A DNA stretch of 64,000 bases, taken from Asterochloris sp. CNOR1 (lineage: Eukaryota > Chlorophyta > Trebouxiophyceae > Trebouxiales > Trebouxiaceae). Position numbers and translations under genes: made by a program. Under the pieces are notes generated by a model. That model did no database searches, had not been told where the DNA came from, and saw only the letters and a program-made list of their open reading frames with translations. The stretch lies in the NCBI GenBank assembly GCA_963969365.1, contig OZ017752.1, positions 1,922,001-1,986,000 on the forward strand, given 5' to 3'. This document shows positions 1 to 64,000 of this stretch, piece by piece. Each line of letters opens with the position of its first letter. Position 1 is the first letter of the stretch.

Positions 1-3000
1 GCACTGATTCCAGCATGCAAGCAGCCTCTTCTCAAGCCAATTGAGGATCTGGCCCTTGAACATTGATTGCTGCAAGCAGAAGCTAGCGGCCATTGCAGCT
101 GTGTTGCTGTAAACAGTGCAAACCCTGCTTCAGATCAGGCGGTAGCTCACCTGCAGGTGTGCAGCCAGCAGAGAGGGGTGTGTGCACTCCTCCACAATGG
201 CCAGAGCGCTACAGGCCGCCTCCTGCACATGCTGGTTGCCATCCAGCACACGGACCAGCAGGCCCTGCAGGGGCAGGAGCAGAGTGTGGCCTGCTGCAAC
301 ACGACATGTTCATTAGTGGACGAGGGCAATCTGCATGCACGGAACCCTGTACAGCAAGAGGAGTGCCAGAGGCAAGGAGCGCTCTTCTGAGGGCCGACAC
401 TGCTGGCTTCTCAAAGGTGCTGCACTTGCAGTCGTGCCGCGTAAATGCTGGGTGTCAGCAGGCGTATTCAGGTTGGAGCATGCGCTCCACTGTTTTGAGG
501 TCAGCGAGAAAGCTCTCTAGCAGTCAGCCTGTCTCAGCCTGCCAACAACAGCATGCACAGGTTTGGCAAGCACTGGCGGCTGCAGCCCAACTCACTTGGA
601 TGACTGCCTCCAGCTGCTGCAGCCCCTGATCCATGTTCTGAGAGGGGTCCAGCGCCTGCTCAGCAATCCAGTGCCCGTACCGCGACAACGCCCAGCAGGT
701 GATGGACCTGCACGGGCCAGCCAAGGGAGTGAACACATGGACAGCTGCATGTCCTGCAGGCCTCCCCCCTGCCTCCCACCACCCTCTTTTGCCTGGTTGC
801 TCAAAGCTATGCGATCCCCATGACCTGGATTTTCATTGCAGCCTAGAGCATGCCGTGCACCATGTCTTTCCTGCTGCGCTGCATCCAGATCTTTGCTGCT
901 ATGTCAACACAGTACACAAGCCGATTTTGCGGACTTTGCAGGAGTGGATGCAGTGAGCGGCATGAGCGGCATGCATCTTCATGGTCAAGAACAGGCAGTA
1001 GGGTGAAGCAACCCCACCTGACCAGTGGGCGCGAGTCCTGCAGGTTGGGCATCAGCAGATTGACAAGCTGCGGGAGGAAGGGGACCAGTCCAGTTGCACA
1101 GCCTATCGAAATGGCTCCCAGCGCCAGGATTGCGGACTCCCGAGCGCGCCAGTCAGGTTCCTGCAGGCAGCATGCAGACGTTGGTCCCCAGCAGCCCTGT
1201 GCCCTCAGGAGCCTCCAAGCTGCAACACATGCCCTGCGCACAACACCGGCTTGACGCAGGTGCCCAGAGGGGCCAGTGCTGCTCCACCTGCCGGTGTGCT
1301 GTTGTGTTATAACCTGGAAGCTGGGGAGCCAAGTAGGCACTTGATAAGACTTGAGAAAGGGAATGGTGCAGAGCTCACCTGCAGGCGGTGCTGCACCATC
1401 TACAGGCAGCCTGGAGGTTGGGGAGCCCAGCAATCGCTGGACGTCCCGCAAGGACAGAACAAAGCCCACCTGCAGGCGCTGCTGCACCACAGGGACCACC
1501 AGCGCGAGCAGGGAGTCCCCAAAGACAGTGCTCAGCACGTCCAGCCCGGTCGCGCTGCAGCGCCGCAGGTTCCACGAGCGCACCCCCTCCCCGCCCGCAT
1601 CCTGGTAATCCTCCTCCCCTCGGGTTGCCTGCCTGCACACAGCAGGCACCAAGCAGTGTCGCAAGCTGATCAGCTTGTGAGGCGGGGTGTGGCTCAAGAT
1701 GCAGCCTGACCAGAAGCGCCCACCACGACATAGCTTGACTGAGACCTGACATGTGGAGCTGATTCACACGAGGTGTGCAGTACAGCATGCCGAGAACAGC
1801 TCACATGTATGTAGAGGCAGCGCAGACATCTAGCTGCACTTGCAGTGTGGACATGGTATGTTGGGTTGGCAAAGCTGAGGCTGAGCAGCAGGTCATCTCT
1901 CACTGGTGGTGGAAGGGTTTGAGGTGCTGGTCATCATTGCGAGCGCAGCCGTTACTGGCGGCTGGCTGCTCTGCTGCCTCTGCATCCAGCACCTGCAGCC
2001 ATATGCAGCCGCACGGTACTGGCAGGCCACATGTGTAGGGGGGCCATCTACCAATGCTCGACAGCTCAGAGACCAGGCCGCTGCAAAACTTGAGGCCTGG
2101 CAAACATGCCTTGAGACAAGCATCACGCATCTGCATGGACCCCTGAGGAACAGGGCACGGAAGATGCCTGCTGCTGTTGCAAGACTGGCAGCTTTGCTTA
2201 CTTCTGCAGATCCCCACCAGCAAAAGCTGCATGCAGCCCTGCCCAACACCACGCCACACTTGCAGGTGCTGTGGCCCCTTCATTCCACGGCAGAGACGCA
2301 ACAAACAGCAGTGGGCACCCCCCTGACCCACCTCCTCATCGTCCTCCTCATATACCATATTTTTGAGCAGCACGGGGATGAGCGTCTGCAGGTGGGGCTG
2401 CAGCAGCTCGGGGCTCAGTCGTGCCTCACAGAAGGCGCTCCAGAACTCACACGACTCCAGGGCCAGGTCAGGATCCCCATCCTGCAGGCACGCATCTGAC
2501 CTTTGCGACTGCAACATTATGAACACTGATTAAACTGCTTGAGAAACTAGACCAAGGCTCAGTTCAGAAGGCCGAGTCAGGGGCCCCTTCCTGCAGGGCC
2601 AGCACTTCTCAGTAGCAGCACAGCAGAAGCGCTGGCCGTCAGAGCTTGCAGGACTCAAAGCTGAGCGCCAGGTCAAGGACCCATCTTGCAGGGGCAGCAT
2701 TTGGCTGATTAAAGGTATAGGATCTTTCAGAAATGCAGAATTGCCCAAATCAAAAAGCCAGGTTGCTCCTCCCGCAGGAACTCCCCTTCAAGTGCAGCAG
2801 AACCTGTGGCTGCCGCAGCATGAATTTGCACGATGCAGAGTGCCATGTCAGGGTCTCCATCCTGGAGGGCACCATTGGTGACCTCAACATGGGCCTTTTG
2901 CTTAGCACAGCACTTACGTATCCTAGTATCAAGGCCCACTGCCTACTAATGTTTGTGTCAGAAAGCTGTACTATCCATCAGCATACGTGTTAGAGCAAGG

Positions 3001-5939
3001 CAGACGCCAGACGGTGCGGCGCCAGGGACTTCACAGTGCCACTGTCCTTACATGTGACCGAGGCGACAAGGGGTCTGCTCACCAGTTGAATGGTCTGATT
3101 GCAGATGGAAGGCCTCACCTGGGTGGCCTGCAGCATGTAGGTGATGAGGCTGGACATGTGGGGCATGAGGCAGGAGGGCTGCAGGTGCAGCATCTGCACC
3201 AGGCCCACGCACACAACCCGGCGCACATCCTTGCTGCCCTCCTCTGCAAGGGCGAAGAGCCCCTGCAGGTACCTGCAGCAAGGCATTCACTTGTGTCAGG
3301 GCTCAGACTTTACATGAGGGGCCTATCAGCATCCAGGATCAGCATGCTGCTCCAATTCAGTCAAATGCCCCTGAAGCTGGTGTACACAGCAGAGGCAGCC
3401 ACTGCTGCTGCGACACAATCGGTCTTGGATCAGCGCTGTAGGCTTGTCCACTTGGCTGCCCTGCAGTGTGACTCAAGGCATCACCGACAAGCAGTCCTCA
3501 AAAGTGGCAGACGGCAGTGCACAAGGCACTCAGAGGCCATTCATGGGGAGCCAGCCATTTCAAGCAAGCCCTTGATGTGAGGAGTGGGGCGGCACAGCAC
3601 TCACTGGTCCAGGAAGGCGCCAATGGCCTGAGACACGGCCTCGGCCAGCAGGTTGACAATGGTGACTGCCTGCACCCGCAGCCCCACCGAGGGTGCCTTG
3701 AACAGGCTCAGCAGGCGGGGCATGAAGACCTGCACAGGCTTCTCGGCCAGCCCTGGCACCTCAGCCTGAAGCTGGGCAGGGCAGTCCTCGCAGACCTGCA
3801 GGCAGGTTGGATGGTTGGGGTCCTCTTGGCACAACCTGAGACTGCTGTGGCCATCTGTCTGCAACTGGGTGGGGCAGCCCTTGCACAAGGACACTGATCA
3901 GTGGCTGCTCCCTCCACGACTCGAGACTGCTGTGGCACCTCAGCACGCCCAAAGGCGGACTCGTCCTGACAACAGCCTTGCCCAACAGGGCCATCACTTG
4001 AGGGCGGCCCACATTTCTGCAATGCCTGTGGGCGCTGCGGCCCTGCAGTAGAAACTGCTGCTTGACGCCCAGTCGTTCAGTGCACAGCAGTCGCCGTGGT
4101 AAACAGCTTATTTTTAGGACTGCCCCTCGCGGACTGGTCCGCCCCCTACAGCTGCTGGGCGGAGGCCGCACCACTCTCAGTGGCTGGCAGGACCAAGATT
4201 GTACCTGTCATCTCACGTGCCTTACCCAGCCTGGCAAAGCCGCAGCTGCAACAGATGCCATCACTCAGAAAACAGTGACTCGCGCCCAAGGCTTTGGCCA
4301 CGCCGCAGCGTGGCCTCTCAGCAGCCATGCGTGGGCTGTTTCTGCTTGGCTGCATCTCCCACCTTGTGAAGGGCGTCCAAAGCCCCCTCCAGCTGCAGGG
4401 CGTCCCCACCATCCAGGCTCTGCGCCAAGCGCTGCACCAGCTCTGGCCATGCTGCCAGCCCCGCAGCGGCGACGACTGCGGCCACGCAGGTGCCCACTGT
4501 CTGGCGCAGCTGCCGGGACTGCTCCCGCAGCGCATGGAGCAGGGCAGCCTGCACAGGGCAGGCAAGACGCTGCTGAAGAGGTGCTGGGCCCTTATAGAGG
4601 TACACGGAAGACCAGCTGCTCTGCTGCGCAGCACCTGGGGCTTCTGCAGCGTATGCAAGAGGGTGCCTTGCACGGCACGGCCAGGACGTTGGCTGGACAA
4701 TTATGGCACACACTGACTCCTGGGCTTGAGGCTCCAGCCACATGCTGGGGCCTGGTAGGTGGCGCAGCTGCGGATTGCACTCCTCAGCATTCAGGCCAAT
4801 GTGGCCAGGCAGCTGCAGTGCCACCTTTGTCGCCAGGCCACACCACTGCCCCCGTGTGCAGCACCTTGGGATCCAGGGCTGCAGCACGCCCAGCCTCTGT
4901 CCAGCCAGTTGGCCACCCTGGCTGGACCCTCGCTGCCCGGTGCGGGGGCAACGATGCTGACAACTAGGCGAGACAAGGATGACATAAAAGCGGTCTTGGC
5001 TAAGCCAACATGGGGCCTCTGCGACTGCGACAGCATCAAGGTGGCTGGCAGGGCACCACAGACAGCATGTTAAAGGGCCGCAGCCTCAAGTGTGATTCTG
5101 CTGCTGCTCTCTGCTGTGTCGATTCTCAGTGCAAGGCCCACCTTGATGTAGCTCTGGAGGTCAGCAGGCGTCCCTTGAAATTGGGTCTTGAGGTTGTTCT
5201 TCAGCAGAAGGCCAGCGGCTTGCCGTACCTGCTGCCAAGCCAGCATGTGTCTCAGCCTGTTGCAATGCAAAAGGCGGCAGCAGGCCCAGGTCTACCCAAT
5301 CTTGAGACGTGCATCAGGGCAGTACAGGCAGCTGCCTCCCAGAGAGGCAGGCTGCCTTTGTGCATTCTGAGGCGGGCAGATGCCTGTGCAACAGCGCCAG
5401 CAAAGGGTTGCTTGACACAGCAGGCTGCTGCGGCTCACCTCAACGAGAGTGTCTGTGCCTGTGCCCTGGGCAAGGATGAAGGCCAAGTAGTTGTTGAAGT
5501 CTGAGACCTGGCTGCATTGTTTCAAGGCGTCAATGATCTGCAGGGGCAGCAAGGGCAGCATACTACAGCTTTTGCTTGCCATCATGCCAGAAGATGACAG
5601 GCTGTGATGGTGCGATTGCTTGACCTTTGGATAGGGCACAGGCCTCAACAAGCAGCCATGGCTACAGCACTCATGGTGGCAGCTGGACATCAGGCCGTTA
5701 TTGGTGGAGCTAAAGGGGCGCCGCTGACTAGTACTGATGGTGCAGCCTTCAATAGGCCTGAGGTCAGTGTCTGCCTTGCAGATGATCAGGTGATTGCCAG
5801 GCGTGCATGCAGGTCCCTCAGACCAGGAGCAAGTGGTGATGGCACCAACCTGACTTTGGTCACTGCCAGGCTGCTGGCTCTGTGCCAAGAGCCCGCAAAT
5901 GTGAGTCACTCCAGTCTCCTCGGGGGACCAGGTGCCCAT
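1..5939 (-). CDS. TNPO1: Transportin-1 (karyopherin beta-2), 3' end off window
   Basis: This is a HEAT-repeat nuclear import receptor that carries PY-NLS cargo through the nuclear pore. Eleven consecutive exons keep frame: 5850-5939, 5439-5537, 5142-5228, 4363-4548, 3605-3795, 3119-3272, 2332-2481, 1470-1628, 1018-1160, 596-707 and 151-264. They give about 495 residues of a family that is usually near 890, so the C-terminal half lies beyond base 1. Diagnostic segments are the N-terminal WSPEETGVTHICGLL, DFNNYLAFIL, VRQAAGLLLKNNLK, the acidic-loop flank SWNLRRCSA, LALGAISIGC, CWALSRYGHWI and VQEAACSALA, all in transportin order. The start is the first ATG ahead of the conserved W-x-PEE segment. 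The intron before the exon at 2481 and the one after the exon at 1470 hold decayed copies of those exon edges. The exon in bases 1-150 was not resolved. The family is certain; individual splice sites are inferred from frame and alignment from memory. Confidence 0.92.
1250..1400 (-). repeat. Two decayed copies of a transportin exon end plus donor
   Basis: The real exon ends at 1470 with GTGCAGCAGCGCCTGCAG followed by GTGGGC. Similar strings ending CACCGCCTGCAG/GTGAGC (near 1379) and CACACCGGCAG/GTGGAGC (near 1285) follow downstream in the same intron. A following intronic motif (GGCTCCCCA, then CTCCAGG or TTCCAGG) is repeated as well. The duplicated unit is about 90-100 bp and spans the splice donor. 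Confidence 0.65.
2560..2861 (-). repeat. Three decayed copies of a transportin acceptor and exon start
   Basis: The real exon starts at 2481 with GATGGGGATCCTGACCTGGC after CTGCAG. Upstream in the same intron, related strings start near 2861 (CCAG/GATGGAGACCCTGACATGG), 2686 (CAAG/ATGGGTCCTTGACCTGG) and 2591 (CTGCAG/GAAGGGGCCCCTGACTC). Each then drifts out of frame. Transportin alignment requires the exon at 3119 to join the exon at 2481 directly, so these copies are not extra exons. Confidence 0.75.
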
Positions 5940-6460
5940 CACATCTGCTCAGTTGATGCCTGACATCTGCACCTCTCCAGCTCCGCCACAAATTCTTCTG
6001 GAATTTGGCTCTTGTGGTTGCCAGCTGGGCCTCAGGGCTCTGGCCGCATAAGATCGGCAAGCAGGCACGACCAAATTTGCAAATTTGGTTGACCACATGA
6101 AAAATCCTGCCTGCATGTACACTTTGCTTCCGGAGTGCATCCAGATCTTTGCCTGAGTGCATTGCTGTAGCAGCGACGACTTCATGCTGAAGCTGATTCC
6201 GAAAGCATAGCTGCCGTGTGCTGAATCTTCAATGCCCAGCATCACCAACATTGTGAGTCCCTCAGGCATTCGGTGCTGAGGCGACAGGACAGGAAGGTAG
6301 ATCAAGGGCAGACAGCAGCACATGCTGCCTGCAGGGAGGCTCCCTGACCTCAGCGCTTGCGTTGTCCCTGATTGCATGGGCTGTGCGTTTCATCAGGGGA
6401 CGGCGCGGCGCTAGGCTGCAGGGCAGCGCTAGTAGCTCTCAACTCACAGACCAGAAGCAG
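5940..6460. promoter_or_regulatory. Divergent intergenic region, transportin / rhodanese
   Basis: These 521 bp separate the ATG of the minus-strand transportin from the first usable ATG of the plus-strand rhodanese protein. The region must hold both promoters and 5' UTRs. I see no clear TATA box or conserved open frame. A frame open upstream of 6461 on the plus strand has no ATG, so the rhodanese start is not extended into it. Confidence 0.4.
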
Positions 6461-8301
6461 ATGGGCAAGTTCCATGCAGCCCTGTCGCCCGCAGCAGTCC
6501 ACATGCTGGTGCGCTTGCACTGCCCTGGGCAGCAGCTGAAATTCAAGTCAGGCCATGCAACAACATGGACAGCTTGATGTGCACGATTGTAAATTCTGCC
6601 CTGCACTGCTGCAGGTGGAAACGGATCCTATTCTGCACTATGTGATTGACATCCGCAGCAGCGAGCAGCGGTCAGGGCAGCCGCTGCCGCAGGACCTGCA
6701 GGACGCCCTCCACATCCCAGGTGTGACCCAAGTGCACCTCTTGTGATCCCCTGCTGCAGATGCTGCGGAAGGTGCATGCTCTGCTGGCGGCCGCTCCGCT
6801 CATGCAGGGCACCCTGTGTCAGCAGCATGCTCCAGGTCAGGTTAGCTTCTCAGAGTGTCAGGGCGCCCAGGGGTCTTCAAAGTGCCTTCATGGCAGCTGA
6901 GCTTGGCGCACAGCTAATTCCGATGTTGAGCAATGTGCTGTGTGCCACGCTGCACAGGGGTACTGACCATGCTGAAACCCAGACCCTGCCCTGCAGGGGA
7001 CAAGCTGCAGCAGGTCCTGTCCAGCAAGGCCGCCTGGAGCTCATATCTGAAGGCGCCCAGCGAAACGCCTGCAACAGATCCACAGCCATACCCCTCTCTG
7101 GAGCACCTGCTGGTCTTTGTGGGCAGCAGCGATGAGGAGATGCAAGCTGCGGCAGCCACAGCAGCGGACCTGGGCTTCAACAGGAGCATGGTGCTCAAGG
7201 GCGGGCTGGGTGCCTACAGCTCAGCTGCACGTAAGCAGGTGGGTTAGGTTGATACCCCATGAGATGCAGGCCTGCAGGCTCTTGGCTTTGAGGGTGCAGA
7301 TCTGCTGCTCGGCTGTTTGCGAGCAGGCAACGCTCCAATTAAGCGAGCAGGCTACAGGAAGGACTGGGGGTCTCCCAACATCTGGTTGCCTGCAAGCAGG
7401 TCGGTCTGGTCTCACACCTCATGAATCATGCAGGCGGCAGGGACAGCTTGTAGACGCAAGTCATTGACTGGGAAGCTCACATGTTGGCTACCCATCTGCT
7501 TGTCTGCCCAAAAGTGCAGATACTTGTCGCTGTATCTGCTGCTAGGCCAGCTGCACAGCTGACAGCAGCTACTTGCCTGCTGTAACTGCAGGCTGACCTG
7601 TGCTTCCTCAACCGGGATGCCCTGGCAGCCCTGCTGGGGCATGTGGACATCGACACGCCCGTCAAAGACATTGCCGTCATTGACCTGCGGCGCTCAGATG
7701 AGCGCTCACTGTATGGCAGCATCCCAGGCAACCCTGGCTGCATTGGTGCAATTGGTCTGCTGCTTGTTTATAAGGGCCTGCCTTTGGAGCTGCTTGATGC
7801 TTTCAAATCCTTCATGCTTTCATCTGCGCTGTTGCCTAGTCCCAGCACACATGCTTGGTCTTCAGTGAGGCCTGTGCAGGCCTGAAACACGAATGACCCA
7901 TGATGAAGGCAGAGCAAGGGCTTGACGCATTTTGGGTGCCGCCTGCAGGCACCTCTCATGTTCCAGCAGATCAGCTCCCAGCAGCCCTGAACATGAGCTC
8001 CGAGGAGTTTGAAGAGGCCTACAGCTTTCCGAAACCAGGCAGCAGTGACTGGTTGGTCATGCAGTGCCGTACAAACCGCCGATCGGCTTGGGCTGCCCAG
8101 GTGGCTAGCGATGCTGGGATGCAGCATTGCTTAGTATATCGGCAGGGAGCTTATGGCTGGCGACTGCATCCGGCTGTGAAGGCTTATAGCAGTTTTGAGC
8201 GCCATGATGTCCCACCTGAACCTGAAAATGTGCAGACAGAAGTGGCTGACGCAGCAGCCGCAAAAGCAGAGCTTTCTCGCCTTGGCCTCCTTATCACCTA
8301 G
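6461..8301 (+). CDS. Tandem rhodanese-domain protein with an apparent +1 frameshift
   Basis: Two rhodanese-like domains are visible. The first starts ALSPAAVHML/VETDPILHYVIDIRSSEQ. The second contains VIDLRRSDERSLYGSIPG, then HVPADQLPAAL, the active-site-like CRTNRRSAW and a VYRQGAYGW helix. In the second domain the Cys sits in a C-R-T-N-R-R loop, which fits a phosphate or sulfur-transfer pocket; the substrate is unknown. Exons are 6461-6508, 6615-6835, 6997-7238, 7592-7727 and 7949-8301, giving about 332 residues. The second exon keeps frame only if one base (T at 6744) is skipped at TTG-TGA-T; otherwise a 28-nt intron must be assumed. The intron after 7727 begins GC (CAG/GCAACC). A GT donor at 7746 would add six residues and fits the family less well. 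The start is the only ATG in frame; organelle targeting cannot be judged. Confidence 0.8.
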
Positions 8302-8398
8302 TGCAGCTGACGCATACTGAGTATAAATCGAGACAGTTGAGCTAGTTTATTGAATAGCAGGCATGCAGCCATGATGAACTCTGTCTGAGGCTGGATGA

Positions 8399-11300
8399 TT
8401 ACTGGCCTGCTGCTGCCTGTCCAGCAGCAGCAGCCATCTCTGCAATGCTCATGGTCACTGAGACATTGGGCTTGGCGCTGTCAGCATCTGAGCCAGACTG
8501 CTTCTGGGAAGCCTGGTCTTCCTGTCCTCCCCCCTTGCTGGATGCGCGGGCTCTCTTAGCAGTGGCTGGCTCTGGCAGGTCTGACCCTAGGCCTGTATCA
8601 TGCCATGGAGATGTCTTTGCACATCTGCCAGGCTGTGAAGCGTGATTCACTGTGCAGGAAACAAGCTGGAAGGGATGTCAGTCTCCCTGCAATGCAGCCA
8701 GCGCTCCCTTCACACATGCCCACCATATAACAGCTCACCTCTGCTGGGGATTGGCGTGACTTGCTTTTGGCTGCTGCTTTCCACCTCTGCCTGCATCACG
8801 ACGGGCGTAGGCCCATTGGTCCTGCTGCCAGGCTTGTGGGCAGCTCCTCCAACCTCAGCAGCACCAGCAGCAGCCCCACTTGCAGGATGCTGCTGCTGGT
8901 GCTGTGAGGGGGTGCCGTCAAATTTGGGTGGGGGAGGCACACTATGAAGGCTGGCACTAGGGTCACTCAGCTTCCCTCTGGCCCGTCTGGAAGTGCTAGT
9001 GCCAGCCTTGGTGGCATGCCCTGCCTGTGGGCTGCCACCGAATGGCGACTGATGGTGCCTGACGACTGCTGGCTGCCTGCCGACTGCTGACAGCCGCTGT
9101 GCCACCTGGCGTGGCAGATCTCCCTCACTCAGCGGAGCGCCCAGCTCCCCTGGCTGGAATGCCACCATGCTGCACCAGCACATGAAAGATCAAAATCAGG
9201 AAGACGACGTCGCCTGGCAGCAGGGCCCGCTTTTGGGGAACAGAGGCAGCTAGAAGACAGAGGCAGCCTGCATTCCCTGCACTGCGCTGCAGCAGTTGAA
9301 AGTGGTGAACAAGCCAGCAAATTGCTGCACCAAAAAGGCTGCACAGACAAGCAAGCTGTCCGGCAAAAGCAGAGGCGTGGGCCACCTCAGGGTGCCAGGC
9401 AGGACGCCTGAGGGTCCTGACCATTTGTGCAAGCCCTGGGCAAAATTCTAGACACAGCCCACCTGCAGTAGTTGTCCTGGGAGGAGATCGCCAGGAAAGC
9501 ACCATCTGGCGACCATGCCAGGTCCGTCAAGGGGGCATAGTGCAGCCTGCCGATGACAGCAATGGGCGCTATATTCTGCAGCAGCAGCAGCAGCCATTGC
9601 TGTAAGCCTCTCTGCCAGCAGCAGCTGCCTGCCCAGCCGAGTATGCATTGGTTGCATGCCACACATCCCCTTGCAGCTCAACACACAAGGGTGCTACAGA
9701 AGGGATGCAGGTGGTAGCACCGCCAGAAGTGCAGTCTGGCAGGGGCTTTGACCCTTGCAACTCAGCAGAAGGAAGCCAAGGGACATCAGCAGCCCACCTG
9801 CGTTTCATAAATCATGACGCTGTCCATAGTTGCAATTGCGAAGACCATGTTGTAGGGCAGCCTGATAGGGCTGGCGGGGGGTGTCTCCCTCTCCGCCCAT
9901 GCAGCTGCTGCAGGCTGCTGATGGGCTGGCGCCTCCTCCTGCGGGCTGGCCACCGCAAAGAGCACGGGGCAGAAACGCACTGCCACAATGGCCTGAAAGT
10001 GCATGCGTGAAGGGGTCAGTCACGCCTGTTGCGCCCACTTGCCGGTGGCAGGTTGCTCCAAGGGTGGCGCATTGTCTTGCAAAGCTGACCCACAGGGAGG
10101 GTGTGGGGCAGAACCGCTGTGGCGCAATGGCCTGTGATGGCATGCAGACATCAGAGCCTTCAACAAACTAAACACCACAACTAACATTGCCGGGAGCTGA
10201 GGTCGCCTTGCTCTGCTGATGTTCGGAGTCAGGAGGCGCCTGCCCCTGCATGTGGGGCGGTGGCTGGACACTGCACGCCCCCTGGTTGGCCGGGGCTGCT
10301 GCCTCTGCACAGGACCACTGTGCCGCTGAAAGTGCTGTGTACTCGCTACATGCAAGATCTCAGTTGCTGCTTCTTGCAGTTGTGGCGCCGCATCAACAAG
10401 CTTACAATACTGTGAGTGGTCCACCTTGTCAGGGGACGGCAGGTGCATGATGGGAGCTGCCCACTTGCCCCGCGCATACACCCACGCCGTGTCCACCGGG
10501 GCTGCTAGGGGGTCTTTCTTGAACTGTCCTGCAGCCATCACGGCCATGGCCCCATCTGGAGACCAGGCCAGCCGCCTGAAGAAGGCCCCTCCAATGCTCT
10601 CGTCATGGAACATGGCACATCGCTTGGCTGCTGGCGCTGCACCAGCACCCTCCTGGGTACCACCTGCACAAGTGCAGCAGTGCTTATCCTGCCGAGTCCC
10701 TCATCAGGGACCTTGAGCATGCGCTTATCTGTTCGCACAGGTGCTGCAGCAGCTCCCCCTCCCTCTCACAGGCACCACCTGCACATGGGGCATGGCAAAG
10801 ACTTTGGCTGCCCGTGCCGGTACCAGGTGCTGCAGCTTAGGACCAGTTGGGCATATGCAGCATTGGCTCCACAGATGCTGCAGCAGTGCCTTCATGTGGG
10901 CGCCCATATATGCAACGGCAGTTAGCCACATCGAATTGTGTTGTCAGCCCAAATGATGCAGCAGCACTGTCCAACACACAAGTGCATACAAGCAGGATCT
11001 TGCATGCTGAGAGTTCCCTTGTGAGGCAATGAGTCTGTGCAGGCGTGCAGCTGCATGCTTGCACAGTGGCCATAAACCTGCAACTGCGCCAGCCTCAGTC
11101 ACCAGCATGCTGCTCAATCCTCCCCCACAAATGCAGGTGCTGTGCTGCCAGCCTGTGAATGCTGCTTGATGTGATCCCTTGGCAGCTTGTTGCGATAGCA
11201 GAGCCTGACAACCAGGCTTGCAGGAGCGTCTGCAAAACATGCCAATGTGGACGCACAGGCAGCCTGCCCCGAAGCTGCGAGGAATCTGCACCAGGTGGTG

Positions 11301-13401
11301 GAGCAGCAGCCCCGCTACACAACTTGCTGATGGTAGCTTCCCTTGCTCTACATCAGATTCTGCCAGAGCAGCATATGCAAGTTGTTGTGGTGGGCAGCCC
11401 TTCACAACGATTCACCTGTTGGCAGCTTGCGCTTCTCCAGAACGTGAAGGCACGCAAATTTGGTGAGGCCCTCTTCACAGCTGCTGCTTGCAGGGGCGAC
11501 GGCTGCCTTCCTTTTGGCGCTGGCTGCTGGCGGCTTGGCCCCATATACCCTGCAGGGGGGCAGGCTTGACTGAGGGGGAGCCCTTGCTGCTGGCGTGGAC
11601 AAGCACTGGCAGGCCAACTTTTCTGTTTTGCAGCATTTCGCTGCACATCTGTACCGTGATGACTGGCTATAGGGCCACAGCAGGTATGAGCAGCCCAGCA
11701 AGCGTCCTGACAGCCATCCATGTGAGCACTTTCCAAGCAGTCAGGCTGAGAGCCGTACAATGCACCTGGCAGAGGCAGCAAATCAACAATGATTGCCTGC
11801 CCACCAACTTGGGTAAGCTCTGTTGCAGTCAGCTTAAGACACCACAGCCAATGCAGGACGCAAGTGACAGCCATGTCAGCGGTTGCCGATAGGAGTTTCC
11901 ATACAGGCCCCAGGTCCCATCGAGGCAGGCAGAGTGCAGAGCCACCCAACAGCCTTGTCTGACCTCGAGGATCAGATGCAATCTTGATCTCTAGTAGTGT
12001 GGTGCTGCAATCACCACTGCCTTGCTCTGCACAACAAGGCAGCACAGCTTGCAGGCGAGCCGCAGCAAATGCTGTGCAGAGATTCAATCCACCTGACAGT
12101 CTTGTCGGAGCCCGCGGACAGGACACACTCTAAAACTTGATGCCCATCAGGCCATGCCCAGGCAGACAGTGACGACAACCCCAACCCACCTGACAGTCTT
12201 GTCAGAGCTTGCTGACAGGATGTACTCCCGTGCAGGGTCCCAGGCCACGCCCTGGACCAGGTGCTTGTGCTGGTTCAGCCGGAACTTGGACTTCATGGCT
12301 GCCACGCTGAACAGGTTGCACTCGTTGTCGCTGGAGGCTGACACCAGGGCTGTGGAGTCTGGTGACCAGCTGAGGTCCCACACATCATCTGCATGACCCC
12401 TGCCGGGCAGGACAGCTGTGGTCAGGTGCCTTGAGCATTGGCAAGACATGTGACGCGAGAAGGACCAGCATCGCCTGCAGTAGCAGTGCAGGGGAGGCAG
12501 GGCAGCTGCTTTGTCTCACGATCTGTGTGGGGACAGAGTGAGCAACTCCGGCAAGGGCTGTTGAAAAAAATTCTCGAAGGTAAGGTACATGCATGATGGC
12601 CAGCTGAGAGCCCGGAAAGATCAAGGTGCTGTGTCTTGCTTGGGGCAGCATGGCTCAGCCCAGCACCGTGAGGGTGGCATTGCAGCTGTACTGAGACTTG
12701 CACCTGTGGCATCTCTGAGCCACCTTGAAGGTGCATGCAGGCAGAGGGAGCTCCCTGTGCTGCGAGAGGGGTGGAACACAGACAAGGCGCAGGCACCTCA
12801 GTATGCCAGCCTGCCTCCAGCCAGTGGTGCTGGAGCCCTGGCCCAGCTCTGCCTGCCGCCACAGAATCACCTCGCCACCGTCACCAGCTGAGGCCAGGAA
12901 TTCCCCTGCAGGGCGCTGGACAGGTTGGTCTGGCAGTGCGTGCAGTCAGCAAAGCCTTGCTGTACAACACGCGTCCCAGCACAAGACTTGCCTGACGGAG
13001 AGAAGCGGACACAATTGATTGCACGGCTGTGGCCGCTGACACCGCCAAGGCTTTCAATGTGCTTCACCACAGGGTCTCCACTGTGGTCAACGCCAACCTG
13101 CATGGGCACACATGGGCCGTCAGAGCTGGCAGGTATGCCTGCCTGGCAAGCTGGCGCACACACGCTCCACGCTCCAGGGCGCCAGCCTCACCTCCCACAA
13201 CTGCAATGCACAGCACTTGGTCAGTTTTGTAGTCAACTTCAGGTACATGTTGCAAAAGCTTGGGACGTGCTACGCTGTGCCAAGGCGCACCTTGATCTCT
13301 TTGTCACTTCCAGCTGAGGCCAGCAGGCCTGAGGAATGGAAGTCTACAGAAAACACTGGCTCCTTGCCGTTCCAAATAATCTGCAGAGTCTTCACCCTCA
13401 T
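8399..13401 (-). CDS. CHAF1B: Chromatin assembly factor 1 p60 subunit (FAS2/CHAF1B type)
   Basis: This is the WD40 subunit of CAF-1, which deposits histones H3-H4 on newly replicated DNA in the nucleus. The N-terminus [20 protein letters not shown] (exon 13291-13401) is the family signature. Further recognisable pieces in order are an LWE microexon (13192-13200), [16 protein letters not shown] (12992-13097), [16 protein letters not shown] (from 12905), [25 protein letters not shown] and SSDKTVR (12190-12420), [14 protein letters not shown] (about 11402-11550), [12 protein letters not shown] (about 10430-10664), [17 protein letters not shown] (from 9992), [15 protein letters not shown] and ISSQDNYC (about 9475-9580). 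A Gln/Ser/Pro-rich tail ends at TAA 8399. The intron after 12992 starts GC in a perfect AG/GCAAGT context. Introns near 12.1, 10.7 and 10.1 kb hold decayed exon-edge copies. The 3' end lies 97 bp from the convergent rhodanese stop. Confidence 0.93.
10070..10145 (-). repeat. Decayed copy of a CAF-1 p60 acceptor and exon start
   Basis: The real exon begins at 9992 with CAG/GCCATTGTGGCAGTGCG and then TTCTGCCCC. About 140 bp upstream, near 10132, the intron carries CAG/GCCATTGCGCCACAGCG and then TTCTGCCCC, with similarity continuing for about 50 bp. The copy does not keep the WD40 frame. Confidence 0.75.
10730..10800 (-). repeat. Decayed copy of a second CAF-1 p60 acceptor
   Basis: The real exon starts near 10664 with GTGCAG/GTGGTACCCAGG. 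A related string GTGCAG/GTGGTGCCTGTGAG followed by a G-rich segment lies about 115 bp upstream in the intron. Similarity fades after roughly 40 bp. Confidence 0.55.
11935..12135 (-). repeat. Two decayed copies of a CAF-1 p60 exon end plus donor
   Basis: The real exon ends at 12190 with GACAAGACTGTCAG/GTGGGTT. Downstream in the intron, GACAAGACTGTCAG/GTGGATT recurs near 12091 and a weaker GACAAGGCTGTTGG/GTGGCTC near 11947. Upstream exon sequence (CTGTCAGCAAGCTC versus CTGTCCGCGGGCTC) is duplicated too, so a natural decoy donor exists about 100 bp downstream. Confidence 0.75.
13192..13200 (-). other. Nine-nucleotide microexon (Leu-Trp-Glu) in CAF-1 p60
   Basis: The sequence TTGTGGGAG lies between CATTGCAG and GTGAGGCT on the minus strand. 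It joins in phase 0 between exon 1 (ending SDKEIK) and the exon starting VGVDHSGDP. This completes the WD-repeat ending KEIKLWEV. Longer acceptor choices upstream would insert residues into the last beta strand of the blade. Confidence 0.65.
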
Positions 13402-13821
13402 GGCAATTTGCCGGTTTTGGCCTCACCCTCTGATGGCCTTCTGAAATGGCGCAGAGCTCATTTGCAGGCAGCAGACTTCTTCCAAGGCAATTTGCATGTT
13501 GTTTGAGGGCACTTGTCAAACCAGTCAAACACAAGGGTTTCGACTGCAACGTCGACCGCTCTGGAAGACATTCAGCTGGCGGTCCATTGCAGCTGCGTGA
13601 CTGACGCCCTGTCTGCTCAGGTGCCCTTGCAGATTTCACTTCATGGCCATTCAGGATGTCAGAAGTGAGTCTGCTTGCTCGAAAGGCATGTCTGATGATG
13701 TGCTGCAATCCTGTCAAGCCTCACTGCCTGTTTCTGCTGTCTGCAGTGTGAGTATTGTCACAGACATCCATTGTTCCTGTGCTGCTGAGGAAGACAGGTT
13801 GCGAGTCAGCCTCACAATGTC
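13402..13821. promoter_or_regulatory. Divergent intergenic region, CAF-1 p60 / VPS55
   Basis: This 420 bp gap separates the two ATGs. An ATG at 13688 opens a short frame on the plus strand that might be a leader exon, but no donor puts it in phase with VPS55. I see no strong core-promoter motif. Confidence 0.4.
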
Positions 13822-14584
13822 ATGCTCTGCAGACTGGCTGGCCTGGCGCTTGCGTTTTGCGTCGGAGTCCTCCTCCAGCTACTGGTATGCTTCCTGTGCA
13901 CAGCCGTTTTGTCTGTAGGCTTCAGGGGCGCGCAATGTCTGCAGCTGGCTGCAGGGCTGCATCCTTTGGGACAACTGGTGGCCCATGCTGACAGGTGTGT
14001 AGAGCTGTCTGGCTGCTGTCTCCTGCCAGAGTCCACACACTCCTGCAGTCCTTGTGCATGTCAGTGCTGCCTGCGTCATTGCGTAATATGCAAATGCCTG
14101 GGCCTGACCCCTCTTACTCCTGCAGCCTTCATGTACGTCCTGGTGCCCATGCCCTATCTCTTTTTTGGCTCTGCAAGTACATCATCCTCCAGCATCTATG
14201 GCAGCAGCAATGCAGTAGCTAGTGGGTGAGCTCTGGTTGTGCAGTGATTTACAGAGTGCTTTCAAGCCAGTGTCATCAGTTTCACCATCTGCCTGCTCTG
14301 CAGGTGGATAGATGCTGGCAAATTTCTCACAGGCTTCTCAGCCATAGGATCAGTGGCAGTGCCTGCCATCTTGTACCATGCACAAGTGCGCGCCCAGGCT
14401 GTCTGCTGGTTCAAGTGCAGCCCCAAGCCTGTCGCTTGGTCCCCAGAGCTGATGGCAGGCCTGTCCCCTGCAGAAAATCACCAGTGGAGCAATGGCAATG
14501 GAGCTAGGGGCAGTGGGCGTTCTAGGAACAACAGTTTTCGCCTATGATTATTTGAGCAATGCAGAGAGTTCATACTACTACTGA
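13822..14584 (+). CDS. VPS55: VPS55 / LEPROT-family endosomal membrane protein
   Basis: This small four-helix membrane protein acts in endosome-to-vacuole trafficking; in yeast it pairs with Vps68. Exons 13822-13884, 13955-13994 (40 bp), 14126-14225, 14304-14385 and 14474-14584 join in phase to give 131 residues, the length of the human LEPROT protein. Family hallmarks are GCILWDNWWPMLT, FMYVLVPMPYLFF, WIDAGKFLTGFSAIGSVAVP, ILYHAQ and ITSGAMAMELGAV. The helices fall at about residues 4-22, 34-48, 68-88 and 98-120. The start is the ATG giving the expected length; an upstream exon cannot be excluded. The stop lies only 38 bp from the stop of the convergent Claspin-like gene, so transcripts must overlap. 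Confidence 0.87.
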
Positions 14585-14622
14585 CCGTCTACAAGGAACC
14601 ACATTTTGCAACATTGTGATGA

Positions 14623-17600
14623 TCAAGTCCTCTGAAGCAGCTTGGCAAAGTTGGCTGGCAGTTTGGGGCGCCTGTCAGCCTGCAACATTGCCAAAACTGC
14701 GGCCCCATCGCCGGCCTCCAGGCGCCCACTCTGTGCCTGGGCCTGCAAAAGGCCGAGCAGGGTGCCTGCGGCCGGCTTGCTGCTGGGCCGCTGCAGGGGC
14801 GCACTGCTGGCTGCACCCTTAAAATGCCCAAGCAAGCCCTCAACCTCTGCAAATGAGGTGGGACCATCAGGCTCTGGGGCCACCTCATCCATATCCTGCA
14901 GTACACAGGCACAACTTGCATTCACAAAACGCTGCATACAGGAGCTGAACAGCATCAAAAGTAGGCCCGTGGCCAAGCAAAAGGCTCCCAGTTATGCGAT
15001 GCCTTACACAAATGCAACTGTTATGTCTGGGGCTGTGTCGCAGCAGGCCTCACCTGATCCTCACTGCCCTGCCTGCTGTGATCCCTGGCAAAGATGTATG
15101 ACTTGGCCCCAATCTGCGATGCATTTCTAGACAGGCTGGCCACAGGGTTGTTCCTGCCCCTGAAGGAACCCTGCAAGCGACATTCTGCCAGCTCAGCTTG
15201 AACTGCAGATGCGGCCTCTTCATGCATGCACATGCACAGCCAGCACGCAACAAGTCAGGGCACCCTCCTGTTGCTGCTCGCAGGAGGAAGGCAAAGCCCT
15301 CCATGTGTGCAAGCCACAGGGTTACATCACTGCTCACCACCCCAGATGTATCCCTGGCCGCAATGCCTGCCAGAGGGCCTCTCACACGATGTTCTGGCAG
15401 TGCTGATGCCTGCCGCATGCTGGCAGCCTCTGGCAGCACTTTGCTGCCCCCTCGCAGCAGGTTGAGGACGTCCTGTGAGTCCTCATCCAGCAGAATTGCT
15501 ACCCCAGCCACCACCTACAAACCAGAAGGCAGGCAGCTAAGCTGGCCTCCTGCTGAAGAGCTGCGCGTCCTGTTGCTGATGGGACACCAGGTGCTGCTGA
15601 GGCTGCGCCAGCACATAATTGTAGCACGCAGCAATTGCCTTGAAGGTGCCGGCCACTGAGGCCTCCATGTCGCACACGGCTGTGGATGGCACCTTGACGG
15701 ACCTCAACGTTGCGAAGTGGATTTTTCTTACAGCACAGAAAGATCTGTAAGTAGCTGGGATCCACCTCAGCAGCATTGGCAGGGCTTGTTGCTCAAGCAC
15801 AGCCGGCAGCAGCTGAGGTCATGCACGTCGCGCATGGCACCGGACAGCCCAGGGTGCACGGACCCACCTCAGCGGCACTGGCAGCCGCCCCTGCTGCCTG
15901 GGGTTTGCCTTCGTCATCAGACTCTGGCAGAGCCTCATCACTGCCCTCTCCTTCAGGAGCAGCCGGCAGCAGGGAGCGCAGCCCTGTTCGTGCATCGCCC
16001 TCATCGCTGTCAGAATCCCCATCCGAGTCATCCTGCCTCTGCCGCCGCCTACGGGCGTCCCCGTCTGTGCCCATCTGTAGCACGGCAGTGCGTCATTGCT
16101 ACGGTCATACAGCTGCCTGGGGGCTCACTGCAGGCAGATTCATGCGCATCGCTGGCTGTGCAAGTGGGCTGAGTGGCCATCAAGCTGCGTGCCTGGCATT
16201 TCGATGGCTGCAGCTGACTGCTGAAGCATGCAGGCTGGCGCTGCCAGCAATTACTGGATGGTGGAGTCAGCATGAGCATACCAGAGCATTTATAACTGGC
16301 ACATTAGGGCCTGTTCCTTGACCTGGGCAGGCCAGGAGGCTGCCGTGCACAGCAAAGAGCAGCTAGGAGGAGGCACCTAACGGGTGCATCACTTGGCAGC
16401 ACACAAGTGCAGTGCCAGCTGCTCAAGTCCTCCACGAGCAGGTCTGCAGTGTGCGGGCACAAAATGACAAGGCTTTGCCTTTCTGGGCATTGGCAATAAG
16501 ATTTCCGGGATCCTTGCCAAAAAAATCCCTCGGTGCTTGCATCAAGTTGACAGCTGAATGAGCTGCAGCTTCATGCCCTGGCGTGCAGAAGGCAGCACAA
16601 CCCGTTGCATCTCCATGCAGCAGATCCCCGTTGCTCGCAGAGGCCCAGACAGCACCGCTTTCCACCAGAAGCCTCGGTGCAAGAAGCACAGCATCTCAAC
16701 CCCTCACACTGGGGAATCCAGAGCATGTGCACCCTGGGTAATGCGTGGAACCTGCAACATTCATGCCGTGGCGTAAGGCAGCACAGCCCCCTGCATCCAC
16801 CAACAGGCCGTGAGGAGGGCCTCAGCATGGAAAGACAGCTCCTCACATCCTCATCCAGGAAGTCTCCCACGCGCTTGCGCCTGAAGCCACTGCGCACACC
16901 CTCCATCAGCTGTGCCACTGCGTCGTCGTCCTGCCTCTCCAGCCACTGCGCGTGCAGGTCTCGCCGGAGCACCTCGTCCTCGGCCTTGTCCCTCTCATGG
17001 CCAATCAGGCCCGCCTGCAGGCGCACAGGCAACCATGCATTTTGTTACAGGGGTGCTGTGAGCAGCAGGTGCGCTCATCTTGGGTCAAGCATGACTGCAT
17101 CCCCTGACTTAGCCCTCATGTGCCCAAAACGGCCTGCATGTAGGCACACAGCTGCCGGTCAGCCTGTTTGATGATTCCTCACAGGAGGTGCGCTTGTTTG
17201 AGCGGAGCAGGGCCACATCCTTTGCCTTTCCCCTGCTGTACCCAACCCTGCCCTTACAGGAGCTTGCCTGCTCAATTCTCAAAGCAAATCTGCTGGTCTT
17301 GCTGCAGGACTACTGACGCTGAGGACCTGTCTCTGTGGGCCAAAGAGGTCTGCGTGCAGAGGTCACATCCGCTTTCCTGTCCATGCCATGCTACAAAGCA
17401 TCTGTCAGTCATTGAGGTCATACTCCCTGCCAGCTCCCAGGCCACTGCAATGTCACTGCATGTGCTGGCCTGCCAGCATTCATTGCCGCTCTAGGCAACC
17501 ACAGCAGGCAAATCATGTGGAGTGGCAATGTCAAGGCTTGAGGCTGAGAGTCGCTGTCTGCAGCCACCAGATGTCTGTCCAACATGAATAAAACACACAG

Positions 17601-20600
17601 AACTGTACTGAAGTACGCCGCCAGACCCCATGGCAGCATGCGTGCAGGGGTTACTGCCTGCAACAACATTGCAACAACCAAAGCATAAAGGGGCCTGATC
17701 CACGGTGGCATTTCGACGGCACAGGCTTTCTGCTTCGCGCCCATATCCACCAGATGTCCACCCTCAAACGACACCACGAGTGTGCAGGGCTTGCTGGCAG
17801 CCACCATGGCTGGACAGTCGCAACAAGCAGAAGCCTCAGGTGCAATGGCCACCTGCCACATCAGCTTGGTGCTCCACTCCTGAACCCACCAGGTGTCCAT
17901 CCTCAATGTCGCTGTCCTCCTCTTCCTCGCTGTGCCCCTCGTCATCGCTCATCTCTGCCTGCAGCGCAGCACTGTCATGAGCAGTGCGCCCACAGCATGC
18001 TCTCATGTGAGCTCGAGTTGATAGCAAGGTGGGCTTCAGCAGCGGAGCTCTTTACTCCCCATGCCTCAAGGCCTTCACTACAAGCAACAGACAGCATCAA
18101 CAGCGCGCTGAGGGCATGCTGCCGGGCCGACTGCAGGTACTACTCTAATAACATACTGTTATGCCAGTGTGTGATGCAGTGCAGATGCTGGGTCCCTGGC
18201 TTGAGCAGCCTGCTGTACAGCGGGCACACAAGCAGCTGCAGATCAGTGGCAGCCAGCGCTGATCAACACTCTTCCATGATGTAGGGGCTGGCTGCCCACC
18301 TCAGCTTCTATGAAATTGCTGCTGAAGGGTGCTTGCTTGGCCTCCCGCCTTGCAGCGGCCTCCCACGGTGCCTGCATGGCAGCTGATGGCAGTTGGTGCA
18401 CCAGGGGCTAAGATGATGCAGCCGCCATGGCGGCTGCCTGCAGGCATATGATCCGATGCCCCCTGAGCACAACATTCCAGCCAGCTGTCAGAGTCAGGTG
18501 CTGAAGGGCTGGCTGTGCTGCCAGCAGCCTTATCAAGCCAAGCAGCTGTGATGTCTGCGCTCAATGAGGCTCTGCCCCTGCGAGTGGTGGCTGCTGATTT
18601 TTCCCATTTCATTATCAGCTGCTGCCATCTGGCATCACCTGCATGTCAGCTGACGCCTCCTCCTCCACAATTTCAGCCTCATCTGCTCCATCCTGGCTGC
18701 ATTCAGCTGTGGTGTCCCTAGAGGGGGATGGGCTGCTGGCCCTGCCCGGGCGCTGCCCTGCGTGAGGCTCTGCTGACCCACTGGGGGATGGCTGCGAGCT
18801 CTGCTCATCATCAGCTATCGACTTGTCCTCACTCCCTTGGCCCGCTGAGGCAGACGACGCACTCAGCTCCTTCTGCAGGCAACGCACTGGCAGTGCATGA
18901 GCAAGTGGCGCAGCACATGGGCGCATTTCACCTGCTGCAGGAAGCAAGACTGGGCACTGAGTGAGGGGTTTTGCCTCCATGTGCTGCCTGGGGGCCATCG
19001 GCGGCCAGCAGCCTACCTCTAGTGCCTCTCCCGCCTCCTCTGAGCCTGTCAAGTTCACCGCTACAAGGTGGGCATGCCCAGCTGCAGTCTGCATGACAGC
19101 CTCTGCGCCCATATCCTGTGTCTTTGTGCCCAGGTCCAGGTGCAGGCTGCCATCCCCCTGGAAACCTGCACTATGCAGGCAGGCTTGGGAGACCCTCCCA
19201 GCATGTGCATGGTGCCTGCTGTGCTCAAAGCTGAAGGCAGCATTGTGCAACATGTTGCAGACAGGACCAGGAACTCTTCTCGCAGCATGTGCATCAAGCA
19301 TGCTCTCTTACGAGCCTGTGGTGAGTTTGTGCTGGAGACAGATGCAGCTACAGAGCTGTTGCTCATGCCTCAAGTCTGAAGAGGTGCTGCTGCTGCAGTC
19401 AAGGTGCGGCTTGACAGAGGGTGCACCTGTTTTGGTGCCTGCTGATGCCAGCGTCTCAGCGGCAGTCATGTCTGGCTTGCTGCGTCCGTGGAACAGCTCT
19501 GGTTCCTCCAGCGGCAGGCTGTCAAACGTGAAGTCCTGCTGGCACAGGCCCAAGTGAGGTGTGGCGGCGCTACAGCGTGAAGTGCACTGACGACAATTGA
19601 GGACCCTCTGGCCTGCTCAGCAAGGCATGGTGCCAAGGATGGGTACTGGTATGCTTGCCTGTGTGTCATCCAATGGTGCGCCAACAGACAGGCCCAGGCG
19701 GTCAATGTGAGGCGGCCTGATGGTCTGCTTGGGTAAAGCCTCCTGTACGCACGCACAGAGTTGGTCACCACACACAGCCAGTCACTCTCAGTGATCTGGC
19801 AGCGACCAGTCCTTGCAGACCGGCACGCTCAGCAGCCATTGTACTAGTTACTGGTGAGCTGCTGCACGAAGGTAGCTGCTGCTTGCTGTTGAGGCAGCCA
19901 GTAGTAGCCAGGTGCACACAACTGCAATGAACAAGGGGCAGGCAGGGGTTCACCTGCCCTGCAGGGTCCTGCAGGGAGCCGCCCCCTGGCTCAGCTGCCT
20001 CCCTGTCATCCTGCACCATTACAACAATTACTTGACTGCTTACACTGACTTGGACAAAGTGCTGCACCTCGAGCTCAGCCCTGAGCTCCATGCAGGCCCT
20101 GCTGCCTTCCATGCAGTGGCAGGGCAACGCTCTAGCATGACATGCGATGCCAGTCTGCAGCAGGCCCAGCGGCAGCACAGTCAGCAGCAGATGTGGCTTG
20201 AGCAAGGGTGTTCATGGAAGCGGGTGCTGTTGGCTCCCATTTGCCACGTGTATGCCAGCGTCCTCTGCGTCTGAACTCATTGGAGCTATGCTGGCTCACG
20301 GCAGGCACCTGCAAGGCAACAAACCCCTCACCACCTGCACTCCCACCTGCCCCCACCTGCAGGTCCTCTGCAACAGCGTAGGCCGCATCCCACCCCTAGC
20401 ATGCCAGTGGTACACTCTCATCTCATGGACAGCTTACCACATATCATGTGAGTAGCTCAGAGGTGTGAACATCTCACTCGTAAGAGAAACTCAACTGTCG
20501 TCCCAGACAAGAGAGCCACCCAAGCAGGCGCTAATGCCCTGCCAACTTGCAGTCCCACTTTTGTCTGTCCCGCTGCAGAGCTTTACATGAAATGCAGCCC

Positions 20601-23062
20601 ACCCCAGCATGACATTCAGCAGCTTACCTGCAGTTCCTCATCCTCATCTGACACCACCAGCAGGTCCTCGTCATACCCAGCGTCTGCCCCATCCTGCAGC
20701 TCGTGCATGGCCATCTCTGCCTGCAGCTGTGCCGCCAGCGCAGCAAAGTCCCGGCCAGATGGCTGTGCATTGCCAGGCTGCTGGTGCTCCCCAGCAGGCT
20801 CAGGTTGCTGCCCTTGGGGCCTGGGGCGATCAGGGATGGCTGTGGGTGCCCTGCAGGAGTGGAATGTGCCTGTCCGCAACTCCAGAAGACTGGGCTGCCC
20901 TAGGTGCATGATGACAGGCAAGCACAGCTTGGGCGTCATAGGCGTTGCCTGAAGTGTGCTTCCTGCCCCTTGCGGAGTTCAGCATGAGCACCCACAATCA
21001 TGGGCATCGTGGCGAGTGGACCTGGCAGACATGCTGAGAGCAAACCGAGGCCACATTGTCTCAGACTGACCTGGCCTGCACCTCCTGTTTCCTGCTGAGG
21101 ATCTTGTCGAGAACACTGCTGATGGGCTTGCGTTCCAAAACCCTGCCCTTGCCAATTCGGTCCCGCACTGCATTCTCTGCAGCAGCAGCGCCGTCATGTT
21201 GAGGCACACAGAGCACAGATTGCATGCTGTCAGGACTCCGGTTCTGGAATGCAAACAGGCCCAGCATGGCACCTGGCAGCAGCGGCACCACAGCGCTCAT
21301 GGCACATGACAATGGAATTCAGTTGGGGCGCGTACTGGCTTCTGCAGCAGTGGCTGCTCTGGTGAGGCTCACCGCCGTGTTGCCATCATGATAGTCTTCA
21401 GTGGTTTGTGCAGGCTTGACGGCCTGACAAGCAGCACACAGTGATCCTCACCTCACCTAGCACAGCAACGCCTGCCCTTTGTCCTGGCAGCAATGCCCAC
21501 ACAATAGCCTGTCCTCCAGAAAGATAGCTGTCCGTCAGCAAACCCTTTTGGTCCTCGAGGCTGTCGCCATCTCGCGGCATGCGCTGATTGTTTGCTGCCA
21601 TACAGCCACCCCCCCGAGTCCCTTCCATCAACACGATCACGTCAGCCCACCATGCAGGCTGGCTGCATGTCTGCGCCGTTGCAGCAGTGCCAGCAGGCAC
21701 TGGGCAGGGCCTCGCCTCTCCATGTGGGCTGCATCTCTGCTGCCATGCAGTCTTTGCCCCCTTCCAGCAGCACACATACCTCGCAGAATGCGCTGCGTCT
21801 CGGCTGCCATGTCTCCACCGTCCACATCGCTGTCCCCTTCCTGGTCCACATCGCCAGACTCGCTGCCCTGGACGTTGTCCATGTCCCTGGTGCCTGCACG
21901 AGCAACATTGGCTTGATTGCAGCGCTAAGAGACGCTTCCAATGCCATTGTCTGCATGTCGATCAAGAGAGGTCCCTCCCTGCCAGGTCTTACGGCAAGCC
22001 CAGGAAGGCAGCCCTCATAAATGTCAAGTGGTGGGGTCCACCCATCAGTGATGGGTTCCCCCATTGCCACCTGATGGGTTCCATCCACTGCCACCACAGC
22101 AGAGAGACTATGTATGCTTTGCAGCAGAGCTTGCAGTGCCAGAAGATGCCTGCCTTGCCCATGTGTGGCTCTGCCCTTGCCCATGTGTGGCTCTGCCAGG
22201 CACTCTTGCGCCCTACCACCTACAGGAAATCGCAGCAGCCACACAGCGCTCCAGCCCACATGAGGACATGCACACGCTTCCCACCTGATGGGCTCTGCTT
22301 GTTGCCCTTGCGTGCCAGGAATGCCTCCAGCTCATCCTCAGAGTCCCTGCGGCCAGTTTGTACCCATGCCTCAAAGCCTCAGCCTTGGCTGCGCTGGCTT
22401 CGCACAAGACCATGCAAACTCAGCATGGCCTGCAGGCCTAGCCCAGAACCTGAGCTGCATATCAGCAGGCTTTGAAAAGCACAAACCTACCAGCCCTGTA
22501 GGCAGGCAGTGACTTGTCGGGAAGTGAGGGCTGTGCCCACCCAGCCCAGGAGGCATGCAGTGCCATTGTTTGTAGACAAGTGGTTGCCCAAGGCCCACCA
22601 GTAGTCTGCATCTGCCTCATGCTCCTGCTCAGCTGGCTGAGTCTGCTCAGCCGCGAGGGTCTCTTCCAGCTGCCCATCTGTGTACTCACCAGGGGCGCCC
22701 TGACTGGACGGGAGCTCCTGGTCAGCAGCCTGGCCGCTGCTTGCTGCACCTGCATCAAGCGCATCAGCATGCAACATGGACCAGTGACCAGCATTGATCG
22801 CAGGAAGGTGAGGCAGACACGCTCGCCCATCCGCAAGGGTGTCACCTGCATCTGATGCGGGCCTCTGGCTGACAGCAGGTGTGTCCTTCTGTGTGTGGCC
22901 TCCCTCTGCCACGTTGGTAGCATCAGCTAGTGGGTGTCTGTGCTCATCCTGCACAGCTTGCTGAGGCTTCTTAAGCAGCCTGCTGAGCTTCCTGGGCTGT
23001 CTGACCACAGCATGTGCATCAACCTGGTTCTCTGTGGACAGGTCATCCTCGAGATCGCTCAT
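14623..23062 (-). CDS. Claspin / MRC1-like replication checkpoint mediator
   Basis: Claspin links stalled forks to checkpoint kinases and supports fork progression in the nucleus. The protein is long, acidic and mostly disordered. It starts MSDLEDDLSTENQ (exon 22690-23062). Motifs in order that I associate with plant Claspin are DSEDELEAFLARKGNKQ (about 22298-22350), AETQRILR (21780-21899), NAVRDRIGKGRVLERKP then ISSVLDKILSRKQE (about 21068-21180), many acidic Ser-rich stretches (20.6, 18.7 and 17.9 kb), LHAQWLERQDDDAVAQLM then FRRKRVGDFLDED (about 16846-17010), and SYIFARD near the C-terminus (about 15060-15110). The last exon is 14623-14895. The ETQRILR to ENAVRD to KPISSVL join is in phase. 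Introns are numerous and several contain decayed exon-edge copies. The assignment rests on recalled motifs, so a different acidic replication protein remains possible. Confidence 0.68.
16560..16810 (-). repeat. Pair of similar segments in a Claspin-like intron
   Basis: On the plus strand TTCATGCCCTGGCGTGCAG (16571) and TTCATGCCGTGGCGTAAGG (about 16762) are each followed by GCAGCACA, a C-rich stretch and TGCATC. They lie about 190 bp apart in the intron between the FLDED exon and the exon starting MGTDGDARRR. The parent segment was not located. Confidence 0.55.
17550..17790 (-). repeat. Two decayed copies of a Claspin-like exon end plus donor
   Basis: The real exon ends near 17890 with GAGGATGGACACCTG/GTGGGTT, encoding EDGHL. 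Related strings GAGGGTGGACATCTG/GTGGATA (near 17753) and TTGGACAGACATCTG/GTGGCTG (near 17565) follow in the downstream sequence. Spacing is 140-190 bp. Confidence 0.65.
22030..22090 (-). repeat. Two decayed copies of a Claspin-like donor region
   Basis: The real exon ends near 22298 with AGAGCCCATCAG/GTGGGAAG. Two head-to-tail segments of about 25 bp near 22045 and 22073 carry GGAACCCATCAG/GTGGCAAT and the degenerate GGAACCCATCAC. They lie inside the following intron. Confidence 0.6.
22153..22196. repeat. Exact tandem pair of a 22-bp unit
   Basis: A 22-bp unit beginning CCTTGCCCATGTG and ending GGCTCTGC occurs twice with no mismatch and no spacer. It lies in a Claspin-like intron close to the decayed donor copies, and it looks like a very recent local duplication. 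Confidence 0.85.
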
Positions 23063-23198
23063 TGTGCTGCAAGTCCAGGCTGTGCAATGGGTTGAGAGCT
23101 CCGAAACCAGGTGCTTTGACCAAAAAGAGGGAACGGGTTGGAGCTCGCTGTTCTGGCGCTCTGGCTGCCGGAGGAACTTAGGTGGCATCATCTGAGCC
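23063..23198. promoter_or_regulatory. 136-bp bidirectional promoter, Claspin-like / HSBP1
   Basis: The two ATGs point away from each other with only 136 bp between them, so both promoters and 5' UTRs must fit or overlap here. No TATA box is evident. Confidence 0.55.
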
Positions 23199-23628
23199 AT
23201 GGAGCCATCAAGCACCAGGCAGTCGCCAGCAGTAAGCCGCTGATGCCAAGCTTCAGGCCTGCTTGCTCACCAATCTCATGCTGCTCCAATAGCTGAGCCC
23301 TTCACTCTCTTGCAGGGCCCTCAGACTGCAGCGTCACAGAAGTCCCAGCAGCAGGCTCAAAGCACAGCAGAGATGGCCGCGTTTGTCCAGGACCTCCTAA
23401 CACAGATGGTGAGGGCCTGCTGAGACATGAAAGCAGAGGCTGCAGGGTCTTCTTGTGTCAAGACAAGCATCGTAAGTCCTGGTATCGCCCCTCATGCAGC
23501 AAGGGTGTTTTCAAAACATGTCCAACACAATCACTGGCAAGATTGATGAAATGGGCTCAAGAATTGATGATTTGGAGCGGCAAGTCGGGGAGCTGGTGCA
23601 GTCAGCAGGAGACGGCAGGGACAGATGA
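23199..23628 (+). CDS. HSBP1: Heat shock factor binding protein 1
   Basis: HSBP1 is a small coiled-coil protein that binds the trimerisation domain of heat shock factor and damps its activity. Exons 23199-23231, 23316-23408 and 23500-23628 join in phase 0 to give 84 residues, the normal family size. The core is STAEMAAFVQDLLTQM, then FQNMSNTITGKIDEMGSRID and DLERQVGELV, a continuous heptad repeat across both later exons. The start ATG leads a short disordered segment typical of the family. Both acceptors are TGCAG. Two TGTAA signals follow 60-69 nt after the stop. Confidence 0.95.
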
Positions 23629-23687
23629 CGCAACAGCACACTAACAGTGTTGTTCCCTACTTCTCTTCACACTTTTTGAAAGGCTGC

Positions 23688-23701
23688 TGTAACAATTGTA
23701 A
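23688..23701 (+). terminator. Two TGTAA polyadenylation signals after HSBP1
   Basis: TGTAA occurs at 23688-23692 and again at 23697-23701, inside the 88-bp gap between the HSBP1 stop and the stop of the convergent gene. TGTAA is the usual poly(A) signal of green algae. Confidence 0.55.
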
Positions 23702-23716
23702 AAGATTCATCATGCA

Positions 23717-24854
23717 TTATGATACACCCAGGATACCACCGGCGCCTGCTTGCCGAGTTTGCTTGCGTTCAGTAGGCGCAAGGTCCAGCAAGGCAGCGCC
23801 TACAGCTGTTGCAGGGAGTCGGTCATCGCCTTGCTGCAATGCAATGCACGGTGGGGAGTTCATGAAGGCCATAACCTGTTCTGTGAGCTCAAAACGAGAG
23901 AAAACTAAATGAGATCCAGCGAGACTTCCGCTCAGGACGTGTACTTCACCATGTGAGCTCTGCACAGCTCCAAGCTGCGGCATATTTGCCATCTGACAAA
24001 GTGAGCTGCAAAATGTGGCCATGTCGTCACTCCCAACGCCTTCCTTGCCCTGCAAAGTGGTGCATCAAGGCTGGGCATGACCCCAGCAACTGCAGCAAGG
24101 GGACACAAGCATTTATGTGCTTGCTGCCTCACCTCCAGCAGCAGAATGATGTCTGCTCCGGTCTCAAACTGACTGCCCCTTCTGAAGATCAGCTCAAGCT
24201 CCTGGGGCACCCTGCTGCCAATGCTAGCCTCAGTGATGCTGGTGCACCGCGTCTGGGCCTCACCTGTGATTACCTCTCCAAACTTGGCATGCTGCCTGAA
24301 GTTTTGCAGTTGCTGCATAGTCAGCACAGCGGTGTGCTCAGCGTCGAGCCGCACTGAAGCGTGACCTGCCCAGCAAGCTCATCACCTGTTGTCCACTGAA
24401 GCGGAAGTGGGCAGCATGAGTGAATGCACTCAAGCCTCCAGTCTGACCAGACTGGCCAGGCAGCAGCCGCCCAGCAAAGGCACAAAGCGCTCCAGCAGGG
24501 ATCATGTACTGCAGAGACCAGATCTTGTCGAGCATCTCCTGAGCCCGCTCCTCATCCACATCTGGTCTGACCTGCAGGGCTACTGAACATGTCTCAGACA
24601 CTTGAGCACACAAGAGAGGACTGTAGCTGAACAATCACCTGAAGCAGCATGAGGTAGTCCAGCACTATGGTTCCTGTTGTAGGAGCTTGCTGCGCACTGG
24701 CTGACGCACTCAGCTCGGAAGCAACTCCAGTTACATCCTGCTTTGCTCTGACAACAGTGGGTGTGGGAATGGCATGTGAGCGTGGCAAGTGCTGACAGTG
24801 AAACCAACCCCTGCTGGCCGGCCAGGGGCATTTGTGAGGCAGAGAGGCCAGCAT
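23717..24854 (-). CDS. Unrecognised 304-residue protein
   Basis: Four exons (24639-24854, 24386-24571, 24133-24312, 23717-24049) all join in phase 0 with TGCAG acceptors and give 304 residues. I do not recognise the family. The N-terminal 45 residues are Arg/Ser/Thr/Pro-rich with few acidic residues, compatible with an organelle transit peptide. The rest alternates helical and mixed segments: TIVLDYLMLL, DEERAQEMLDKIWSLQYMIP, QLQNFRQHAKFGEVITG, VPQELELIFRRGSQFETGAD and ELTEQVMAFMNSPP. The tail is Gly/Ala-rich. The steady amphipathic pattern and consistent splicing argue for a real soluble protein. No catalytic motif is evident. Confidence 0.65.
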
Positions 24855-25319
24855 AATGATTGTGTGTTGTCTTGAGTTGCTCCTAAATCATGCCAACTGA
24901 TGGTAGTGTGCAGACAGCAAGGGGATGGGAGTGTGCAGAGAGGAAGGGGCCCTGCACATATGCCTCCGCATGTTAGATCACGTTGCTCTCGATCCTGTTA
25001 CTGTGCCAGTATATTTCTATCTGGTTTTGTTGTGTTGCATGTCCCATGGACCAGGGTCAAACTTGGAACAAGCAAACATCTGTCGTGCTGTAGCGGCGCG
25101 ATAGAGCAGCACACCGTCACTGCCACAAGATTACCGACATTCTGCCAACTGGACATTGCCAAGGCCCCCATCCGGAACAGTATGCAGCCCAGGTCGGCTA
25201 CAGCCTGACCCTTTGCAGCTGAATGGCCCAAGGAGTGCTTGCCCCGCTGACATGTGCAATAGTGCCTGCAGCTGCAGCACCAACAAAACTCTAGCATAAG
25301 GTGGTGGCATGGAGTCTTC
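24855..25319. promoter_or_regulatory. Divergent intergenic region
   Basis: These 465 bp separate the ATGs of the 304-residue gene and the RVxF-motif gene. I see no open frame of note and no clear core-promoter motif. Confidence 0.35.
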
Positions 25320-28300
25320 ATGCCCTGGAGATTGCTGTTTGGGTCAGGTGCGGTGAGCGTCTGTATTGGGTGCCTCTTGCCGGCAGCTTCTCCTCTGCGA
25401 CGTGAAGCTGTTCATACCTGCCTTTGTCATGGTGCAGGCCTGCTTGCATTGAGTTTGGCTGCAGTACAGCTGGTGCAGGCAAAGGCTGGGCAGCAGTGCA
25501 ATGTACAGATGGTTCACGCCGCTGCTGCTGCCCAGGGGGCGATCTCAGTCCTCGGCACGTCCCAGGACATGAGCTACCGGCCTGCTGGGCTGACAGCCGA
25601 CAGCGAGACCCCCGATGTTGGCACCTCAGCACAGTCTGACTGCACAAATGCCAACGAGGACAGCAGCAGCTCACAAGGGTGCACCTCCCCAGCACAGCGA
25701 GGGAAGTTATGCCTCTCGGAGGAGGCCACTGGCATCAAGGTGTGCTGTGCCTCCTTCAGCTCTGCAGGCGCTGCTGGGATTGCTTCTGCTCTGAGGAGCC
25801 CATGAGGTACTTAGGTGTGCTACGCCTTCCTCAGTCCAGCAGTCACCAGCAGGGATGCTTCTGCATGTGCATGGGGAACTCTTCGTGCAGGATGGCATGA
25901 TCTGCGAACGTGCGCTGTCCTGACAGTAGCCTGCCTGCGGGGTGCAGGTGCTGCTGGGCAAGCAGAGACGCAGCAGTGGTTGGCCTGCTGACCTGATTGA
26001 CGTTCCTGAGGGCTCAGGGCAGCGAAAGCTGCAGCCAGCCCTGTGCTGTGTGGCCCAGTCAGGCAGCCTGGCTGCAGCGGCTGCAGAAGGCGAGCCCTCC
26101 TGGCCCGCTCTGCGAACGGAGCCCAGCCCAGCAATGGAGCAGTCAACCCAGCTGGCCAGCCAGTCTGTTGGGCAGGCCTCAGCTGCAGATGCTGTGCAAG
26201 CTGCCAGCACGAGCATGTCAGGGCAGCTGCAGAGTTCCCTGTCCATGTCAATCGATGAGCATCAACTGCCAAGCCACTGGTCGACGGCCGGTGTCTGCGC
26301 AACGGGCCCCAAGCAGGCAGCTGGGGACATGCAGGCGTGCGCCGGCTGTGCGGTGACGGTCGGAACGCAGCAGAGGCATAGGGGCTTTGGTCTGCAAACG
26401 GAGGCCCTTGGGGGCTTTCAGCCTGCCCCAGGCACCGATGCTGTGCCCCGTTTGCTGGAGAGCAGCGTCCACTCTGGAGGGAGCAGCGACTGGTGCGGGG
26501 ATGGCGCCGCCTCAGGTGGGCTGGGTTGCACGGCTGAGCTGCAAACCTCGCTGGCCACTATCACTCAGCCCAGCACCATCAACTCAGGGGTTCTGGCTGT
26601 GTGCTGAGCACGGTACCAACTGGATATGTCACCTACACCCCGCAGAGTGCACAACGCGGCAATCTGTAGGCAAGCCGGTTGTGTGCATTTGCATGTCTTT
26701 GCTGGAGCCCCTTGAGACCTCACAATGGTCATACATGAAGACTTCAACAGGCCGCCTGCCGCACGGCTTCTGGAGAGGCAGCTTGGGCGTGATTGCCTGG
26801 CCACCCCGGGCACTCGCTTGTTTGCCTGCAGGCACACCTCAAGATGCAGCCAGAGGGCCGCGCCGCTCACAGCGCCCCACCAAGGCGCCCTGCTCCCTGG
26901 CAGCCTGCGTGCAGGTGGGGCAGCTGTATGTCCCCCAGGAGGCCCCTGCGCCAGCGGCACGCGCCCCAGAGGCGCCGGCCCCAAAGCGCCACGATCCCAG
27001 CCCCAGCGTGAGATCCCCTGCAGGCGGGATGGCTGGCGGCCCCGGGCAGAGGCCGGACAGCAGCTGGGCCACCTCCCTTGCTGCCAGCCGCTCGACAGGC
27101 AGCGACACCAGCAGCAGCCTGGGCGCCTTGCAGGGGCTCAGCAGGGCCCTCGGGCCGCGCATGGTCCTGGGCAAGCCCACTGGCCCGCCCAAGTCTCGCC
27201 TGGGCCACGCCAGCAGGCAAGTCAGGGGCGCCACGGTGGAGCAGGGCAGCCGTAAGGTGGCCATCAAGAGCCCCTGCAACCCAGCTGTGGGGCAAACAGC
27301 TTGGCTGGTCCCAGCCCCTGCAGAACAGCCCATTGGCAGGAAGCCTGCCAAAGGGGTTGTGCCGGGCAGCAGGTCGGGTAAGCGGAAGAGGACTGAGAGC
27401 GGGGCGGGGCAGCATCAGCTGGATGGGCTGGGCACTGCCAATGCTCGGGCAGCCACTGTCTGCAGCGTGCAGCTGCTGGAACACCTGTATGGGGCAGGGA
27501 GGGCACCAGCAGGTGAGTACTTGTAGCAGCAGAAAATGACTGCCGGGCATGCGCTGACGGAACATGCTGGACCTGACGGGAGCTTTGTCTTTTGGGCTGC
27601 TGCACGGCCGTGACAACACAAACAGGGCAACCTTGGCGCGCCTACCAGAAGTGATGATGAGCTGTGATGATTCTACCTGACGCCCTGCACTGCTGTGCAG
27701 GCTTCCACCTCGCTGAGGCCTGCCAGCGCATGCAGCAGGCCACACACCCGCCCAAGGCAGAGCCTGGCGCAGACCTTACTGGTGCCCATCAGTGGCCAGG
27801 GCCTGCTCCACTGCAGGCAGAGCCCGAGCAGCCAGCCTTAGCAGGCCTGCCAGGCGCTGATGCTGTAAAGGCCGAGGATGAGCCCACAGCCCAGGGCTAT
27901 GTCCAGGAGGCGCCACTTCAAAGGCCTGTGCAGCACAAATGCCGCAAGACTGAGCCACGGCGGCAGCTCGCTGTCAGGCTTGGGGCTGTGGGCTGCAAGC
28001 CTGCTGCTGAGGAGTCACCCCCCGGCGGCGAGGCTGCTGCAGCCCCACAGGGTGCCCAGCCGCAGGCGCCAGGCAGCAATGTCCCTGTGCGAGCTGGCAG
28101 GCTGAGGCGGCAGCAGCAGCTGCCGGGCTGGGACCATGCCCAGCCGTGTCTCAGCAAGGGGGCTGCCTGGGTCTCCGTGGGGCCTGCATTGGTGCCCATC
28201 AGCCTGGCTGCAGGGGCAGGGGGCTCCCTCACGCAGCGCCTGGCAGCAGAGGGGGCCGAGCTGCGTCGAGCCTGCAGCTTGGAGCCCTGGCTGCAGCTGG

Positions 28301-29470
28301 AGCCTGCCAGGCTGCCTGCCGCTGCTGCTGCTCCTGCCCAGGTCAGGCAGTCCGTGCAGGGCCAAGTGCTGGTGGGCAAGCCAGTCCTCAAGCAGGAGGC
28401 ACCGCTGCCAGCCGTCAAAGCTGAGCAGGGCCAAACAGGAGCCACAGGCAGGGCTGCAGCAGGGCAATGCACCGTGGGCAAGCACAGGGCCCCTGCTGCT
28501 GAGAAGCAGGAGGCTGTCAAGTGCCGCAGTGGGAAGCGGAAACAGCCTGCCGCTGCAGCCGCTGCTGCCCCAGACAGCAAGCCAGCGAGCTCAGGCGGCA
28601 AACTATTGCGCTCTGCAGGGCCGAGCGAGGCAAGGCCTGCCACAGAACGCAAGCCAGCGAGGGTGGTCCGCTTTGCTGATGAGGCAGGCAGCAGCGCTTG
28701 CACCCCCTCAGAGCCAGAGCGGCGGCAGCTGGATGACATTGCCAGCCCCCACACTGGCCAGCAGCTGGTGGAACCACTTGCCGAGCAGGCCACAACGCTG
28801 GTGCCTGCAGAGGGCTGTGGCACTGCTATTACTGAGCCTGGCAGCTGGTGGGGAAAGGTCACGGGCACAGCACCGGACTTCCTGCGCCTCGGCACTGTCC
28901 AGCTGCCTAAGGGCAAGCGGACAAGCCTCCAGAGACGTGCTGCTGACCATGCTATGAAGGAAAAGGCAAAAAGGGCGCTGCAGCAGCAGCTGCCCAAGCC
29001 TGCTCTGAAGGCAGGCCCGGGTGAGAGGCACAGATGCTGAGCCATGGCCCCTGCTGGTTGCTGGTACACACCTTCGATCACGCAGAGCCACACACCTCCA
29101 CCTTGGCAGTGATTGCTGCGCTTGCTCCCAGGCATTGTCGTGGGCCTCCAGCAATGCGTGTCCTGCAAAGCTCAAGCGCTGAGGCCAGTGGTCTGCTGCG
29201 CTTGTAAGCTAGGCACATTATGCGGGGTAGTTGAAGGAATGTCAGTTCACAGGCCTGTGCTGATTGGGTGCAGGCGCGCAGGGGACAGCCAGCAAAGGTG
29301 TGCTGCACCTCAAGGGTCCAACTTGCAGCGATGTCAGACCAGGACCTGCAGGGCAGGGCCCTCCACAGTACTCACCTGAGCAGCTGTCAAGGTGTGGAGA
29401 GTGGCTTTCATTGAGCTTGACGTTGTGCCTCCAGACCTCAGGACTAAATGCTATTGAGGCAGCTGCTTGA
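25320..29470 (+). CDS. Large low-complexity protein with RVxF-like motif
   Basis: Five exons (25320-25739, 25948-26515, 26832-27512, 27701-29020, 29274-29470) join in phase and all four introns end TGCAG, giving up to 1061 residues. The family is not recognised. Most of the protein is Ala/Gln/Pro/Gly-rich and probably disordered. Basic nuclear-localisation-like patches are SGKRKRTES and SGKRKQPAA. KPARVVRFADE fits the RVxF docking motif for protein phosphatase 1. A more conserved-looking patch is WWGKVTGTAPDFLRLGTVQL followed by a Lys/Arg-rich helix. The first 55 residues are hydrophobic and could instead be non-coding, with a later ATG used. The frame also stops at 29040 if the last intron is not spliced. 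A long open frame on the opposite strand is a base-composition shadow. Confidence 0.6.
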
Positions 29471-30140
29471 AAAGTAATCTTGCTTGTCAGCAGATCTTAG
29501 GATGCTTACCATTACACATCACATGTTTTTTGCTGTGCAGGCTTCTGACAAAGCAGGGACGTAAGTTAGTCAGCATCAATAAGCTGTGCCAAAAGTCCCA
29601 GTAATCCAACAATTGTATGCAGCAGCCTTGCTGTACCCCTTACCCGCACAGCTCTTTTGTGAGTAACATGGAGACAGCATTGAGGTCTCATGCCTAAAGT
29701 TGGTTTCGCAACATATTCATTCAGCTGACTATACACCTTAGGGAAGCAAGTTCCCAGGCAAAGAGGCCCAGCAACATAAGAGACAGTGCTGGGCAACATC
29801 ATTGACATTGAACCAGTGTAAAGTGAGTCAACTCCATGATTGTTGCATCACCAAGCTGGCACGCATGGGGCAATTGCCAATCTGAACTCGAGGTAGGAGT
29901 TTGTCATCGCGGCCACAACAGCTTGTACTACAACCCAAATGCCATGCTGTGCGGACCCCCAATATTGCAGGCTAAAAGGTACAAAGTCAAGTGGCTGCTG
30001 CAATCAGCCCCAGGCGAGTTGACATTCTGGTCACAGTCACGTTGTAGAGCCTGGTGTAGCGCGATGAGACAGCGTCCAAACGCCACAGATGCATGGGTCT
30101 GACTCACATCTGTTCGCATGTGCCCGTTGCAGGATTGCAA

Positions 30141-30224
30141 GAAGGCCGCCGTCAGCAGCAATCCCACAGGCACAGAAGTCCCACTCAAATGCATGCAGCA
30201 ACACCGGAGAAGGCCGCCGTCAGC
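30141..30224. repeat. Direct repeat with 16-bp exact core
   Basis: GAAGGCCGCCGTCAGC occurs at 30141-30156 and 30209-30224, 68 bp apart, with weaker similarity on the 3' side. No gene is recognised here. It resembles the decayed duplications seen inside introns. Confidence 0.7.
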
Positions 30225-30406
30225 TGCAGCTGCGCATGCGTCCTCCTCCCAGGGAAGCTGCAGACACTGCGGCATGGCCGTCCAACTCCTTCCAGCTGCT
30301 GTCTAGACATTGCTGCCCAAAGCAAAGCCCCGCTGGAAGAGCTTCTTTAGGGGTGTGAAATGCTCCTGTTCCGGCGTTGCTGGCATCGAATCTACAAAGT
30401 ATTAGC

Positions 30407-30479
30407 ACCTACACACACGATGATGCAATGGAGTCACACTACAGATAATTACCACCTGCACACACGAGGATGCATTGGA
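30407..30479. repeat. Imperfect 26-bp direct repeat, 47-bp period
   Basis: Segments beginning ACCTACACACACGATG (30407) and ACCTGCACACACGAGG (30454) match at 23 of 26 positions. They lie in the intergenic region upstream of the DUF1295 gene. Confidence 0.7.
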
Positions 30480-30623
30480 AAGTCAGTGCCTGCCAATGTT
30501 CAGCTGGACCCAGATAGCGGTGTCTCCGTACCTGCTCTCCGCTGATGCTCGCCTTGGCTTCAACCAAAGGCTGTGTCATTTGACGCGTTTGAGGTCAATG
30601 AACTTGCTGTCTTCGATGGCGTG

Positions 30624-30645
30624 GCCCCCACCGGCCGGTGGGGGC
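30624..30645. promoter_or_regulatory. Perfect 22-bp palindrome
   Basis: GCCCCCACCGG is followed at once by its exact reverse complement, with no spacer. It sits 122 bp upstream of the DUF1295 start codon. A dimeric transcription-factor site is possible. It is unlikely to be a terminator hairpin because there is no loop. Confidence 0.5.
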
Positions 30646-30767
30646 ATGAGTGGTCAATATTGGCTCTGAGCTGAGACCTGCCCCGACTGGAGCATCTGAA
30701 AGTTGAATCTGGCCTTGAGATGTTGCTTTAAGCTCGCAGTGGGTGCATAAGACCACAGCCTGACAAC

Positions 30768-32737
30768 ATGGCTGTCTTCACCATAGGGAGTCTCTCAATC
30801 CGAGAGTCTGCACTGGTGAAGCTCATCACATTGTGTGCAGCTGACATTCATGCGTTGCATATTGCATGTGCTGACGATTGAGCTGCATGCAGGTTGGTGC
30901 GCTCATCATAGACTGCATCATTCAATTGGCAGGATGGCTGATCTCAGCAGCTCTGAAAACAGACAAGTTCTACGACATGCTCGGTAAACACCAGGCTGCC
31001 CAAACGCCTGCTTCAGTGCTCTTTGCTGGAGGCCAAGCAGCACAAGCACGTACTGCTGACTGCACAGCCAGATGGGATGCCCTGCATGAGAGCTGCAGGG
31101 CCTCGCTGATGCAGCCGGCAGCGCATACCCTGGCTGCAGGCAACACAGCCTTGCTTTGGCAGCCATCAACATGCTGACATACACGCACTACGGCGACCTG
31201 CTGCAGGCACCACAGGCATTGCTGTGGTAGTCACTGGCATGCAGATGTTGAATCACTGCATGCCCCAGAGCCCCAATGGCCCTCCCCAGTCATGCAGCAA
31301 CATCGCAGATATGCCTTGTACTGCAGGCAGCACAGCCTTTGCAGTGGTGGCCATCGGCACATTGACCTATGCCCACTACTACTATGCGCGCCAGATTATT
31401 GTGACAGTCATGGTCTTGCTGTGGGCCCTGCGCCTGGGTGGCTTCCTGGTGTTGCGCGTCATGAAGACTGGTGGGGACAGCCGCTTCAATGAGGTCAAGA
31501 ACAAACCATGTGAGTGCCTTTGCAAGCTTCACCCGCAAAGGCCCTCTTCTCAGTGTCAACAGTACATATGCAATCACTCATCCCTAGCACTTGCATGGCT
31601 GAGCTCTGCAGCCCAGCTCATTGCCTATGAGGTCCAAGCAACCTTGCTCCCGGTTGATCAGTGAAGCTCTGAGCACTCAGTGGCCAGGATGCCTGCAAAG
31701 CACAAAGTACAAAGTATAGAGGCCTGACCCGTGTCCTGTGCCCTGCAGTGAAGTACTTTGTCTACTGGTTTCTCCAAGCAGTGTGGGTGTGGGTGACCAC
31801 ACTGCCTGTTCAAACACTAAATGCCACTGCCAACAATCCAGGTGCGCGGCAACCATTTACGTTTGTCTGGTGCTGGAACTTCTGTACTGAGCACTGCTGT
31901 GCACGTCGTGGCACCTTATCAAGGCTGTTGATGTAGATGCACACTTGCTGGTGCACTTCCAGGAAGCTGCCCATTGCACAGTGCCGCTTGGCAGTGCTCA
32001 ACCTCAAAGCTTCTTGCGTCCTTGGCTGCAGGGCTGTGGGCCTCTGACATTGTTGGAGGTGTCATCTGGTGGGTGCTCAGAGATGAAGTTCGTCCGCACT
32101 GCCACCTTGTCTGCATGCTGAAGCTGACTGGTATTTGCTGGAAGTTGAAGAGGGCAGTGCTGCTGAGTGTGTGGCCACCAGAGACCACCTGTGTCGCTCC
32201 TCTGCATGCAGGATAACTGGCTTCCTGTGTGAGAGCACAGCAGACATCCAGAAGTTCAGATTCAAGCAGGACCCTGCCAATAAGGGCAAATTCATTACAG
32301 TTGGTGACACAGCTTCACATGATATCCGCCAGTCTGTCTGCTCCTCATCCTCTTGTCCCCATTCTCAGCAAGCTCTGCACGGTTGATGCAGGCCTCTGGA
32401 AGTGGAGCCGGCATCCCAACTACTTTGTGAGCCATGCTGTGCCCTGCAGTAAAGCATCGTGCAGCGCAGCCTCAGATCTGACAATGCTGAATCTGGCCCA
32501 GTCCATGTGCAGGGCGAGATGTCCATGTGGTGGGGCATCTGGCTGATGTCTATCTGCATCCTGGAGAAGGGGTACTGGCTGTCAGTCTTCAGCCCCCTCC
32601 TCACAATGGCCCTTCTGCTGTTTGTGAGCGGCATCCCCATCCAGGAGAAGCAGGCCAAGAAGCGCTGGGGGGATGACCCTGCCTATCAGAGATACCTGAG
32701 GCACTCAAATCTGTTGGTACCGCTCCCCCTCAAGTAA
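30768..32737 (+). CDS. DUF1295 / steroid 5-alpha-reductase-like membrane protein
   Basis: This is a polytopic membrane protein of the DUF1295 family, related to steroid 5-alpha reductases and isoprenylcysteine methyltransferases; its natural substrate is not known. Exons 30768-30815, 30893-30983, 31327-31509, 31749-31841, 32032-32068 (37 bp), 32212-32303, 32392-32426 (35 bp) and 32513-32737 join in frame to 267 residues. Family marks are YYYARQIIVTVMVLLWALR, LRLGGFLVLRVMKTGGDSRF, FLQAVWVWVTTLPV, ADIQKFRFKQDPANKGKF, LWKWSRHPNYFGEMSMWWG and LLFVSGIPIQEKQAKKRWG near the C-terminus. Trp-Ser-Arg-His-Pro-Asn-Tyr is the expected NADPH-binding-type signature. All seven acceptors are TGCAG. The third intron-exon border has two decayed copies upstream. 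The start is the first ATG, leading a plausible hydrophobic helix. Confidence 0.93.
31130..31265 (+). repeat. Two decayed copies of a DUF1295 acceptor and exon start
   Basis: The real exon starts at 31327, after CTGCAG, with GCAGCACAGCCTTTGCAGTG. Upstream in the same intron CTGCAG/GCAACACAGCCTTGC (near 31135) and CTGCAG/GCACCACAGGCATTGCTG (near 31201) recur. The first stays alignable for about 60 bp at roughly three-quarters identity, down to a shared CACTAC. Both run into stop codons when read in the exon's frame. Confidence 0.8.
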
Positions 32738-33030
32738 GCTGGTGTGTGAAGCTGCCGTTACATAAAAAGTACTGGAAACATCTCCATGCAGCGCAGCTGT
32801 GATTTGTGCTGCAGGTTCTGGGCAAAGGACCCTCCCGAGAGCGAGCAGAGGCTGGAGGCCAGGACGAGCAGTGACACCCACAGGGAGGGTGTTTGAAAGC
32901 AGCGCTGCCCATCCCTGCTGCAAGACACCCATTCATAGTGTTATTTCACCTAGCCCGCCTTTGATACCTGATAATGCATGTACATGTGACAACATGTTGT
33001 GAGAACACATCTCAACAAAAAGCTCAGTGT
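32738..33030. other. Convergent intergenic gap
   Basis: These 293 bp between two stop codons must contain both 3' UTRs. No TGTAA signal is clearly placed for either gene and no other feature is visible. Confidence 0.4.
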
Positions 33031-36000
33031 TTATTTGGAGGCCTTTTTGACCTTGCGGCTTGCCTCAGCTGCCTTGCGCTTGCCAGGGGCAGGCAGGTCT
33101 GTAACAAATCTGCTGCCTGGGCTGGGGGTTGAGGTCTCCACATGCTCTATTGTGGGCAAAGCTGCAGGGCAGGTAAACACTTGTGTCATGGGCTGCGTAG
33201 CTGAACTGGAGGCTGCGCTGCACTACGGACAAGACATGCAGTGTCACCATATTGCATCTACGCTGCACTGCAGCAAGCTGCACTCACTTCTGTGGGTGCG
33301 CCCATAAACCTTGTGCTCCCCACGCCACCAGTCCAGTGGTTTGTGCTTGGTACGGCTGCTGCGCCTAACCCCATTCTCACGGTGCAGGCCGTCGCCTGCG
33401 GCACCGCAAAGATACTTCTAAAGGGGGCTGAGACAGTCTCTGTCCCCCTGCAGCACAGCAATGCTAGGTAGGCAGGGCCAAGCTGTAGCTCATGATGGGC
33501 ACCTTGCCTTGTGCTCCTGCTACTCCTGCATCAGCATCAAACATCAAAGTTCCTGTCCGCCCTCAGTAGTTGAGCACAAAAGGGGGCAGCGCCTTCATGT
33601 CTGCCTCAACAGCGAAGCTATGCCCGGCCTGGGCCGCGACTAAGTCCAAGCACTCCTCTGAACAAGCCCCTGAGTGCCAGCGTAGTGACAAGGACAGCTG
33701 CTGTTGATGCCCTCACCTGACAGGCTGCCCCGGCTCTGCTGCTTGGTCAGGCGCTGCACAGCGGGGTGGCGGGGCCTCCTGGCTGGTGGGGAGGCCGGCT
33801 GCTGCGAGGGACCTGCAGCCTCTGGCTGAGATGCAGCAGGTGCCTGCTGTGAGGGCCCTGCCTCCTCAGCAGCGCCAGTCTCTGCCGGCTCAGGGTTGTC
33901 GTCGTCAGATGAGCCGCCGCCGGCCCCCCAGTCATCTGCCCCTGTGTACGCTGGCACATCGTCTGCTGACACCCCCTGCAACAGAGGGTGGGGCTGCACA
34001 TTGCTTTGCTGCCTGAGGCTGCTGTGCATGCTGGCACAAATCCCAGGGGCCTTGCGGATGCCCTTGACATCGGTGCATGCTGCCCTGGGGCACGATGCAG
34101 TGGGGCCAGCACAGTCGCGTCTGTATCACTGGGGGTGGCAGGTAAGCCGCGCTGCACAAGATGCTGCCTGACACCAACTTAACAGGCTGGGGATGCCGCA
34201 GCAAGCGCCTGGACAGCAGCATTGCTGAGCAGGCGGTGAACTGTGCCGGCAATGTGAGGCTGCGCCAGCGCACCTCTGGCAGCATGCTGCAGTCCGTGGC
34301 GTTGGCTAGCCTTGAGCGCCCACTCAGGCTGGCGCCTGTCTGCACCTGCAGCCCATTGTAGGCTTGCTCAGATCCCTCAGAAGTTGTGCAAAGGTAAATG
34401 ATGTCCCCCACCCTTCCAGTCCAAGATCTCCTGCTGCTTCGAAGCTGCTGAGCATCAAGAATTGGTGTGACGGGAAACGTCAGCATGGCCTTTTAAGGGG
34501 CAGCAGGACCTTCTCAACCACTTGAAACACTGCCACTGGCACACCAGACAAGAGGTGGCACACAAATGACCTGGCACCACATTGGTGCACGGCCCAAACA
34601 GCACACCTGCATCTCCCTGAAGCGTGGCCCCAGTCCCTGCCCCTGCGGGCAAGCTGCCAGCCCAGCGCTGCCCGGCGTGCTCTGGGCAGGGCTTGCCCCT
34701 GCACCTGGAGTGGGTGGCATGCTCTGCTGGGACCCAGTGCTGGCATAGGGGGACAGGCCCCATACAGCGTGGCCCCTGTTCTGGGACAGGGGCAGCAGAG
34801 GCTCCTCTGCAGTAGCAGGCGCTCAGGGTCAGCAGCAGATGGGGCAGCTGGAAGCCTGCAGTCACTCAGGGCTGCTTGTATGGGCCACCCTCAACATGCG
34901 CAGCCTGCAGTGGGCACTGGAAGAAGGTCAACACTGCAGGCTTGCAAGCCTTCACATGCTGCCACCCAAATGGTCAAGCACAGGGCCTCAAGCCACCAGG
35001 GGCTATCATCTGCAGTGCACTCTTATGCACTCTACCTCAGCGATATGCTGCTCTTATGTGACCGGCAATGGGAGGCCCAGGACTTTGCGTGGTAACCGTA
35101 CACATACACAGTGTGCCACCCTGCAGGGTGTTGCTGCAGCCCAGCACGGTCTAGGGATGAGCCACTGGCAGCTTGCCAGAATGCATACGCTGTCTACCTG
35201 GAGTGTGCTGTTCTGCATCGTCCCTCGCCAGATCTATGTCCCCGTCCTGCATTTCATCATCGTCCCCCTCATCTCTGCTGTCGCTGGCGGGTACAGACTC
35301 CTGGGTGTCAGCTGCAGGCACAGGAACCAAGGACTGAGTGCGAGTGCCACCACTGCTGCTCTCGGATGCAGGCAAACAATCAGCGGCGCCTGCAGATGCA
35401 GAAGACCCCAGTGACTGACTGGTGCTGGCCCAACACCATGGCCATACGCAGGCGTACAGGCAGCGTACAGTGAGCTCAGTCAGGCTGTTCCCATGCACAC
35501 AGGCCCATTTGCAGTGCCCCATTGACTGCGTGAAGCCAACACCACCGGAAAACAACTTGAACTTGGCGTGTACACACCACAGTCGCTGGCAGGCGTCGGC
35601 GTGTCAGCCACATCTGGGGCCGAATTGAAGAAGCCACAAATGTCTGCATGGCTCTGCTGGGCCTGCTCTGCCTGCAACAGCCTGGCATCTGCTGGTGCTG
35701 CTTGGAGAGGCTGCGCTGCTCTGCCTGCCTCTGCACCCTCCCCGTGGCCTGGGATCCCTGTGCTGCCATCCCCGCTGTGCACCAGGGCGGCAGGCAAGGC
35801 GCCGCATGCCTGCGAGGGCAGCTGCTGCGCTGAGTCCATCCCGCTGCGGCGCCCTGCAGGCTCCTCTGCAGAGGGCTGTGCTGCAGCGTGCTGAGGCACT
35901 AGCCCCTCATACCGCTCTGGCACTCCCTCCACGGGGGTCCACGCGCCAGCACTGTCTGGCAGAGAGGCCCTGCCTGGCTGCTCAGTGCTTCTGGGCAGGC

Positions 36001-37120
36001 AGGCGCGCTCTGGGACACCCGCTGTGGGAGTGCAGTTGCTGCCGGCCGTCTCGACAGCAGCCTGGGGTGGGCTGGCAGCAGGCGATTGTGCCCCGGCTGG
36101 TAGATCGCCCTCCTCTGCTGCATGGGCAGCGCCTGCCAGCTGGCTGGGACCTGCTGGGGAAAGCGGCTTCACTGCTGGAGGCTCTGCGGAAGCACCAGCA
36201 ATTCAGCAGACCATGCAAGACGGTGCAAACCCTGGTCAGCCAGGTGCAGACCGTTCATGTGCAGCAGGTTTGACGTGGGGAACACTGAAGAGACACGGCA
36301 TTGCTTGTGCTGATTGCCAGGCAGCTGCATCGCTGCAGGTGCAGCTGACATGTGCAAGTAGCAGAGGTGCAGTGCAGGGCACCTGATGCCCGCCAGTAGG
36401 GAGCGGCACTGCCCACCTGGAGTAGGTGGCAGCGGTGGCATTGCCAGGCCAAAGCCGCGGTGGGTGGTTTCCCTGCCCGACCCCTCCCGAAGCTGCTGCG
36501 CAGCCAACCGGCGCTTGCTGGCACCCTGCAGCAGGCCCATGAGGCGCCTGCTAGGCTGCAGCACCTCCTGACCCGCAGGCAGGCCAGAGACCTCTGGCTG
36601 TGCTCCATCCTCATGCTGCTCTGCTCCTGCAGCAACCTCCTCTCAGTCTGCCTGGCATGCCTGGTGACACTAGTCTTGCCTGCCCCAAGCCTCAGCTCAA
36701 GTTTCTGAGGCATGGCAAGTGTGCTGGCAGGCCACTCACCTGCTGAGGGCAGCTCCTCTGCTAGCGATGGAGGAGGCAGCCTGCAGACAGCAGTGCCACC
36801 GCCTCCAGACCGCAGATGGGTATCAGGCAAAGCATAGCAGCAGCCAGGCCTCATTTCAGCGCCATAGGGTGGTCTCACCTCAACTTCAGCTGAAACGTCC
36901 TGCATGAGGGCTGCCTGCCACCATTCTGCCTGGGGACAACCCGGCCTACATGGTGCTTGGCTGGCAGCACGCCAGCTGCTGCTATGAAGGATTTCTGCTG
37001 CAGATAGGCCTGCACCTCTGTTGTGAGCGACGGGCACTGCCCCCTGGCACGGGACATGAGGATGGGCATGAGCTGCTGCAGGTCATCCAGTGCCGCATGC
37101 TGCTCACAAGGAATCGCCAT
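33031..37120 (-). CDS. Unrecognised disordered, probably nuclear protein
   Basis: The start exon (about 36891-37120) encodes MAIPCEQHAALDDLQQLMP and a short helical region. A 44-bp exon near 36739-36782 (LPPPSLAEELPSAG) and an exon near 36425-36590 (MGLLQGASKRRLAAQQL, GFGLAMPPLPPTP) follow. A long Ala/Pro/Glu-rich exon spans about 35590-36190, then an acidic exon near 35200-35390 (SRDEGDDDEMQDGDIDLARD) and a further Gln/Pro/Ser-rich exon near 33720-33980. The C-terminus PGKRKAAEASRKVKKASK is strongly basic and ends at TAA 33031. A stretch near 34390-34480 (RSSRRSWTGRVGDIIY) looks more ordered. Composition suggests a nuclear scaffold or chromatin-linked protein; no family is recognised. Exon borders between 33.1 and 35.1 kb are uncertain. 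Confidence 0.55.
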
Positions 37121-37259
37121 GGTGTTATTCGCCCCGGCGCGACGGTGGCTGTCAACCAGTCACCACCCCGTCAGGCCACATGCTCACTGGCGCAGCAGGG
37201 GATGACCAGGAGCGCTGAAAGGTGGAGTTTGACTGATCAATCTCGGCAAATTCTTGTTC
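37121..37259. promoter_or_regulatory. 139-bp bidirectional promoter, disordered protein / PIG-O
   Basis: The two ATGs diverge with 139 bp between them, so both genes must share promoter space. No TATA box is evident. Confidence 0.55.
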
Positions 37260-40200
37260 ATGGGAGCCCGGCCCATTGCATCATCAGGCTTGATACGACG
37301 CCTGGGGCGTTGCGGTCTGCGGATCCAGCTACTGCTGTTGCTGGCTCTGCACATTGCTGCGATCGCTCTGTTTGCAGCAGGCTTCCTTCTGACCAAGATT
37401 GAGCTGCCTAATGTCAGCTCCTGCACAGCTCAAAGTAGCACTTCTCCAATGAACTCCCCCTCCCAGCAGCATCTTAAAGGACCAGCCTTCCCAGCAGCTT
37501 GCCCCACGCCTCTGGTGCAGCGCACAGTCTGGCTCATCATTGATGCCCTGCGCTGGGACTTTGTGGCCGGCAACAGCTCCGCTGGCGCGCCACACATGGG
37601 GCACATGCCAATCCTGCAGCAGCTTGCGGCAGAGGCGGTGCGCATGCTGACTGGCTCGCTACACACAGCACAGCATGCACACTTCATGTGCATTCTGTCT
37701 GCTTGCAGGGTCATGCAGCACTCTTTGCTCGCTTCGTGGCAGACCCTCCAACAACCACGATGCAGCGGCTAAGGGCGCTGCTCACCGTGAGGGCTCAATT
37801 GACGTTCTCTGTCAACAAGATTTCTGTGACAGCTACAAGAGGTTGCCCTGACATCAGCATCCAATCAAGCTGTGCAGGGCGGCTTGCCAACCTTCATGGA
37901 CATTGGGAGCAGCTTCTCAGCCTCTGAAGTGCTGGAGGACAATCTCATCAGCCAGCTCCAGAAGCATGGGAAGCACATGGTGTGGGCTGTGTCATGCTCA
38001 ACTCATGCCTTGCTGGGCTAGTGCCTGCATACCTGGCTCCTTTAGGCACCGTTTCTCCTTTGTTCAAGCACCCACGACTTGGGGGTGGCCAACCTTGCTA
38101 ACACTTAAGCTTAAGGCAATCTTTGCTCTGCAGGCCTCTGTGAGCGCCACTCATCGCTGCAGTATCATCTCTCCATCCTCTGCTGTGCAGGCTTTTGTGG
38201 GGGATGACACCTGGATGCGCCTATTCCCCACAGCCATGCAGACCGCCCTGCCCTATCCGTCTTTCAATGTCAAGGACCTGGACACAGTCGACAATGCAGT
38301 CTGGGAGGTGACCTTGCAGCCCCTGCACAAAGGCTGGGCCCGAGTTGTGCTGATGCACGTGCAGCAGCGAGTCCAGCACCGCGTCTATTCTCTGAGTGCC
38401 CTGCAACACCGCGGAAAGTGTGAAGCAACTCACTCGTATATGCCGTGGGGTATGCCGACAGAGTCCAGTGTTCCCCAAAACCCGCCACCGAGCTTCAGCA
38501 GGCCGCTGCTGATGTCGATTGATGTCAATTGTCGCAGAGCATCAGTTAAGGCACAGAGTGGTGCTGCTCAACTCTTGCTTTGGCTGTTCAGCTCTTGGAT
38601 GTGCTAGGCGGCAAAGCAGTATGCGCCTGCCCTGCAGCATGTGCTGCCATGGATCACCCAGTCCCGCCCTGCTTGGGATGTGCTGATTGGCCACTACCTG
38701 GGCGTGGACCACGCCGGCCACACCTTCGATGTCTGCAGCCCTCACATGGCAGCCAAGTTGCATCAGATGAATGAACATGTCGCCCAGGCAAGCACATGTG
38801 TCTTATTATGTGTTACTGGAGATCTTGCATGACCTTGCTGCACTGGCCAGGCACCCAGACTGCAGCCATCAGTATTTGAAACAACACGTGGCCTGTCAGA
38901 GCCGTCACTCTACCCGCCTGTCTGTTGCTCTGCTCACCACCCGAGACGGGAGCAACCTGTCGCCACCCCTGGCTTGTCCCCCTTGCAGGTCGTCAGCACT
39001 CTGCTGCAGCAGGCCGGCCCTGGGCAGACGCATGAGCATACCCTGCTGCTGGTGTTTGGGGACCACGGACAGACACTGACAGGCGACCATGGTGGAGGCA
39101 CCCCCCAGGAGACTGACAGCGCCCTGCTGGCCGTGCACCTCGGGGCGTTGCACGCACTCAGGCGGGGAGAGGCCGCTTCAGGGTAAGACCACACCGTGAT
39201 GCTCTGCTTGCCATGTGACTGAATACCTGATGCACCTGAGCTTGCTGTGGAAGCCCAGCCCTGCCAATAGGCCTTAGGCAATGCAGGCCCTGAGCTGTGT
39301 AAGTATTGTGTGGATTGCTTGCAAGAGCATGCCATATGCATCATTCTGCTGAGTCCATGCTCGTATATGCACACATGTGAGCGATGCCTCCCTCTGCTGC
39401 AGGCCTTCGATGCCGCGACCGCTGCATTTGCTACCAGCAGAAGAGGGCAGCAGGGCTGCCAGCAGCAGCTTTACGCTGCAGCAGCTGGACTTTGCTGCCA
39501 CAATGGCTGCTGTGCTTGGGGTGCCCACCCCGTTCAGCAACATTGGGAAGGTCAGCCCTGAGCTGTATGCTGTGGCAGCAGGCCTGATCCAGAAAGCCAA
39601 TCACACAGCTGAGCTGCCGTGTGGAGGGATCAGCTGGCTGCACAGCTACCTGGAGGCACTGCAGAGCAACAGCCAGCAGGTGGGGCTGAATGGACGATGT
39701 CATCTTAAGACTGAGAGCATTTGAGCCAGACACACAAGCACTCCGTGTCCAGTCTCGGGCAAGCGGCTTGCGTGGATGGCGCTTGCTTCTGCTGCAAAAT
39801 GCTTAGCACCTTGCTGCAGGTACATGCCTACTTCTCCGAGTACGCAAGTCACAGGGCTGCATCGCTGCCCAGCGCAGAGCTCCGCCGGCTGAATTGGCTC
39901 TTCTCTGGGGCCAGCTTGGCTGCACGGGATCTCAAAGCAGATGCGCTTGAGCAGGCCAGCAGGCAAGCCGGCTGCCCAGCTGCGCTTGACTGCCTCACTG
40001 CACAAGCTTTGATGATGTTGGGCAAGCTTTCTACATGATTTACAGCACAGCGCATTGTGAGGCACAGCCCTGCGATGGTCCCCAACGCAACATCACCCCA
40101 GCTTGAGAAAGACGCAATGAACCTCAGCCAACCTCATGTGTGCTCACTGCAGGCACCTAGAATTCCTCAATGCAGCTGCTGACCTGGCCCGATGGCAGTG

Positions 40201-42430
40201 GACCCAGTTCAACCTGCCCCTCATGCTGTCAGGCCTGGTACTACTGGCAGGGACGGCAGCGCTGCAGGTGCTTCTTGCCTGGCAGGCCCTGGGGCTGCCT
40301 TTGGACTGGGGTTCTCTGTGCAGCCTAGACGGCTGTGCACTCCTGGCAGCGCTGATCCACGCAGCCGGGCTGTACTCAACCAGCTTCCTGCTGGCTGAGG
40401 GGAGCATGGTCTGCTTCCTGGTGGCCAGCCTGGCGGTGGTACTGACATGGAATGCGGCCCGGCAGGCCTGCAGCCAGCAGTGGGCTGGCAGCTTGGCCCT
40501 GAGACCTGCAGCAGCCGCCTCTGCTGCTGCTGTGGCTCAGCAAGGCAATGCTGTGGAAGTCTGTGCCGGCAAGGCAGCCAAAGAGGTGGCCGCCTTGCAG
40601 AGTTGCTCTAAGAGCTTGGATGTACCCAGCAGCCAGCTGCCACCTGGTCAGAGCAGGTCGCCAGCAGTCAGCCTGGAAGCAAGCTGCCTCTTACACACTG
40701 GCCAGCACAACAGCAAGCAGTTCACAAGTAGCCTGATAGCCTCTGCTGAGACCCAAGGCTGTACGGAGTCCTGTCCCAACGCAGACTGCCAGTCCCGTAC
40801 AGAGCTGCTTCGTGTGCTGGCCAGCGGCGCAGGCCTGCTGGCTTGCAACCTGCTGCTGGCCCGACACGGGCTGGTGGAGCGCAATGGCCACGATGCCATG
40901 CACCGGGCTGCTGCAGCTGTGGAAAAGGGCCTCAATGTGGGCGCCCAGCCCCTGGAGAGTGGGGGCACCAGCAGCGCCTTGGCTGATCAGGCCTCTGCAG
41001 CCAGCAAGCTCGCTGCTGCTGCTCTGCTCAGCCAGCCAGTTCTGAGCCTTGTGGTGCTGCTGGTGGCCCTGCTGCGACCTGGCAGCCTGTCAGGGATTGC
41101 TTCACTGGCTAGCAGGGCCTTTCAGGCATGGCACACCCGTTGGCGGCAGCCCTCTGGCTGCCATGCCCTATTGCCGCAGCCGACCACACCCTCGTCAGCT
41201 GTGCGCAGGCAGCAGGGCCAGCCAAGCAGACCAGGCACCCATTGCACTGGGGCCGCAGATGGAGGCAGGCTCTCCCTGCTCATGAGCAGCAGCTGCCTCA
41301 CAGCTGCTGGCGCCACCACCTCAGTGCTGTGGTCTTGCCAGCGGGAACCCTGCCTGTCCCCTCTGCTAGACAGCAGCCTGGGGCAGCTGCTGTCCCTATC
41401 AGATTGGCCGGTCACATGCCTACCCATACCTGGGACAAAGCTGGTGCTGCTGCCTCTGCGCCTGCTGCTGCCACGCTGCGCGTTAGCAGCAAGTGTGGCA
41501 GCTGCTGGCACCACCCTTGTTATTCGGCGGCTAGCACTCACAGCACGGGTCACCACGCCAGCAACAGGGCCTGCTGAGCACCCAAGGCAACTTGCAGAAG
41601 ACAGTAACGCTCAGCAGCTGAGCTGCCAGGATGAGCAAGGTAGCCATGCAGCCTATCGCCACCTGGCAGCTGCAGTGCTGCTGTTGACTCTGTTGGCATC
41701 TGGCCCAGATGCTGCCTTTGCGGCACTGCTGGGCTGCATGGAGGTGAGCTGCCTGGTGCAGCTCCTGAGGTCCTGTCAGCGGCAGCTACAACCAAAACTC
41801 TGCTTGGGCAGTCAACTGGCATGCAGCTGTACAGACTGTGCCTTGCAAGCAGACCATGCCAAGACCAAGGCGTCATTGGCATTCGCTCAGCAGCACACAG
41901 CCACCGCAGGGGTTATGCTGGCCCTGATGAGCATGCAGCTCTTCTTTTGCACAAGCCACTTTTGTGAGCTGGCTGGCCTGCAGTATTCTGCTGGTGAGTT
42001 TCACACTTTCTGAAACTGTGATGTCTGCACCTTGCCTTCTGCAGCCTGACAGCATGGTCATGCTGTTGCAGGATTTGTGGGGATTGACGAGTTCAGCTTC
42101 TATGCATCTGGTGCCTGGTTGGCTCTCAACACTTTCGCTGCCCAGCTTGGTCTCACCCTGGCAGTGCCCCTGGTCGCTGCTGGTCTGTCTTGGGGGCAGA
42201 GGCATGTCCCAGCTCAAAACCTGCTCAGAGGCCTTTGCCTGACATGCACAACTGTACGCACTGTCAATGCATTTGTGGCGATGTCCAGCGCAGCCCTGCA
42301 AAGGAGACACCTAATGGTTTGGGCACTCTTTGCCCCAAAAGTTTTGTTCGAGACTTGCTTTGATTTGGCCCACCTCGCGTTCCTGACTTTGGCGCTGACG
42401 CTGCTTGCCAGTGTAGAGAAGACCACATGA
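37260..42430 (+). CDS. PIGO: GPI ethanolamine phosphate transferase 3 (PIG-O)
   Basis: PIG-O adds ethanolamine phosphate to the third mannose of the GPI anchor in the ER lumen, the group later linked to protein. Exons 37260-37637, 37709-37786, 37878-37979, 38191-38307, 38638-38787, 38989-39182, 39403-39679, 39820-39962, 40153-41993 and 42072-42430 are all in phase and give 1212 residues. A signal anchor (LRIQLLLLLALHIAAIALFA) precedes the alkaline-phosphatase-type domain: VWLIIDALRWDF, FVADPPTTTMQRLR, LPTFMDIGSSF, FVGDDTWMRLFP, DLDTVDN, GVDHAGHTF and FGDHGQTLTGDHGG, which hold the metal ligands. A multi-helix C-terminal half follows from FLNAAADLARWQWTQFNL. One 1841-bp exon carries half the protein. 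Introns after 38787 and 39962 both begin GC (AG/GCAAGC), and only these donors keep frame and alignment. The start is the first ATG in frame. Confidence 0.95.
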
Positions 42431-42567
42431 GTTGCAGAGCAGACTTTAGGACCAAACCATCTGCCCACAGTGTTGTAGCCACCTCCAACTAGGGCCAGCT
42501 GCTGTGACTTGAGCTTGAAACACAACGTAGTGCACTCCAAGTTGACATAAGAATGCCGCCAGATGGC

Positions 42568-45500
42568 TCAGTCAGATAGCGAACTGATCAAAGCAACACC
42601 ACTCAAAGTCCAATGGCTTGCAGGCTCAATGGTTGGCAAACGCACAAACATCACAAAGTTTGTGGAGTGTCCTGTCGTGGCTAGGACACCTCTGCGCTCT
42701 GCAGTTCTATACACTGGGCAGTTGTAGTGTGGGTACTGTGACATTTTGTCAACTCGTTTTGGACGCAACCACATACATGGCGCTGGAGTGAAAAGAACCT
42801 GCACAAAGAGTGGTACTGACTCAAGAGGAGCAGCAGAGACGTGTGGTGCTGTGGGATGGCATCAGTTCCATTGAGCATATGACGCAACAAGCAATACAGG
42901 CAGGTTGCGCAGCTGTACCTTTGGCTGTGACTCTGCCAGCACACGTTTCAGCGGGTCCCATCTACAGCCCTCAAGGTACAGCCCATGGATGTACACTCCT
43001 TCCTCAGCTGGGGTTGTGTACCTACAGCCATGTACTGAAAATACAGCAATCCGGTGAGGGACTGCGGCCATGCCTTGGCCAGCTGGGGCCAGGCACGCTG
43101 AGTCATTCAACAACATGACCCAGCTTGTGAGGCAGATGGGAGACGGCTGCAAGAACTGCATGCGCTGCAGCTGCTGGCATCAGACACTGCGTCACAGGCT
43201 GTTCAAGCGGCATTGCTGAACCCTTGCAATGCGGCAGGCTCTGGCTGTGCAGCAGCATCCTGGCTTCAAAAGCCAGGTTGCACGTTGTGGCCTGCTGCAC
43301 GCTGCCTCTGTGCTGGCTGCCACTGGCTGCAAGGCGGCACACCTGGCAGGCTCCATCCCCAGCATCTCATAATCGTACTCAACCATGTCGATGGGGATGG
43401 CGTGCTTGCGCGCAAAATTCTGGAGCCCAGCAGTAAGGAAGGACTGCACAAAGAAGAAGCCAGACAGCCAGAAGATGGAGGGAGCGCCGTTCTCGTACCA
43501 GCTCTGCAGCCCCACAGCTCCTGGTCAGGAGCTGTCGCAGATTGACTGCCAAAGGGCGCTAACATGTGCTGAGGAAGCCATGCTGGAGAAAGCAGGGTTG
43601 GACCCTAGAATCAGCACCGCAGGATGAGATGGCTGCTTTCTGCAAAGGGCGATACCTGTATGGAGCCCAAACACTAGATTGAGCAGGCAGGCACACTGCC
43701 ACAAGACATGGCAGTCCACAGCATTATGCCAGGCTGAGGCAGAACTTTGATGTGTTCCCACATCTACCTGCAGCATGTGCAGTCGATTGTACAGGTCTTC
43801 CAGGTAGGAGGCCAGCGGCTTGAGAGATGGGTAGGACACCTTGGCCCACAGGTCAGGCACCCGCGCCACGCTGATGCTGCGGTAGGCTGCCTCAAGCTCA
43901 GCGCTCATGACCACTAGGCCCTGCAACAGGGGCACACACTGCAGTCAGCAGGGCACAGCAGCAAAGGCAGCCCCAGGTTGCTGCCAACAGTGCCAAGCAG
44001 TCTGGGGTAGCCAGAGAAGCAGATTGCCACAAGGCCACCAGGCCCTGCAGCAGGAGCGGGTGCTGCCTCTGTTCAGCAATCTCACACAGTCCACGGCATT
44101 GCAGACAGCAGCAGGGGCCACGCACACCTTGCTGTCAGCAAAGCCCTACAAGGGTGGACCAGTCATGCCAGCACAAGTGCGATGGCTGGGCAGGCAGCCA
44201 GCATGCCGCTGCACCCTTGTGCTGCAAAGGTAACTGTGAAGCTCTCTGTAGACAGACACCACCCAACGAGCATATGCAGGGGCATCTCTTGCAAGGGCAA
44301 GGCAGAAGCCAAGCCGCTCATTCCCATGGCAGCCCATGAGTTGGAGCGTGACCAACCTGCAGCGCAAGGCTGATGTTTTTGAGGGAGTCCCGGATGACGC
44401 TGAGCAGCTTGTTGAAGCGGCTCATTTCCTGGGCCAGCATGGTGTTCATGCTGTCTTCATACTTGACCGGGTACTTGCGCTGCACCACCTCTATGTCAAA
44501 GTTGGGTGGAAGCTTGGCCAGGCACTGCGCCAAAATGCCTGCAGAGCACACCCTGTGCGTTTGCCGCATCCAGGTGGGCCCAGCAGAGTCATGTCTAGAT
44601 CTTGGCAGATCTGCCAAAGTGTGCACACACAGGCCATGCCTGGCAGTTCTGAAGAACCAATCAACATCTTGCACCTGGCAACAAGTGTACATTGCCAGGT
44701 GGTGCCCTGTCCGGAATGCGGCATGCGCAGCGGGGTGAACTGTCGACATGTGGCAGCGGGCAGGGATGCCGCCCACCAGCAATGTGCAGCTCGCTGGCAC
44801 CACCCCCCTTGCCCCCACTGCTGCCGCTCACGCTCAGCAGGGAGCTGAACATGAGGGCTGTGTCGTTCTGGTCTTTAGCAATGTCTGCGTTCTCATGCAG
44901 CCCAAAGGCCTCTGGCGCAGGATTGATGGGAAGGCCGTCTATGTACTTGAGGTAGGTTTCGTAGGGCCCTGCAAGGCAGACCAGCGTGCCAGAGGTCAGG
45001 CTTCACGTCACCATGCTCACCGGGGTTTTCCAACAAGGTGCATGCCGCACAGCATGCCTCTGTAGCCCAAGAGCCCCTGTGGCAGGCAACCAAGGACCTG
45101 CATCTGGGCATGGCACCAGGCATGGTGAGGGCGTCGCAGGTCCATATCCTCCCCAAAACAGTGAGGTGGGCAAGGGCCTGAGCTTGACTTTCAATCTGCT
45201 GCGCCACGCAGTGAAGCTTCTGCAGGTTGGCCAGGCAATCGTGAAATCTCTGTTCACATGCAGGTGAGGCGCCCACCTGGGTCCGGCGGGTAGTACAGCC
45301 CTGAAGGTGACAGCTTGTGTCGTTCCTCTGCCACCATGGCTGGGTTGTAGCACTGCTCCAGGATGGTGTTGAGCAGAATGCGGTCCTTATCATCTGTCAC
45401 ACGCCCGCCGTAGTTGCATTCCCCAGTCACATAGCGCAGCGCATTGAAGGGGATCTGCAGAGCAGTGGGTGGGACTATGTAGGGTGTGCTAGACTCTGCC

Positions 45501-48500
45501 TGTGGTGAGCTGCTACTTCCCAGGGCCGCCACGGGGCACTGCACAAGGCTTCGCGTGAGGCAGCACGTGCTTATGGTCATGCCTAAGGCTGCAGAGCATG
45601 TCCTAGGGACATGGCAGTCTCACACCACGCCCTGCACGTGCTTCACTTTGAAGCCCTGCCATGCATCTCTGACCATCACAGCTTCCTCCCTTAGGGGAAG
45701 GGTAGAGGCTGGGGTGCCAGCCTACCTCAACACTGGCCCCCAGAACAAGGTGCATCACAGCTGCAGAGCTTCTGGTGCTGTGCAGCACTGCAATCCCTGC
45801 AGGAGACTGAGCTCTGCCCCAAGCAGCCACAACTCCCCTGCCAGAGCACTTTAGCATGACTTGCTTGCCCAGTAGGCAGGTACGCCGGCGCGCTGGCCAT
45901 CAGAGCCTGGTAGTCTCAGGGAGTCTCAAGGCCCCTCTCAAGCAACAGCGGAACCCCAGCTTGCCTCAGCATTCTCGTCTAGGAACATGCGCAGCTGGCG
46001 GGCGCTGATGCGCTGGTCCCCATCGTCAAACCCGTAGGGGATGTTCCAGCCTAGGGGCCCAAATTTGCGGCGCTCCTGGATGACTGCGTGAAAGTACACC
46101 AGGCCAAACAGCAGGTTTTTGAAAACAGTGGGCTTTGTGCATCCCTCAAAGAATTCAGGGGAGCACAGCGGCTCCAGCATGTAGGAGCGTTTCATGTTCC
46201 CACGGATGCCCTGCAGCACAAGCAAACGCACAAGCTGGTATCTATATTGCGCCAGGTTCAGAAGTGACACCTTCTTCATGCATGACAGACACACACTGGG
46301 CGTTGTGTTGGCTCAATGTTGTCCCAGAGATGGGCCTGCCCCTTGCACTTGCACAGGCAGCATTGTGATGCCTGACATGCTGCAAGCCCTGTGCAGCAGG
46401 GACGGTACAACATGGGTGCACACTGAGCAGCACTGCCTGCGCAGGGGTGGTTCATGCACTGCGAGCCGATCGTGGTGGGAGCCATGCTGCCCTCACTGGT
46501 GGCAGGCAGTACCTTGGGGGGCTCGTTGGTCATCTTGACGCCGTTCTGCAGGATGTTGACAGGGAACTTGGGGCTGGGGTAACTGGTGATCCAGAGGCGG
46601 AAGTCTGCGTTGGTGGTGGTCGGGTCCAGCTGCTCACAGATCTTGTCCAGGCTGGGCATCCAGCTGGGGGCCAGATGGCAGTTCTGCAGGTGGTCTGAGC
46701 TGGTCAGGGATGAAGGTGGCAGTTCGAGTGCAGAGCTGTATGTGAGGTTAAGGGGCCAAGTGGCGGGTCCACGCCAGGCACTCAGGGACTCATGAGCACA
46801 ACATGCCCGGGAGACTGCGTCGTGAGCAGAAAATGACAGAAGCATGTAGTGCCACCCAACTCCTCAACAGACACATCAGGTGATAGACTGCGGCACATCT
46901 GGGCAGGACTCCCAGCATGAGTGTGTTGGTTACTGAGTGTGGCTTCTTGCTCAGCTTGCAGGCGGCTGCTGAGATCACAGTTTGCGCTGGAAGGCTGGCG
47001 CCTAGAGATTCAAAGACACCAAGCTCACCTGCAACACGACCCAGTTGCCAGCCGAGACTGCCTCTGAGATCATGGCAGCAGCCTTGGGGCCCTGCCCCTG
47101 CCCAAGGGAGATGGTGCTGAGCCGCGAGCCCATCTCCCTCTCGCCAGCAAACTGCAGCAGGGCTGCCGTGGGGTCGGACCCCGCGGACAGCACAAAGATG
47201 AGGGGCGTGGTGGGGTTGGAGTCTGCATAGCAGGCGCCCAGGTCGAAGACAGGGGGCTCCACGAAACGCTTGCCCAGCTGGGACTCCACAAAGTCTTGCA
47301 CTGCTGGCACCACCTTGTCAGGCCTGCACCAAAGGCAGAGTGAGGGTGAGAGGCGACTTCCATGCGGGCTCCTGGGGTGCCAGGACTGGCGGGCCTGGGA
47401 ACAATGGAGTGCTTCTGCCTGTGGGCTGGGCACGCCATGGACATCAAACCTGCTCACGACACAGACTGCCAGACTGTCGCATGTTTATTTGATGCATGCA
47501 TCCAGATGCTGGGGTCTCAACAGGGAGCCAGCCCTCACCTGATGCACCGGACAATCAGGACCTTGCGGAAGGGGGACAGCAGCTCAAAGCCGTGGGGCAT
47601 GTTGACTGATGCAGGAGATGAGCTGTCATAGAGTGGCTTCCAGGAGTTGGCATCCTTGACAAAGGACTCCGCGAGGCCCTGCATGACATCACACTACAGC
47701 TGGGGACATCATCAAGTGTCTGCTGCCACGTGGCGCATCTTGCCTGAGATGGATGGCTGGCTGTCGAGTCGGAAATTGCTCATTCTGTGTGCTGTCTCAC
47801 CTTGAAGCTGGGCAGCTTGCTGAGCCGGCACAGCTCTTTCCAGGCCCTGTCTACCAGCCACTCAGGGGCCGGGTTGGGCGTGGGATCTGCCTCGCCAAGC
47901 CCGCGAGTGAGCAGGAACATCCATTCATCAGGGTCCACATTGCCCTGGAAAACCAGCAGCAATTATTGAAACGCCTTGGAACTGCGACATGTGCTGGCAG
48001 CGTGGAGTATGTCAGCATGGGATTCATGGCCAAGAGCTAGCCTGCTGCTGCTGGCCACATTGGCTGCGGCAGTCAGCAAGCACAAAGGGAAGCTAGCTTG
48101 CAATTCCTGCTCACCCAAGCTGCTGTAGGTGTCGCAGCGGCGGCTTGCACACAGAAGCCCAGCACGAGCACACAAACAAGCACAACAGACTGCGGCGGAT
48201 GATAGCAGGTCAGGCCGTCACCCAGGCCTTTGTGACACGGAAAAGCACAGCAGGAAGGCAAGCCGCAGCTGGTCATCCTGGACAGGGCATCACTGCAGTT
48301 GTTGCAGGGCAGCCCCGCACCCGAGCCTCCATGATGCGCGAGCACAGCAGGAAGGCGAACAGCAGCTTGTCCTTCTCAAACAGGCTGCGGCAGATGTTGC
48401 AGTACAGGGCGTAGGTGAAGTGATTGTGGATGTGGTGCAGCCTCTGGGGCACATCGTCCACCTGGACCGCAGCTGCCACTGATCCCACAAACAGGTTGAC

Positions 48501-51500
48501 AAACCAGGGCAGGCTGTACTGGTACATGGGGTCGATGTTGGCCAGGTCTGCAGAGGGGGCGTCAGCACAGATCAGTGGCAGATTTGCAGCAAGACAATGT
48601 CTGCAGTGGCAGGTGCAGCACACTATTCTGTGCTTACATTACAGCTGAGTGCATGCCCTCATTGTGCATAAGAGCAGCACCCTGGCAGCAGAAAGGTGGA
48701 GAAGCGTAGGCTGCATGCTCTCAAGGCCTGAGCATTGCAGGCGGCATGCCTCAGGGGAGGGAAGGCAGAGGGCGCTGTGCACGATAAGCACGGCACTTCC
48801 ACCTGAGATGCAGAAGAACAGGATGGCTGTATAGTCGCCGCAGGGCTTGTAGGCCGTCCTGGCGCGCTCGATCTCCTGCTCTGTCTGCTCAGCCACCTTC
48901 TGCTTGTTAGTGATCTCATTACCCAGCCCCTTGGCCTCTGTGATAACCGAGATGGCGCTCTCATCCTCCAGGATGTTGCCCTCAGAGGCAGACAGGATCT
49001 GCAGGCCGCCAGCACGGCAGTGAGCTCCCATGTCGCAATGCCCTCATGAGGCTGACAGGTCAGGCCGCCCAGCAGCAAGCAAGATCTGATGCTGCACAGT
49101 GGGGCTCTGCCAAGTGTGCCTGCAGGGGCCTTATAAGAAGTGGGCTGCGCTCTCAGAACGATGAGCGGCTCCACAGACACCCATCACCACAACACTGAGG
49201 CTGCAGGCCATGGCGTTGCAGAGGATGCAGTCAGATTTCTCAGTGTCCTTGGCCGTGCTGCTCCATGCCACGCTGCAGGCAACGCAGGCAATTGAAGTGC
49301 TTTGCTTCAACAGCCCGTCCGCCACATGAGCCTCTGCACTAGGGCCCGTATTGCAGCTGGCAGGGTTCCCGCGCCCACCTCCAAGATCTTGTCTTCGATC
49401 TCCTTCAGGCGCCGCTTATTGTCTGCGCTCTGTACCACCAGCTCGTTGCGCTGCTCCTCCAGATCAGGCCGTTCCTTGGCCACCACCACACCTACATGCC
49501 AGAACGTGTTGATGCTTGTGAAGCTCTGCTGATGCGACCAGTTGGTGCCGTTCAGTGCAACTTGCCCACCACATCTGCACCACAACAGGCCTGCCACTGC
49601 CTTCTGTTGTTTCTTTGACATGCTGGGGAGGCTGGCATTTTATCGGCTGTGTGCCCATGCCACAGCACGCATCTTCAAAGCACAGGGCACTTGCTGACAG
49701 TTGGCACAGTAACACTGAGACTGCGCATGTCCCCTGCGGTCGAGACATGGTGTCCAGCTTTGTTTAAGGCTAGCTCCCTGCAATGCAAGTTGCTCACCCA
49801 GCATTTGGTCGCTGAGACCAGCAGGCGTGATCATGAAGTTGAGCAGGGTGACCTTGACCGCCACCTCTGGCAGGTAGTGGGGGTTGCGCAGCTTGGTGGT
49901 GATGTAGAACCTGAACTCGGCGCTGTACTCGACGGTGCTGTCGCCCAGACGGATGCAGTCAACACCTGCAGGTGCACAGCATGGCGTTGTTGGCCATGCT
50001 AGCGGTGGCTACACAAAGCTGACATGGCAGCACAACACACGATGCCAGCAGCACCCACATCAAGCTTGGGTAGCTCTGCCAGCCTCGTCTTGCAGGAGCT
50101 AGGCTCATAGCAGAGAGGGCGCAACGTGACAGCATTACTCACCCCTGGCCTGGAGACCATGAGCAGCCCCATTCAATTTGGCAGCAGCATGCCACAACAT
50201 CACAAACTATGAGCAGCAGAAGCCACCCCACAGCAGCGCTTACCCCCAGACTTGAAGACCTGCTTGAGCAGGAGGGACTCCAGGGAGGGGTCCAGCTCCT
50301 CTGCAACATTCTCCAGCAGGACTGGAAGCCCGAACTGGATGGCATTCTCCAGCGTGCGTAGGTACTCGCCACCCTCAGACAGCTTGATCACCTGCAGGGA
50401 GGCGTGGAGTGCGCAGTGGCTAGACACATCAGGCAGGAGGACCCTCACCAAATTTGTCAGATCTCAAGGTCATGTTGGGGCGCTTGCTGCAAGACATGCA
50501 GCGCTTGCTGTTGGGCAGTGAAGTGCTGGCTCATGCTTACCAGGGGTGGCAGCAGTGCATTTGCAGGCACTGTGAGCTGGGCTCCTGCTGGGCGCTCAGA
50601 TGCAATGCAGAGCAGTGTGTCCTGATGCTGGACAGAGACAGTGGCAGGCAGACTAGGCTGAACCTGGTCAGCACAGCTGCTGTGCACATGCCTGCAGGTT
50701 GGCGCTGCGCTTTAAATTCTTTATCCACTTGTTAGCCTGGCCCTGGGGGTCAATCATGAGGGGCCACCGCCTTGCGTTGGCGACCACAATGCCATTGTCG
50801 ATGGACAGGGAATCGTTGGGCAGTCCAGCAATGAGCCACTCTCGGATCTTGACTGGCACGCCCAGCACAGCCGTGAGGGAGAAGGTGGGGCTGTGAGGAA
50901 TGTTTAGCTGGGTACAGAGCTGCACCAATTCGCCAGTCAGGCGCTGCCTGCACCAGAGATCAGATTACTTCAGCGATCTGCACCACTAATCAGTATGTCA
51001 ATGGGCGGCACCAGCATCATGTGAGCTGCTCTGGCAATTGGTGTGCAACTGGTGTGCCAGCAGCAATCTGAGAGCAACTCAGGCACCAAATGGCCTGCCA
51101 GCTGCCGGCGGCGGCCCTGTGAGGCCGGCGCAACGAAGAAATGCAGGCGTGCCTGAAGGCCGAGGTGAAGGCGCCCAGGTAGGCAATGACAGCAGCTGCG
51201 ACCACCATGTCGCCGGTGAGGTTGACGGCGGCATTCTGCAGCCTCTCTGCTGTCTCTGTCCACCTGACCTGCAGGCATGCACACACCGCAACTTAGGCCT
51301 GTCTGCCACACAGCTTGCCATGCAGCAGCAGCACATGCTGAAGTAGAATTACAAAGGTATGCTAGCTATGCAAGAGCCTGCCATTCAGCCAGGCTTCATG
51401 GGTTTGGCAGACATGCGAAGGAAGCACTGCAGGCTCGCCGAGCAGCAGGTCAAGATGGTGTCACTTGCCTTTTCTCCACCCAGGCCCCCAATGAGCTTCT

Positions 51501-54500
51501 CCGCCCGCTCCAGCTTAACGCTGCACAGCTGGACCTCTGCCTCCAGCTTGTTCTTCTTGTCAGTGTTGCTGCTCAGCTCATTCTCCATGCCAGCCAGCTT
51601 GTCCAGCAGTTCCTGCAGGTTTGCCAACTATTAGCACTGCCTCTGCTGGACAAGCCAGCCCACCAGAATGCATGCTCTAACGGCATTGCTGGTGTGTGAA
51701 AGCAGGCATGCTGCCAAGAACCACACCAGGTGCCGCTAGAGCTGCATGACTGCCAGCTATTAAGCCAGCCCAGAGGCCGGCATGCAGCAGGCAAGCCCAT
51801 TTCATAGATCAAGGGGCATGCTGCCTCACTTCAAAATTCATGCTCCACCCAAGGTGCCCTTTTGAGGAGCCACCACTGGTGCCCACCTTGAGCTCCGCCT
51901 GCTTGGCCCGCAGGCCTACCATGACGCCCTCATATTGATCCTCTGCCTCTTTCAGGGCAGCCTTCTTGGGCGCCACCACCTTGGCCACCTGCAGCAAGGC
52001 CAGCTTGGGCATGTACATCACCCGCCTTGCTGTTTAAATGCCACAATGAGAGCAGTTCCTCAGGCTTCCATGCTTTCATGGGGCCTCAAAGAAATTAGGC
52101 AAGAGTGCCTTTCCAGAGACCCTTCCAGGCAAGAGCCTTCCTCGTGGCCCACTCACAGGGTTACTGCCAGGGTCAGGGTGCCGGAATGTTGCACAGCTCC
52201 TCCAGTGCCATCAAGAGGCGCTGGCAACCCATTTATGCGTGGCTGCAGGCGCACCTTGTCGTAGGAAGACATAGCGTGCACCCACTTGCACATCCCCTCT
52301 GCAGCTGGTGAGGCCTTCTTGGCATTTTCAGGGGTGAACCCCTCGTTTGTCAGGTAGGTGGACCTGCAGGCAGAATTCTGAGCTTCAGTCTGCACTAGGC
52401 AATGGATCAGCTCACGGCAGTATGCACTGCTGCAGGTGGCTGTTCTAGACATGGACTGCTGACAATACAGTAACAGGCACAGTCATCGGGGACCTCCAAA
52501 GCACTGACCTGATCTTGTCAATGATCTTGGGGGGTATATTGTCCTTGTCATAGGACTTGAGCTTGCCCAGAAAGTCTTTCTCATTCAGCAGCGCCACAGA
52601 GGGCTTCCAGTAGTCATTGACGGGCTTGCCAGCGTCATCCTTGGCCTTTGCTGGCTTCACATCCAGAATGACGCACACTGTCTGCAATCAGAGCAGGAGG
52701 CTGAGCCCCACCAAGCAGCCAGTGAGCCTGCTTGGCAAGTCACGCTGCACCATGCCTGCCCAATGCCTGGCACAGTCCAGGACCATCTGACAATGAAAGG
52801 AGTGCTGCGGCACCACAAAGAAGCCATCCTCAGATTGGGCTGGTCTGCAGTATGGCTGCCCTATTGCAGCTCGCCACAGCCCTGCTGCTATGTGCCAGGT
52901 CCTGCTGCCAGTCTTAGCCCACCAGCTATATTTAACCCACCCAAGCACAGCCTAACAAGGACTCAGTGGTGCTGGCGCTCACCTCCATGACAAGCTTGAT
53001 GGCACCTGGAGGGTTGCCCAGCTTGCGGATGTAGGCGATGTCAGCCTCCTTGATGGTGTCCAGGGCAGCCAGGGCATCGTTCAATATGGGCATCGCAACA
53101 GCCAGCTCAGCCTCGCACTCATCCTTGATTTTGCGCGCCACATCAGCCTACGGGCCCAGCAGCTGAGATGAAGACTACATTGCCCTTGGTAGTCAAGTGA
53201 AACCCTTGAACGGGACGCTCGATTGAGCAGGCATGCTTAGGTTGTGCCGAGCTGTATGCTTTGGGCCTGAGCAGTCAAGTTCTGTCTGCGAGCTGCACCA
53301 TTTCAGCTGGCAGCTTACAACTGCTGCCCTGCTGCGCCATGTATAGGGTGCGCAATTCATGCTAAGTGTGCTCATGACCCAAAAGGCTATGCCTCGCCCA
53401 CCTGCTGCTGTGCAGCGGCCTCGTCGACCTTGACGGCAGATGCCTTGGGCTCCACCACCTCCTGCTTCTCCTTGGCAATGCGCTCCATCATGCCCTCCAC
53501 CTCACCCACAGTGGCAATCAGCTGGGGCTGAAGGTCCTGCACCACAGGAGAAACCCATGGTGGGGCGAGGATCCTTCACTGTTTCGACAGCATGGGACGA
53601 GCTTACAGCACAACCAGGGCCTGTGGCAGTGAACTGGTGATCAGAGCCTTGCACAGGACTGACCTGAATGCCACAGAGAGGCAAGGCGGGAACTTCATGA
53701 CATGCACAGCCATGTACAATGACAAGTGGTCAAGGCAGACATGCTGGCGCCGTGCACAGCCCTGTTGACATGACTACTTACCCTGAGCTCCTGTTGCATG
53801 GTGGCAACCTGGGCTGCGCTGCTCTGCAGCTTGTCCAGCCCCACAGTGTACCGGCTGAGCGTGAGGCTGTTCTCAGCTCGCTTGGCATTGAGCAGGCGGG
53901 CAAACATGCTGATGAGCTCCAGGTAGCTGGTGGGGGTAACATAGTTGAAGCGCCCCAACTCAGATCTGAACTGCTCGCTAGCGTCACGCATCTGCAGAAG
54001 CGATCAGTCCATGTTGAGCTTTGTCGCTGACGCCACTGTTGGTGCGCTCAGCAGGGAGCAGCAGGCGACATGCATCGCTCTGGACGAGGTGGGTCACGCA
54101 AGTGGTTGGTGTTGCCAGGGGCTGTGCTCTTGATGCAGCTGGCCTGGCAGGCAGCCTGAGATGCTGTTCTGCTGCTCCAGCATTGCAAGTGTTCTACCTC
54201 ATGGCAGACTTGACTCAGCAGTGGCATCCTGCTGCTGACAGGGGCTGCCGCAGGACACCAGATCTGCCATTAAGCTGTCTCAAATTGTGCTGTCTCAAAA
54301 TGCTGGAGACTTGAGGTCAGCAGAGGAGGGCTGGACACATACCACCTGCTAAGGCGCAGCTCACCATGCGGTGCACTGACTGGCAGAGCTCTACCAGGCT
54401 GCCACGCACATCGTCTGTGAGGTCCATCTCCTTCAGGAACTTGTAGGCCACAGCCTCCAAAGCGTCCTTGGGCCAGACCTGCAGCCAGGCGGCTTGGGTC

Positions 54501-57500
54501 AAAGAATTTGCTGCCAGCAAGCTGTCTGCCGCGGCCAGTGCCTTGAGAGGGACCCACAGGAGCTGTACGCAGACGCAATTTGCCCCAAGATGGGTTTTAT
54601 TGCCTGGTCTGCCTTGTGCACAGCCGTCTGAGCGCAGCCCAGGCAGTATGCACTGCAGGGACAGACCTGGAACCAGTCGATGGTGCAGCAGTTGATGAGG
54701 GAGGGGTTCTGGCGCAGCCTGTCGCGAAAGGCGTTGCCGATGGGGCTCATGCAGAGCACCACGTGCAGGCGCTGGCGGCACTGCTCCACAAAGTAGCCCC
54801 ACAGCTCCACCGGGGTCTCCAGGCCCCTTTTGGAGGCGGCTGGGCGCACCATCTCTAGAACCTGCAGGGACGATAGAAGCTGTCGCATTGTTTCGCTGCA
54901 GCCCTGTTCAAGGACTCCTCTTGGGCGTGCCCACCCTGGTGGCTGGGGCTAGAACCGAGCCTGGACTTGAGGGAACCCCATAGTGGGGAGCAACCCACAT
55001 GGGCAGGGTCACTTTGCACACAACACTGCCAGCTGTCCTCTATAACTGCACGCACAGGGGTTGCAATTGCTGGGAACTCTTTGCCACCTGCATCTTCTCA
55101 TCGCTGGGGAACATGTTGGGCACCTCCCCGCTGTTTAGAAGGTTGTTGATGTCCTCAACAAAGGCCTCGTCCTTGATCTGGGTGTCGCTGAAGAGGAAGA
55201 CGCTGGACTTGTCCTCACCTGCAGGCAGCCACCTCAATCTGCAGGTCATGGTCAAATGGTATCTGCACGGCTGCAGGATCTGGGAAAGCGGCATGTGGCC
55301 TGCCGGCCTGCATATGCGGTTGCAGGGTATTGGTTCCACCTGCCTGCAAGTCGCAGAGAGTGTTTGGTCTGGCTGCAGATGCAAGGCAGGTCAGTTGCAG
55401 CTGGCTGGGCTGCACACAAGGGTCCCAGCCTACCTCCAGCCCTGCGCAGAATCCTTTTCAGATCCTCGCGCCACTCCAGCTTGCCATAGCTCTTTGAGAT
55501 CTCGACCTGCAGGAGCATGAACCATCAGATCCTGCTGAGCTCTGGATGGGCCCAAACAGCACAAATATGTTGCAGGAGCTGGCAGGAGAGTTTCATTGGG
55601 TCTGCAGGTGACATGCTTTGCAGGCCTCAGAACATAAGAAGCAGTCTGCAGCTGACCTGGAAAACGTCCTGGCCACAGATGAAGGCAGCAAGCCGGGTCA
55701 GGCTCTGCCTGCCGCTGCCCCCCACACCGACCAGCAGCATGTTACCGCCTGGCTGCTTGAGCACGCGGCAAATGCGGCTGACGTGCTCCACAGCAAACAG
55801 GAACATGGCCAGGTCCATGGGGCGCTTGCTCATGCCTGCATTGGAAATTTTCATAAAAGATCTGGACATTGACACAGGCAGGTGCAGTGGCTGGCCAGCA
55901 ACAACAGTACGACTGCAGAGAACTCCAGCCTGCGTCATAGGCAGCTTTGCAAGCACAGCTGACCTTGCCAGCATCAGTATCATGGAAGCTGTTTGACAAG
56001 CACAAGATGCGCTGAGCAGCATGCCATGTCCAGTGTTGACAGTGCAGCCTCTCACCATTGTGGTCCACCAGGTAGCCCTCCATTGTGCTGATGAGGGCCT
56101 GTGCGTCTGAGACTTCAGCATACTGCCTCTCATTGGGCTCTGCAGCTGTGTTCATGTAGTCGCCAAAGAGGCAGCGGCGCATCTCCTCTCCGCTGATGGG
56201 GCTGCCCTTGGCGGGCGCCAGGCCAGCAAACAAGGTGTCAAAGTCGTCACCCAGGTGCTGACTGGTTGTGGTTTTGACCTGCAGGGCGGGAGGAGGTGTT
56301 GCTTGCTACCAGCTGCTCCAGCATAATCACCTTGATGCAGCGCACATGCGGATGATGCCTCAAAGACCAGCGATGCCAGCAAGGGGTTCAGTCTCTGGGG
56401 CAGCACAGTCCTCCGTGCCCACACTCGCAATACTGATCATTGACACTGGAGTGGCCTGGACCTGAGGTGTAACCCAGGAGGGGCAAATGAGGCCATGTCA
56501 CTGAATGCCTGCAGCAAAGCAGAGGGCATGCACACCTGCTGGAGCAGCCAGACACGCTCTGCGTCGTCCACCAGCCGGTCGCAGAAAACGCGGAAGACCT
56601 CGTGCACCCAAAGGCGCTTGTACACTGCGCTCTGCCCCTCGCTAGGCAGGGAGGTGGGCGGCAGCATCATGACGCCCTGCATCGGCAGCAGGGGAAGAAC
56701 TGCGCTCAACATGCTGAGAGCAAACTTCCGACAATGCTCATGCAGCACAACATTCACAATGTCCACCACACCTGATGTCCAGGCGGCATGCCTGGGGTAT
56801 CAGCTGCCAGCACCTGCTTGTGCAGGCAGGGGTTTGGCACTGACAGGCAGGCTCCCAGGCTGCCAACTCCTCTCCCTCACTGGGTGATGGACGTGCTGTG
56901 ACCTCGCTGTGGCTCCCACCTGAATGACGCGAGCAAAGTCCCGCAAATTGAAGGTGTAGTGGCTCTTGGTGGGCGTTGGCAGCAGCTTGCTCATGGACTG
57001 GCTGTAGATGTCCAGAGTGGCTACAATGATGCCGGCACCCAGCTTCTTGCAGGGCTCAGGGAAGCCCTTGGAGGTCAGGTGCCAGTCCAGGATGGTTTTA
57101 AAGATGGTGACCAGCGTGTCATTGGTCACCTGTGCAACAAGAGGCATGGGAGCTGAGAGGGCCCTGACCTGGATGGTGTACTGGTCTGCAGCAGCAAGCG
57201 CAGCAGTCCTCTGGACCAGCTGCTTGGATATGTCAAGGAGCCAGGCACAAAATGCTGCAGCACTGAACTCCTGCAGAGCTTGCTGTGTGAGGCGGCAAGG
57301 TGCCTTGACATGCAGGGGACACCGAAACTGTCACCTTGAGCTTATCTGCTCAAGCAAATGTCTGCTGCAGTCACCTGGCTGAGTGCCAGGATGTGGTAGT
57401 GCCTGAGGTAGCGGTCTGTGACAAACGAGCGGCCACCGCCTGGGGGCCCCATTGCTGACACAAACTGCACATCTGTCATACTGCGGAAGCTGTTGTCCCG

Positions 57501-60500
57501 GCCATACCACCCATGCATGTCCATGAACTGGCGCAGCAGCTCGATGGGGGGCTGCAGCAGCACAGCGTGGCCTCAGCAGCATTGAGCAGGTGAAGCTCTC
57601 AGCAGCAGGCGCTGAAGCTGCAAGCGCTGAGGCTGCAAACACGGAACAGGGCATGCCATGTCGGATGATAAAACATGCATCCAGCAGCAGGTGGCACCGA
57701 ACTGAGACTGTGGGAAGAGCAGGGCGACAGACCGTGTGACAGCCGACTGCAGGGCAAATTAAGATATTTTCACCTGGGCACCATAGGTCTCCTTGGCAGG
57801 CATGTTCAGATCATCCACAAAGACGACAGCCTTCTTGCCGACTGGTGGCCCATACACGCCCTTGCGTCTCTTGTCCAGGCGGCCATCGATCTGCAGATGC
57901 AACATGCACAGGTGGGCAGCCACATGCCTAGAGCCCCTAGCACTCTGCCGCAGCAAATGGCCAGCCAGTCCACAAGCCAGCTTCCAGACGGCGCAACTGT
58001 GACTAACTGCGCAGAGTTCTTGTGGCAGAGCAGGTGTCATGCAGGCACCCCGCAAGAGGCTTTTGGGTGTTCAAAGAACAGAAAAAAGGTTTTGCCTGCT
58101 CCTGGGTCATGTTGGCGCTGGTGCGGGCGCTGAAGGTCACAAAGATGGGTGCCCAGCTCTCCTTGGGCAGCCCCTGGACCAGGTGGCGGTTGATGTAGGT
58201 GGACTTGCCAGTACCTGCAGGGATGGGAGCAGGAGACACTCAGCTCCGGCAAGATGCAGGCAACAGTCCCAACCGAACATCACCAGCACAGGCAATGAGC
58301 GTGTGATGATCGTTCTGCGCAGCATTGATGCTTGAGGAACCATGAACCAGGTCAATAGCGTCGTCTAGGTTACCTCCCAAAGGACGCTTTCGAGCTGCAG
58401 CTACTTGGTGGCTGGCAAGGCCGCTGACCTGTGGGGCCCACAAACAGAATGGGGTGGCCATGCTTCAGTGCAATGTCCAGCAGGAAGGTGTAGCGAGCAG
58501 AGTCCTTGGTGGGGACGATGATGTCTGAAAATTTAGCATCTGCAGAAATCTGCACAGGGCCCTGCATCTGCGCCCAGGATTGCCACTTTGTGGCAGTCTG
58601 CAGGCAGCAGCAGCACTGAGCATCCTGTCTGGCACAGCAGCAAGCGGGCAGCATCGACGCAAGCATCCACCAAGACTAGGCCGACGCAACAGTGGGGTCA
58701 GGGCAGCAGCATTGCACTCACAAAATGTCCACCGAGACAGCATCAGCACAGCAAGGTGCCGGCAAAACTTGAGCAGCAGCAGTCAATGCCAAAGCAGCCA
58801 CCACAAAGGTGCCTACGCTGAGGCTTGCAGCGCTCGGCACTCAAAGCAATAAGTCTAAGGTGCCTGTGCAGAGCATTGTCAGCAGGCACAGTAACCTTGT
58901 CAAAGGTGAAGTCATAGACAGTGGTGCCATCTGTGTCTGGCATCATCGGAGCAGCAATCTTGGGCCTGGAGCCCTGCAGGTATTCCTCGTATCCCACAGG
59001 TACAGCCCCCTCCATTATCGTCCTGCAGTCAGCAGTGTCAGATCATCCATACAGGTGCAAACCCATATCTCTCTGCTTTGATGGTGCCTCTGTACACACA
59101 AGGCACAACAGCTCTCAGAGACGTGGGCACAGGACTGCATCCTTTTGCCCTGTAGCTGCACTAGCACATCATGAGGCTGCACTGCAATCTCAGTCGGGCG
59201 GCCCCACCTGAAGAACTGGTTGAAGGCTTTGCGTGCATCAGTGTCTCCAGTGGCCCCAATGGACCACACAATGGCAAAGATACAAAGCGACTCTGCCCAC
59301 AATTGCTTGGTGGTATCATCAAATGTCTTGGCTGCAATCAGCAGAGGTAAAAGTCAGCAAGCATTCCGCAAAGCATGCTGAGCAAGGCTTACATCCAATC
59401 TGCTGCCAGCTTGAATGCTGCAGTACCTGCAGGCGGCATGCAGGACCGGCCACAGTGCACCCATTAGTGCGCAATAAGCTTGCAGACTCTCTGGCAGTAC
59501 GCGGATGGGCAGCTGCTGCAGGCTAAATGCCAAGCCCATGGACGATGATTGCCCAGACTGCAGTAGCTCATGGGTCAGGAGCGGTCAACGCCAGAGCCAC
59601 CCACCTACAGGCGCCACAGGCTCATCTGCTGTGCCTGTTGGCCTGAACTCGTCCAGCAGGGACTGGAACAGGCGCATGGCACTGCACGCCAGATTTGCGT
59701 CCAAGGTTGGCTGAATCTCCTTGAGCTCCTTGCGCACAAAGCGCAGGGTGGGTGGCAGCAGCCACTCAAACAGCTGACGGATGTGACTCAGCAGCAGGTC
59801 GCCCAGAGACTGCATGGCCAGACAAACCCTCAGCAGCATGATATCACCTTGAGCAGGGAGCTCTGCACCATCAGCACTACATATGCAGGGGTGCAGCAGG
59901 ACACTGCCGCCCACAGGAGCAATCTTTGCAAACGAGGAGGTGAGCGCATGGCACGCATGCATTCACTCTTGCCCTGGGGGCGCGACACACTGAACAGGGC
60001 CTGGAGAGCCACTGACCTGGGGCAGAGTTGCCAGCCAGGAGGTCAGCAGAGGCTTCCATCCCAGCTGGTGAGGCTCCAGGTACACCATGCCACAGCGACT
60101 GACCGTGGCGGGCGAAGCGACTGCCAAGTCCCCAACCTGCAGCAAATTGCTCAGGCATGCAGCAGCCAGCAGACCTGTGCAAGTGGCGCTGAAGAAGGGC
60201 TGCTGGCTCACCTCAAAGATCATGCTCATGGTTGGGGACATCTGGATGATCTCACTGTTGGGCAGGCACAGCTTCTTGTTGTCGTCCAGCACCTGAGCAG
60301 TGGCATGAATGCTTTGAGCACACCACCCAGCCTGTCGGCCTTTCAGGGCCAAGCTTAGGCCAGCTGCATCTCCAGGTGGACATGCCCCCACATGGGCAAC
60401 GTCCTTACCGTGTTCATGTTCTCAATCCAAATGGCATCGACAGGGCCATCCAGCACCAGCCACTTCCTGGCCTCGCTGGGATCGCTGGCCAGCTGCCTGA

Positions 60501-63500
60501 AGGTCACAGCCAGGATGCCATCCTGCAGGCCATCAGCGTGCTCAGGTGGCGCATCACCCACAGGCCCTACATGTGATGTCACCAAGTCTGGCTAGGCAGA
60601 GGACTAGCAGGACAGCTGCACACCACAGTACACGTCAGTCAAAGAGGCGCAGCCACCAAGATACCTTCCACTCCTGTGTGGCTTTGTCCACTTCACCATA
60701 CAGCTGGCCCATGGTGACAGACTTGGGGTTTAAGACCTGCATCTCCACCTTCTCAAACAAGGTGCCAACCTTGCCAGCTGCACATGGTTGAGAGGCCAAG
60801 TGTCAGATCAAGCTCCTGCTCAGCGCTTGGCAGTCTGATCTGGGCTGCAGGCACGTTCAAGTCGGTGCTTCGAGCGCTTGCCTGCTTTGAGGTCTGTCAG
60901 TGCTCCGGCCAGCATATTGAGGCTGCAAGACTTGCCACTAAAGGGCAGGCCCACCACCATGAGACCATGCCGCACAATGATCATCTCAAAGAGCTGAATG
61001 GTCTGCAGCAGCACCACAATCTCATTGAGTACAGTGGACTCTATCGAAAGGCCAGCACACAGCACAGCACAGCAGACCATGGCCGTTGAGCCAGGACGAC
61101 TCGACAGCAACACCACCCTGCTGTCACCTTCATGAGGAAGTAATCTGTGGGCTGCAGGTCGTTCTGTGCACACTGCTTCTTCAGGGCAGCAGTGAGGTCC
61201 CCATAGTCAGGTGGCGGCAGGGTCACGCCTGGGAACAGGTCACTGGCAATGCCATTGAACAGGGGCACATCGTGGCTCAAGAACTTGCACAGGTTGACGT
61301 CCACAATGGAGCGCAGCATGAGCTCATACTCATTGTCATCAGGGCACCTGCATGCAGCAGCAATTGGCACAACGCGAGCTGCTGGGTTGCTGCACATCAG
61401 GAGCCACACTGCACTCTGGACTTGAGCTGAGACTAGCGGCCAGCACACGCGCTGTACTTGAGGGAGCAGTGAGGGCGTCTTGGCCACATCCGCAACAACC
61501 AGATGTTTGTAACATGCTGCAGCCAGTCCTGCACGCTGTGGCCAAGACGCCCTCGCGGCTAGCTGTGGCCTTTGTGCCACTCACTTGCGCTTAAGATTTG
61601 CAGCAGCCCTCAGAACGGCCATCACAGCACGCATGCCATAATCATAGTGATCCTGGCTGCTCAGTTGCTCGCTGCACAGCTTGTAAGTGGCCACAATCTT
61701 GCGAGCACAGTCGCGGGCCTGTAGACATACCAGGCAGGGTTGCAGCTCACAAGGGGTGAGCAGCCACAGATAGCACTTCAGGGCTCTAAGGGCCGGCCTT
61801 TGAGGCTTCCCACCTGCTGGTAGCCGCTGGAGTAGAGCATGATCTCAGCAATCATGGCATAGTCAGGCACCATCATGGCCACAGTCCTAAAGAGAGCCTG
61901 CAACAACAGCGCGGCCAACAGTCAGGTCCATGCAGTCCAGCTGCAACATGCAGCGAGCTAAAGGCAAGCCCATGCCGGGCCAGAGCAGACGCAAAGCTCA
62001 CTTTCAAGTTGTCTGGCAGCTCTGATCTGCCAGCATAGCCAGGATTCATGGTGATGAATGCGTTGCAGGTTGGGCGCAGCGGCAGCTCGCTGCCCTCAAA
62101 GAAGAAGCTCTTGACCTTGGCCTTGACCGCCATCTGGATCTCCAGGACCTGCTGCGCCACCACAGACAGCACCTGCAGGGCAAATAGGCAAAGTAGCCAT
62201 GTCTTCATGAGGAACAGTGCATGCTTTAAGCCCAGCACTGCCAGCCTTGGTGGCTCTGGGACTTGCAGACCTGCACCTTTGCAGGTCATCGGCGGCCACC
62301 TGGCAGTCCTGCAGTGGGCGAGGCAGCATGGCGCTGCATGGCTGAAATCGCATGCTGCAGGGTGCTGCGTACTGCACCCACTGCTTGCTGTGGCAAGCTA
62401 TAAGCCAGGCTGCCGATATGCTGTGAATGAGCTGCAGCTGCCTGCATGATGCCACTTCTTTGCAGCTGAAGGCCCCTGCTCACTTCGAGATCAATGCGGT
62501 TGAACTCATCAAAGCAGGCCCAGGCGCCTGAGGCTGCCAGGCCCTTGAAGAATTTGGCCATCGTCAGGTAGTCCAGGGTGTCACTGCAGTTGAACACCAC
62601 ACACTGGCGAGCCAGGGCCTTGGCCAGGTCCTGCAGCACAGGCAGAACAGGAGGTGGCACAGATGACCACAAAATGCTTTTAGGCCAGATTGGCTCTGAA
62701 GCAGGCGTCTGCAAACCTGGTGGTGACTGCCTTGCTCAGCACTCTGCTGCCAGGCTGGGAGAGCAGTCTCACCTTAGTGGTCTCGGTCTTGCCTGTGCCA
62801 GCAGGGCCCTCAGGTGCACCGCCCAGGTTCAGGTGGATGGCACCCATGAGTGTACGGTAGCACCTGCACAGCAAGGTGGGAACTCAGAGAGCGCTGTGCA
62901 GGCAACAGCAACACTGCCTGTTGCTGCTGCACCTCAACCAACGCAGCACAGAGAAGAGCTACATGCAATGCCAGCATCTCTATGCAGCTGCTGACACAAG
63001 CATGCTCACCTGTCAGTCAGAGGGGTGACGACCAGGCGAGCGCTGTTGCCAAGGTACTCATATCCATACTCCACTTGGGCATTCATCATGCGCACAGGAA
63101 CTGTCAGATTGTCTGAGTCACCGTGCATGTCCTGCAGATCAACCACTAAGGGTGTGCTGGCCAACAGCAAGCCTCAGGGGACTTCAACAGGTTGCTCTAA
63201 ACAGGCAGGGTTAAAAACCGAAACCAGGCTGAGAAAGCCACGACAGTAATCTGCCTTGTCACACATGCTGTCCAGATGCTGACAGCAGCCTTACCTCCCA
63301 GTACATTCTGAGCTGAGACAGCCAGGCAAAGTCTGTGACGTTGCCTTCTACGCCCTGGGCAGCCAGGTTGACCACCACATCCCTGCAAGAGACAGGACCA
63401 AAGTCTCACCTACACACCAAGAGGCTGGCCCACTGCTGCATAGCCATATACCACTTGCACCGCACGGCTCCAGCCTAAGTATAGCTCCAGCCGCTGGGCT

Positions 63501-64000
63501 GTTGACCGGTGCTGCCAGGTATGCATGGTAGGTGGTGTTCTTGAGTACCCATACAGTGACCACCTAAGTCGCTGACCTGTTGTGCACATCCATGACGACC
63601 AGCGCACTGAGGGTCGCCCTCTGCAGCTTGGTGAGCTGCCCACGGACCAGGCCGACAATGTTGCCCAGCTGGGCTGTGCACTTGTCAGCCACAGCTTTCA
63701 CAGAGCCTGCGGGCACGGAGGCACCGGTGTTCTTCTCAAGCCTCATGCCACTCAGACGCTGAAGTCAGGTGCTGCTCATCAGCTACTGGAAAGACGCCTT
63801 CCAGTGAGCACAGCTGCGGCACATCTCAAGAAGTTTTGGCATGCACTTGCCTGCAATGCCTTGTGTCAGCGCATTGGTGACGTCCAGTGTCCAATAGATG
63901 CCTGTGACCACCAGCACCACCTGGCCAGGCCACTCCAGCACCCACTTCTCGCGGGCTGTCTGGGCGTAGGCTGCCACACCCAGCTTGCAGGTCTCGTGCA
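42568..64000 (-). CDS. Axonemal (inner-arm type) dynein heavy chain, 5' end off window
   Basis: This is the motor subunit of a flagellar dynein, closest by my reading to the single-headed DNAH3/7/12 group. Dozens of short exons run from the linker ([21 protein letters not shown], 63.9 kb) through the motor. AAA1 has [12 protein letters not shown] (62773-62825) and CFDEFNRID (about 62500); AAA2 has GLPFSGKS (about 60940). AAA3 has [15 protein letters not shown], split by an intron (58440 and 58215). AAA4 has [10 protein letters not shown] (about 55720). The stalk and microtubule-binding domain lie at 51.5-54.0 kb. AAA5 has [20 protein letters not shown] (50.9 kb), and AAA6 lies at 47.0-47.3 kb. 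The C-terminal domain runs from about 46.2 kb; its end includes [35 protein letters not shown] and a last exon 42568-42798. The tail lies beyond 64000. All nucleotide sites look intact. The gene shows that the organism builds motile axonemes. Confidence 0.96.
44025..44060 (-). repeat. Decayed copy of a dynein acceptor and exon start
   Basis: The real exon starts near 43920 with CCCCTGTTGCAG/GGCCTAGTGGTC. About 120 bp upstream the intron carries CTCCTGCTGCAG/GGCCTGGTGGCC. Similarity is short, about 30 bp. Confidence 0.55.
51473..53992 (-). other. Dynein stalk coiled coil and microtubule-binding domain
   Basis: Exons at about 53780-53992 (ending TMQQELR) and 53400-53535 ([20 protein letters not shown]) form the outgoing coiled-coil arm. 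Those at 52985-53147 ([20 protein letters not shown]), 52510-52683 ([22 protein letters not shown]) and 52255-52365 ([16 protein letters not shown]) form the microtubule-binding tip. Those at about 51888-51990 ([20 protein letters not shown]) and 51473-51620 ([15 protein letters not shown]) return toward AAA5. Order and spacing match a full-length stalk. Confidence 0.9.

Follow-up and report, generated by a model that had tools for sequence, protein, structure and literature searches.

Decayed local tandem duplicates in the introns of a green alga, including copies of the introns' own splice junctions

Introner elements are dispersed families that add intronic sequence in many genes. In the green alga studied here, intronic sequence has likewise been added across many genes; unlike introners, however, the four arrays that we tested match only their own locus. 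Internal duplications of genes, for their part, reportedly often cross exon-intron boundaries. Internal gene duplication spanning such boundaries is attributed to Gao and Lynch (2009) in PMC4974935 and PMC3443670. It resembles the present repeats in being local, within genes and a source of extra splice sites, whereas here an existing intron carries a decayed copy and no clear new introns are found. The potato RdRp case described in PMC4974935 also involves a tandem duplicate across an intron-exon boundary, but the donor-acceptor register that defines it shows no clear excess in this alga. According to PMC8355091, small tandem duplications are a common class of short insertion that arises when staggered breaks are filled in and their ends joined. 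Those insertions (<100 bp) and the repeats of this alga are both head-to-tail and of the same size order; the mechanism was shown in mouse and human cells, whereas here the products are mostly old and diverged. Pervasive decayed local duplicates, recognized by short-range similarity, are also reported for fly regulatory DNA in PMC3188502 (a range of up to ~70 bp and motifs of ~7 bp); here the units are longer and lie in introns and at junctions. The process is of a known kind. A search of titles and abstract openings returned no report of the pattern in a green alga, which does not prove that none exists.

The window, the whole 64-kb stretch analyzed, was examined by near-diagonal local alignment at offsets of 15-600 bp; plain autocorrelation was too weak for reading alone. 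A larger sample from this 56-Mb genome comprised 314 kb with 650 predicted introns. In the window, 41 alignments score at least 95. Two block-wise dinucleotide shuffles yield 5 and 4 such alignments, and four displaced controls yield 0-5. Across 314 kb, 216 near-diagonal matches score at least 90, whereas five displaced controls average 35.6, and the density of 30-45 matches per 50 kb contrasts with 2 per 50 kb in E. coli K-12. Adjacent 250-bp windows are similar in direct orientation in 75/1250 cases, compared with 9/1250 for inverted and 9/1250 for random pairs, and this head-to-tail orientation at short distance is that of local tandem duplication. Adjacency is evident in 112 of the 216 matches, whose arms span no less than 0.6 of the offset; the remaining 104 fall below this ratio and may reflect decay, separation or chance. 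Chance similarity, arising from common composition and from splice-site words like CTGCAG, accounts for ~16% of the matches scoring at least 90 (35.6/216), and individual matches below that score may be chance. For the bulk of the matches, this explanation is already refuted by swapped, shuffled, displaced and inverted controls that all lie far lower, and as a general account it is exceedingly improbable. The local tandem duplication claimed in an earlier note on this DNA is thus borne out: the repeats occur in all three sampled regions, and in longer introns.

Direct repeats also lie wholly within introns, within exons and within intergenic DNA. Intron-internal pairs are frequent (40/216), and the offset is divisible by three in 21 of these 40. 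Among exon-exon matches, 13 of 31 offsets are multiples of three; in the absence of a clear periodicity, this class is probably a mixture of protein repeats, chance and annotation errors. Matches scoring at least 100 have a median identity of 0.70 (0.60-0.84 from the 5th to the 90th percentile), far from the many near-identical units of a minisatellite. Minisatellites were also rejected by Tandem Repeats Finder, which reports nine rows in the window, none exceeding 2.5 copies and none on the junction arrays listed below.

The arrays were located on self-trained, sequence-only gene models. Importin/HEAT, CAF-1 p60 (PF24105, E 3.6e-71), DUF1295 (E 4.6e-68) and dynein domains are present in the window. 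In the transportin-like gene (minus strand), the exon end and donor at 1460-1489 (repeat D11; exon 1470-1632) recur in the intron at 1369-1398 with 90% identity over 30 nt; a longer alignment at this donor, 1313-1505/1410-1581, scores 174. A spurious 21-nt exon (1379-1399) was called on this copy. In the same gene, the acceptor at 2481, with its exon start (2461-2488), has copies at 2570-2597 and 2841-2868, each 82% identical over 28 nt, and a weaker one aligned between 2655 and 2725. Its acceptors at 3795 (3754-3851) and 4548 (4500-4572) are copied at 3848-3936 (score 106) and 4620-4691 (score 108), respectively, whereas the copy of acceptor 1992 (1962-2039) at 2185-2266 is near chance (score 86, 66%). 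Predicted gene 1 (plus strand) carries a copy at 7351-7441 of its donor at 7238 (7193-7278; score 119). In the CAF-1 p60 gene (minus strand), the exon end and donor 12190 (12182-12255) are followed by copies at 12085-12162 (score 153), at 11929-11984 (matched to the first copy, score 95) and at 11858-11914 (score 106 against the exon arm). Two of its acceptors are also copied, 9992 (9860-10006) at 9991-10145 (score 180, 66%) and 10663 (10608-10752) at 10715-10886 (score 92).

Three further minus-strand arrays lie in a region that the earlier note called Claspin-like, an identity left unconfirmed, as two predicted proteins of that region match no Pfam family. The acceptor arm of a predicted exon at 16847-17014 (16977-17134, copy 17100-17252) scores 172 on a short, unsupported model. 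In predicted gene 8, an arm at 17782-17906 containing the exon end 17836 is copied at 17642-17767 (score 128), and an arm at 20645-20709, 17 bp inside the end of exon 20628-20850, is copied at 20344-20403 (score 118), where another 21-nt exon (20347-20367) was called. Also on the minus strand, the donor of predicted gene 9 at 22599 (22541-22610) is copied at 22490-22559 (score 93). On the plus strand, the donor of predicted gene 11 at 25739 (25715-25789) has an adjacent copy at 25789-25864 (score 135, offset 74). The DUF1295 acceptor at 31,327, assigned by eye from CTGCAG, stands with its exon start at 31321-31359 (plus strand), and its copies lie at 31201-31239 (79% over 39 nt) and 31134-31191 (75% over 59 columns against 31321-31379). 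The dynein region (minus strand) contributes acceptors 43920 (43846-43933; copy 43971-44057, score 108) and 48998 (48977-49037; copy 49039-49096, score 98) and donors 48321 (48304-48407; copy 48205-48312, score 182) and 58802 (58735-58818; copy 58602-58687, score 88, near chance).

In total, 14 introns of seven predicted genes in the window, two of these gene models being parts of the dynein region, carry their own splice junction in degraded, duplicated form at a score of at least 85, which confirms the basic observation of the earlier note. This count misses the transportin-like donor 1470, on whose copy the spurious exon was modeled, the DUF1295 acceptor, placed wrongly in the model, and three repeats from the so-called Claspin-like region, one of them just inside an exon edge. 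At score 80, the window yields 80 matches anywhere against 26.2 in displaced controls, and therefore the weakest of the arrays may be chance. Which splice site is used at these duplicated junctions? At two donors, homology supports the exon-side site. The transportin protein, freed of the spurious exon, gives an alignment with Transportin-1 (2h4m) that runs through the 1470 donor without gaps. The dynein protein matches a dynein of entry 8glv, presumably from Chlamydomonas, in a gapless 235-residue alignment that covers four exons and crosses the 48,321 donor.

Junction copies were counted over 314 kb. Junction counts omitted exons <24 nt and predicted genes whose coding length is under 200 nt (the 14 introns of the window), 240 nt (the sides of junction partners and one random-placement count) or 300 nt (junction windows, splice dinucleotides, junction position and simulation). 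The own-intron comparison covered the 395 of 650 introns whose length allows separate windows. At score 90 or more, the donor window matches its own intron in 26 of these cases and the acceptor window in 20, whereas swapped introns match at 0.1% and 0.2%, respectively. Exon tests within this analysis used 250, 248, 75 and 84 of the 395 introns. Matches cluster at exon edges and are gone 120 bp into exons: none of 159 exon interiors 120-180 bp from a junction matches its own intron at score 90 or more. The observation thus withstands the refuting condition that the earlier note had set, namely hit rates no higher than in controls or equal copying of distant exon interiors. The surplus copies also have a side. 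Partners of junction arms lie on the intron side in 53 cases (control 6.8) and on the exon side in 9 (control 4.4), as counted with arms not oriented.

Is the junction itself the duplicated unit, as the earlier note had it? This part of the claim finds no support. Within aligned units, the junction falls at uniformly distributed positions (donors, KS p 0.57; acceptors, 0.54). Furthermore, a location-blind simulation, in which duplications fall at random places and decay and unit lengths are taken from the detected matches, yields detected donor, acceptor and intron-internal pairs at ~0.57-0.60 : 0.57 : 1. The clearly tandem matches comprise 17 donor, 13 acceptor and 26 intron-internal pairs, so that these small classes, 56 of the 112 clearly tandem matches, give a junction-spanning share of 30/56 against 53.5% predicted (p = 1.0); a class of other pairs (65/216 matches, 30/112 clearly tandem) was counted and left out of this comparison. 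Intergenic pairs number 9 against 16 expected by the model (p 0.16) and 12 against 29.4 under random placement. Simulated detected pairs have a median identity of 0.77-0.82 and the observed ones are more diverged (0.70 at score 100), and therefore the simulated ages or decay are poorly matched. The exon edge does not seem to be singled out for duplication.

Alternatively, structures formed at exon edges by splicing or transcription, at donors above all, could provoke breaks so that the junction is copied preferentially. Donor-intron pairs do exceed random placement on the present annotation two- to threefold (32 vs 15.6 +- 4.0, or 29 vs 11.8 in a second count; 20 vs 7.3 +- 2.5 at a score of at least 110). 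However, exon-anchored pairs remain detectable longer in the simulation (0.31-0.36 vs 0.21-0.22), and therefore this excess is inflated. Copies of the exon edge only are commoner after donors (24/250) than before acceptors (7/248; Fisher p 0.0025), a bias that favors targeting and is unpredicted by a blind model with equal tolerance, whereas whole donor and acceptor windows match at similar rates (p 0.45). Given also the uniform junction position and the intron-internal share, which fits blind placement and decay, we regard such targeting as unlikely.

The copies themselves are decayed. Of the 60 copies with an exon part found across 314 kb, 44 contain a frameshift or an in-register stop, in agreement with the out-of-frame or stop-containing copies described earlier. 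The exonic part of their arms, beside the junction, has a median length of 34-40 bp and is not a whole exon, and their identity is nearly flat over the three codon positions (0.72, 0.77-0.78 and 0.71-0.72). As for the putative decoy splice sites of the earlier note, GT is retained in 19 of 32 donor copies and AG in 12 of 28 acceptor copies, as expected without selection; splice dinucleotides decay at about the same rate as the rest of the copy, and selection for or against them was not detected in these copies. These properties bear on a functional alternative, in which the copies would serve as alternative or mutually exclusive exons, or selection would maintain them as backup splice sites. 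Some copies do retain donor or acceptor motifs, and the gene finder took two of them as exons, but frame breakage, edge-only arms, flat codon identity and unexceptional splice-site retention make this reading very unlikely. The graded divergence of the earlier note finds weak support in the broad range of identities, but identity does not drop as copies lie farther from the junction (Spearman -0.16 and -0.14, not significant), and a conveyor belt that carries older copies outward was accordingly rejected. An apparent dearth of donor-copy offsets divisible by three (4/32, or 6/31 at the junction), for which the gene finder is a possible cause, is not claimed.

Four arrays were searched across 56.4 Mb, with very common words skipped, and each returned one match, its own locus. 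For these four, the earlier statement that copies are gene-specific stands, and an introner-type dispersed element with copies in many unrelated genes was not seen. Could the introns themselves instead be the duplicated segment, gained by tandem duplication of exon segments as in the AGGT model? A junction-crossing duplication made an intron in potato (PMC4974935), and a review places 188 events under this heading (PMC3443670). The model expects donor and acceptor flanks that match in register, one intron length apart. Over 650 introns, 1 such crossing alignment is seen at score 80 (0.2 expected), 3 are seen at score 70 (1.0 expected) and 5 at score 65, slightly over the control of 1.4; ungapped in-register identity reaches at least 0.5 in 0/603 (0.3 expected) and at least 0.45 in 10 (4.4 expected). 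No clear excess emerges, and therefore at most a handful of introns could be of this kind, which makes AGGT gain a most improbable general source of the pattern.

Introns that overlap a repeat arm of score at least 95 (121 of 650, with chance matches not subtracted) have a median length of 257 bp, compared with 171 bp for the others, and repeat arms make up 9.7% of intron bases. We consider it likely that frequent local head-to-tail duplication of ~30-150-bp units, together with selection that keeps the exon-side splice site, underlies these observations: the repeats and their orientation, the own-locus specificity of four arrays, the intron-side position of the copies, the uniform junction position and the longer introns. 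Two steps, duplication and selection, are inferred. The nuclear genome would gain many short head-to-tail duplications, with units mostly of 30-150 bp and no clear preference for junctions, through replication slippage or through the repair of staggered breaks by error-prone fill-in and subsequent end joining. A unit straddling a junction would leave the gene with two splice sites, and only individuals that still use the exon-side site would retain an intact protein. Because an intact protein needs that site, the surplus copy would come to lie on the side of the intron and decay there through substitutions and small indels. Introns would thereby lengthen, carrying fading and mostly frame-broken copies of their junctions. 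A bolder extension, which we hold with little confidence, is that junction-crossing duplications are purged no more than intron-internal ones, that the spliceosome nearly always picks the exon-side site even between identical sites ~100 bp apart, and that duplication may be mildly favored at donor edges, so that splicing would feed intron growth.

Junction clustering that resembles targeting would thus be the residue of blind duplication and the need for a working protein. For annotation, the two 21-nt exons called on copies warn that gene finders can place spurious exons on junction copies. The 60 junction pairs in 314 kb are natural experiments on the choice between two splice sites, and many more are to be expected genome-wide. 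Together, these repeats provide a countable record, readable from sequence alone, of a way in which introns may grow longer without the help of transposons.

The window (G000:C7:1922001-1986000) is part of a 56.38-Mb genome in 21 contigs with a G+C content of 58.6%, and was analysed with 250 kb of extra DNA (C1:1.00-1.20 Mb and C2:2.00-2.05 Mb), making a sample of 314 kb of 56 Mb. The window contains 41 short-range direct self-alignments scoring at least 95, compared with 0-5 in six controls. The 314-kb sample yields 216 short-range matches scoring at least 90, compared with an average of 35.6 in five displaced controls, and a 50-kb stretch of E. coli, the comparison genome, gives 2 matches versus 30-45 per 50 kb in the algal sample. 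This excess runs head-to-tail, as a comparison of adjacent 250-bp windows shows: 75/1250 match in direct orientation, versus 9/1250 for inverted matches and 9/1250 for random partners. Of the 216 matches, 112 are clearly tandem, with an arm (one member of the pair) at least 0.6 of the offset. Unit lengths are broad and lack a sharp peak, with 69/75 clearly tandem units within 20-160 bp. A predicted intron of gene 9 contains, at window 22027-22197, a cluster of three short tandem arrays with units of 20-23 bp. One of them consists of two identical copies and is therefore probably of recent origin.

A gene finder self-trained on the 314-kb sample predicted 104 genes and 700 introns (median 176 bp), with a donor consensus of ~CAG/GTGAGC and, from its first version, an acceptor consensus of ~CTGCAG/G. 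Wherever checked, homology supports the predicted models. In the window, CAF-1 p60, DUF1295, dynein and importin/HEAT domains back them, a gapless alignment to Transportin-1 spans the 1470 donor of the transportin-like model, and 235/235 dynein residues align gap-free across four exons. As the earlier note had claimed, introns of several genes hold degraded copies of their own splice junctions: 14 introns of seven predicted genes in the window contain a copy scoring at least 85, the weakest of which may be chance, and further cases named in that note are masked by gene models. These copies cluster on junctions. At a score of at least 90, 26/395 donor windows of 120 bp (6.6%; swapped 0.1%, shuffled 0) and 20/395 acceptor windows (5.1%; swapped 0.2%, shuffled 0) find a match elsewhere in their own intron, versus 0/159 stretches of exon interior lying 120-180 bp away from the junction. 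At a score of 80, the interiors give 1/75 and 0/84 (swapped 1.1% and 0.5%). A copy can be removed by splicing only if the duplicated unit reaches into the intron, which is why interiors lack matches. Multi-copy junction arrays also occur on C1 (L014:4199-4506, L013:2562-2837 and L014:2023-2820); the first, a long pair with 77% identity and a 116-bp unit, is a candidate for testing splice-site choice.

Junction arms have an intronic partner in 53 pairs (6.8 in the control) and an exonic one in 9 (4.4 in the control). Across 60 oriented pairs, exon and intron parts have diverged equally (identity 0.74 and 0.73-0.75), and copies retain the splice dinucleotides roughly as often as unselected sequence would (GT in 19/32, AG in 12/28). 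The exon part is broken by a frameshift or stop in 44/60 copies, in agreement with the earlier description, and four arrays searched against the whole 56.38-Mb genome matched only their own locus, as expected of copies that are not dispersed. In the 314-kb sample, divergence showed no trend with distance from the junction, and a register test gave no clear sign of new introns built from repeats. The data show that local head-to-tail duplication has recurred, with decay and survival on the intron side. The duplication would arise at the DNA level, because each copy spans exon and intron sequence without a break, which excludes spliced RNA as a template. A possible source is a staggered break that is filled in and then end-joined, a route by which duplications of this sort are documented to form in the cells of mouse and human (PMC8355091); slippage is an alternative. 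After duplication, the exon-side splice site would have to prevail, because the protein would otherwise be broken.

Is the junction itself targeted, or is duplication blind to location? In the 314-kb sample, 40 repeat pairs lie fully within introns (shuffle control 4.0), 29 are donor pairs (0.5), 19 acceptor pairs (1.8), 31 exon-exon pairs (9.5) and 12 intergenic pairs (2.2). Intron-internal pairs are no rarer than donor or acceptor pairs, and the junction position within the copied unit is uniform (KS p 0.57 and 0.54). We simulated blind placement of units with the observed lengths, derived from detected matches, under neutral decay with exons changing more slowly. Exon-anchored pairs remained visible longer (detection 0.31-0.36 vs 0.21-0.22), giving a visible donor : acceptor : intron-internal ratio of about 0.57-0.60 : 0.57 : 1. 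The clearly tandem matches number 17 : 13 : 26, a junction-spanning share of 30/56 versus 53.5% under the blind model (p = 1.0); without the visibility correction the blind expectation is again not rejected (p = 0.14), with small counts in each class. The accord on ratios needs cautious reading, because simulated pairs are less diverged than observed matches (median identity 0.77-0.82 vs 0.70). These results do not support the earlier proposal that the junction itself is the duplicated unit. A modest preference for junctions may nevertheless act alongside blind placement, as donor-intron pairs are two- to threefold above simple random placement and exon-edge copies (60 bp, score at least 80; swapped 0.2% on either side) are commoner at the upstream exon's end (24/250) than at the downstream exon's start (7/248; p 0.0025); however, whole donor and acceptor windows are alike (p 0.45), and the blind model with decay already predicts the junction-spanning share. 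Blind duplication therefore suffices without targeting. The donor-side excess possibly arises because duplicating an AG upstream does more damage than duplicating a GT downstream. Intergenic pairs fall below the blind-model expectation in the 314-kb sample (9 vs about 16, p 0.16). Offsets of intron-internal pairs there are divisible by three in 21/40, above one third, which could be chance or misannotated exons.

Arms scoring at least 95 make up 9.7% of the bases of 650 introns, and the 121 introns overlapping them have a median of 257 bp, versus 171 bp for the others. Longer repeat-bearing introns agree with the earlier suggestion that duplication lengthens introns, but this difference alone is no proof of growth, because a longer intron gives more room for a match.

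Junction copies can mislead self-trained gene models. Two 21-nt exons were predicted on repeat copies, at window 1379-1399 and 20347-20367, and the former, in the transportin-like gene, is contradicted by homology. Automatic annotation of the Asterochloris sp. CNOR1 genome may contain such spurious exons.

Gao and Lynch reportedly described within-gene tandem duplication, also across boundaries, in 2009. Such duplication, boundary-crossing included, is described with a role in intron gain (PMC4974935, PMC3443670), and decayed local duplicates pervade fly regulatory DNA (PMC3188502). The process in the alga is of the same kind, whereas its outcome is a longer intron rather than a new one. The algal repeats are a dense instance, relative to the E. 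coli stretch, of a known process with a different outcome.
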